A DNA stretch of 64,000 nucleotides from Dillenia suffruticosa (lineage: Eukaryota; Streptophyta; Magnoliopsida; Dilleniales; Dilleniaceae), in contig JAVTVX010000001.1 of NCBI GenBank assembly GCA_033439265.1, positions 19,920,608-19,984,607 of the forward strand, written 5' to 3'. The notes below the pieces were generated by a model. That model saw nothing but the letters and a program-made list of their open reading frames with translations, had not been told where the DNA came from and did not search any database. Shown here one piece after another: positions 1-64,000 of the stretch. The first letter of the stretch is position 1. Each line of letters opens with the position of its first letter. The position numbers and the translations under genes were made by a program.

Positions 1-910
1 GAGTGGTGTGAGGAATTGCAGTTTTAACAGGAACCAGCTCAACCATTTTCTGAAGTCCCGAGATGGGGTTAACCTCAAAACTCACAATGGTAGGTGCAGA
101 CGAAACCACATGGGGCTTACTGGATACCTTCTGTTTGTCATTCACCAAAACTGTACTTGACGAGCAATCAATTATTGGAACAGGATTTATCCCCGAACCA
201 ACAACTTGCAACTCTGACGCTGCAGATGGCATGCTCAAAACATTCTGCTTGTCTAACACAACGGGTGCAGGCCGTATATCAGCAGCAGCAGGAGACACTT
301 GCGCCTGCTTCTTTCCCCTACGACGGGGTGCCTGCTGGCCACCTTGAGCCTTATGTGTTTGTCCTTTTGCTTGCACAGGAATAGATGGCAAAGGAGGGGT
401 AGAAGCAGGAGGTGGAGAGACAGAAGGGAGAGGAGCGGTTGACTGAGGGCTAGGAGCAACAGCTGCAACAGATTGATGCACAGTTGCACTGATCACTTTT
501 GCACCAGTAGAAGCAGAAACAGAATCTGGGTCAGGAATTTTGGGAACCAGTTCTGTCTGTGGACCTGAATTTTGTTTGCCAGCTTCAGAAGATGCAGGTA
601 AAACCACTGTAGTAGGAGAGACAACCGATGTTACTCTCTTTGGGCGTCCACGCCCCCGCTTAGAAGGTTGTGTAACCTGTTTGCTCGGCAGCGCTGATGG
701 TGTTGGCACTGCAGAGGTTTGCGAAGGAGGAGGTGGAGACAAGGATGGTATGGCTGGTTGGGCAGTACTTGGGACTACCAGAGACCCACTGGCAACAGTG
801 GGCAAGTTTCCTTGCATTGTCCCTTCCTTCGTTTTGGGGGATCCAGGGGAATCAACCTGGCACATCTTCTCAAATTCCTCTTCAGTAAATTGCTCCTCAT
901 AGGAACGTAC
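1..910 (-). other. SYD: SYD exon 31: disordered Pro/Ser/Val-rich C-terminal region with AT-hook, partial
   Basis: The exon begins [18 protein letters not shown] and then becomes Pro/Ser/Ala/Val/Gln-rich. An AT-hook core in a basic context, KRGRGRPKR, lies near positions 643-669 (about residue 1741). A second basic patch, APRRRGKKQ, lies near 310-330. The frame stays open to the window edge, so the stop codon is not visible. AT-hooks bind the minor groove of AT-rich DNA and are known in this family's C-terminal region. Confidence 0.9.
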
Positions 911-3900
911 CTAAGCAAAGAAAGTAAGTGTCATCAACAAATGATGCGAAACAAACTGATAAACACAGAAGTGTTGCTTAGACTGCAGAGTTTTGAGTGG
1001 AATGCAAACAAACCTCTCTCGCTCGCTTCCCTCGTCCATATTGTTGAGTGTCAAGACCACTACTATTATCACCTTTCCTCTTTACACCAGCACTAACTAC
1101 AGGCCCTACATTAGCCACATCATAGATTTTCATAACCTCATAGAATTGCTTCAGGTCATCATCAGTGACAAGTCGAGAAGGCATGGGAGGCAATGGCTCA
1201 GAACCATCTGTGCCCTGTCCTCTGATCAACCTCTTCCAGGCTGCCTGTGGGTTGAATTTAGTTGCTTTAGTAAGTCAGTCAATAATAGTCAGGAGTAAAT
1301 AGATTAAAGGTATGAAGCTCCGACGAGGGCATGGAACACAACACAACATAGACATGGTGATACAGAAAAGTTCTAAAAGAATTTTACACGACTGTAAGTT
1401 ATAAGGTGCTGTATCATATCATGTCTAAGAACCATGTCCGTGTTGATTCAGCATAGGATCCAAGGCTAGCATTACAGGCAAAAAAACAAGCAGTCAACCA
1501 AAGCCTACCATTTCTTCTTCCCTCCTTTGCTGGTCAACTGATTCAAATATGTCAATCTCTGATTCACTGCATATATAGAAAGAAACATGAGACAATAAAC
1601 AATTTGACGACCATACAGCAAAGCCAAAATTCATGCCCTAAACTAGCAGGAGATTGCTGAGTGAATCAAATTACTGATTACCAGGGGCCCTTGGGTCCAA
1701 TGGTACCCAAGGCTCCTCTCTTGACCTGAGTTGTCAAGTTTGAGCCCTCATCCCCCAACCAAAAAGAAAAGAAAAGAAAAAAGATTACTCATTCCATTAT
1801 GATAAAGGACAAATTGGCAATAACATTATATAACAAATCTTATATCCACCAGGTGTCACTCTAAACCCATCCAGTGGAAAACAGAGCATTAAAAAATTAA
1901 GCAATATCGTTACAAACTACACCAAGGCCATGTTTGGATCGCCGTGGGAATCAGAATCAGAATGATTTGCATTTTTCATTCCAAATTTCTAGGAATCGTT
2001 ATCAAAAAGTCATTTCATTCATATTCATGTTGTTTGGAGTTACTCCCAGAATCTTTTTTTTTCCCAAACTCCTAATGTTTGGTAGCATTCAGGATTGGGA
2101 TTTGGAAATAAAATATTAAATTAATTTGTTATTTTACATTGAAAACTATATTAAATTATACTTAATTATGGTAGTTTCATAATAGAAATTTAATTTGAGA
2201 ATTTATTTTTATTGTTTTGAATTTTTAGTTGTTGGTTTGTAAAAAAATTAAGAAAAAGTTAACAAAAAAGAAAATGATTCATGCTAATATTTGAATACAT
2301 GATTGATTCCTATAGATTTCATTTCCACTGCCTCACTTGGATTTTCCTGAAACCTACAATCATGGTAACTTATTTCCACTAACTGCCCATTACAAAACCC
2401 AGTTGACACTCCCAAATGCTTGGAAGATAAATGTACCGGAATGACTCCTATTCCTGCAATCCAAAAGAGGCCTAAATGATATCATCAGGTGGGAAAAAAA
2501 CAAGAGGATGCAATGCTTCAGGACTACACTACATTATAAACCCTTCATGCCACTTCCACTAACGAAGAAAGTAAGCCCACCACTTCAGGGATCCTCCAAA
2601 ATGCAGTCCTAGATTCTGATGAACTAATGCTGATTAGCTTTGAAAAGATAGTTTATGAAATTATTCTCTCCATAAAATACAAGGAGGCAAAAAAAAGGAG
2701 TCTGCCTGCACAGCATAATCATCATTCAACCCATTAATCCATCAAAAGTCAATGCAACTCTACCAGGTACCTCAATTAAAAAAAAAAACAGAATAACAAC
2801 AGACGGCTGCAATAGAATTATATATTGCACCTACCTGCGAGCCAAAATATCATTAAGAGCATCATCATCCAAGACAGGTGCTGCTTCCTCCTTTTTGCAC
2901 TCCCGCAGAAGAGATTCCAGGTATTCCCTCCGATCTTCCGCACTGTGATGCAAGCACCAAAAAGAAGAAATTCAGTGGGGTAAGAAAGGCAAAAAGATTA
3001 AAATCTCACCTCAAGCTCTAGAGCTGCCTCATTTACCTTGTGTTGTTGTCAAAGAAACCAGCAGTAATGCTCTGATTAGCAACTCCAAGCTTGTGCTCAG
3101 CTGCAGCTCTGACTTGCTCCTCAACAGTTTGGACCTTATTAGAGCAGAAGGATCCCCCAAAAAAAAAGTTCTAAGATGTCAGTAAAACATAGATTTTGTA
3201 GAGCTCATCCACTCTTCCAAATAGAGGGATGTAAGTACTACTATGATGCAGTGCGATCACAGTCACATGAGAATAAATTCAAGAGTTCCGCGCTTATTTG
3301 GCCTCTTAGAGGACTACCTAAAGGAAATTGCCGATAAGAGAAGTAGACACAACTTTCCACTTGCCCTCAATATAACACACTGTTAGACGTAAAATTGCAA
3401 AGAGTAGAGTAAAGAAGCCGACTGATTTACGGGCCAACAGCCTCATCTGATTCTTGAAAAACTAAAACACAGTATAAGAAGCTAGGACAAGGACACACAT
3501 TATGGAGTTCAACTAGTGAATGTATCATATGTGGCTAGTTTGGCCCAAAAGGATTCTGGGGCATGTACGTGGGGCTTCAAGTAACACCGTTCCCAATTTT
3601 GCAACCCACTTGTCTCGAGAAAAAGAGTAAAGAAAAAGAATTATCACCGTTTCTAGCCGAAGAACAAGAACATCCCTCTTCTGCCCAATTCTATGAGCCC
3701 TTGCCTGAGCTTGCAGGTCAACCTGAGAAGTGTTGAATTGACCAGCATTGGAAAGCAAGTAAATGGTTTGATCAAAAAGTACATCAAAAAAGGTAACAAA
3801 GGTTTTAAACATTGCCTGTGGGTTCCAATCTGTATCGAATATGATTACAGTATCAGCAGCTTGCAGATTGACTCCAACACCACCAGCTCGAATGCTGGTT

Positions 3901-5849
3901 TCACAGATATGGATTCATTACGTCAGTAGAAAAATAACAGCAGAACAAAAGCTTAAAAGAGAGTGCATCCTATAAAGTCAAAAGAGATGCATTAAACAAT
4001 AACTAGTTAATGAAACTACGGGCAATGCATTAAAATAGATATGGCCCAGATCTAATACAACTCTTCATGGGAAAGGGAGGGTATACTACTTGCTTCGTGG
4101 GACACTGATCTAAAGCTCAAGTATGGTTCATCACTACACACCTAAGAATGGCCATGAAATGCAATATGGTCCCCTTTAAAGACCAATTCTTGGCCCACAT
4201 GGTGATGATCCTATAAGGTATCCAATACCCCAAATGACTGCTAAATTGAACACAAGCCACAAACCCTAAACTGAAAGCCTGGTACAGTAAATATCTCTAT
4301 TCATGTCTTTCAAGCAGCATTTGTCACTCATGGACAGGTGCTCCCCTAGTACACTGTCCATTCACAATAAAATATTCTCTCATGATTCATGAATTTATGC
4401 AATTTCTAATTATTCATCATAACTAAAATCAAGGCTTGACCACCACTCCAAGACATACCACAACTCAGAAATGGTAGAAATAATGCACCACATGCAAGAC
4501 GAAAACATGCATCCCCACATACAGCCACAAGCACACAAAAGACAAATGCCTCGCTCGCATTAGGCGACCAAATATATATCAATGGCTCTAATAGAAGAAA
4601 ATGAAAGAGACTAGACATAGATGTGAAGCATGTATCAGAAAAGAACCTTAGCAGAAATATAAAAAATGGAGAATCTGATTGATTAAACTGATCAATCAAT
4701 GCACCACGATCACCCCCAGACGTATGACCATCCAACCGGAGGTACCGATATTGTTTCCAGTGAAGATAATCTTCCATGACATCAAGCAGCCTCGTCATTG
4801 TGGAAAACAACAAAACCTACATATAGAAATTTCTCACTTAGTATTGTGGGGAATATTTAATGCAGCATAGTATACAAATGAACCTAATCCACAATAATCA
4901 AAAGAAGCAGTTAGGAAGGACCTTGAACCAGACCACATTAGCAGGAAATAGGGCTCTCAACACAAATGAAATCATCAGAATTTTAACGCCAATATGTAGA
5001 AAAGTAAACTAGGCTCTTAAGGCATAATAAATCAAAACCGCAAGATGACAGAGCAGATGGAATGCTCCCTCCAAGTTCCTAGCCACTGTCTCCCAACTAC
5101 TATTTAAATTACATTTGATCATCACAAGAAATAACCCAAAGATGGTCACATAAACATAATAATAAGATGAAGACGACAAGAAAATTTTTGACAGACAACA
5201 AAGATCACCACCATTACATCTGGCTCACTGGAGCTAGTTTTTCACAATTTTTTCTTTCCTGCTTTACCTAAAGATAAATTTTAAAACAGAACACACTACC
5301 AAAAATGGATAAGGATCATTACTTGCTAAACATCAAGATACACAGTAACAAGGGAAACATACTTCAGAGGGAAAAGATTGAACTTACAAAACATGACCAA
5401 CAAACTATGATTCAATAGACAAGCCTGCATCTAAGATATGGTCTTAACAAGAATGGCTAAACAACTGAATCCATTGGCATTACTAACATGATGATTGGAA
5501 GAAAGAAGGTAAAAGAAAAAATAGATGTGATTACCCGGTGATCTGTAGCTTTTAGTTTAGGCAGTAATCTATCCAACATTTCAAGTTTCCCACATAGCCT
5601 CACTACTGGAGGCAGAAAATGCTTTGGGATCAAAGCGTCAACCTATATTGACAGCAAAACAAAGGCTGTTAGTAAAAGAAGCTAATACAACATGAGAAAT
5701 AGGCAGGAAATGTGCATACATCCTCTGCATGAAGCTGGCTGATATATGGATGATTGCAGATATTACGTAACTCCATCACAGAGTTGTGCACCGAGCGCAC
5801 CTAGAATGACCAGAGTTGGAACAAATTGTGGTGACTATTTAAGATGAAA

Positions 5850-5899
<50 letters not shown>

Positions 5900-7310
5900 C
5901 AGACCCTAGAGGACCCAATTGGGCCCAGATTTTCTTCAACCCTCTTCATCAGAAGCTTCTGATAAGCAGAAGCCTCACATCTAATCAGTCTTTCAATCTT
6001 TTCTGGCAATTGATTCTCAACCTACCCATAAATCCATTAAAGAACATGACCATGTCAGCATTCAAGTCAAATTTCAAACCATGGAACCAAATAAAGGCTA
6101 AGGCACATAAATAGAAAAAATGTCTTTAAAACTTCAAAAACCTACAAAATTTAAATAGGTGCTACATGGAAATCAACAAAGTTGTAAGACATCACAAGCG
6201 AGATGCATTGGTGCAACAAATTCTTCTGACCTTAACATAAATCCAAATCTAAACATATCAATATGACCATTTGGACAAAATCCAATGTTATTGCATGAAG
6301 AAATTGAGGTCATTTTTTTTATGTGGAATCCCGAATTCATAGCATGAAAAAAAAAAACAAAACAACTAATCTAAATCTACATCTTGAGACATCCACATGG
6401 GAAAAAAATAGAACTAGCATTGATTTCTTTTCATAGCAATGAGCAGATTAAAATAAGAAAGCATCACTGCATATTACAGAGGTGACATAACCACAAGTGC
6501 CACAATCAGCAGGCATATACAAGAGCGCAACCAATTAGCACCTTTGGTACACAGGAAGAGGACATCACAAAAAGCATTCACAATAGTCCCAAAGGTCACC
6601 ACAACAACAACGTGTGACCTGGAGAATTCAATCTTTCATTCATTCACCACATGTTCACACAATATGTTAAAGTGAGGGATTAGATCAACTAAGTCCCAAC
6701 TCCTAACTCCAAAATCTATGCTAAAAATCCAATGCAACAGTTAATCACTATTCAATGCAACTTTAAGATAGGTTTCTATAACTAAGAAACTTTGAAGACT
6801 TCAAGAAATAAAATCATACTATATATCTTAAAAGTTGAGCAATTTATTTTGTACAAGAGTTATGAAAAATGTAAATACTAGCATAGACACGGTTTCTAAA
6901 TTAGATATTATGAAAATTACAAAGAAGCAGCACAAAATAATTTCACAAAAAAAATTCTCCCAGAAAAAGAATTTTCAGGACCTTGTGCTTCAGCCTCCGA
7001 AGTACAAATGGCCGAAGAACCTGGTGAAGCCGGTTTATGATCAACAGATTCTCCTCCTCAGATAGCAGTGCCTAACAGAGATGAGAATGAACATAAGAAA
7101 ATCAAAACTGGAAAAGAACGGAGTGCGGACTGAACACATGAAGGTTTAATATTTCAACCACGAAACAGTTTAGAAACTTACTTCATCTGGTGAATTATCG
7201 CCATTGCTCTCAAATGGTTTGTTGAACCACTGAGAAAAATCTTCTGATGAATTAAATATGTTTGGCAACAAGAAGTTAAGTAATGCCCACAGCTCCTCAA
7301 GATTGTTCTG

Positions 7311-7358
<48 letters not shown>

Positions 7359-10300
7359 TTAGTACAGCATTGATGCATCAAAAGTTAAAGCGAGTAAAAC
7401 GAAATCAAACTAGAATCTAGCTGAGATACAGAGAACTGGAAGAATTGGATTCTTTTAGACCAGTACACAATGAAGAAGCAACAGAAGATTTATGTAACCT
7501 GCAGAGGAGTCCCAGTCAACAGCAGCCGATGAGAACTCTGATAATGCTTAAGTTCAGAATTTAACTTGCAAGAAGCATTCTTTATGCGATGGCCCTCGTC
7601 AATTATGATATAGTGCCAAGGTATTTTGCTTAGTTTTGGTCTATCATGCTTATTCATTAAATATTCATATGTTGTCAGGAGAACATTGAATTTCTGATGA
7701 ACAATTCGTTCCCTGCAATAGCAGAACAATTAGTCATTCTTTCTGAGACAGAAACCAACAGAAACAGACCTTGCTGGAATTCTCATGACCTACTTAAATA
7801 ATCTTCGGCGTTCCTCTGGAGGTCCAGAATAGACAATTTTGTTAATTACAGGGGCCCAGAAGCTGATCTCTGAATCCCATCCAGGTAGAACAGAAGATGG
7901 TACGACCACTAGGAAAGGCCCTCTATCATTTTTTGTCTCCATTAGGTAACAAATTAGGGCAATAACCTACAAATCCGCCGATTATGTAACAATCTATTAA
8001 TATGTACTGCTCAAAAAAATAGAAGCCAGAAAGAAGCAGTTGAAGTACTACTGTAAACTCGGTAGTATTCACACCTGAACAGTCTTGCCAAGGCCCATTT
8101 CATCTGCAAGAATTCCATTCAAATGGTTGTTATAAAGTGAAACCAACCACCTCAGCCCATTCATCTGGTACCTAAACCAAAAACACCGACAAAAAAGCAA
8201 GTCACATCAAGTAACGAAGCCTTTAATAAGGTGATTAAAATTGATAGAACACAAAGAAAATAGATGATTTACTTAGATAAAACAAAAGAAAATAATTAAG
8301 GAGAAGAATATCATAGACCAAGTTTAAAAAAGGGAAAAAAAAAATGTACTCACTCTCTGAGTTTTCCACCAACTAAAATAGTAGGCTGCTCTGCTATGTT
8401 CTCTTTAATACTGCAGAAGACAGAATAAGCAATGGATAAAGTTGCTATAGAACATAACTATCCAGAATAAAAAGTAGACTTCGTTATCACCTTTCTAAAC
8501 CAAAAGCGGTGATAGAACATAATTATCCAGAATGCAATTTCAAATTCAAAGATTGAACAGCATAGCAGAGCAAATTTTGTGTCCTATGAGTAATCTTACT
8601 CGACAGCTAAGTGTAGAACCCCTCCAGTCTATGTTTTCTTAATGCAAACCTCCCAATATTCTATATTCTACACTCCCAACAATCACCATAATCAGAACAG
8701 AAAGAAAGAGATCCTTATCCTCAACCGGGCACAAGAAGTTTTAAAATGTGATTTGTCCTACTTCAGTTAAACATTTGAGAAGATAAAAATATCCAACTGC
8801 CAAATTTTAACAAAAAAAGGTACAGTAAATCTGGGAAGAAATGTAACAGAAACTACATACCTATGGGCAATCAGATAGTACTTTTCATTGCTTTCCAAAT
8901 AATGCTGAAAAAGGACCACATCATAAGATGATCAGTGAGAATATTACAGATCATATGGCATTGTTTCAACAAGTAACGACCTTACCTTTGCCTGGTCACT
9001 ATCATCTTCATTTTCAACAGCAGTTTCACTCTTCTCAATAGCATTGATAGTTCGATTTTCATCCATATCGAACTCAAGGCGTTGTGCCACTGCTTTCGCC
9101 GCCTGCAGCTTGGATCCAAGCTTTTGAAGATATTTTTCGGTCTCCTTGAGAAGTTGCTTGACACGATCAGATTTGGCATCCTGCATGATCAACAAAGAAC
9201 TTTGATAAGAATTATTATTAGATGCAGCAATGCATTGGATAAGCCTCATAAACCAGAGCAGACCTGAACCATGCGGAGGTAACCTTCCACATCATTGATC
9301 TTCAGAAGATTAATCTTCTCTCGCTGTATTCTGTCAATCTTCTCGCGAAATATTCTTTCCTTTCTCTTATGGAACTCCTTTACATATTTGTTAAATCCCT
9401 TCCAGCGTTCTCTCTTAATTTTGAAACTATCATCCAATCTTTCCCTATAGTTGGAGTTAACAAGCCAATGATCATGTGGAGAATTCACAGAAAGGACCAT
9501 CAAAGAAATAACAGTCAGATGTCTCCCATTATAAATCACAAAAGAAGCAAAAATACAAAGCGATGCCAATATTGAATAGGAGAAGCACATACTTGTGAAC
9601 TTCAATCTCACTAAAGAATTCCTTTTGCCTCTCGCGAATTCTTTTTTGCCTCTCTTCCTTCATTTTTTGTTCAAATTTCTCTAGCTGTTTGATCCTCCTA
9701 CCATGTCTGTGCTTCTTAGCTGATTTTAGACGTTCTATGTCAGTTGCTATTGGTTTGAAGAAATCATTCAGAACCTCGCTGCACAAAAGTAAAGCATGTA
9801 TGTAATTGTCAGTATCAAAAACAGACTAGAACACATAAGGGGCACTCATTGCATCCAAAGAAGATTAAGAACATAAAATGCTTCTCAGACAGAGTTGACA
9901 TTAGATTGGAAGACTCAATTACCTCCGGAGACGACGTTGGAGTTTCAATAATTGCAGTTTTTTCAATTCAATTACGCTTTTGGTCTTTGCAGAAATATCT
10001 TCAGAAGAGCTCACAATATCCTGTGCAAAAGTAGACCAGCAAATGAAAAATATGAAGCACAAGCAGCTACAGTAATGACTTGCATTAGTGTTTTTGACAA
10101 CCACGGCACAAAAAAGGGTATTACAAAGGGCAACTTATTATCTAGAACTGTTTTTTAGTCGAATGGTTCCTTTTTCCTCTTTGTTCTGCAGATGGGGGAG
10201 GAAAAAGAAGACTTGATCCCTTAACATGCTAGTACATCAAGGATGGTTAGGGGAAAGATAAAATGCCAGGAGTGCCATCATGGCCAGAATGAATGATCTT

Positions 10301-13300
10301 AACAATTCATCATATTTCGAAACAAAGGGTAAATAACAGCAAGGACCAAAGCAGTTCCAACAAAAGCAATAGAAGCATATTGACCTTAACTACTCAATGA
10401 GCTGCAAAGCAGCCCTAGTGACTCCTAACAGCAGAGATAAAGACCTTACACCCATCAGGCACCTGTTTCAGTCAGCGTCAGACAGTTATTTTAACCACCA
10501 AGCATTACTCTGGTACAAACTCAAAACTACCAAAACTGGAGGGAGTTTTCGGCAACTTCATTTTTAATGCTTATGATTGATCACCTAATGAATTAGATCT
10601 AAATTTTCCGCATATCAAGCAAACCCTACATGTCCAGAATTAAAGCCGATGTCTGTTGCAATTGTAACACAGAATCTGAAATTCAAAATGGCAAGTAATG
10701 TGATACAAGTAATTCAAGCATACCAATCTGGTCACTTATTTATAGGAAAAAGAAGGTATCAAATTGAGGAAAAGGAACAGCACCAAGAAGGTGCCCTCTC
10801 CAGGGACAGGTACAATACTAGACACATAAAAAAGGAGCACTAACCAGACACGAGCAAATGAGGTAGCATGTGTTTTGAGAAGATTACATAGTTCCACATC
10901 CCCACCCAATCCGACATCCATGAATGCAGTTTGAAATATATTTCAACGAAAAGGACATGGTCTTGTGCCTGTCTTTATGTGCAGAAGAACAAAACCTCAG
11001 CTTGTTTGGAGAGAGAGAGAGAAAGGAGTCAAGAAGTAGGCCTAAGTTGCGGCAGGACAGAGATCAAGCCTGATGCACTTATACACATAAATTCTACGGG
11101 AAAAGATAGTTCAATATGGAAGTCGTATCCATATCAGACATGTATCAGATACAATACTCACTTGATTCTAGTGAGATATGCGTCCAATACTCCTCATGGC
11201 ATATCCATTTATTTTGTAATTTTTCTGAACAACACATACTTTTTAGATATGTGAAGGATGTTTCACAAACTTTGAGAAAATCAGATTTCCTAATAACATG
11301 TGTAATTTTCTTACCTACCCACCGGCAATAAAATGTGAATGAAAAGACCAGAATTTTATCTATTCTACTAGCCATATCGTATGAGACCTCAATTTTAAAA
11401 CATTTAAATTACAAATTTACTAAGGTGTAATTATTTATAAACAAAAACTATCAAGAACCACGTCATTATCATTTCAAACACATTAATTCCTATTTTGAAG
11501 TCATATCCTCATCGTGTTGTGTCCTATGTTGTACTGCCACACCTGTTCACTGTCATGTCTTGTTCCCATTACAGATGGCTAGGGACGAAGCAGCTTCGAG
11601 TATAGGCCCTAGCATCCCTTCCCGATGTTAAAACAGGGTCGGGGCATTTTCCATTGCAGGAGATTTTGGCACCCCTACCCAAATGCAATAAATTTCAATA
11701 AAATTTTAAATAACAAAATTCATTTTGCCACTTCTAGTACCCATGATTCATAGCTTAAATTAGGAAGTCCAGACTCCTACATGAAAAGTGACTCCATAGA
11801 CTCATCTATTTCAACCAACAATAATTTGGTGATGAAATGCACCAGTAAAAGTATCTTACCCTGCTCCTAGGACAGCAAAAACCTTGCAGGGAAGTCAACT
11901 TGAAAGTAAGTGATGGGACATTACTGACAACAAAAATGATAATGACGATTACCATTACTTGTACATGCTTTCACAATATAGTAGTTAATTTAAAGATAAA
12001 CATATAAGATAGAATATTTATTCTTTTTTTTTCCTTAAAAAAAAAAAGATACTTTCTCTTGTAAATCTTTCATATATCGTCTCATTTTCCTTCTTCACAT
12101 CCCTCCTTTTGCCCAACCAGAATCACCCGGAAGGCACAAATTCTTGCCAGCCTAAAGCCTTTTTCTTGGTCTATGGTGTTAAACCAAATCAATACAAATA
12201 ATAATAATAATAATAATAATAATAATTTCAAAACACTCTCCAAAGGTTTGTATCATGTGGCACAAGGATTCAGAATCCAAACACATCAGTTTTTGCATTG
12301 TTAATTGCACAGGAGATTCTGGAATTGCCTCTTTGCTTTGTATGGTAATGCATGGTTGTCCTAGAAGCCTTCTAGGATTTGCTTTTGACAAAGTTTAGAG
12401 AATTTGGATGGTCAAAAATGCTTCTTCACTTAGGAGATATGCACTTGTCGCAACTTCCTAATGTATTTGGAGGGAGCAAAATGTTAAAATTTTATAAATC
12501 ATAATATTTGTCCTTGTTCTAGGGCAAGATTGCTTTGTATACTTCTTTTTGGCTTTAGATACCAATACAAACTATAGTTTAGAGGAGTCAAAGAGGGAAC
12601 AAAAAGCAACCTTTCACTAGTTTCTACTTTTGCTCGTCTTTTCTTTTCCTCCAAGGGACTGACTTGATGTAACTTTTTTTAACACACGTGATACAATTCT
12701 TTCTTCTCCCCCCCCCCAAAAAAAATGCAAAACAGATATAATGTCACAACTTACACCTAAATGCTGCAAGAATACACTAGCTTTAACTGTCATTGAAATA
12801 CAAAATGATGCTTTTCTTGTTGCCTTGCAACTCGAAAAAGAGGTTTAAATGAGTTCAATAGCAGGACCGAAGACTCTGTCTAGTATATGAACACAGCAAG
12901 CAGGACATGACATTTCCTTAACCATTTCATCACTGCTGCCGATGAACTACAATCATAAAACCCAAGTACAATGCATAAAAGAAGCATCTACTCAGGTACA
13001 TGAAATATCCACACAGATTAATTATTATGTGTTTAACAAATAAGAAAGAAAGTTGCAAAGCAAGAAATATTCACCTTCAGTTTTTCGAAACGAGCAGAAA
13101 TTCTTTCCTCTGTTTTTTGTTGTTTCATGATCCAATTCTTCTCAGCAAGGATCCTTCTTTTCTGATGATCCATTATCCACCTCTCTGATGTGGTATACTT
13201 TGGAGGAGGTAAATCCATGGTAGCTGACTTATTTTCCTCTTCCTGGTAAGCAGAATTTTCTGGAATACCATAATAAAACCATAATTACAATAAGAAACAA

Positions 13301-16300
13301 CCTGAGCAGAATAAAGTCCATTTTAATAAATTGCAGCTTTTTGTACTGTATACTCACGTTGAAAAACATGTTTTAGCAACAAATTGGCATGTTCATTTTC
13401 TTGTGCATTATTGTCAGTGACGTTCTGGGACTGAAATACAGTATTATTTCCTCTTTCCAGTACATATTCATGTGGAACAGCAGAAAAAGCATGTGTGCCC
13501 TTAGAGGCATCAACATTATTCCCAATGCCAGTCCAGCTAGTTAATTCAGGCTTCATCTGCCTGTCAATGCCCATCACAGAAGAGGTGGTCTGCAGCTGAC
13601 CAGCTATAGCAAAATTTTCACGATTCCTCACAGCAAAATCCCTAATACCAGAAGAATTAAGTTGAGATGGCAAGGGCGGATGCGCTTCCGAGTCCGGAGG
13701 TAATTGTTTCTTGTCTTCCGTAAGTACATATGACACAGAATGTGAACTTTTCTTATCCTCCAAGAATTTTGGGTTCTCCAACTCTTTTGACATGGACTCC
13801 ATCTCTATTGAACTTGCTGGATTGCCACTAGGATCTTGCAAAGATGGCTCTTTTCCTTTATGTTCAGCAACCTCTCCACGGGAGATATCAAAACTGCTGC
13901 CTGTATCGAACATTGAATAAATAATTGCATAGAATGGACCATTAATCAAGATATTGTTTACCTTCTTTGGGCAAGATGTTTCCAAGTGCAATCTCAAGAT
14001 GCAACTTCTTTGGCATCATACCGCTCCTGCAAGAGATACAACAAATATAATAAGCAAAAACTAACTGAAATATGACAAGGAATAAAATAATGTTGTGGCA
14101 TTTCAAGATCAAAGCCTAAAACAAAAACCACGTCATACAAACCTGAAGGCCAAAAATACAAGGCATTGGGCCCGAAGCTGTTTCAACTGTCGTTCATTAA
14201 AAGGCATTCCAGAAGCGTTTGAAATCTGGGAACCAGCAGCTTTTCCTGTCTCTCTAGGAAGTGCACTCCTTAACATGCCCACGTCAGCAGCATTAGTTGG
14301 CCCAATGCCCTGCTGATACAAATCAAAGTCATTTTCACAGAAAGAAAGAAAGGGGTAAAAAGCGTAAGGCCAAATTGGAAAAAGCACCAAAAGAGGTTAT
14401 CAGTTAAATCCAGAGAAAAAGTGACACCACTAAACAACACATGATGCTCAACCCTTTACAACAAGGATTGCATGTGTAGATCTTTCTTTTATAAAAAATT
14501 AAAGTTATATTAGATATATGAAAGAATATACAAAATACATGAGGACAAGAGACCCGCAGGAATGAGATCAAATTGTGTATCTTCCTATCCAAAATTATCA
14601 GAACAATAATAAAATAGCAATTCTCTCTCGAGCATGTAGAAACAGAATTCCCCAGTAGAACAAACTGCTCCTACAGCATTAGGGAAGCAGACAAGCAGAC
14701 ATTAAGAATTTTATTTTTAGGCCCAGAAGGAGGTAGAATACCATAAATAAATATTTAGAAAATATAAGCATTGTTAGAACCCAATCACTCATATTTTGAG
14801 AAGCAGCCCATTGTGTTTATGGGCATGATAGTGTACCTTTTTAAAAAGAAAAATGAAAGCTCAAGTGTGTTTTAAGAGGAAAACGATTGGCAGAGATCAT
14901 TACCACAATCGCAAAATACTGAACCATCATGTGTAAAGCATGTTCCAGATATAACTTCATTTATAAACACAAGTTCAAATCAAGAGAGAAAATACAAATC
15001 TGATGAGAAACAGCAAGTTCTCAAGTAGAAGTATAAATAATAACATTTCCAAATGGAAAGGAGAATCCTTTGGATCACCCATTCAATGCGTAGAATGACC
15101 ATCAAGTTGAGAAAAGAAAAATAAAATAAAATAACACAAAACTACACTGACAAAAAAATTATCATCTTTGAACCAGAGAGGGAGAAGTTCCCAGTCAAAC
15201 AAGAAAAATACAATATGCAACAACAAGTAATCAAGCAGATTGACATCATCCAACTTTCAGTGAGAACTATGGAAAAACAGCACTGTGACAAGTAGAGTGA
15301 AAAACCTCAAAGACAAATAAAAGTTAAGAAATGCAATCACAAATTATCAGTGCCCATAGGAATACAAGTCAATAGAACAAAATAGAAACAAAACTGATAA
15401 CCACTCATATCATGCTCGTTGTGTAATACTAAGGACAGCTTGGAGCATGGAATACCTGAAATAACATGTTGGCATTCATAGATGAGCTCGAACCACCCCC
15501 ATCATGTTCTGAGGCCTTTCCTGCCGAAGCAATAGCGAGCTCTACAGCTTTCTCGGATGCACTAGTCGTTGCAGCTTTCATCAGGCCGTGCTTCCAAAGT
15601 CCAGAATCAACAACAGGCCTATTGGCTGATAGCTCCACTGAGGAATGAGCTGCAGAGGAAGACACATCCATGCCTCTCTTTCCAGCGAGAGCATGTGCAT
15701 CATATAAGGTATTATTGAATTGTACTGGCATTGAAAATCCCTGCTCCACAGTTGAAAATGAAGTAGAAGTAGCAGGAGTCCCTCCATGGATCTTGCCAAG
15801 ACCACCTGAAATGATAAAAGCACCAGTGATTCATGATGCATGTGATACTATAGAACTCAAAATTACAGCACTTCAACTTCAGCCAAGTTGTTTCCATATA
15901 ATGCAGCAGAGTGCCAAGTTAGAGTTGCTGATTTTCAAAATCTCACAGCAATTTTAATCAAAAGCACAGGATGTGGGGCGAAATCCAGATCGTTTTTTCC
16001 TGTTTTCCTATATGCAGCATCTAATATATCTAAAAGTTAAGAACTCCGGTTTCCAGTTTTACTTTTTAATCTTCCCTTGGATCAATTTGGTCAAGCTCTA
16101 TCTCAAAGCAAAGTTTTCCACACTTTAAAACGTATAAACATGGCATCCAGAAAATTTTAAACCGCACATTTACCAAGAGATGCAGCTGTCACTTGCTGCA
16201 TTGGAACTTCAGCTGTTGAATTACTGGAAACACCACCAGTAGAAAACCTTGAGACTTGCGGCAACCCGACTTTGTTTGGATTCCAGATGCCCCTAGAACT

Positions 16301-19300
16301 AAATATATCATGTGCAGATGGCAAGGAACCACCTTGCTGTACACCCAAAGAATTGGGAGAAGAGGAAACCTCAAGATCATCAGGATACCTTGAATTAGAA
16401 CCTCGTGGTAAGGAAGCAACAGCATTGGATGATTCCAAGTGCCTTTCTGTTACATTTGGACCCTCTGTCCTGGCACCAAGAGTGGATCTCACACTACCAG
16501 ATAAAGCAGGTGTAGGGTCCATCAGCCCACCACTTTGAGCCACATTGATATGAGTATGCTCACCTCCTTTAATAACATAATTTCCTGAGGAAAGCATCCC
16601 TATCCTAGGATTCATGGAACCACTTCGGCTATCAAATTGCTGAGGGCTGTCGATGTGTTGCTCCATGCCTGAAGAAGAATCTGCCCTCTTTCTCTTATTG
16701 CTGGCCTTCTTGTTTCCCTGTTTGTCCCAATTTGCATGCTCAATCCGGTCTTGAGACTGTGAATTAGCAGATCTAGTCTCCAAACTAGATGGGCTTTCAT
16801 GATCATAAGACCTACTACTCCTATGCGTTGGAGGGCCCTGATAAGCATCATAGCTTGCACTGCCCGGGCCACCAGGTGGTCGGCTTGAAGCAAATGCATC
16901 TATCTTGGCTGTTTCCTTTTCCGCCATGGCAGTTTGGGAATCTCTCATTGCAGATACAGACTGAGGAGATCCTGCATGAATTTCTTTCTGCATCAATACT
17001 TGAATATAAATCAATGAACCAATAATTTTACTTTTAGAGTGGATGTTACAAGAAAGTTGCAGGGACAACCATAGTACCTGCTATTTGTGAACTTGAAGAG
17101 CCTCCAATCTGATTCTGACCAGCCAGAGGAAGCCGAGATGACTTCAAAGCCTCAATATCAAGACCATGCTGATTGATCACCGTTTCCATGGCCCTTGAAT
17201 GAAGAAAATAAAGTAAATAACATAAGCTATAATTGAAAACCTAAATAGCTAAGTTTTTATACATAATAAAGAAATAAGTAAACTAAATTTTTGACAGCTT
17301 GGCTTTAGACAGTTCAGGATGTTACCATAGATAGCTGCAATTTCCACACAACTCTAAAAATTGCAGTTTTGCTCAATCCATAATATATAACATCAAAACA
17401 ATGACCAACCTAAGACAAGCTCTATGGCTCACGTGGAAGATTGGGATACAAGTTCTAGCTTCACATTATTCAAGCTGGAGGAACCATGCTAAATCCAAGA
17501 AGAATGAGAAGGGAAGAAACCTAGATGAATAATAGACCTAGAAATGTAAAAAAGACCAAGATAGAAAAATGGGCAAAGAGATAAAACTTTAACAGTAGAC
17601 TCCTGTCTGTAATGCATCACACCACTCTGAACTGGTTAATGTAGTCAAAAAGATGATCACCCTCTAAGATATACCCCGTAATAGAGCAGAAGTTCCCATT
17701 ATCTATCTCCCTGATTCATTTACATTAGCAAACAGAAAGATGGAATCATTTTTCTTTTTTATTCTCATATTACTTGGATTTCATAAATGAAGAGAGATCA
17801 AGATTTGAATATCAAAAGGCCTTTCAAGAATCAAAAGTACAACCTATATAGTAGCAAATGGAGATCTTGTGACAAGCCTTGAGGTCCACCAGTAATAAAT
17901 TTCAATCAATGGACTTGTAACAAGGACAACTATTGTCAAAACTACGGTAACAAGTAAGCCAAATGTAGCTAAGATACCTTAGAAAACGGAACCGTGCCTA
18001 ATGTGGAAATTTAGATTTTTTAACAAATCATACATCAAGAAAAGAATCTCATCCAAAAACATCTTACAAGAAAGGGATTATTCATTTTCTAGGGACGTGT
18101 GGTGTCGAGAGGGGAGAATGGGACCATTACTTGTCACATCCAACCAAAAACTATCACATATTATTTACACACAACCAACTCCAACAAAAGTCACCAAACG
18201 TTAACCCAAGAGAAGGCACAGGTTAATAGCTAGGTCTAGGTTGTTAAAGGGTTAGGCCAAGGTCAAAAGCTGGGGCAGGGGAAATTTTCCCTTCTGGGAG
18301 TTCTGTTCCATCCCTACCAGTAGTCTATACGTATTTTCCTAAATTTGTACAAAGAAAGTCTACCAACTTCTACAAACAAACCTGCCACTCATCAAGAATA
18401 TGCAAAGCCCACCAGAAAAGGCCCTAGGCATCGATAGAGAATTATTCTTTTGGCCACACAGAATTCCCTCAAACTAACCTTTTTTCTGCTTTTTCCATAT
18501 ATCCAATACTTTAACCACCAACGACAAAGCATAAACCTTTGTACACCACAGAATTGGACCCATCTATACAACTCCATGTGGACAAATCTAATGAGATAAG
18601 TTTAAACCAACGCTGAACCTAAACTAGCCATAAAAAAACAGACGCTTCCTATCAAGATCTGTGCGCATTATGCCCAATCGAAATCAAACTTCTAAATTGT
18701 AGGCCTAATCATTTAACAACAAAATAGAAATTAATGGATAGGTTGATCAGTTTAAGCCCCATACAAATCACATAAGGTTTTCTCGATATAAACTTTACAA
18801 CTAGAACAAATTAAGTTATAAGTTTCAAGCCTATGATCAATTCTTTAACTTCAATTATAGAAGTTTTCACATTTGTAAGTCGGCCATATACTGCAAACCA
18901 TACCAAACCTTCAGCAGGATTACTCGCTTAAAGTTTCAGTTCCTAAATAAAGTGGAAACATTTATTGCAGGACATGGGAAAACATTAAATACAGCCAGAT
19001 ATGAGTCAGATCTGATACCTTGATATTACTTGATATGGCATTGAATGTTCCTTGCCACTTGATTTCATGTGTTGACATATCTGAAGTTAACAAGGACATA
19101 CAATTATGCACTTGGAATAAAAATTGTGCAAGAAAACACACGCACAAAAAAAGGAATAGCGTCACAGGTTACGATCTCCTCAAAAAATATATATACACAC
19201 CACGTAAAGTTTCGTAGCCAATTTTGCAGGCTCATCTTTGGAATCCTGAATAAGTTTGTGCAGAAACTTTGCCGCTTCCAACTCAACATTGGGTGGAGCT

Positions 19301-19305
19301 GCCAT
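1..19305 (-). CDS. SYD: SPLAYED (SYD)-type SWI/SNF chromatin-remodelling ATPase, C-terminus off the window
   Basis: Catalytic ATPase of a plant SWI/SNF nucleosome-remodelling complex, acting in the nucleus. I assembled 31 exons that stay in one frame (about 1962 codons): 19305-19201, 19080-19019, 17193-17078, 16971-16174, 15805-15456, 14309-14143, 14026-13962, 13900-13358, 13259-13075, 10020-9923, 9778-9593, 9444-9264, 9180-8986, 8904-8861, 8410-8354, 8171-8075, 7966-7794, 7712-7499, 7307-7182, 7071-6982, 6021-5905, 5800-5720, 5642-5535, 4816-4647, 3894-3816, 3722-3648, 3134-3037, 2942-2835, 1566-1509, 1244-1014, 910-1. The start is the ATG at 19305, opening [15 protein letters not shown] as in SYD orthologues. 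Order: SYD N-terminus, HSA-like region, helicase lobes with DEMGLGKT and DEGH, SnAC-like region, AT-hook. SYD rather than BRM or MINU is supported by the N-terminus and the absence of a bromodomain in the visible part. The right third of the gene is repeated at 44125-48598. Confidence 0.97.
1683..1768 (+). mobile_element. tRNA-derived SINE-like element (family C)
   Basis: The stretch contains TCCAATGGTACCCAAGG, which resembles a pol III A box, and about 30 nt later CAAGTTTGAGCCCTC, which resembles a B box. An A-rich AAAGAAAAG tail follows near 1760-1785. This spacing is typical of the tRNA-like head of plant SINEs. The downstream body is very short, so it may be a head-only remnant. It lies in the same SYD intron as the MITE. 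Confidence 0.45.
1926..2472. mobile_element. MITE-like non-autonomous DNA transposon in a SYD intron
   Basis: The left end reads GGCCATGTTTGGATCGC and the right end, reverse complemented, reads GGCCTCTTTTGGATTGC. These form terminal inverted repeats that continue imperfectly through GGAATCAGAAT versus GGAATAGGAGT. The interior is AT-rich and non-coding. The flanks are CAA on the left and TAA on the right, near the 3-bp TAA-type target duplication of PIF/Harbinger MITEs. GGCC-TGTTTGG ends are common in plant MITEs, but the superfamily is my inference. It sits inside the intron between SYD exons 28 and 29. Confidence 0.7.
5853..5896. repeat. (GA)n microsatellite next to the donor of SYD intron 21
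   Basis: About 44 bp of perfect GA on the plus strand (CT on the SYD sense strand). It begins about 9 nt after the 5' splice site of intron 21 and fills nearly half of that 104-nt intron. Confidence 0.95.
7315..7357. repeat. (GA)n microsatellite forming the polypyrimidine tract of SYD intron 18
   Basis: On the sense strand this is an almost pure CT tract with one interruption, ending a few nt before the CATGCAG acceptor of exon 19. It therefore occupies the polypyrimidine-tract position of the intron. Confidence 0.93.
8986..13259 (-). other. SYD: SYD exons 9-13: HSA-like basic helical region
   Basis: Residues about 736-1017 begin with [19 protein letters not shown] and continue through long runs of Lys, Arg, Glu and Gln (for example [20 protein letters not shown] and [19 protein letters not shown]). 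This is the highly charged helix before the ATPase lobes, which in SWI/SNF ATPases binds actin-related proteins. It is nearly identical to the Arabidopsis SYD block as I recall it. Exons 9 and 10 are separated by a 3 kb intron. Confidence 0.9.
10021..13074 (-). other. Long SYD intron 9 (3.05 kb)
   Basis: The donor is GTGAATATT after exon 9 and the acceptor is TTTTGCACAG before exon 10. The intron holds an AAT/TTA trinucleotide microsatellite near 12199-12226 and homopolymer runs near 12025-12050 and 12710-12726. I see no coding exon and no recognisable transposase or reverse transcriptase in it. It is the longest intron visible in the gene. Confidence 0.85.
15456..19305 (-). other. SYD: SYD exons 1-5: plant-specific N-terminal region (residues 1-477)
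   Basis: Exons 1-3 encode about 94 residues very close to Arabidopsis SYD, including [20 protein letters not shown] and [18 protein letters not shown]. Exon 4 (798 nt) is Ser/Gly/Pro/Asn-rich and looks disordered. It carries a basic cluster, KKASNKRKR, near residue 185 that could be a nuclear localisation signal. Exon 5 is also low complexity and Ala/Ser-rich. The five exons total 1431 nt, exactly 477 codons, and exon 5 ends in phase 0. In SYD proteins this half is regulatory rather than catalytic. This is the part present in both copies of the duplication. Confidence 0.93.
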
Positions 19306-20282
19306 CTCTCAGCTACAAAACACCAGAAAAGATTCTCCCATCAATTTGATGCGATCACTAAATCTACTTCACCACTAAGGTCTCTCTTCTTTGCAGCTAT
19401 AATCACAGTGTTTTACACTGCAACTGAAGATAAAAAGAAGTGATGAACTACTGGATACAAACAATCATTGCAATTACCAAAACTACAGTTTCTGAACCCA
19501 AAACCCACAAATCATACTAAATCAGATGTGTACATGATTACATCAAATACATGATGGTCAGCAATTCATGTGTTTCTACTCAAACTCATTAATCTCACAA
19601 TCAAATAAAACACGTACAACCACAAAAAATAAAAAAAAATCCTAATATATATGAAATACCAAGAAAGGCTAACCAAACTACTCGTTGATAACCAAACACT
19701 ACATCTCAAATCAACACACCCCAATCAACAAAAATGAGTGGAGTATATCTAGAATCCAAACTTCAATCGACTAATTATAGAAATTCATTCTCATTTCATT
19801 TCTCTCTCCATCTCAAATTAAAAGCTACACCATTAATGGAAGGTTCCCTGGGTAATTTTACCTATATATACTGCCGCTTGCCTCCCCCAAAACCCTTTAT
19901 TTCCCAAATCCTAAATTGAATCACACAATTAACACCATCATCAACAAAAGAATATGGGTTTGATGGCTTTCATAGTTACTACTCATATCCGCCTGATAAA
20001 TCTCTTTCATCATTTTCACTTTTTCAAAACGAAGGTTAAGCCATTTATCATATTCCCACTTCAAAAAGACTCAAAATTTTCCTAACCCTAAAAAACCCTA
20101 GTAACCATTTCCACTCCAAAACATATCGAGAACATGATCGGGATAATTTACATCCACACTCATCTCTAACAAACGGAGGTTATGAAAATGAGGTATTAAC
20201 ATGTGAATCAGGCTTTATACGACAAAAGATGAATAGCGGGAGATGGAGAATGAATTCGTGAAATTCGAGGTCGGAGACTTAC

Positions 20283-20440
20283 ATATCGAAGATCGGCAAC
20301 GTCAGGTGGAACAAGTGAAGATGAACATTTGTTGTGATCGATGGTGTGTGAGTGTGTCGCCGTGTGCTTGCTGGATTAATAGAACCCTAGAGAAGCCAGT
20401 GAGAGAGACAGAGAGAGAGAGAGAGAGAGAATAAAAAGTA
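20283..20440 (-). promoter_or_regulatory. SYD: SYD 5' UTR exon and proximal promoter (predicted)
   Basis: On the minus strand a strong donor (ATAT then GTAAGT, at 20282-20281) and an acceptor ending TTTTGTAG about 8 nt upstream of the start codon suggest a 5' UTR intron spanning about 19314-20282. The leader exon would include a CT run, seen as GA at 20401-20430. The intron contains a telo-box-like motif (complement near 20085-20101), which is common near plant transcription starts. The exact transcription start cannot be seen. Confidence 0.5.
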
Positions 20441-21955
20441 ATGGCAAGAAAAGCTTAAGAAAAGGTCGTTGATCGAAGTGCTCAACATAAGCTAGTTTCA
20501 TACGTGCTATCAGTGTGCGCGTGTGAGCGTCTTGTCTTCTGTCTTGCGCTTGTACCAAAATGCCCCCATACCCGTAATTCAATTTCAATATTTCAAAAAC
20601 GTGCCCCAAAAATAATCAAAAATTAAAAATATAAATAATTCTCAAACTTAGTCTACAGAACTAAAATTCTAATTTTAGATTTTAATATTGTCCGTCAAGA
20701 TCCAATGCAACGATTTTAAAACTAGCTTGAGAATGACGGTTTTAAAATCTTTATTTGGAATAAAAATTTTAAATTCATTGCGCATCGTTCACACTAAAAT
20801 CTCTATTAATATTATTTTCTCTTACCCGTAAACTCAAATCAAATCTAATTGTACTTACCCTGCTCTTAACTTTAAGCAATCATAACAATACTAATAAATT
20901 GATGATCATTTACCGGCCAATAGAATTATTGTCTATTATCGGCGTCTGCTTTTTCAGAAAATATTGTTTTGTATAGTTTGATGTTTTTACTGAATACCTT
21001 TTTACCATTACTGTAAGCAAAGAAGAGTGCTCGGATTGCAATCTCTGTTAGATTGTTTAGATTGTTCGTTAGTAAAGATTGTATTCTATACTAAATTTAT
21101 TAATGTAATGGCCGAGAAATTTTATAAGATGGTTAGATTAGACCGGCATGCATGGAAGGTTTGCGTGAGATGGCATGCCTAAGGCATGAAGAGATAAAGG
21201 AAGGGCTTGGACAACCTAATCGCATGTTGGAAGGGCCAAATCCTCCAAGGCCACCGACGATAGAGTGCCGGCCAACGATATTAGAGACAATCTCTCTTAC
21301 TAAATCGCTCGTACGGAATGCTTTGTTGCAGCCTCTACTTGCTTTGTGCTCCGGAAATAAAAATATCATGACATGAAATACTTGATCTAGTTGATTCGTC
21401 ATCTAAGTTTATCATTTTACTAAATCGATTGAAAAAATATTACGAATAAAATGAGATAAAAATTATCACAATCGAATGATTATTATTCACTTGTCGATGG
21501 AACCATTCGAATCATGGTTGCTTGAAAAATATCATAATAAAAACAATTGAGTATTAGTTTCTTTTTTTTTTCTTCATTAATATCAAGTTAAAACTAAAAA
21601 AAAAAAGAAAAAATCACTAATTGTTTTAAAGTTTCAATTCTTGATTTCGATTCAAATTCTGGTTTAGAATTTTAGTTGATTTTTTTGAGGGGATAAATCT
21701 TGACATGACCTTTCATTCGTTTAAGTTGGGAACCCAAATCATAAAATTGTAAAATTCTACTAACTATACAAAATAATACTTAGTTGTACTAAAAAGATCA
21801 AATTTTAAAGGGAGATGGGAATTACCTTAATGTGTGTGATTGAGATCGTGTATAGATCATAGAAAAAGTTTAGAGCAATCAAGATTTTAGATAAAAATTA
21901 AAAACCAAGGGATGGATATTAAATTATTTTGATGTGTGATTTTTTTTTTTAATGT

Positions 21956-22080
21956 ACCAATCAGTATTCAGAACTATATTTCGAATAATCCAGTTTGAGA
22001 TTTACAGTAATCCATTTGAAGCGCTACTCTCCCAACATAATCTGTCCCATATTTAAGTTACGAGTAGAATTTAAGATCTT
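21956..22080 (-). mobile_element. SINE family A, 5'-truncated remnant
   Basis: The minus strand shares the 3' body of the family A copy at 22516-22690: GGGAGAGTAG, then TTACTGTAAATCTCAAACTGG, then TTCGAAATATAGTTC and TGAATACTGAT. The tRNA-like head with A and B boxes is absent or decayed. It lies only about 450 bp from the fuller copy. Confidence 0.5.
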
Positions 22081-22515
22081 AATTTGTGATTTAGATCATG
22101 TGTAAATTGTGGTAAAAGTTTAGAACACAAATTATAATCAAGATCAGAGAGATAGTGAATAAGGAATTTGCAACATTTTATTCCTTTAAAACTTGTAAAA
22201 TTTGATGTAAATTTATGATTTTAACTTTTTTTAATGATTTATAACGTATTTCAATTGTGCTCTTAGAAATATTGCTATAAATTTATCAAACACTTGTTAG
22301 ATCAGTTAAAAAATAAATAAAATTATGTAGCATTGGAGTTCATGTGAACATTTAATTTTTGTAACTCGGTTATGTGTTTGTATCCAAATATAAAATGGGA
22401 TTTGCATGGATTTTATAACGGATTTGTTGCCTATAACTTATAAAATCATAAATTTGCCAACAAATTTATAGACATTGTCATGATAATGTCCACCTTTCCA
22501 ATTTATTTTATATTA

Positions 22516-22690
22516 TATTGATCGATATTCAGAGTCATGCTCCAATTGATTCGTTTTGAAACTTATAGTGACCTATTTAAGAAAACTACCCTCCTAACGT
22601 AGTCTGCTCCATACTCAAATCGTGATTCGAACTCGTGACCTTGATTAAGCAATCTAACACCATATCTCACTATACCAACTGACCGTTAAT
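22516..22690 (-). mobile_element. tRNA-derived SINE, family A (fullest copy)
   Basis: Read on the minus strand, the head is GGTCAGTTGGTATAGTGAG (A-box-like), followed after about 35 nt by CACGAGTTCGAATCACG, a good match to the pol III B box (GGTTCGANTCC). The body continues with GGAGGGTAG, a purine/pyrimidine-mixed region and TTTCAAAACGAATCAATTGG. The same body appears at 21956-22080 and 36885-37065, which makes this a repeat family and not a tRNA gene. It does not fold into a canonical cloverleaf with an acceptor stem. Confidence 0.65.
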
Positions 22691-25164
22691 TTTTTATTTT
22701 TTTTATACTACGAGGGGTTTCAGTATCATTACTGTACAATAAGAATAATTCTAAATTAATCCAAAATCAATTTTAAAGAAACTAGCGTGTCAAAATCAGA
22801 GTGTTTAGTTAAATTTATTTTACATAGTTTATAAGTTTTAAAAGTTTGTAAAATATTTTTAGGGGTTTATTAACGTGTAAATTCTGAGATATCTCATATC
22901 TCAATATATATATTTAAAGATGTTTGGAACAATTTATAGGTTTAGTTGGACACCCTTAGGAGCTCAACCTCTAACATGTTTGTCACACAAATTGAAAACG
23001 CGCATCAAAGATTTTCAATTTTTACTTTATTTCTATATATGAGTTAAGTTAATAATTCATGGTCGAGTTAAATTCGACAAAAAACACTAAAAAGTAAACT
23101 TATCTCAATTTTAAATTTATTTTCTAAATAAACTAAGTTTCGAGTAAATTATATGTATAGTCCCTGAACTAATGTATAGATTTCAAAAAAGTTAATAATC
23201 TTCATTTTGTACCAATTGGGTCCTTCAACTTTGTTTACGATAATAAATAAAATTTTGGGCAGACTGACGCTGGCATTTTGGAAGGAACTTGTTGGGATGA
23301 TAGTTCTGATAGGTGAGATGGCTTTGCACAATATTGTATGTTTTATAGTTTAAAAAATTTAAAATCAAAACAAAATTTTAAAACATTTCAATAAGAATAC
23401 ATTTTGTTTTTTTTTTCATCACAGATATTCGAGATTTACCCAATTAATCTGATTTAAATATTGTATGACCCATTTTAGAGATTGATTATTTCAAATCCTA
23501 TTTTGTCATTCTAATTAAGTGGGTAGAGTGCTATTGACTATTCAACACAAAGAACTTTTGTATAAGAATACATTCTTATAATAATAATAATAGTAACCAT
23601 AATCATAATCCAAGGCTTTTGTCACTCGATCTTGTTCTTGGGCGTCACAAACAACATGCATAGAATTCCAGACTAAGAGCTTTTTCGATTTTTTGATCAC
23701 GAAAGAAATTGGGGGTTTCAAATTTTGAGTAGGGATTTCAGATTATTTAAATCGCAGATAAAAAGAGTACTGAGGTTGGGGATGACCAATTCCCCTTCAA
23801 AAACCAACTTGATGCCCTCACATTGCTAAATGAGATTGGTGCTGAGGGGCCTTGGATTAGGAACTCTATATATACAAATTCACAAACAAGACTCTAATTC
23901 ATCCATTGACCAAAAACAGTGAAACCCAATTGAAAATAATGAAATTGGATCACACCATACCTTAAAAGGCATCAAAGATCGACTCCAGATAGAAAACTTC
24001 AATTCATCCAACATAGCATTTAAAAGGTAAAAATCAAGTTTAACACAAATTTCTGTTTTAGAAATAAGAACGAGCAGTTGGTGGGCATTGTGTAGCAGAC
24101 CTTATGAGCTCGTTGGCAGAAAGATTCCACCAAGATGATGGAGCCATCTGAGCAAACAGAGCAAAGAGTTGGGAGTGCGTTGATGACTGCAAACTAAAAA
24201 ACTTATTTATTATGTTAATCAAAATTTAATAACTCAATCGTTATAAATGAAATTTTAAAGATTTTTTTTTTGAAATTCATATAAGAATTATTGGAGTATT
24301 CAATTACGTATTTTAAATATCTTTTTTTTTTTTTTTTATTCTTAGCTATTGCTGTCCATTTAAATTCATAGAAAAGCATGACACACAATTTAGCCGGCGC
24401 AAACCTTGCCACGGCTCATTTAAAATAGTCTACGGTGAGTAATATTATACGAATCAAACGAGTTAAGAGTCAAATGAATCAAATTTGTGTAAAAATTTAT
24501 ACTAACAAAAAAAATAGACAATTTCAAAATTAAAAATATTGAATCGATCAAAATACTTTTTAAATTAATAATTTTTTTTTTTTTATAAAACATATCAACT
24601 TGATTATGGATTAGAATTATTCTTTTTATAACCACCAAATACCGGTGTGAGGGGTGAGAGGACTGAGGGGGTTGAGTGGATTTACCTAAGAAAATCAATC
24701 CTAGTGAGGAAAATTCTAAACTCCATCTATCATTTTATCATATTAAACCATGCGGTTTTGGTTGATCAAGTGAGTAAATTAGCGAGTCATTTTTTAAGTT
24801 ATAATTCATATTATTTAAGCATTCGTTATTAAAACTTTCGATACTTGATTCAACAAAAAAATCACTATAAAATAAAAGTTTGAATTTTGAAAAAAAAAAA
24901 CTTAAATCGTAAGCCTTTAATAATATCATAATTTAAATTCATATCACAACAAAAATTTATAAGTAATTGTTTAAAATTATGAAAAAAAGAAAACAATTAC
25001 AAGATAAAAAATTTAAAATAAAACAAATAGTATATGCATATAATGAGATATATAGTTATAAATGTTATAATAATTTAAAAGTAAAACAAATAATATATAA
25101 TGGAGGGATCGGGTTGAGAAATTTCAAAAATATCATATAGAAATTTATGAAATCAAATTCTTTT

Positions 25165-25315
25165 GGATTGACTGGTTGAATACTTTATCCTATTAGTTAG
25201 AGATCTCGAGTTTGAGTTCTAAGAATGACAAAGGATTTGAGAAAGCCAACCCCAAAATGGGTTTCATAGTATTCAAATCGAATTAATTTGGTAAAATATG
25301 AATACTGGTCGTGAA
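25165..25315 (+). mobile_element. tRNA-derived SINE, family B (copy 1)
   Basis: The head GATTGACTGGTTGAATACTT (A-box-like) is followed by ATCTCGAGTTTGAGTTCTAAG (B-box-like). The body ends AGTATTCAAATCGAATTAAT and GAATACTGGTCG, then passes into a (TA)n tract. The same 3' end occurs at 37720-37798, where it has an A tail, and in decayed form near 39340-39390. The duplicated counterpart is at about 54457-54607. Confidence 0.55.
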
Positions 25316-25320
25316 AGGAA

Positions 25321-25321
25321 A

Positions 25322-25347
<26 letters not shown>
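25321..25347. repeat. (TA)n microsatellite
   Basis: A run of TA dinucleotides directly follows the family B SINE. The counterpart in copy 2 (about 54615-54639) is shorter, so the tract is length-polymorphic between the copies. Confidence 0.9.
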
Positions 25348-25352
<5 letters not shown>

Positions 25353-25417
25353 TTATAGGCCGGTTTGACGAATTCATCAACATTCCGCTTTCTTCTGGGC
25401 CCAAAATTGAGACCGAG

Positions 25418-25443
25418 CGGGCCGGGCCGGTCCGGGCCGGGCC
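25418..25443. repeat. GGCCG-type short tandem repeat upstream of the RUNKEL pseudogene
   Basis: A very GC-rich island in otherwise AT-rich DNA, made of repeated GGGCC/GGCCG units with one T interruption in copy 1. The copy 2 counterpart (about 54710-54735) lacks the interruption. GGGCC motifs resemble plant site II/TCP promoter elements, so it may be a relic of the RUNKEL promoter, but that is inference. Confidence 0.7.
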
Positions 25444-25681
25444 TAATAATTATTCCAGGTTCTCGTTTGGGTCCAACTATCGTCGGCCTGAATTTCGTCA
25501 TCGATGTGGGGAACTTCACGTATGATTTTCAAATCTCCAAATTCCCGCTTCTCTCTGTCTCTCTCCCCAATCCAATCTCTTCCCACCCCGATCATCAGTT
25601 CCCAACCTTCCAGATTTCCATTGAACATTCTTCTCTCTCTCTCTCTCCTGGAAACCCTAAAACTGGACAACATCGACAGCA

Positions 25682-28600
25682 ATGAATCAGTGCCACGTAT
25701 ATGAAGCCATTGGTCGCGGAAAATGTTCTGTAAGCAAACTCTCTCTCTCTCTCTCTCACATCTAGATCAAACTCAAGTAGCAACGAAGATCTTTTTTTAG
25801 TTTTCGAGTGAATTGATCTCCAAATACTGTGTGAAATCGAGCAGTCTGTTTACCAAGGAAGGATGAAGAAGACGATTGAGTATTTCGCCATCAAGTGCGT
25901 CGATAAATTACAAAAGAACAAAATTCTTCAAAAAGTCACTTCGAAATTTTCTGGGTTTATCTATAACTGTGAAGTTTTGCGATCTGGACTTTTAGTCGCT
26001 AAATTCAATATTCTAGGGTTTAGTTTGTGTTCTACTTGATTCTGCTTGAATTACACTGGTTGACTTGTTTAATCTGTACCCAAGTACCAAAACTACTGCA
26101 TTTAGAAAGTAACTTATCTAGAAAGATTGGATTTGGTTTCCAATTTTGACAGTTCTTTTCTAAATGAAATCGCTTGCTTGAACCCAAAAGGCTAAATCAT
26201 GGAATTCAATTAAATTCATTTGCTTGAAGCACACTAACATAAAAGGAAAAAGTGATTTCAATTTTAAATATTGGTACTTAGTAGCTATGAAGCAAGACAT
26301 CATGAGATAGTAGGGTTACAAAATTTACATCATACAAAATGTTGTATATTGTTGTGTCTTAAGAACCAAACAACCATGGACACCATTATTTCTAAGTGTG
26401 GTGCAACATAGCTTACTAGTAATTATATGGTAATTAGGTTGGGGGCTCATGCAATAAAAATTAGAATCAGAAGTGAACTCCATCACTCTTGTGGAATTCA
26501 TTTGCTTCCAAGGAAGTCATGGAGCATTTGTTTACCCACTCAAGTTCCTTTTCTTAAGATCCATTCAATTAAATCTAACTCTTTATTTTTGTTCCACACC
26601 AGTTTGAATTCTTCATGCTCTTAACCATCCGAACGTTATTAAATTCCATGCATGGGAAGGTTTTTACCATGTTTAACTTTTACAGAGAATTTGTGTTGAT
26701 TAGAGGCTGTAATTACTTTTTCTGATTTCTGGGATTAATCAAGTTACCACTATGTTGTCTCACTTTTTCTTTTTTCAAAAATTTTTGGTTTAAGGTATGG
26801 AACTTCAGCTCACTTGGGGAAAGTCTTGGAATACTGTGTTGGAGGAGATCTCCTGACATTATTGGATCAGGTATGCACACTCCCACGTCAACATCTATAC
26901 AAGGATAATTTGGATAGTCACTGAGAATATAAACAAATGAGTTTTTTTTTTTATTATTATTATTTTCTCATGCTTGTCTTTCAAATGGCCGACCCCAAAT
27001 TGTTGGGATTAAGTCTCAAATTGTTGTTGTTGTTTTTATTGGACTAACACTAAGGTGAATTGAAGTTTTTTGCTATAAGGGCATCAATAGGTTACCATTT
27101 CAAACTTATTCCAATATCCCTTTTGATATCTTCCATCTGCATAAGTTTTTTAGTTCAGAAGTTAAGGGAGATTTTGGTCTTCCAGAATAATCAACCATTT
27201 GGCAGAGACTAGATCTTCTTCCTCATTTTGGAAAATTGTTGACATGGAAGGACAGTTTACAACTTTATCCGTAGCCAAAAGATAATTGTAGTACAGCGGC
27301 TTTGCTTTTGTTCTGTCTTTGCATTTGAATTTTGTCCTATTGTAATGGGTTTAAAAGATTTTGCTTAGTATTTCCACATTATATCACTATTATTATGGCC
27401 TTCCCTTCCTATTTTTGGCAGAGAGAATGTGACTTTTGATGAGATTTCTTTTGTTATGTTGTTGCAGGATAAACAGCTTCCTGAAGAATCAATACATGAT
27501 CTTGCCTATGGCCTCGTCAAAGCTTTGCAGTAACAGGACTCCTGAACTTCCCTTATAGTTTTATGCATAATTTGTTTTCGTGATTCATTTTGGGGACTGA
27601 GAAGCACTTGCACTCAGAGGGTGTGATTTACCATGACTTAAAACCACCGAACATTCTTTTGGATGAGAATAGGCACACTAAAGTACACTGCATTTGTTAA
27701 CTGTTTTTGGTTGTCAGCGTTACTCCCAATTCCTTTACTTGATCATATTCTCTCTGTCACTTTTGTGTATAATGCAGCTGTGCGACTTTGGATTGGCAAG
27801 AAAACTGAAGAATATATCTAACACTCCTACATTCTCTGTGGGTTCCTATTAACTATTTTCAGTTTTGAACAAATTCTTTGTTTGTTTATTTAATCTTGTA
27901 GATTTAACTTATTTTCTTTCCATCACTTTAGCTACCACCTGCAAAACGTGGAACTCCCTGTTATATGGCTCCCGAGCTGTTTCAAGACGGTGGTGTTCAT
28001 TCTTATGCATCTGATTTCTGGGCTCTTGGTTGTGTATTATAGGAGTGCTATGCAGGAAGGCATCCTTTTGTAGGAAGAGTATTTACTCAGTAAAATCTAT
28101 TCTCTCAGATCCAACTCTTCCACTTCCAGGTACTCCGAGCTGTCCTTTGGCCAACCTCATTAGTTTTCTCCTGGTAGAAGGTCCTTCTGAAAGACTACAG
28201 TGACCTGATCTTTGTGGCCATGCCTTTTGAAGTGCAAAACACACTATATTGTCTCCATGATAGGGCTTTCTTCTAAGCCATTTCTGTCAGATTGTAATGG
28301 TGTTACCGGACTCCAACTAAATATCAAGCGAAAGATTCCAAAGTTCAGATGTTCTTTATGTTGCAGGAGCAAGGGGCAATGAGACACCCATTAAGAATAC
28401 ACGCAGTGGCCACAAAATTCAGTTAAAGCCTTCTGGTAAAGTAGCTGAAAAGCCAAAAGATCCCCCAAGTGCCACTAAGAAAGTTAATCTCGTGAGGCTT
28501 TCTAGAATAGTCAAAACAAACATACAGATGGAGAATAAGAAGGAAAACTACAGGAGGCCTTTGCCTAATAACTCTGAGAATGTCATGGAGATCAAAATTG

Positions 28601-31600
28601 TGAACAATGATATGGAACTTGATTTTGATGAGAATACAGAAACTGATGCACTAGATGACCCTCATGGGACTGGTAACGCTGCTTGAACGCCAGAAGAAAA
28701 TATTTCAACTCATGGTCAGCGTCACGGAAGAATTGAAGAGGCAGATAGCAACATCAAGCAAGTAGATGCTTCTCCTCTCATTAATTCTAATGCCGCTGAT
28801 GACCATAGACCAGGTGAGCAGGAATCATGCCCAGATGTTGGAGTTGCTGCTACCCCACCAAGTGTGTGTACTCGTGTCATAAGTCAGATGTGTGTTCAAG
28901 ATTCAGGAAATGTCCCTGATCCTGGTTCTCCAAAAGCATCTAGTAACCTTTCACAGGTGCTATGGCATTCCTCGGATCTCTCTGTCAGACCTGTGATGCC
29001 CAGCAGGAAAGCCGATAAAGTATTGGAGAAAATTCCTTCTTTACCTTTTGAGGCATTGACAGCATCTGATTTTGGGAAGCTGTCAAGGATCAAAGTGACG
29101 CACTTGGCAATAAAATCATAGCCATTCTTAATAGGAACAATGTCCAAGGGAAGCCAAATGTGATTAAATACCTTGAAATGTTGAGCACTAATGCTGATGT
29201 TGCCAACATATTGACCAATGGTCCAATAATGCTGGTTCTTGTCAAAATGCTCAGGCAACCTAAGTCATCATTTTTGTGTGTTCAACTTTTGTCACTGATT
29301 GCTTTGTTGATTAGACATTCTAATTTTATTGAGGATGATTAGGAAAATTCTGGAATATGGGTGCACTGGCTCATGGTCTCAAGCACGAGCTGGACAATAA
29401 AGCCGAGATTTTCAATGGCTGCTCAGGGGAGTTGCTGTTCTACATATCAACACAAAATGAGCATGCTAGAGACACCTAAATCTCCTTCAAAGGAAAGCTA
29501 ACCCTCATCTGGTTGGCAGGTTGCCCTCTTAACCTGTCATCTTTTAGGCAGTTTGAAGCTTGATTGTAACAAATTTTCCTTTCTGGTCCTGCTTGAGAAG
29601 ATTCCAATCTGTAAACTCTCACCGATATCTTGCACAGGTACTTGCTGCTTGCATAGTCAAATGTTATTGACATCTTAACCTGTCAAAATAACGTGTTTAT
29701 ATACGTATTTCATCACTATTCATTTCTCACTCTTGCGGGTTCCAAATTCTTCAATTTTGTTGGTGTCATCTATTTTACAGAAAGGGCTGGGATGACATGA
29801 CTCAACTTTATGCATTGAGGACAACTGAGAACATTTGTGGTCGAGGAGTACAATGTACTGCTTGTTTTGCAAGCTCAGATGTGATTAGTAATCTCTGTTA
29901 TATATTTAGAGCTGCAGGAAAGCATGAGAGCATGAGGCTTACTGCAGGTTTATGTTTGGTTCGGCTTTGTCGTTTTGATCCTCCTACCCTGCAATCTGTC
30001 ATTGCGAAGCTTTCATTGAAGGAAATTGCATCTGCTCTTGTGAAGGGAAATGCTCATGAACAGCAAATAAGTTTGAACCTTCTAAATATGGCCATGCTTG
30101 GAAGCCATTTGTTCTCAAGTATGGGTCGCTATCTCATTCCCTTGATGGAGGAAAAGAATCTCATCCCAAGCCTTATGTCTCTTATTGAACCGGGCAGCTA
30201 GGTTTTAAGGGGAAAAGCACTGCTTTTTGTAGCTCTCCTGTGTGAAAATGGCAGATGTTGGCTGCCACATTTCTTTTGCAGTCTAAAATTACTCTCAGTT
30301 GCTGACAGGTTGGTAAAAGAGGACAGCCATGCCAAGAGGTGTTTAGACCCGTTTGTTCATGTTGGAGTTTCTGGTGTGCCTGGATTGTTGGAGAGCATAA
30401 ATTGGTTTATTCAGCAAATGATGGGAGGAAGATACCATGGGCCTATATCTGCTCTCTCAAGTCGAGCTGCACCAAAGAACAATATTCATCTCTTTCATGT
30501 TGTCTTGCATCTCCTTGGCAGCTTATCCTTCAAGAAAAAGGTGGCGCTACTCATCAGGTCTTACAGCAGCTGGCTAATCTGATGAAACTTGCAGAATCAC
30601 CATTCCAGGTAAACTTGAAGGTCTAGGTGCCTCCTTTATCCTTCTGCTAGGACTGCAATGAACCTAGCTAATTGAATAAACGAACCAAACATGAACAAGA
30701 TTTGGCTAGTTTATATATTGGTCCAAACTTCATTATCATTTTAGTAGATGAGCAGAATTGATTCAACATTTATTTCTTTCTTCACACGTAAACATGTGGA
30801 ATGCATTTTCTTTGTCTCTCCTCAGATGAATCTAGAAAATTTTGGTTTTGAATTGGTAATTTGCATGTCAAAAGGTATCTTTTTGCTTTGGAAAATATGC
30901 TATTTATGATGTATAATGGTGACGGCCAATTCACTGTGCGGTATATTCACATTAATATCTGCTTTTTCTTTGCTTCCAGGGCAGGGATGATTTCCAAATA
31001 ACACTTCTGCGAGTTCTTGTGTCTGTTTCAGAGGAGCCAGCTGTACTTCATGCCTCAAATATTTTCATCCTTGACATACCTCCAAGTCTAGCTTCTCTGT
31101 ACAAGGGCAATAAAGATGGAGACGCCAGATTTCTGTGCCTGAAGATCATGTTTGCTTTCCTGGTCATTTTCTTAAATGAAGAGTCAGTATGTAAGCAGAG
31201 TATTGATGATTTGAAGTCCATAGCCACTTGTCACTTTCTTCCTCTCTACCCTCCTTGATAGAGGATGAAGATCCCATTCCCATGTATGTCCAGAAGCTCA
31301 TTGTGATGCTCATTGAGTTCAATTGCATCAAAATCTCTGATATTCTACAGCTAAAGACAATTTCACAATGTTTGGAGTTTTTGCTTGGCAATCTTTCAAG
31401 AGCAAATGTAAACAATGTCAAGCTCTGTCTGGCTCTGGCATGTGCACCTGAATTGGAGTCCATGATACAGTCTCCATTAAAAGTAGTCCGGAGAAAGAAA
31501 CCTCCTGGAGTTTGTCAATGCAAGAGAAAGAGAAGATTTTCTTGAACCCTGAGTCTTTGTAAGGCCTTCATCTTACGATCTGTGGGCAACAAATACCCTT

Positions 31601-33290
31601 CCACTTATTCAAAAGAACCAGCTCTTTTATGTGACAATTCTTCTGAGGCAAGCATTATCGTTGATCCAAAACAGTGTATTAGAGATATTATGGATTTCAG
31701 AAGCAACACTGGTGTCTTTCTTGAGCAGCAGCCATGAAGCAAATGGGGCAGACATAGCTTCTGAATGTGTTATTTTGTTGCTTAAGGCACCTCCAAGGGA
31801 AGGAACCACTGACTTTTTAACTAACCTTTCCAAAGTTAGTGTGATTCTTGAGTCCTGGTGCTGTGGCATCCCTCAATCTTGCAGAGAATACTGTATGCTC
31901 TTGGCTATTCTTGTAGGCAATATTTGTCAGAAGCAGTGATATTATCATTCTCTATCCTGGAGATCACAAAAATTGAAGCCGCTGTGTCTGAACTGAATAA
32001 TTCAAGCACAAAAGGTGTAGCTGATGCTGTTTTTTTTGTGAACCCAGAGATGCAGCAATTGTGTTGTTTATGAAGTCCTTCACATTGCTCAATTGGTTAT
32101 GCCCATCTTCTTCTCTCAATTTGGTTCTAGCTGTTCCATTTTACTATTTGTACACTGGTTGCAGGCTTCAAAATTTATTAGTTTCTTTAAAATTTGAAAT
32201 GCCATGAAACACTTAATTTTTTTGATCCTTGAATTGGAGTTCCTACCTTCCTTGTAATCTCATGAGCTTATACATTGCTGCAAAACTTCTGCCATGTAAT
32301 CCAGCTGTACGTCCATATGTCTACATGCAGCATGATTAAGAGCATTCAACTGCAACGTACTTGTGAATCACATTGACAGTGCCATGCTCCATTCTGAATA
32401 TCATTGTAATGTGTGAGCTAATCCTTCACCTTGAAAACTACTGCAATCTGGTCCATCTCTACTCCTTCATATACATTTAGTATTATTGAGTGTTCAATTG
32501 CAATTTAGTTTGGAAACTCATTGATAGCCATTGCTATATCTATTTCGATAAGGTTCTATATTCATCAAGTCACATCTGTATTTTATCGCTTTGGCTATAA
32601 GTGAGCTTCTATTACCTTGAAGTTGTGTGCTTGCAGGCAATCTGTTTGTGCGATCTGGGACTTGGAAACAATGGTGTCTCTGATTCTTTTTTTTTTTTGT
32701 ATGTTCTCTTGTAGTCATTAAAATTGTCAACCTTTCTTCTTTTGGGTGCAATGGGGTTCCTGCCTATCCTAAGATCAATTGAGAGATCGGTCTTGATCAG
32801 TTAACATAAAATGATTAAATTCTTTTGGAGGTGAGTCCTTTTCAAGCTTTGTACGATCTAACATAAGGTCAAAATGAACATAGAGTTATAATTGAGCCAC
32901 CTACACTAATCCATATTCGTAATTCTGCAGATGCACTGGCAGCCCTAAGGGAACCTTATTCTCTTCTCCCCTTGGTATGGTTCTCTCTGAACGCATTAAA
33001 AGTATACCCTTTTGACAATCCATACATATTTCAACCTTATACAGTAAGATTTTCCAAGCTTACTGGAGTCAAATATGTTCCCTCCCATTTTGAGTGACCC
33101 ATAATTGCGTATGAACCCACAGGTGTTTGCTGCACTGCAACTGGTTCTTTGGAGAGCAAGGTTGGTTTTGTTGGTCCTTATCAGCGGCTATCTAATTAAG
33201 CCCCGTGATTTGCGGCCGCAATCCTTTGGCAGTATTGGAGGCAGCAACATGTGCTTTGTAGGCACATAGGAAGGTCACATCCTGTTCAAT
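25682..33290 (+). pseudogene. RUK: Unprocessed pseudogene of RUNKEL-type protein kinase (kinase + HEAT/ARM repeats), copy 1
   Basis: RUNKEL is a plant microtubule-associated kinase-like protein needed for cytokinesis. Exon 1 (25682-25729) reads MNQCHVYEAIGRGKCS. Later pieces give VYQGRMKKTIEYFAIKCVDK (from 25845), ILHALNHPNVIKFHAW (about 26606-26653), GTSAHLGKVLEYCVGGDLL (about 26800), [13 protein letters not shown] (about 27635), LCDFGLARKL (about 27778) and KRGTPCYMAPELFQDGGVHS (about 27945). The C-terminal part continues through 28368-33270. Introns are retained, so this is not a retrocopy. It is broken: TGA where VRIL is expected (26605), TAG in GCVL-ECY (28040-28042), TGA at 28201 and 28684, TAG at 30199, plus frameshifts and decayed splice sites. 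It is repeated at 54974-62582. An intact paralogue is presumably elsewhere. Confidence 0.92.
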
Positions 33291-33676
33291 TTTCTTCCGG
33301 TAATCTGCATTCACCCAGTCTTATGAGCATCCAAAGAAGTCACTGCTACCTTTCTTTTCTAGTATAGATTTTTATGCGGACTTGACTATGAGACAATAAA
33401 TTGCTTCTACCTAATATAGCAAAGACATCAATATAGGACATGAAATACGGCAAGAACATGGCATGAATACGAGATACTGAACAGAACCCGAGAACACGGA
33501 CATGACAAAATTATAAAATTTCCACAGAATTCTAAATTATAAGTTGTCGTGTCTCATTTTTTAAGGTATCCATGCAAAGTAGTCTCCCACTAAATTACAA
33601 TCAAAGGGGAATCCTCTAGTAACAAACACATCCGAACAGATCCCAACCAACATTTGTCTCTTTCCTCAGACATGCC

Positions 33677-33765
33677 CACGTGTATTCCCTCATTGTTGTA
33701 CACTAAGTGCATGCCATATGGCACGTGACCCCACCTAGAGGGCCTGAAATTATACCTTTATAAAG
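33677..33765 (+). promoter_or_regulatory. AGP promoter: two G-boxes and a TATA box (copy 1)
   Basis: Two CACGTG G-boxes occur at 33677-33682 and 33722-33727, and TTTATAAAG, a good TATA box, at 33758-33765. The AGP start codon follows at 33885, with a CT-rich leader from about 33795. The arrangement fits a compact plant promoter possibly bound by bZIP or bHLH factors. The same sites are present in copy 2 (62969-62974, 63014-63019, 63050-63057). Confidence 0.6.
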
Positions 33766-33884
33766 CTTCAATAAATCATTGCTCTCCAAAAGGGCCTCTC
33801 TCTCTCTCTGCCTCTCTCTCATCCCTAGTACTCAATTGCACATTAAGTGCAGTATTCAAGAAGAGTGATATCATCATCATTGGA

Positions 33885-34307
33885 ATGGCCTCCTTTTGGT
33901 TCCTTTTAGCACTCATAATGCCATTCATGGCCTCATCTTCGGCATCTTTCTCTTCTACAATGAGCTCAAACGCCTCCACTATCTCAGCCTCACCTGCATT
34001 GTCACCAAAGTCTCCAGCCTCTGGTTTGCCAGTACCATCACCAGACATCACTCCACTTTTGCCTACTCAATCTCCAGGTTACACAATTGTGTCTTCTCCA
34101 ACTGAGTCAACCATGCCCACGATTCCGTCTAGCCCAAGTCCACCAAACCCAGACGACATTGCCTCTCCTGACTCAGAATTTGCACTTCCTCCATCTGCCA
34201 CTCTGCCACTCTCCTCAGCAACACCTCTGGATTCGGTGAACCCTTCATACTTTGCTCTGTCTCTGAGTCTGGTTGCACTTTGGTCACCGCAGATTCTGGG
34301 ATTCTGA
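33885..34307 (+). CDS. Classical arabinogalactan protein, AGP26-like, GPI-anchored (copy 1)
   Basis: Single-exon 140-residue protein. It begins with a hydrophobic signal peptide (about residues 1-20, MASFWFLLALIMPFMASSSA). A Pro/Ser/Thr/Ala-rich body follows, with many Ser-Pro, Thr-Pro and Ala-Pro motifs for hydroxylation and arabinogalactan attachment. It ends in a hydrophobic tail (YFALSLSLVALW) of the kind replaced by a GPI anchor. The segment STISASPALSP followed by SPDITPLLP resembles the AGP25/26/27 group. The mature product would be a cell-surface proteoglycan. The frame is intact in both copies and a TATA box precedes it. One substitution separates the two proteins: Ser here, Leu in copy 2, near residue 28. 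Confidence 0.85.
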   Translation: MASFWFLLALIMPFMASSSASFSSTMSSNASTISASPALSPKSPASGLPVPSPDITPLLPTQSPGYTIVSSPTESTMPTIPSSPSPPNPDDIASPDSEFALPPSATLPLSSATPLDSVNPSYFALSLSLVALWSPQILGF

Positions 34308-34670
34308 GGTTTTGAGCTTGGAAAACTCGTTATTCTTTTCTCTTCGCTTGGTGATCTTTGATATATAGTGCATATATATAATTATGTATGTATTTTTTTA
34401 GCCATTTTAGGTGATCTTCATGAGATTGTAATATATGAGAAAGAAGATTTTTACTATTGTTAGCATTCTTTTTGGTATGATTATTGATCTGCTCAACCCC
34501 ATGTTTTGCTGAAGTATGAATTTTTGTGAATGTCAATGCTGCAAATTCTTTTTTTTTTTTGCCCGTGTTTTGTTGCTTTCTAGGTGATCTTTCGTGAGAA
34601 GACAGAACTTCGTTAATTTTCAAGTTCTCTGAAATATGATAGCATTTGATCTTCTTAATTTTCTTTGTTG

Positions 34671-34684
34671 GGGGGGGGGGGGGG
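34671..34684 (+). repeat. Poly-G run
   Basis: A pure G run downstream of the AGP. The counterpart in copy 2 (63962-63978) is longer, so the tract differs between copies and may be hard to sequence accurately. Confidence 0.9.
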
Positions 34685-36177
34685 AGATCAGCCTGGTTGT
34701 CTTGATTTTGCATTAGAGTCAAGTGTGTTTGTCCATTGTGCTGCTCCTGCTTACCTCCTCCCTTCCCCCCTTCCCCTCCCTCCACCATATAGCTCTTCCT
34801 CCCCTCCCATAGCATTACTCAATTGTGTTTATCTAGAATTTTGTGATTTATCTGCCAATGCTTTGTTGCTTTCAAGTGTATTAAAGGAAAAAATTGGTGT
34901 TTATGTTCACAAGAGAATGTGTTTTGATGATCCCTAGTCATTCTAAATTCAGATGGGGCACATGGATTCGTGCTGTTAAATACCTCAACCTGGGAAAAAA
35001 GAATTACCTTTTAGTTTGTCCAAGTGCCATGTGATTCATATTAGGTGTTCGTGAATATTAGGTGTCCCCTGGTTTGAAAAAAATGAGTCACATGTTGCCT
35101 TTGTCAACGTCATCTATTCTGGAGATAAATTGTATACTTTTTCCTCCTGGCTGCTTCATATTACTCTCTCTCTCCTTGATACGTAAATTCATACTATAAT
35201 TAATTTGGTCTGAATTATTATCGGGTTTTTTGTAAGGAGAATTCTTTTAACGTAATTTTTTTTATTTCTAAAATTAGAAATCAAATTTTGATTAAAAAAT
35301 TTAATATTTTTTTTACTAAATCAATTATTTGTTGATTCTCTATTTATAGTTACAATATATCAAAATTAATGCTCTTATTCTTATAAGAGGGCTATCAATA
35401 GAATCATTATTTGATAATCTAATCTAACCAAACCATCAGGACTATTACATTTGGTATGCGGGTGCACCCAATTGCAATTCTCTAAATAAAATACGAATAA
35501 TCTGCAGTTATTAATGATAATCACAAACTAAATCAAAGTTAAATTGACCGAATAATTAAGTTTGCAATCCAATGATGTTGGTCATTTCGGATGGGACCTG
35601 CAGCTCCTGCTGGGTCCGAGTTCTTGTGTTTTTATCCTATTGATCTCTTGTGGGGTGAGAATTACAGGTACATAGGCTTAATCACGGGACACACTTGATA
35701 TGATAAAACCCTAAAAAATAATTTAAAACTAAATCGAATTCCCATGGTGAAATTAATAGCTTTCTCGATATTGATATTTTTATTTTTGAGATATTTCATA
35801 TTTTTTAAATGGGTCTAACACGTTAAATTAATTAACATATACAAAAATTATTATATTTTTTTATATTTATTTACTTTCTCATGTTTAATAAATTATTTAT
35901 TTATTGATTTATAATTTTTATTTTTAATGTTATTTATCTTATTATTACTAATTATCTATTTTATTATTTTTATAAAATAATTAATATTTATAACAAAATT
36001 TATATTTTTTATATTTACGTGATTCTTCCTACTTTCGTTTTACATATTTTTATAAAATATTATTTTTTTTATATCATTTTGTATTTATTTTCGTTTCTGA
36101 TATCAATAGCTAACTTTAAGTTGTTACCAAGAGAATAGATTTGTGGTCATAATCTTTCTCTTTCAATTCTTTCTTTA

Positions 36178-36548
36178 AGGGAACAGTTTAATAGTATAAA
36201 TTTTTCTCCCTCAACCTGATAATTATATGTTCAAATTCTTATATAACAAAAAAAAAATTCTCTCCAACCCTTTCAATTCTTTGATTTAAGTTTGAATATA
36301 CGTATAACAAAAAAAAGTAACTAATTGGCCCATTTACACAAAAACGGACCTCAAGGGTCCAGCCGGATCCTATTACATCCTCAGGCCTTGCAACGACCAA
36401 CGGAAAGCGGGCCATGATGATCTGATTGGGCCATGGCATGCACACGGAGATCTGGTGGATAGTTTTCAAGGGGACAATTTAATGATACAAGACTTTTTCC
36501 CTAATATGATAATTTCAATTTCAAATTCTTGTATAATTAAAAAAAAAA
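36178..36548 (+). repeat. Cluster of similar A-tailed segments, possible nested SINE remnants
   Basis: GGGAACAGTTTAATAGTATA ... TTCAAATTCTTATATAAC plus A run (36178-36257) matches GGGGACAATTTAATGATACA ... TTCAAATTCTTGTATAAT plus A run (36470-36550). A shorter related end, AAGTTTGAATATACGTATAAC plus A run, lies at 36288-36315. Repeated A-tailed ends suggest retroposed elements, but no clear pol III boxes remain. Confidence 0.4.
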
Positions 36549-36884
36549 AATCCGATGGGCAGCGTCTTCTTGAGGGGCCGAGTTGGATCGGAAAGGTTGC
36601 ATCATGATAGGTGGGCTCAGCGAAGACGATGCGTCGCATACACAGAGGTACCCTGAAACGTAGTTTGGCTTGTTCTCAAGTGAAAAATAGCACCCAATGC
36701 TTCATCTTTGTGAAGTTTTACGAGTGAAAGCGATGGATGTGGAAATTCAGCTTCAGAAACCAGAGATGAAACTGAAATCTACAAAAAAAAAAAAAAATCT
36801 ATCACATTTTTGTATTTGATAGAAAAGCTCCATGGGTCACTGGATTTGTTGTTTCATTCTTTTTTTTTTTTTTTTTGTATTATA

Positions 36885-37065
36885 CTCACTGATATCAGGA
36901 ATCATGTTTCGACTAATCCGGTTTGGAACTTACAATGACTCATTTAAGGGGGTTACCCTCCCAATATAGTTTTTTTTATACCCAAACCCTGAGTTGAATT
37001 TGAGAACTTGATTAAGAGATTTAATATCACATCCCATTAGTCCAACTATCCGTTGGTGTTGTTTC
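36885..37065 (-). mobile_element. tRNA-derived SINE, family A (third copy)
   Basis: The minus strand reads GGATAGTTGGACTAATGGGA (A-box-like), then a decayed B box near CTCAAATTCAACTC. Next comes the family body TATTGGGAGGGTAACC, TTGTAAGTTCCAAACCGG and ATTAGTCGAAACATG, ending at GATATCAGTGAG. Length and order match the copy at 22516-22690. It lies in the part of the window for which no second copy is present. Confidence 0.6.
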
Positions 37066-37714
37066 ATTCTATTAGTGTTAATATTGGTTAGAATTTAGTG
37101 GCATAATATCAAATTCTCTTTTTAAGTATAAAAAAATAAACGTTGTGAGAGACGATCTCTAAATTAGACATCATAGAAGCGCGAACAGTATTAGTTGATT
37201 TTTTGGATATCGGTAATCAAATAAAAAAAAAAAAGTTAAGCATGTATAATAGTTTACAAATTAGGCACATCAAAGAAATATATCAAATAAATCTCATTTA
37301 TATATTTTTAATATTTCTTAAATTTTAAAAATTTTTAAAAGAGAACTGCATTTTTTCATCATCTGAATGCATAATTATTGATCACATAGAATTTTGATAT
37401 CAAAGAATAATTACTTAGTTTCATAACTAATCAACCATGAAATGGTTCATACCTAATCAACTAATTTTACTTTCAGGTGAACTTTGGGCAAAGAGGTTTA
37501 AGAACCTGTAGGTTAGGTTACCCATTGTGTTGTTGGTTGGGCAGGTTAAAGGCCCCCACCCTACCAATTCTCTTTCCAAAAGAGTGTCCCCTTAATTTCT
37601 TGACTACCTTTATTTCACCATTGCTGCCCTTCATTTCACCATTACTCTCTTCATTTCACTCTTTGCATGATCTTAGGTTCGGGTCATAAAAAATAAAAAT
37701 AAAATTTGAAAGAA

Positions 37715-37798
37715 TCAAATTTTTAATAAATTTTATAGTATTTGAATAGAATAAATTCGATAAACTTGAATACTGATCGATAAAAAAAAAAAAAAAAA
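37715..37798 (+). mobile_element. SINE family B, 5'-truncated copy with poly-A tail
   Basis: TTATAGTATTTGAATAGAAT, TAAATTCGATAAACTTG and AATACTGATCGAT align with the 3' end of the family B copy at 25165-25315. A pure A run of about 18 nt follows, as expected for a retroposed 5'-truncated element. Confidence 0.5.
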
Positions 37799-39211
37799 CT
37801 TAGATGGATGTCTCAAAGCAAAAGAAAAAGCCTTTTACATTGCTCTACCTTTATTCAAAAAAAGCCAGGACCAAAGCAGGTCCCCCCTTTATATTCTAAA
37901 AAGTAACAAAAAGAACGTTTACTATGTGTCTATGGATCCCCAACTGCAAAAAAGACTTTTCTTTTATCCTTTTTCTACTACATGACAATCATCATTTATC
38001 ACCGCAAGAAAGAAGAGAAAAAGTATAATTTGTGTATGGACAAACCCACAGTCCTCCCCCTTATGGGTCAATGATAACTATGGAATAACCTTCCTTGCAT
38101 TTGAAAAATTGCCCTACATACCCATTTTGGAACAAGATGACACGTAAAAAGGAATTTTCTTTTCTCAGAAGCAGTAGGCCATCGACCCTCGACCATTCAT
38201 AAGAGTTTTTTTTTTTTTTCTTTCTTTCTTTTTTATATTACATAAAACTTTAAAAATTATAAAAATACATATATTTATAAAGTTTAAATATTAAATCTAA
38301 AAAAAAAAACTTGAACAGAAACTCTTTACTATTCAAATATCCCTACAGCAATCATAAGAGTCTTTAGTGATTATGGATCATGTATATTGCTATGAATACC
38401 AAAATACTTTTATTTCTTGTCGAACGTTTTAATGATATTTTTGTTTGTAAATAATCTTTGTTGATTAGATTCAGAATCCAACATTTAACTCTATTATGAT
38501 CGGTTCCAAACCCTGGTAGAGAAGGAACGGTCAATAAAAATTTATGTTTAAATTTTTTATAATATTGTATTAATACTAAATTATGTCGTATAAAGAAAAT
38601 AATTATATACGTGAGTATGCGATATGAAATAGAATACAATGATATAACATGATCCATATAACTGATTTTACTTAGTGGGATAAAAACTTTTATCATTATT
38701 GTTATTATTTTGAATCCAATATTTCGTGATTATGAAATATTGAGACGAATTTACTTAGGTAACTATCTTTTGGGAAATTAGGTTGAAAAAAAATATGAAT
38801 GTCACAAATAAGAAAAAACAACATGTGCACATGAAAAACAAAAGGCATTTGAGTTTAGGCTACTTATTTTGGGTAACATATTTCAAATTTCCTCTTATTT
38901 TCCTTATTTTTGTATAAAAATACACTTTGAAAAGCAATTTTTAATTCCCTCCATATGTATGTAAAAATATATTTTAACTATTTAAGATCATTCAGAATTA
39001 AATTAAATTCAAAAATGTTAATTAGTATTTTATTTTATATTATGTCATATTAGATATAAATATTTATAATTTATAAGTGATTATATGTATATAATTAGTT
39101 TTTTGGCATATAAGAAAGGTTGGAATTCAAAATTAAAAAAAAAAATGAAATGATTTTAATTAAATTATAATTCATTCTCTATATTTAATTATTTTATGAA
39201 TAGTTAATTGA

Positions 39212-39395
39212 ATAAACGGATAGTTGATCTAATGGATAAGGATATTAGATCCGTTGAATGAGTTTAGGCTTTAAAATTTAGAAATGAAGAAAATTACGTT
39301 ACGAGAGCTGTTTTTTTAAAATGGGTCTGATAAGTGTTCGATTTATATTAATTAAAATTGATTTTGAATATTAATCGGCATAGCAAAAATAAAAA
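39212..39395 (+). mobile_element. SINE family B, diverged copy
   Basis: The head GGATAGTTGATCTAATGGA resembles an A box and GAATGAGTTTAGGCTTT sits where a B box would be. The 3' end GTTCGATTTATATTAATTAA, then TTGAATATTAATCGGC, parallels the end of the copy at 25165. It is diverged, so ends are approximate. Confidence 0.4.
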
Positions 39396-39572
39396 ATAAT
39401 AGCAAATTGAGTTTTTACTTAATAAAAAATAAAATCAGAGTTAGTGAGGCGAAGAAAACTTCAAAGCCGAGCCAAAGCCGTTCGAACGCAACCGAATGGT
39501 GGGACTGACTCGCTAGTCACTGGCTGTCCCAAAAATGTATGTGCATAACCAACCAAATACGTCACAATTCAC

Positions 39573-39602
39573 ATCTCTCTCTCTCTCTCTTCCGTGTCTC
39601 CG

Positions 39603-39645
<43 letters not shown>
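39573..39645. repeat. (CT)n microsatellites in the VAP27 5' leader region
   Basis: Several CT runs, the longest at about 39610-39645, lie about 400 bp upstream of the VAP27 start codon. CT-rich tracts are common in plant 5' UTRs, so they probably belong to the leader or core promoter. Confidence 0.85.
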
Positions 39646-39647
<2 letters not shown>

Positions 39648-40025
39648 CGCCCCCCAGAACTCTTCATTCACCACTCCATTAAAGGAGCCCAAAGCACGCC
39701 AGAGCAACTCTCCATTGTACGGCATCTCTCTCTCTGCCAACACTGTTTGAATCAAATTACATTAGTCAAGTACATAATTTGAATTGCGGATCAATGTCCG
39801 CGTGTTTCATGTGATTTTTATCTTTCAACGAACTCCCAAATTAGGGTTCATCTCTACCAAGTAAAGCCTTGTCTTTCTTTTGCTTTGGAAAATACGGATT
39901 AGAATTTAGGATATTAGTGAATGATTTCAGAATTTTGATTTCCAGTTTTGACTGGTTGGATCATTCATAGCGTGTGCTTTAATTCTTTTTTTTTTTTCCG
40001 TGGATTATTGTTGTGTAGAAGAATT

Positions 40026-42328
40026 ATGGCTTCGGAATTGCTGCAAATTCATCCAGGAGACCTCAAGTTTGTATGTAAGTGCATACAGTAATTCCATAAT
40101 CTGCAGTTCCTTTTCCTAGATATTGTAATTCTTAAGACTAGAGAGAGAGTGAGAGAGAGAGAGAGAATTCAGAAAATAAAATGTTGCAAATAAGTGGAAA
40201 TGTTAATGTTGCAATCTTATTACCTTGTAGATCTTTTAGTTGTATAATTTCTGTTAGTGAAAGCCTAGGGTGACAATTTCCATTATGATATATGCTGTAT
40301 ATTAGGGGCCAAAGTCGGTCTAAATTCATCAAGGGTGTATGTGCTATAACTTTGTTGTTTGTCTCCCACATAGAAATGCCTAATGAAATCAGTGTTCCAG
40401 TGTTGTCTACTGGGTACACTACAAAGTCTAGGTTTCGAGTTCCAATGTTCCAGTGTTCCAGTTTGTCTACTAAATTCATCCCCATGCTCAAAGCTCGTTA
40501 ATTTGATTGTTTCTTGCATGGGGATCAGTGTTCCAGTGTTGTATACATTTAAGGAAAATCCTATATTGCACTAGCACTTCTGGAAAAGCCCAGTAGACAA
40601 CACAATTAAACCTTTTGTCACATTTAAATTGTAATAGTGTTAAATTTTATAATTTTGCTATGTCATAGTGTCCATGTCATGACATGTCATGTCCCATGTG
40701 CCTGCGTGTCCGTGTTCATGTTCGTGTTCGTGTTCATATGAAGTTGAATGATCTTTATGCATCATTATGGCTTCTGTTCTTTTTCTTTCCCTGTTTTGTC
40801 TGCTGGCCTATGCATATGCCACCGACTTTGAATGCTTACGTTCCTTCATTATTGTAGTATTTCCTTCATCTTCACAGGCTACATCCTTGATGTATCTTTA
40901 TTGGTCTTGTCATCTTCTTGCTAGTTGAGTTGAAGAAACAAAGTTCCTGTTCAGTCCAACTTGTAAACAACTCTGATCACTATGTTGCTTTCAAGGTGCA
41001 GGCATCTCCCCGTCTTCAAGTTCTTTCAGAATATTTATTCCATATAATATATATATATATGTTAAGATTTCTGTCTTTTCCTTGTCTGATCTTTGTGAGA
41101 TTCCTGGTAAGTGTCGTTTCATGGCTTCATATTACACATATCTGAACAAATTTGACAATCACACATGATCAATATGTTCAGAGTAGAGAAGCTTCTAATG
41201 TTGTATTTTAACTAAATAAGCAGGTCAAGACTACATCTCCAAAGAAATACTGTGTGCGACCCAACATTGGCATTGTTAAGCCAAAGGCAACGTATGATTT
41301 TACAGGTTCATGCCTCCTTTCTTTCAACTTAGGAAAATAACTTCTGTTTGTGTTATGTTGCAAATATTTCAACACTTGCAAATCTGTGCCGCTCCAGCTA
41401 GAAGGATTGTTTCATTCAGCAGAATGGATGCCTGTTATGCCTAAAACACATTCGTTCAACACACTGACATAAAATTATGTAAGGACTGAAATGAATCAAT
41501 TCAAAGGGATACAGAGGTTTGAAGTCCATAATTGTGGTTCTGATGGGCAGTTTGAAGGCTTTAGACAGTTGTGTTAAAGATAAACTAATGTAAGAGTTAA
41601 GATGTAGAACTATGGCCGAAGACAGTAACTTCTGACAGTGATAGGCTGCCCAATAGTGGTGGCCAAATTAATTTGCACTCTATAAAGAGAAATCAAATTA
41701 TGCCTACCTTAACAAATTTATTTACGCAATACCCCTGCCTGAAGTGATTGATGTCTTGACAACATGCTGCCAATCCTATTTATGGCATTGTTCCTTTTCC
41801 TCGGCTTTCTGTGTTATTGTCTCTCGAGTCTCCTACTAATTTTTAGCATTCTATGTATGACATTTATGTTCCATTCTTGACCTTTTCTTTTCCCGCCTAC
41901 GCTATTCACTAATGCAGTCACCATGCAAGCTCAACGCTCACCTCCCCTTAATATGCAATGCAAAGATAAGTTCCTTATTCAGAGCACAACTGTTCCCTTT
42001 GGAACCACTGAGGAAGACGTTACATCTGACATGGTAATAGCTTGTAATTTGAGCATTTCAGGTTAGATTTTTTCTATTCCTTGAAGTTAACCATTAAGTT
42101 TGTCAGTTTACAAAAGACTCTGGGAAGTACGTTGAAGAAAAGAAGATAAGAGTTATTCTCGTTAGCCCACCCCCATCACCTGTGTTAATACCATTTAATG
42201 GAGAAATGGAGCAAGACTCCCATCAGGACACTACACTAGAGAAAGATAAAGTGCTCAGCGGAGCTGAAGACCGCCCACCATCCCCTATGGTAAGAGCAGT
42301 TAAGCAAAAAGAAAATTTGCATTTTCTC

Positions 42329-42366
<38 letters not shown>

Positions 42367-43867
42367 GTTCCTACTTTCTTGTTATTTATGGGGATCTTCA
42401 CTCTTTGAAGGCGAAGCTTTTTTTTTTCCCTTGTCAAGCTACTGGATGCTATTTGCCATTGAAGCTGTTGACCTTTTGAATTTGTATTTGAAGTATAAAA
42501 TCCAAGGCCTCATCTTTTGCCTTTCCAGTCATCCTGGAACAGCAGAAGTATAGAATTCTTGCATTGATGATTGTACCAATGTTCAGGGAGCTGATAATGA
42601 GGACAAGGTGCAATCAGTTGAGGACTTGGATGGTTTGAAGCAAGCAAAGGTGCAATCAGATTACATAATCTTCTGTGTTCAGAGATGAAGGCCTTTATTT
42701 TCCTTGTCAAACTAGTAGATACCAAATGACATAAATTTTACCCCTGTGAATAGAGCTAATACTTTTTGAATCTATTTTTTGAAGTTTAATATCAAAGATT
42801 TCATTTATTTTTGAACAATGATTTCTACATACCAGGTAGCCAGGGATGTGGGGGAGCTGGCATCAATTGAGGAGTTGAAGCCAGCAAAGGTGTGATTGTC
42901 TCTTTTTGTTTAGGGGCAAAGACTTATCATTTTACTGGTCGAATCTATCATTTGGGCATAAGGCTATTGACTTTTTTAAATTTACTTTGGAGTTTCATAT
43001 CCGAAACTTTATTCTTGCCTCTTTGGTCGGCTTAGGCTATGGATGGTTCTTCCAATGTAGCAGGTGGTCGATGATGTGGAGGAGTTTGGATCAGTTGATG
43101 TTTCACAGGAGCTGAAGCAGGAAAAGGTGTGGATCAGATTACTAAATACTAGAGTCAGATGTTCTTTTACATTGTTCTTTAAGAAGATTACATTCATATA
43201 GTCAAAATCTACATGTGCTTGTGTGGATGAAATATTAGTTGTATTTGCGCCTGAAAAAAATCAATTTATGCTCTAAATATTTGGAAGAGAAAATTTCCTT
43301 TTAAGTCACTTAGCATGCCAATTATCTTTGCATACATGATGGCTGACATTCAGGTGGAATTTTCATCAGGCTAAGCTGGAGAAAGATGTAGCAAACTCAA
43401 AGTTCGTGGACAATGTAAAGGAATTGAAGTTGCAGCTTAGTTTTTTGGAGAAAAAGCTAAATCAGGTTAGTTTTTGAACCCAAGAACAGGTTGGTATTTT
43501 TGGAACTCTTTGTAGCATTCACTTACAATATGGCATTGCCTATTGGATTGTTTATTCATGATAGTACAGAAAATTCCTGGTTGTTAGCTTCATGTCATAC
43601 TTATTCTATTATAATCAACCATTAAATGTAGCACATTCAATAGTCTCTACTGTTTCCTGGGCATGTTTTTCCACATCAGAAAACCATCACCTGGTGGAGT
43701 CTGAAGGAGTGTTGCTGGCAGTCTACCCAGTAACCATGTTAGTGCAACAATCTTTGCATATATTAATTAAAAACTATCCTATTTTTTAGGCTGAAGATGC
43801 CATCATGAAGCTCACAGAAGAAAGGAGGAAAACTGCACAAGAAAATGCAAAGCTTAAGCATGAGCTT
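40026..43867 (+). CDS. VAP27-type vesicle-associated membrane-protein-associated protein, 3' exon missing
   Basis: Plant VAPs are ER proteins that tether organelles by binding FFAT-type motifs through an MSP domain. Ten exons join in frame to 285 codons: 40026-40074, 40925-40995, 41224-41305, 41918-42033, 42107-42289, 42587-42649, 42836-42889, 43064-43126, 43370-43465, 43790-43867. The start is MASELLQIHPGDLKFVFELK. The MSP domain (about residues 6-125) contains KTTSPKKYCVRPNIGIVKPK and LIQSTTVPFGTTEEDV. Residues about 128-227 are an acidic linker with three related mini-exons, and 228-285 a predicted coiled coil ending QENAKLKHEL. The usual C-terminal transmembrane exon is not found between 43867 and the duplication junction at 44124, so the gene is interrupted there. 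A 5' UTR intron is likely (acceptor TTGTGTAG at about 40018). Confidence 0.93.
40660..40742 (+). repeat. CATGTC/GTGTTC-rich low-complexity repeat in VAP27 intron 1
   Basis: The stretch contains the near-palindrome CATGTCATGACATGTCATG and then GTTCATGTTCGTGTTCGTGTTC. It follows AAATTTTATAATTTTG. The reverse complement of 33440-33530 (upstream of the AGP) shows the same order: AAATTTTATAATTTTG, CATGTCCGTGTTC and similar units. The two probably belong to one dispersed family. Confidence 0.4.
42329..42366. repeat. (CT)n(AT)n compound microsatellite in VAP27 intron 5
   Basis: A CT run passes directly into an AT run, about 40 nt after the donor of exon 5. Confidence 0.9.
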
Positions 43868-44123
43868 GTGAGTAACAATGAAGTTTTTCTTTCAACACTT
43901 CTGGTGCTTTTAGATTTCACATTAATTCTTTATGGTTGACTCTCTTCTCTTTGATATTGCAAAATTTTAGTTGTGCAAAACAGGAAAAGTCACATTCAGA
44001 CAATTTGTAAATCTCTTGTTGACCAGTTAGTGAGGATTATTCTTGGTTACTTCATTATCAGAATCACATTCATTCGCCATTTGCCATTGTAGTATCTTCC
44101 ACAATATGTTCCATACTTTTGAC

Positions 44124-44125
44124 AT
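44124..44125. other. Duplication junction: VAP27 intron joined to SYD intron 5
   Basis: To the left, sequence continues the VAP27 intron after exon 10. From TGTACC at 44125 onward it matches 14832 onward base for base, while 14831 and 44124 already differ. There is no run of N and no transposon end at the joint. Microhomology at the joint cannot be measured because the right end of the unit is outside the window. Confidence 0.95.
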
Positions 44126-47100
44126 GTACCTTTTTAAAAAGAAAAATGAAAGCTCAAGTGTGTTTTAAGAGGAAAACGATTGGCAGAGATCATTACCACA
44201 ATCGCAAAATACTGAACCATCATGTGTAAAGCATGTTCCAGATATAACTTCATTTATAAACACAAGTTCAAATCAAGAGAGAAAATACAAATCTGATGAG
44301 AAACAGCAAGTTCTCAAGTAGAAGTATAAATAATAACATTTCCAAATGGAAAGGAGAATCCTTTGGATCACCCATTCAATGCGTAGAATGACCATCAAGT
44401 TGAGAAAAGAAAAATAAAATAAAATAACACAAAACTACACTGACAAAAAAATTATCATCTTTGAACCAGAGAGGGAGAAGTTCCCAGTCAAACAAGAAAA
44501 ATACAATATGCAACAACAAGTAATCAAGCAGATTGACATCATCCAACTTTCAGTGAGAACTATGGAAAAACAGCACTGTGACAAGTAGAGTGAAAAACCT
44601 CAAAGACAAATAAAAGTTAAGAAATGCAATCACAAATGATCAGTGCCCATAGGAATACAAGTCAATAGAACAAAATAGAAACAAAACTGATAACCACTCA
44701 TATCATGCTCGTTGTGTAATACTAAGGACAGCTTGGAGCATGGAATACCTGAAATAACATGTTGGCATTCATAGATGAGCTCGAACCACCCCCATCATGT
44801 TCTGAGGCCTTTCCTGCCGAAGCAATAGCGAGCTCTACAGCTTTCTCGGATGCACTAGTCGTTGCAGCTTTCATCAGGCCGTGCTTCCAAAGTCCAGAAT
44901 CAACAACAGGCCTATTGGCTGATAGCTCCACTGAGGAATGAGCTGCAGAGGAAGACACATCCATGCCTCTCTTTCCAGCGAGAGCATGTGCATCATATAA
45001 GGTATTATTGAATTGTACTGGCATTGAAAATCCCTGCTCCACAGTTGAAAATGAAGTAGAAGTAGCAGGAGTCCCTCCATGGATCTTGCCAAGACCACCT
45101 GAAATGATAAAAGCACCAGTGATTCATGATGCATGTGATACTATAGAACTCAAAATTACAGCACTTCAACTTCAGCCAAGTTGTTTCCATATAATGCAGC
45201 AGAGTGCCAAGTTAGAGTTGCTGATTTTCAAAATCTCACAGCAATTTTAATCAAAAGCACAGGATGTGGGGCGAAATCCAGATCGTTTTTTCCTGTTTTC
45301 CTATATGCAGCATCTAATATATCTAAAAGTTAAGAACTCCGGTTTCCAGTTTTACTTTTTAATCTTCCCTTGGATCAATTTGGTCAAGCTCTATCTCAAA
45401 GCAAAGTTTTCCACACTTTAAAACGTATAAACATGGCATCCAGAAAATTTTAAACCGCACATTTACCAAGAGATGCAGCTGTCACTTGCTGCATTGGAAC
45501 TTCAGCTGTTGAATTACTGGAAACACCACCAGTAGAAAACCTTGAGACTTGCGGCAACCCGACTTTGTTTGGATTCCAGATGCCCCTAGAACTAAATATA
45601 TCATGTGCAGATGGCAAGGAACCACCTTGCTGTACACCCAAAGAATTGGGAGAAGAGGAAACCTCAAGATCATCAGGATACCTTGAATTAGAACCTCGTG
45701 GTAAGGAAGCAACAGCATTGGATGATTCCAAGTGCCTTTCTGTTACATTTGGACCCTCTGTCCTGGCACCAAGAGTGGATCTCACACTACCAGATAAAGC
45801 AGGTGTAGGGTCCATCAGCCCACCACTTTGAGCCACATTGATATGAGTATGCTCACCTCCTTTAATAACATAATTTCCTGAGGAAAGCATCCCTATCCTA
45901 GGATTCATGGAACCACTTCGGCTATCAAATTGCTGAGGGCTGTCGATGTGTTGCTCCATGCCTGAAGAAGAATCTGCCCTCTTTCTCTTATTGCTGGCCT
46001 TCTTGTTTCCCTGTTTGTCCCAATTTGCATGCTCAATCCGGTCTTGAGACTGTGAATTAGCAGATCTAGTCTCCAAACTAGATGGGCTTTCATGATCATA
46101 AGACCTACTACTCCTATGCGTTGGAGGGCCCTGATAAGCATCATAGCTTGCACTGCCCGGGCCACCAGGTGGTCGGCTTGAAGCAAATGCATCTATCTTG
46201 GCTGTTTCCTTTTCCGCCATGGCAGTTTGGGAATCTCTCATTGCAGATACAGACTGAGGAGATCCTGCATGAATTTCTTTCTGCATCAATACTTGAATAT
46301 AAATCAATGAACCAATAATTTTACTTTTAGAGTGGATGTTACAAGAAAGTTGCAGGGACAACCATAGTACCTGCTATTTGTGAACTTGAAGAGCCTCCAA
46401 TCTGATTCTGACCAGCCAGAGGAAGCCGAGATGACTTCAAAGCCTCAATATCAAGACCATGCTGATTGATCACCGTTTCCATGGCCCTTGAATGAAGAAA
46501 ATAAAGTAAATAACATAAGCTATAATTGAAAACCTAAATAGCTAAGTTTTTATACATAATAAAGAAATAAGTAAACTAAATTTTTGACAGCTTGGCTTTA
46601 GACAGTTCAGGATGTTACCATAGATAGCTGCAATTTCCACACAACTCTAAAAATTGCAGTTTTGCTCAATCCATAATATATAACATCAAAACAATGACCA
46701 ACCTAAGACAAGCTCTATGGCTCACGTGGAAGATTGGGATACAAGTTCTAGCTTCACATTATTCAAGCTGGAGGAACCATGCTAAATCCAAGAAGAATGA
46801 GAAGGGAAGAAACCTAGATGAATAATAGACCTAGAAATGTAAAAAAGACCAAGATAGAAAAATGGGCAAAGAGATAAAACTTTAACAGTAGACTCCTGTC
46901 TGTAATGCATCACACCACTCTGAACTGGTTAATGTAGTCAAAAAGATGATCACCCTCTAAGATATACCCCGTAATAGAGCAGAAGTTCCCATTATCTATC
47001 TCCCTGATTCATTTACATTAGCAAACAGAAAGATGGAATCATTTTTCTTTTTTATTCTCATATTACTTGGATTTCATAAATGAAGAGAGATCAAGATTTG

Positions 47101-48598
47101 AATATCAAAAGGCCTTTCAAGAATCAAAAGTACAACCTATATAGTAGCAAATGGAGATCTTGTGACAAGCCTTGAGGTCCACCAGTAATAAATTTCAATC
47201 AATGGACTTGTAACAAGGACAACTATTGTCAAAACTACGGTAACAAGTAAGCCAAATGTAGCTAAGATACCTTAGAAAACGGAACCGTGCCTAATGTGGA
47301 AATTTAGATTTTTTAACAAATCATACATCAAGAAAAGAATCTCATCCAAAAACATCTTACAAGAAAGGGATTATTCATTTTCTAGGGACGTGTGGTGTCG
47401 AGAGGGGAGAATGGGACCATTACTTGTCACATCCAACCAAAAACTATCACATATTATTTACACACAACCAACTCCAACAAAAGTCACCAAACGTTAACCC
47501 AAGAGAAGGCACAGGTTAATAGCTAGGTCTAGGTTGTTAAAGGGTTAGGCCAAGGTCAAAAGCTGGGGCAGGGGAAATTTTCCCTTCTGGGAGTTCTGTT
47601 CCATCCCTACCAGTAGTCTATACGTATTTTCCTAAATTTGTACAAAGAAAGTCTACCAACTTCTACAAACAAACCTGCCACTCATCAAGAATATGCAAAG
47701 CCCACCAGAAAAGGCCCTAGGCATCGATAGAGAATTATTCTTTTGGCCACACAGAATTCCCTCAAACTAACCTTTTTTCTGCTTTTTCCATATATCCAAT
47801 ACTTTAACCACCAACGACAAAGCATAAACCTTTGTACACCACAGAATTGGACCCATCTATACAACTCCATGTGGACAAATCTAATGAGATAAGTTTAAAC
47901 CAACGCTGAACCTAAACTAGCCATAAAAAAACAGACGCTTCCTATCAAGATCTGTGCGCATTATGCCCAATCGAAATCAAACTTCTAAATTGTAGGCCTA
48001 ATCATTTAACAACAAAATAGAAATTAATGGATAGGTTGATCAGTTTAAGCCCCATACAAATCACATAAGGTTTTCTCGATATAAACTTTACAACTAGAAC
48101 AAATTAAGTTATAAGTTTCAAGCCTATGATCAATTCTTTAACTTCAATTATAGAAGTTTTCACATTTGTAAGTCGGCCATATACTGCAAACCATACCAAA
48201 CCTTCAGCAGGATTACTCGCTTAAAGTTTCAGTTCCTAAATAAAGTGGAAACATTTATTGCAGGACATGGGAAAACATTAAATACAGCCAGATATGAGTC
48301 AGATCTGATACCTTGATATTACTTGATATGGCATTGAATGTTCCTTGCCACTTGATTTCATGTGTTGACATATCTGAAGTTAACAAGGGCATACAATTAT
48401 GCACTTGGAATAAAAATTGTGCAAGAAAACACACGCACAAAAAAAGGAATAGCGTCACAGGTTACGATCTCCTCAAAAAATATATATACACACCACGTAA
48501 AGTTTCGTAGCCAATTTTGCAGGCTCATCTTTGGAATCCTGAATAAGTTTGTGCAGAAACTTTGCCGCTTCCAACTCAACATTGGGTGGAGCTGCCAT
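44125..48598 (-). pseudogene. SYD: SYD 5' gene fragment (exons 1-5 only), copy 2
   Basis: Exons correspond one to one with the complete gene: 48598-48494, 48373-48312, 46486-46371, 46264-45467, 45098-44749. The frame is open for 477 codons, identical or nearly so to the left copy. The joint at 44125 removes exon 6 and everything after it, including the HSA region, both helicase lobes and the AT-hook. If intron 5 is retained, the frame runs a few codons past exon 5 and stops (about 44722), giving a protein of roughly 485 residues. The 5' leader, 5' UTR intron and upstream region are duplicated too, so transcription is possible. I call it a truncated, probably non-functional fragment. Confidence 0.9.
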
Positions 48599-49575
48599 CT
48601 CTCAGCTACAAAACACCAGAAAAGATTCTCCCATCAATTTGATGCGATCACTAAATCTACTTCACCACTAAGGTCTCTCTTCTTTGCAGCTATAATCACA
48701 GTGTTTTACACTGCAACTGAAGATAAAAAGAAGTGATGAACTACTGGATACAAACAATCATTGCAATTACCAAAACTACAGTTTCTGAACCCAAAACCCA
48801 CAAATCATACTAAATCAGATGTGTACATGATTACATCAAATACATGATGGTCAGCAATTCATGTGTTTCTACTCAAACTCATTAATCTCACAATCAAATA
48901 AAACACGTACAACCACAAAAAATAAAAAAAAATCCTAATATATATGAAATACCAAGAAAGGCTAACCAAACTACTCGTTGATAACCAAACACTACATCTC
49001 AAATCAACACACCCCAATCAACAAAAATGAGTGGAGTATATCTAGAATCCAAACTTCAATCGACTAATTATAGAAATTCATTCTCATTTCATTTCTCTCT
49101 CCATCTCAAATTAAAAGCTACACCATTAATGGAAGGTTCCCTGGGTAATTTTACCTATATATACTGCCGCTTGCCTCCCCCAAAACCCTTTATTTCCCAA
49201 ATCCTAAATTGAATCACACAATTAACACCATCATCAACAAAAGAATATGGGTTTGATGGCTTTCATAGTTACTACTCATATCCGCCTGATAAATCTCTTT
49301 CATCATTTTCACTTTTTCAAAACGAAGGTTAAGCCATTTATCATATTCCCACTTCAAAAAGACTCAAAATTTTCCTAACCCTAAAAAACCCTAGTAACCA
49401 TTTCCACTCCAAAACATATCGAGAACATGATCGGGATAATTTACATCCACACTCATCTCTAACAAACGGAGGTTATGAAAATGAGGTATTAACATGTGAA
49501 TCAGGCTTTATACGACAAAAGATGAATAGCGGGAGATGGAGAATGAATTCGTGAAATTCGAGGTCGGAGACTTAC

Positions 49576-49733
49576 ATATCGAAGATCGGCAACGTCAGGT
49601 GGAACAAGTGAAGATGAACATTTGTTGTGATCGATGGTGTGTGAGTGTGTCGCCGTGTGCTTGCTGGATTAATAGAACCCTAGAGAAGCCAGTGAGAGAG
49701 ACAGAGAGAGAGAGAGAGAGAGAATAAAAAGTA
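49576..49733 (-). promoter_or_regulatory. SYD 5' UTR exon and proximal promoter, copy 2 (predicted)
   Basis: Counterpart of 20283-20440. The donor GTAAGT, the leader exon and the CT run (GA at 49694-49723) are all preserved. It would drive the truncated SYD fragment if active. Confidence 0.45.
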
Positions 49734-51808
49734 ATGGCAAGAAAAGCTTAAGAAAAGGTCGTTGATCGAAGTGCTCAACATAAGCTAGTTTCATACGTGC
49801 TATCAGTGTGCGCGTGTGAGCGTCTTGTCTTCTGTCTTGCGCTTGTACCAAAATGCCCCCATACCCGTAATTCAATTTCAATATTTCAAAAACGTGCCCC
49901 AAAAATAATCAAAAATTAAAAATATAAATAATTCTCAAACTTAGTCTACAGAACTAAAATTCTAATTTTAGATTTTAATATTGTCCGTCAAGATCCAATG
50001 CAACGATTTTAAAACTAGCTTGAGAATGACGGTTTTAAAATCTTTATTTGGAATAAAAATTTTAAATTCATTGCGCATCGTTCACACTAAAATCTCTATT
50101 AATATTATTTTCTCTTACCCGTAAACTCAAATCAAATCTAATTGTACTTACCCTGCTCTTAACTTTAAGCAATCATAACAATACTAATAAATTGATGATC
50201 ATTTACCGGCCAATAGAATTATTGTCTATTATCGGCGTCTGCTTTTTTAGAAAATATTGTTTTGTATAGTTTGATGTTTTTACTGAATACCTTTTTACCA
50301 TTACTGTAAGTAAAGAAGAGTGCTCGGATTGCAATCTCTGCTAGATTGTTTAGATTGTTCGTTAGTAAAGATTGTATTTTATACTAAATTTATTAATGTA
50401 ATGGCCGAGAAATTTTATAAGATGGTTAGATTAGACCGGCATGCATGGAAGGTTTGCGTGAGATGGCATGCCTAAGGCATGAAGAGATAAAGGAAGGGCT
50501 TGGACAACCTAATCGCATGTTGGAAGGGCCAAATCCTCCAAGGCCACCGACGATAGAGTGCCGGCCAACGATATTAGAGACAATCTCTCTTACTAAATCG
50601 CTCGTACGGAATGCTTTGTTGTAGCCTCTACTTGCTTTGTGCTCCGGAAATAAAAATATCATGACATAAAATACTTGATCTAGTTGATTCGTCATCTAAG
50701 TTTATCATTTTACTAAATCGATTGAAAAAATATTACGAATAAAATGAGATAAAAATTATCACAATCGAATGATTATTATTCACTTGTCGATGGAACCATT
50801 CGAATCATGGTTGCTCGAAAAATATCATAATAAAAACAATTGAGTATTAGTTTCTTTTTTTTTTCTTCATTAATATCAAGTTAAAACTAAAAAAAAAAAG
50901 AAAAAATCACTAATTGTTTTAAAGTTTCAATTCTTGATTTCGATTCAAATTCTGGTTTAGAATTTTAGTTGATTTTTTTGAGGGGATAAATCTTGACATG
51001 ACCTTTCATTCGTTTAAGTTGGGAACCCAAATCATAAAATTGTAAAATTCTACTAACTATACAAAATAATACTTAGTTGTACTAAAAAGATCAAATTTTA
51101 AAGGGAGATGGGAATTACCTTAATGTGTGTGATTGAGATCGTGTATAGATCATAGAAAAAGTTTAGAGCAATCAAGATTTTAGATAAAAATTAAAAACCA
51201 AGGGATGGATATTAAATTATTTTGATGTGTGATTTTTTTTTTACTGTACCAATCAGTATTCAGAACTATATTTCAAATAATCCAGTTTGAGATTTACAGT
51301 AATCCATTTGAAGCGCTACTCTCCCAATATAATCTGTCCCATATTTAAGTTGCGAGTCGAATTTAAGATCTTAATTTGTGATTTAGATCATGTGTAAATT
51401 GTGGTAAAAGTTTAAAACACAAATTATAATCAAGATCAGAGAGATAGAGAATAAGGAATTTGCAACATTTTATTCCTTTAAAACTTGTAAAATTTGATGT
51501 AAATTTATGATTTTAACTTTTTTTAATGATTTATAACGTATTTCAATTGTGCTCTTAGAAATATTGCTATAAATTTATCAAACACTTGTTAGATCAGTTA
51601 AAAAATAAATAAAATTATGTAGCATTGGAGTTCATGTGAACATTTAATTTTTGTAACTCGGTTATGTGTTTGTATCCAAATATAAAATGGGATTTGCATG
51701 GATTTTATAACGGATTTGTTGCCTATAACTTATAAAATCATAAATTTGCCAACAAATTTATAGACATTGTCATGATAATGTCCACCTTTCCAATTTATTT
51801 TATATTAT

Positions 51809-51983
51809 ATTGATCGATATTCAGAGTCATGCTCCAATTGATTCGTTTTGAAACTTATAGTGACCTATTTAAGAAAACTACCCTCCTAACGTAGTCTGCT
51901 CCATACTCAAATCGTGATTCGAACTCGTGACCTTGATTAAGCAATCTAACACCATATCTCACTATACCAACTGACCGTTAATT
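51809..51983 (-). mobile_element. tRNA-derived SINE, family A (copy 2 of the duplication)
   Basis: Same element as 22516-22690, duplicated together with its flanks, so it is not an independent insertion. A-box-like and B-box-like motifs are retained. Confidence 0.6.
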
Positions 51984-54456
51984 TTTTATTTTTTTTATAC
52001 TACGAGGGGTTTCAGTATCATTACTGTACAATAAGAATAATTCTAAATTAATCCAAAATCAATTTTAAAGAAACCAGCGTGTCAAAATCAGAGTGTTTAG
52101 TTAAATTTATTTTACATAGTTTATAAGTTTTAAAAGTTTGTAAAATATTTTTAGGGGTTTATTAACGTGTAAATTCTGAGATATCTCATATCTCAATATA
52201 TATATTTAAAGATGTTTGGAACAATTTATAGGTTTAGTTGGACACCCTTAGGAGCTCAACCTCTAACATGTTTGTCACACAAATTGAAAACGCGCATCAA
52301 AGATTTTCAATTTTTACTTTATTTCTATATATGAGTTAAGTTAATAATTCATGGTCGAGTTAAATTCGACAAAAAACACTAAAAAGTGAACTTATCTCAA
52401 TTTTAAATTTATTTTCTAAATAAACTAAGTTTCGGGTAAATTATATGTATAGTCCCTGAACTAATGTATAGATTTCAAAAAAGTTAATAATCTTCATTTT
52501 GTACCAATTGGGTCCTTCAACTTTGTTTACGATAATAAATAAAATTTTGGGCAGACTGACGCTGGCATTTTGGAAGGAACTTGTTGGGATGATAGTTCTG
52601 ATAGGTGAGATGGCTTTGCACAGTATTGTATGTTTTATAGTTTAAAAAATTTAAAATCAAAACAAAATTTTAAAACATTTCAATAAGAATACATTTTGTT
52701 TTTTTTTTCATCACAGATATTCGAGATTTACCCGATTAATCTGATTTAGATATTGTATGACCTATTTTAGAGATTGATTATTTCAAATCCTATTTTGTCA
52801 TTCTAATTAAGTGGGTAGAGTGCTATTGACTATTCAACACAAAGAACTTTGGTATAAGAATACATTCTTATAATAATAATAATAGTAACCATAATCATAA
52901 TCCAAGGCTTTTGTCACTCGATCTTGTTCTTGGGCGTCACAAACAACATGCATAGAATTCCAGACTAAGAGCTTTTTCGATTTTTAGATCACGAAAGAAA
53001 TTGGGGGTTTCAAATTTTGAGTAGGGATTTCAGATTATTTAAATCGCAGATAAAAAGAGTACTGAGGTTGGGGATGACCAATTCCCCTTCAAAAACCAAC
53101 TTGATGCCCTCACATTGCTAAATGAGATTGGTGCTGAGGGGCCTTGGATTAGGAACTCTATATATACAAATTCACAAACAAGACTCTAATTCATCCATTG
53201 ACCAGAAACAGTGAAACCCAATTGAAAATAATGAAATTGGATCACACCATACCTTAAAAGGCATCAAAGATCGACTCCAGATAGAAAACTTCAATTCACC
53301 CAACATAGCATTTAAAAAGGTAAAAATCAAGTTTAACACAAATTTCTGTTTTAGAGATAAGAACGAGCAGTTGGTGGGCATTGTGTAGCAGACCTTATGA
53401 GCTCGTTGGCAGAAAGATTCCACCAAGATGATGGAGCCATCTGAGCAAACAGAGCAAAGAGTTGGGAGTGCGTTGATGACTGCAAACTAAAAAACTTATT
53501 TATTATGTTAATCAAAATTTAATAACTCAATCGTTATAAATGAAATTTTAAAGATTTTTTTTTTGAAATTCATATAAGAATTATTGGAGTATTCAATTAC
53601 GTATTTTAAATATCTTTTTTTTTTTTTTTTATTCTTAGCTATTGCTGTCCATTTAAATTCATAGAAAAGCATGACACACAATTTAGCCGGCGCAAACCTT
53701 GCCACGGCTCATTTAAAATAGTCTACGGTGAGTAATATTATACGAATCAAACGAGTTAAGAGTCAAATGAATCAAATTTGTGTAAAAATTTATACTAACA
53801 AAAAAAATAGACAATTTCAAAATTAAAAATATTGAATCGATCAAAATACTTTTAAAATTAATAAGTTTTTTTTTTTAATAAAACATATCAACTTGATTAT
53901 GGATTAGAATTATTCTTTTTATAACCACCAAATACCGGTGTGAGGGGTGAGAGGACTGAGGGGGTTGAGTGGATTTACCTAAGAAAATCAATCCTAGTGA
54001 GGAAAATTCTAAACTCCATCTATCATTTTATCATATTAAACCATGCGGTTTTGGTTGATCAAGTGAGTAAATTAGCCGAGTCAGTTATTAAGTTATAATT
54101 CATATTATTTAAGCATTCGTTATTAAAACTTTCGATATTTGATTCAACAAAAAAATCACTAAAAAATAAAAGTTTGAATTTTGAAAAAAAAAAACTTAAA
54201 TCACAAGCCTTTAATAATATCATAATTTAAATTCATATTACAATAAAAATTTATAATTAATTGTTTAAAATTATGTAAAAAAGAAAACAATTACAAGATA
54301 AAAAATTTAAAATAAAACAAATAATATATGCATATAATGAGATATATAGTTATAAATGTTATAATAATTTAAAAGTAAAACAAATAATATATAATGGAGG
54401 GATCGGGTTGAGAAATTTCAAAAATATCATATAGAAATTTATGAGATCAAATTCTT

Positions 54457-54607
54457 TTGGATTGACTGGTTGAATACTTTATCCTATTAGTTAGAGATCT
54501 CGAGTTTGAGTCCTAAGAATGACAAAGGATTTGAGAAAGCCAACCCCAAAATGGGTTTCATAGTACTCAAATCGGATTAATTTGGTAAAACATGAATACT
54601 GGTCGTG
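54457..54607 (+). mobile_element. tRNA-derived SINE, family B (copy 2 of the duplication)
   Basis: Same element as 25165-25315 with a few substitutions (for example GAGTCCTAAG where copy 1 has GAGTTCTAAG, which brings the B-box region closer to consensus). It ends in a shorter (TA)n tract. Confidence 0.5.
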
Positions 54608-54973
54608 AAAGGAAATATATATATATATATATATATATAGAAATTTATAGGCCGGTTTGACGAATTCATCAACATTCCGCTTTCTTCTGGGCCCAAAATT
54701 GAGACCGAGCGGGCCGGGCCGGGCCGGGCCGGGCCTAATAATTATTCCAGGTTCTCGTTTGGGTCCGACTATCGTCGGCCTGAATTTCGTCATCGATGTG
54801 GGGAACTTCACGTATGATTTTCAAATCTCCAAATTCCCGCTTCTCTCTGTCTCTCTCCCCAATCCAATCTCTTCCCACCCCGATCATCAGTTCCCAACCT
54901 TCCAGATTTCCATTGAACATTCTTCTCTCTCTCTCTCTCCTGGAAACCCTAAAACTGGACAACATCGACAGCA

Positions 54974-57900
54974 ATGAATCAGTGCCACGTATATGAAGCC
55001 ATTGGTCGCGGAAAATGTTCTGTAAGCAAACTCTCTCTCTCTCTCTCTCACATCTAGATCAAACTCAAGTAGCAACGAAGATCTTTTTTTAGTTTTCGAG
55101 TGAATTGATCTCCAAATACTGTGTGAAATCGAGCAGTCTGTTTACCAAGGAAGGATGAAGAAGACGATTGAGTATTTCGCCATCAAGTGCGTCGATAAAT
55201 TACAAAAGAACAAAATTCTTCAAAAAGTCACTTCGAAATTTTCTGGGTTTATCTATAACTGTGAAGTTTTGCGATCTGGACTTTTAGTCGCTAAATTCAA
55301 TATTCTAGGGTTTAGTTTGTGTTCTACTTGATTCTGCTTGAATTACACTGGTTGACTTGTTTAATCTGTACCCAAGTACCAAAACTACTGCATTTAGAAA
55401 GTAACTTATCTAGAAAGATTGGATTTGGTTTCCAATTTTGACAGTTCTTTTCTAAATGAAATCGCTTGCTTGAACCCAAAAGGCTAAATCATGGAATTCA
55501 ATTAAATTCATTTGCTTGAAGCACACTAACATAAAAGGAAAAAGTGATTTCAATTTTAAATATTGGTACTTAGTAGCTATGAAGCAAGACATCATGAGAT
55601 AGTAGGGTTACAAAATTTACATCATACAAAATGTTGTATATTGTTGTGTCTTAAGAACCAAACAACCATGGACACCATTATTTCTAAGTGTGGTGCAACA
55701 TAGCTTACTAGTAATTATATGGTAATTAGGTTGGGGGCTCATGCAATAAAAATTAGAATCAGAAGTGAACTCCATCACTCTTGTGGAATTCATTTGCTTC
55801 CAAGGAAGTCATGGAGCATTTGTTTACCCACTCAAGTTCCTTTTCTTAAGATCCATTCAATTAAATCTAACTCTTTATTTTTGTTCCACACCAGTTTGAA
55901 TTCTTCATGCTCTTAACCATCCGAACGTTATTAAATTCCATGCATGGGAAGGTTTTTACCATGTTTAACTTTTACAGAGAATTTGTGTTGATTAGAGGCT
56001 GTAATTACTTTTTCTGATTTCTGGGATTAATCAAGTTACCACTATGTTGTCTCACTTTTTCTTTTTTCAAAAATTTTTGGTTTAAGGTATGGAACTTCAG
56101 CTCACTTGGGGAAAGTCTTGGAATACTGTGTTGGAGGAGATCTCCTGACATTATTGGATCAGGTATGCACACTCCCACGTCAACATCTATACAAGGATAA
56201 TTTGGATAGTCACTGAGAATATAAACAAATGAGTTTTTTTTTTTATTATTATTATTTTCTCATGCTTGTCTTTCAAATGGCCGACCCCAAATTGTTAGGA
56301 TTAAGTCTCAAATTGTTGTTGTTGTTTTTATTGGACTAACACTAAGGTGAATTGAAGTTTTTTGCTATAAGGGCATCAATAGGTTACCATTTCAAACTTA
56401 TTCCAATATCCCTTTTGATATCTTCCATCTGCATAAGTTTTTTAGTTCAGAAGTTAAGGGAGATTTTGGTCTTCCAGAATAATCAACCATTTGGCAGAGA
56501 CTAGATCTTCTTCCTCATTTTGGAAAATTGTTGACATGGAAGGACAGTTTACAACTTTATCCGTAGCCAAAAGATAATTGTAGTACAGCGGCTTTGCTTT
56601 TGTTCTGTCTTTGCATTTGAATTTTGTCCTATTGTAATGGGTTTAAAAGATTTTGCTTAGTATTTCCACATTATATCACTATTATTATGGCCTTCCCTTC
56701 CTATTTTTGGCAGAGAGAATGTGACTTTTGATGAGATTTCTTTTGTTATGTTGTTGCAGGATAAACAGCTTCCTGAAGAATCAATACATGATCTTGCCTA
56801 TGGCCTCGTCAAAGCTTTGCAGTAACAGGACTCCTGAACTTCCCTTATAGTTTTATGCATAATTTGTTTTCGTGATTCATTTTGGGGACTGAGAAGCACT
56901 TGCACTCAGAGGGTGTGATTTACCATGACTTAAAACCACCGAACATTCTTTTGGATGAGAATAGGCACACTAAAGTACACTGCATTTGTTAACTGTTTTT
57001 GGTTGTCAGCGTTACTCCCAATTCCTTTACTTGATCATATTCTCTCTGTCACGTTTGTGTATAATGCAGCTGTGCGACTTTGGATTGGCAAGAAAACTGA
57101 AGAATATATCTAACACTCCTACATTCTCTGTGGGTTCCTATTAACTATTTTCAGTTTTGAACAAATTCTTTGTTTGTTTATTTAATCTTGTAGATTTAAC
57201 TTATTTTCTTTCCATCACTTTAGCTACCACCTGCAAAACGTGGAACTCCCTGTTATATGGCTCCCGAGCTGTTTCAAGACGGTGGTGTTCATTCTTATGC
57301 ATCTGATTTCTGGGCTCTTGGTTGTGTATTATAGGAGTGCTATGCAGGAAGGCATCCTTTTGTAGGAAGAGTATTTACTCAGTAAAATCTATTCTCTCAG
57401 ATCCAACTCTTCCACTTCCAGGTACTCCGAGCTGTCCTTTGGCCAACCTCATTAGTTTTCTCCTGGTAGAAGGTCCTTCTGAAAGACTACAGTGGCCTGA
57501 TCTTTGTGGCCATGCCTTTTGAAGTGCAAAACACACTATATTGTCTCCATGATAGGGCTTTCTTCTAAGCCATTTCTGTCAGATTGTAATGGTGTTACCG
57601 GACTCCAACTAAATATCAAGCGAAAGATTCCAAAGTTCAGATGTTCTTTATGTTGCAGGAGCAAGGGGCAATGAGACACCCATTAAGAATACACGCAGTG
57701 GCCACAAAATTCAGTTAAAGCCTTCTGGTAAAGTAGCTGAAAAGCCAAAAGATCCCCCAAGTGCCACTAAGAAAGTTAATCTCGTGAGGCTTTCTAGAAT
57801 AGTCAAAACAAACATACAGATGGAGAATAAGAAGGAAAACTACAGGAGGCCTTTGCCTAATAACTCTGAGAATGTCATGGAGATCAAAATTGTGAACAAT

Positions 57901-60900
57901 GATATGGAACTTGATTTTGATGAGAATACAGAAACTGATGCACTAGATGACCCTCATGGGACTGGTAACGCTGCTTGAACGCCAGAAGAAAATATTTCAA
58001 CTCATGGTCAGCGTCACGGAAGAATTGAAGAGGCAGATAGCAACATCAAGCAAGTAGATGCTTCTCCTCTCATTAATTCTAATGCCGCTGATGACCATAG
58101 ACCAGGTGAGCAGGAATCATGCCCAGATGTTGGAGTTGCTGCTACCCCACCAAGTGTGTGTACTCGTGTCATAAGTCAGATGTGTGTTCAAGATTCAGGA
58201 AATGTCCCTGATCCTGGTTCTCCAAAAGCATCTAGTAACCTTTCACAGGTGCTATGGCATTCCTCGGATCTCTCTGTCAGACCTGTGATGCCCAGCAGGA
58301 AAGCCGATAAAGTATTGGAGAAAATTCCTTCTTTACCTTTTGAGGCATTGACAGCATCTGATTTTGGGAAGCTGTCAAGGATCAAAGTGACGCACTTGGC
58401 AATAAAATCATAGCCATTCTTAATAGGAACAATGTCCAAGGGAAGCCAAATGTGATTAAATACCTTGAAATGTTGAGCACTAATGCTGATGTTGCCAACA
58501 TATTGACCAATGGTCCAATAATGCTGGTTCTTGTCAAAATGCTCAGGCAACCTAAGTCATCATTTTTGTGTGTTCAACTTTTGTCACTGATTGCTTTGTT
58601 GATTAGACATTCTAATTTTATTGAGGATGATTAGGAAAATTCTGGAATATGGGTGCACTGGCTCATGGTCTCAAGCACGAGCTGGACAATAAAGCCGAGA
58701 TTTTCAATGGCTGCACAGGGGAGTTGCTGTTCTACATATCAACACAAAATGAGCATGCTAGAGACACCTAAATCTCCTTCAAAGGAAAGCTAACCCTCAT
58801 CTGGTTGGCAGGTTGCCCTCTTAACCTGTCATCTTTTAGGCAGTTTGAAGCTTGATTGTAACAAATTTTCCTTTCTGGTCCTGCTTGAGAAGATTCCAAT
58901 CTGTAAACTCTCACCGATATCTTGCACAGGTACTTGCTGCTTGCATAGTCAAATGTTATTGACATCTTAACCTGTCAAAATAACGTGTTTATATACGTAT
59001 TTCATCACTATTCATTTCTCACTCTTGCGGGTTCCAAATTCTTCAATTTTGTTGGTGTCATCTATTTTACAGAAAGGGCTGGGATGACATGACTCAACTT
59101 TATGCATTGAGGACAACTGAGAACATTTGTGGTCGAGGAGTACAATGTACTGCTTGTTTTGCAAGCTCAGATGTGATTAGTAATCTCTGTTATATATTTA
59201 GAGCTGCAGGAAAGCATGAGAGCATGAGGCTTACTGCAGGTTTATGTTTGGTTCGGCTTTGTCGTTTTGATCCTCCTACCCTGCAATCTGTCATTGCGAA
59301 GCTTTCATTGAAGGAAATTGCATCTGCTCTTGTGAAGGGAAATGCTCGTGAACAGCAAATAAGTTTGAACCTTCTAAATATGGCCATGCTTGGAAGCCAT
59401 TTGTTCTCAAGTATGGGTCGCTATCTCATTCCCTTGATGGAGGAAAAGAATCTCATCCCAAGCCTTATGTCTCTTATTGAACCGGGCAGCTAGGTTTTAA
59501 GGGGAAAAGCACTGCTTTTTGTAGCTCTCCTGTGTGAAAATGGCAGATGTTGGCTGCCACATTTCTTTTGCAGTCTAAAATTACTCTCAGTTGCTGACAG
59601 GTTGGTAAAAGAGGACAGCCATGCCAAGAGGTGTTTAGACCCGTTTGTTCATGTTGGAGTTTCTGGTGTGCCTGGATTGTTGGAGAGCATAAATTGGTTT
59701 ATTCAGCAAATGATGGGAGGAAGATACCATGGGCCTATATCTGCTCTCTCAAGTCGAGCTGCACCAAAGAACAATATTCATCTCTTTCATGTTGTCTTGC
59801 ATCTCCTTGGCAGCTTATCCTTCAAGAAAAAGGTGGCGCTACTCATCAGGTCTTACAGCAGCTGGCTAATCTGATGAAACTTGCAGAATCACCATTCCAG
59901 GTAAACTTGAAGGTCTAGGTGCCTCCTTTATCCTTCTGCTAGGACTGCAATGAACCTAGCTAATTGAATAAACGAACCAAACATGAACAAGATTTGGCTA
60001 GTTTATATATTGGTCCAAACTTCATTATCATTTTAGTAGATGAGCAGAATTGATTCAACATTTATTTCTTTCTTCACACGTAAACATGTGGAATGCATTT
60101 TCTTTGTCTCTCCTCAGATGAATCTAGAAAATTTTGGTTTTGAATTGGTAATTTGCATGTCAAAAGGTATCTTTTTGCTTTGGAAAATATGCTATTTATG
60201 ATGTATAATGGTGACGGCCAATTCACTGTGCGGTATATTCACATTAATATCTGCTTTTTCTTTGCTTCCAGGGCAGGGATGATTTCCAAATAACACTTCT
60301 GCGAGTTCTTGTGTCTGTTTCAGAGGAGCCAGCTGTACTTCATGCCTCAAATATTTTCATCCTTGACATACCTCCAAGTCTAGCTTCTCTGTACAAGGGC
60401 AATAAAGATGGAGACGCCAGATTTCTGTGCCTGAAGATCATGTTTGCTTTCCTGGTCATTTTCTTAAATGAAGAGTCAGTATGTAAGCAGAGTATTGATG
60501 ATTTGAAGTCCATAGCCACTTGTCACTTTCTTCCTCTCTACCCTCCTTGATAGAGGATGAAGATCCCATTCCCATGTATGTCCAGAAGCTCATTGTGATG
60601 CTCATTGAGTTCAATTGCATCAAAATCTCTGATATTCTACAGCTAAAGACAATTTCACAATGTTTGGAGTTTTTGCTTGGCAATCTTTCAAGAGCAAATG
60701 TAAACAATGTCAAGCTCTGTCTGGCTCTGGCATGTGCACCTGAATTGGAGTCCATGATACAGTCTCCATTAAAAGTAGTCCGGAGAAAGAAACCTCCTGG
60801 AGTTTGTCAATGCAAGAGAAAGAGAAGATTTTCTTGAACCCTGAGTCTTTGTAAGGCCTTCATCTTACGATCTGTGGGCAACAAATACCCTTCCACTTAT

Positions 60901-62582
60901 TCAAAAGAACCAGCTCTTTTATGTGACAATTCTTCTGAGGCAAGCATTATCGTTGATCCAAAACAGTGTATTAGAGATATTATGGATTTCAGAAGCAACA
61001 CTGGTGTCTTTCTTGAGCAGCAGCCATGAAGCAAATGGGGCAGACATAGCTTCTGAATGTGTTATTTTGTTGCTTAAGGCACCTCCAAGGGAAGGAACCA
61101 CTGACTTTTTAACTAACCTTTCCAAAGTTAGTGTGATTCTTGAGTCCTGGTGCTGTGGCATCCCTCAATCTTGCAGAGAATACTGTATGCTCTTGGCTAT
61201 TCTTGTAGGCAATATTTGTCAGAAGCAGTGATATTATCATTCTCTATCCTGGAGATCACAAAAATTGAAGCCGCTGTGTCTGAACTGAATAATTCAAGCA
61301 CAAAAGGTGTAGCTGATGCTGTTTTTTTTGTGCACCCAGAGATGCAGCAATTGTGTTGTTTATGAAGTCCTTCACATTGCTCAATTGGTTATGCCCATCT
61401 TCTTCTCTCAATTTGGTTCTAGCTGTTCCATTTTACTATTTGTACACTGGTTGCAGGCTTCAAAATTTATTAGTTTCTTTAAAATTTGAAATGCCATGAA
61501 ACACTTAATTTTTTTGATCCTTGAATTGGAGTTCCTACCTTCCTTGTAATCTCATGAGCTTATACATTGCCTGCAAAACTTCTGCCATGTAATCCAGCTG
61601 TACGTCCATATGTATACATGCAGCATGATTAAGAGCATTCAACTGCAACGTACTTGTGAATCACATTGACAGTGCCATGCTCCATTCTGAATATCATTGT
61701 AATGTGTGAGCTAATCCTTCACCTTGAAAACTACTGCAATCTGGTCCATCTCTACTCCTTCATATACATTTAGTATTATTGAGTGTTCAATTGCAATTTA
61801 GTTTGGAAACTCATTGATAGCCATTGCTATATCTATTTCGATAAGGTTCTATATTCATCAAGTCACATCTGTATTTTATCGCTTTGGCTATAAGTGAGCT
61901 TCTATTACCTTGAAGTTGTGTGCTTGCAGGCAATCTGTTTGTGCGATCTGGGACTTGGAAACAATGGTGTCTCTGATTATTTTTTTTTTTGTATGTTCTC
62001 TTGTAGTCATTAAAATTGTCAACCTTTCTTCTTTTGGGTGCAATGGGGTTCCTGCCTATCCTAAGATCAATTGAGAGATCGGTCTTGATCAGTTAACATA
62101 AAATGATTAAATTCTTTTGGAGGTGAGTCCTTTTCAAGCTTTGTACGATCTAACATAAGGTCAAAATGAACATAGAGTTATAATTGAGCCACCTACACTA
62201 ATCCATATTCGTAATTCTGCAGATGCACTGGCAGCCCTAAGGGAACCTTATTCTCTTCTCCCCTTGGTATGGTTCTCTCTGAACGCATTAAAAGTATACC
62301 CTTTTGACAATCCATACATATTTCAACCTTATACAGTAAGATTTTCCAAGCTTACTGGAGTCAAATATGTTCCCTCCCATTTTGAGTGACCCATAATTGC
62401 GTATGAACCCACAGGTGTTTGCTGCACTGCAACTGGTTCTTTGGAGAGCAAGGTTGGTTTTGTTGGTCCTTATCAGCGGCTATCTAATTAAGCCCCGTGA
62501 TTTGCGGCCGCAATCCTTTGGCAGTATTGGAGGCAGCAACATGTGCTTTGTAGGCACATAGGAAGGTCACATCCTGTTCAAT
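54974..62582 (+). pseudogene. RUK: Unprocessed RUNKEL-type kinase pseudogene, copy 2
   Basis: Same exon and intron layout and nearly all the same disabling changes as the copy at 25682: TGA before ILHALNHPNV, TAG at 57332-57334 within GCVL-ECY, and the TGA after HGTGNAA at 57976. So the gene was already dead before the duplication. One lesion differs. At 57493-57495 this copy has TGG (Trp in RLQWPDLCGHAF, as in RUNKEL proteins) where copy 1 has TGA. Other substitutions are scattered. Retained kinase landmarks include IGRGKCS, the invariant-Lys motif AIKCVDK, HDLKPPN and DFG, but no continuous reading frame joins them. Confidence 0.92.
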
Positions 62583-63176
62583 TTTCTTCCGGTAATCTGC
62601 ATTCACCCAGTCTTATGAGCATCCAAAGAAGTCACTGCTACCTTTCTTTTCTAGTATAGATTTTTATGCGGACTTGACTATGAGACAATAAATTGCTTCT
62701 ACCTAATATAGCAAAGACATCAATATAGGACATGAAATACGGCAAGAACATCGCATGAATACGAGATACTGAACAGAACCCGAGAACACGGACATGACAA
62801 AATTATAAAATTTCCACAGAATTCTAAATTATAAGTTGTCGTGTCTCATTTTTTAAGGTATCCATGCAAAGTAGTCTCCCACTAAATTACAATCAAAGGG
62901 GAATCCTCTAGTAACAAACACATCCGAACAGATCCCAACTAACATTTGTCTCTTTCCTCAGACATGCCCACGTGTATTCCCTCATTGTTGTACACTAAGT
63001 GCATGCCATATGGCACGTGACCCCACCTAGAGGGCCTGAAATTATACCTTTATAAAGCTTCAATAAATCATTGCTCTCCAAAAGGGCCTCTCTCTCTCTC
63101 TGCCTCTCTCTCATCCCTAGTACTCAATTGCACATTAAGTGCAGTATTCAAGAAGAGTGATATCATCATCATTGGA

Positions 63177-63599
63177 ATGGCCTCCTTTTGGTTCCTTTTA
63201 GCACTCATAATGCCATTCATGGCCTCATCTTCGGCATCTTTCTCTTCTACAATGAGCTTAAACGCCTCCACTATCTCAGCCTCACCTGCATTGTCACCAA
63301 AGTCTCCAGCCTCTGGTTTGCCAGTACCATCACCAGACATCACTCCACTTTTGCCTACTCAATCTCCAGGTTACACAATTGTGTCTTCTCCAACTGAGTC
63401 AACCATGCCCACGATTCCGTCTAGCCCAAGTCCACCAAACCCAGACGACATTGCCTCTCCTGACTCAGAATTTGCACTTCCTCCATCTGCCACTCTGCCA
63501 CTCTCCTCAGCAACACCTCTGGATTCGGTGAACCCTTCATACTTTGCTCTGTCTCTGAGTCTGGTTGCACTTTGGTCACCGCAGATTCTGGGATTCTGA
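63177..63599 (+). CDS. Classical arabinogalactan protein, AGP26-like (copy 2)
   Basis: 140-residue intact frame, identical to the copy at 33885 apart from Leu for Ser near residue 28. Signal peptide, Pro/Ser/Thr/Ala-rich body with X-Pro glycosylation motifs and hydrophobic GPI-signal tail are all kept, as are the TATA box and both G-boxes upstream. If the duplication is real, both copies could be expressed. Confidence 0.85.
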   Translation: MASFWFLLALIMPFMASSSASFSSTMSLNASTISASPALSPKSPASGLPVPSPDITPLLPTQSPGYTIVSSPTESTMPTIPSSPSPPNPDDIASPDSEFALPPSATLPLSSATPLDSVNPSYFALSLSLVALWSPQILGF

Positions 63600-64000
63600 G
63601 GTTTTGAGCTTGGAAAACTCGTTATTCTTTTCTCTTCGCTTGGTGATCTTTGATATATAGTGCATATATATAATTATGTATGTATTTTTTTAGCCATTTT
63701 AGGTGATCTTCATGAGATTGTAATATATGAGAAAGAAGATTTTTACTATTGTTAGCATTCTTTTTGGTATGATTATTGATCTGCTCAACCCCATGTTTTG
63801 CTGAAGTATGAATTTTTGTGAATGTCAATGCTGCAAATTCTTGTTTTTTTTTGCCCGTGTTTTGTTGCTTTCTAGGTGATCTTTCGTGAGAAGACAGAAC
63901 TTCGTTAATTTTCAAGTTCTCTGAAATATGATAGCATTTGATCTTCTTAATTTTCTTTGTTGGGGGGGGGGGGGGGGGAGATCAGCCTGGTTGTCTTGAT

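Follow-up and report, generated by a model that had tools for sequence, protein, structure and literature searches.

On contig C1 of the Dillenia suffruticosa assembly (596 Mb in 37 contigs), a unit of 29.3 kb is present in two head-to-tail copies, an arrangement that, judged from the assembled sequence, probably represents a real and fairly recent tandem duplication formed by end-joining. The window, i.e. the whole stretch of DNA that was analysed (64,000 bp, C1:19920608-19984607), contains the first copy and part of the second. Self-comparison of the window showed that 14832-34706 recurs at 44125-64000 on the same strand with 99.648% identity over 19,880 aligned columns (61 mismatches and 7 gap openings), in the same order and orientation, as the sequence-only reading had described. 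At a minimum length of 150 bp, the window contained no other direct repeat. Its left edges were exact, and its right edges merely coincided with the window end. The length of the match rules out chance as the source of the repeat.

When flanking sequence was added (20 kb on the left and 60 kb on the right, giving a joined sequence of 144 kb), the match extended to 14832-44130 versus 44125-73392, covering 29,318 columns at 99.277% identity. Reading of the ends in the sequence placed the unit at 14832-44124 and the second copy at 44125-73386, directly adjacent and head to tail. Two full copies in the same orientation, with no intervening DNA, give the layout of a tandem segmental duplication. 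The repeat in the sequence is confirmed and exceeds what the window shows. The longer sequence also supports the earlier proposal of a tandem unit at about 14832-44124, including its predictions that the VAP27 block would return beyond 64 kb, where it was found in the right flank, and that the unit would end near 73.4 kb, copy 2 stopping at 73,386. The block at 34.7-44.1 kb had been regarded as single-copy, and this did not hold, as a genome search with 36000-38000 found the query again at C1:19985902-19987903. A repeat of about 190 bp at about 36860-37060 gave 38 further matches among those listed (best 40 of 3,206 candidates scored), at about 78-83% identity and on many contigs, and is probably a short dispersed element.

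The features of the region are as follows, in window positions.

1-19308, minus strand: SNF2-family (SYD-like) gene, whole copy, extending past the left end of the window; exon limits are approximate (open frames)
14832-44124, plus strand: copy 1 of the unit, 29,293 bp, from self-comparison and end reading
25682-32070, plus strand: RUNKEL (ULK4-like) pseudogene, copy 1, from ARM_RUK and HEAT_ULK4 and from tblastn with P0121
33885-34307, plus strand: AGP-like open frame of 140 aa, copy 1; class from composition, by eye
40026-43867, plus strand: VAP27 copy 1, modelled with nine exons and lacking the last one, from the Motile_Sperm domain and the gene model
44124/44125, no strand: joint of the copies, without Ns; its TG (2 bp) also opens the right flank at 73387
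44125-64000, plus strand: part of copy 2 inside the window, continuing to 73,386 (C1:19993993)
44125-48601, minus strand: truncated copy of the SYD-like gene, at the copy-2 position of 14832-19308 and ending at the joint
54974-61362, plus strand: RUNKEL pseudogene, copy 2, from tblastn with P0121
63177-63599, plus strand: AGP-like open frame, copy 2, with S28L relative to copy 1

Four gene units had been assigned to 14832-34706. Three were recognised there, namely the SYD-like fragment, the RUNKEL pseudogene and the AGP-like frame, and VAP27 lies further right.

The SNF2-family gene at the left edge has an SNF2-rel_dom at 7493-7729 and a Helicase_C domain at 3525-3914, and its PDB relatives include SNF2, ISWI and BRG1. 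Presumably it is SYD, a name suggested by the amino-terminal sequence and a long carboxy-terminal frame. The left edge of the unit (14832) falls between the candidate exons 15432-15830 and 14136-14396 (open frames), so that the truncated second copy has just the amino-terminal exons, which precede those of the ATPase.

At the other end the unit cuts VAP27, whose Motile_Sperm domain was detected with E = 5e-30 and whose best-listed relative was a Dillenia turbinata protein (90%). The last exon, encoding the membrane anchor, is located at 73407-73522, to the right of copy 2, and occurs only once in the 144 kb; the right cut falls 20 bp short of it. A small exon near 42.84 kb, apparently used by the relative P0001, is missing from the VAP27 model.

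For RUNKEL, the D. turbinata protein P0121 served as tblastn query. The match to its residues 205-576 contained in-frame stops (7 and 6 for copies 1 and 2, respectively), and the alignment shifted frame at several places, features by which RUNKEL is classed as a pseudogene in both copies.

A homoeologous block was found on another contig, C11 (18228001-18258000), which aligns a single time and with the gene order preserved (SYD-like, RUNKEL, AGP, VAP27). One alignment, at 13926-16041, crosses the left edge of the unit uninterrupted. On the right the alignment is interrupted between 73,027 and 74,723, picking up again past the end of the unit, which leaves the right edge unbridged. With that limit at the right edge, the C11 block appears to represent the unduplicated state in a related region. 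Its RUNKEL is better kept, with three matches to P0121 (94, 96 and 97%), one of which contains a TAG; since the first 152 residues of P0121 were absent among the matches listed, wholeness of this gene is not claimed. The VAP27 homoeologue on C11 looks decayed, giving six matches to P0001 at 49-81% identity, none of them reaching past residue 251 within the fetched 30 kb. There is thus an apparent reciprocal loss between the homoeologous blocks, RUNKEL being a pseudogene on C1 and better preserved on C11, and VAP27 being kept on C1 and decayed-looking on C11.

The two copies of the unit differ by 144 substitutions (94 transitions and 50 transversions) and 26 indels. The excess of transitions and the clustering of the differences indicate true variants, and sequencing noise was rejected as their source. 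The substitutions are unevenly distributed, with 2 (0.03%) in 14832-20900, 47 (1.02%) in 20901-25500, 12 (0.13%) in 25501-34900 and 83 (0.90%) in 34901-44124. A model with four rate segments (changes at 20955, 25476 and 35119) improved the fit by 65.5 log-likelihood units over one rate, and seven segments by 87.5 units. With C11 as outgroup, 20 of the 144 substitutions were derived in copy 1 and 18 in copy 2, 7 were ambiguous and 99 had no usable outgroup; there was no overall asymmetry between the copies.

Purifying selection was considered as the cause of the low-divergence blocks and rejected, as 6 substitutions separate the two dead RUNKEL copies over 6,389 bp, where about 65 would be expected at the neighbouring rate, or 33 at half that rate. 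Identity to C11 was roughly 80-88% over genes versus 67-76% between SYD and RUNKEL, so that divergence from C11 varies about twofold along the region versus eight- to thirtyfold between the copies. Because RUNKEL shows a low rate without selection, and because the variation relative to C11 is only about twofold, even divergence since the duplication is excluded by this mosaic of rates. The copies may hold an allele-like mosaic or may have undergone partial homogenisation. The latter, by gene conversion, would require homogenised tracts of at least 6.1 and 9.6 kb, which are long for this process. The low divergence over a dead gene means that similarity of the copies is no guide to age at this locus. 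In the VAP27 exons 2 changes were observed versus 5.8 expected (Poisson P 0.07, Fisher P 0.21), a depletion that is suggestive only.

The same mosaic bears on the chief competing explanation, an assembly artefact of the heterotype false duplication kind, in which two haplotypes of one locus would have been placed in series, the left flank and copy 1 coming from one haplotype, and copy 2 and the right flank from the other. A divergence of 0.03-1.02% with long identical runs is allele-like and fits this explanation, though a real duplication between homologues, or conversion, would account for it too. The proteins modelled from the two VAP27 copies are identical, with 2 silent changes in the genes, which is likewise consistent with haplotypes, and errors of this type are well documented, also within one scaffold, in the portions of the two accounts that were available (PMC2864568, PMC9516828). 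In the available portion of PMC9516828, false duplications are recognised by discordant linked reads, 1-copy k-mers, halved depth and, where both copies lie on one scaffold, gaps between them, such gaps counting among the main marks. In Dillenia, however, no gap separates the copies: no Ns are present in the window or in the fetched flanks (144 kb), the joint included. Copy 1 ends in ...TTTTGACA, copy 2 starts with TGTACC, and TGGACC opens the flank to the right of copy 2, giving a microhomology of 2 bp (TG) at the joint. Sharing of at least 2 bp is expected in about 16% of random joints.

A joint sharing 2 bp would leave an assembler no overlap to cross, implying that the joint was produced either by a read that spans it or by an erroneous join or gap filling. 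The sizes of contigs C20, C34 and C37 are exact multiples of 500 (25,790,000, 25,062,500 and 13,083,500), those of C11, C12, C19 and C1 are not, and the former sizes hint that scaffolding software cut or joined sequence, so that a faulty join keeps some probability. It was also observed that the contigs given for two D. turbinata proteins have sizes that are multiples of 1000 (25,813,000 and 20,834,000), which suggests that the scaffolding procedure was similar to that of C20, C34 and C37. Three parts of the unit behaved as two near-identical copies or as predicted, whereas both control stretches of C1 (6 kb each) lacked a near-identical second copy, the best 40 of 675 candidates being scored for one and all three candidates for the other, which speaks against the haplotype explanation. 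The background frequency of such duplications in the assembly was judged from the 144 kb and these two stretches. Given the absence of a gap at the joint, a real duplication by end-joining is favoured over the haplotype artefact, which we regard as a possible explanation with a probability well short of even.

A real duplication that arose through repeat recombination or transposition instead of end-joining is very improbable: repeat-driven tandem duplications are described in Arabidopsis (PMC5101643) and duplications produced by Ac in maize (PMC3744419), as far as the available parts of these sources go, but comparison of the left edge with the right end, each with its 1-kb neighbourhood, found no direct repeat, the two matches obtained being inverted and weak (25 bp at 80% and 14 bp at 93%), and no transposon ends were recognised at the joint when the junction sequences were read by eye. 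Recombination between border repeats (NAHR) was accordingly rejected within these neighbourhoods. The 2-bp joint together with the lack of a direct border repeat is consistent with end-joining or microhomology-mediated repair rather than repeat recombination.

Under the preferred explanation, a real tandem duplication by end-joining, one break would have fallen within a SYD-like intron and another within the last intron of VAP27, and the broken ends would have been joined via end-joining or microhomology-mediated replication repair. Most simply, the joining would have taken place between two non-identical homologues, with the SYD-like break on one and the VAP27 break on the other, and the copies would thus have carried allelic differences from the outset. 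Later partial gene conversion would be an alternative route to the same mosaic. As an outcome, the SYD-like gene and VAP27 would each persist in one whole copy, with a truncated one added. RUNKEL would already have been dead at the time of duplication, and the AGP-like frame would be the sole apparently complete frame gained. The net gain is inferred to be small: a single AGP-like frame, along with two genes in truncated form and a duplicate of an already dead one. We suggest only tentatively that the duplication took place between diverged homologous chromosomes, with allelic variation fixed side by side on one chromosome and with the truncated SYD-like gene and the anchorless VAP27 reading into each other antisense at the joint.

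In practice the locus is a further example of a recent plant tandem duplication, or else a duplication of assembly origin. Caution is needed with gene counts, as annotation could add a SYD-like gene, a RUNKEL and a VAP27 here, although truncation affects two of these extras and both RUNKEL copies are pseudogenes.

Among known systems, the heterotype false duplications resemble the Dillenia case in having near-identical neighbouring copies with allele-like divergence (PMC9516828, PMC2864568). As described in the available portions of these sources, those on one scaffold are typically gapped, whereas the Dillenia joint is gapless. The duplications produced by reversed-ends Ac transposition in maize are also direct tandem duplications in a plant, according to the part of PMC3744419 at hand, and they differ from the present case, where inspection by eye recognised no transposon ends at the joint. 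Tandem duplications of BOR1 in Arabidopsis thaliana from Cape Verde, one of them about 38 kb, have junction microhomology of 3 or 6 bp, and end-joining or microhomology-mediated replication was proposed for them in the accessible text of PMC13037888. That text backs the BOR1 cases by reads, copy-number tests and phenotype, whereas the Dillenia case comes from assembled sequence. One BOR1 junction contains 26 bp of new sequence, unlike the Dillenia joint with its 2 bp of microhomology. As far as PMC13037888 could be compared, the likeness to BOR1 lies in a direct plant duplication with microhomology at the joint.
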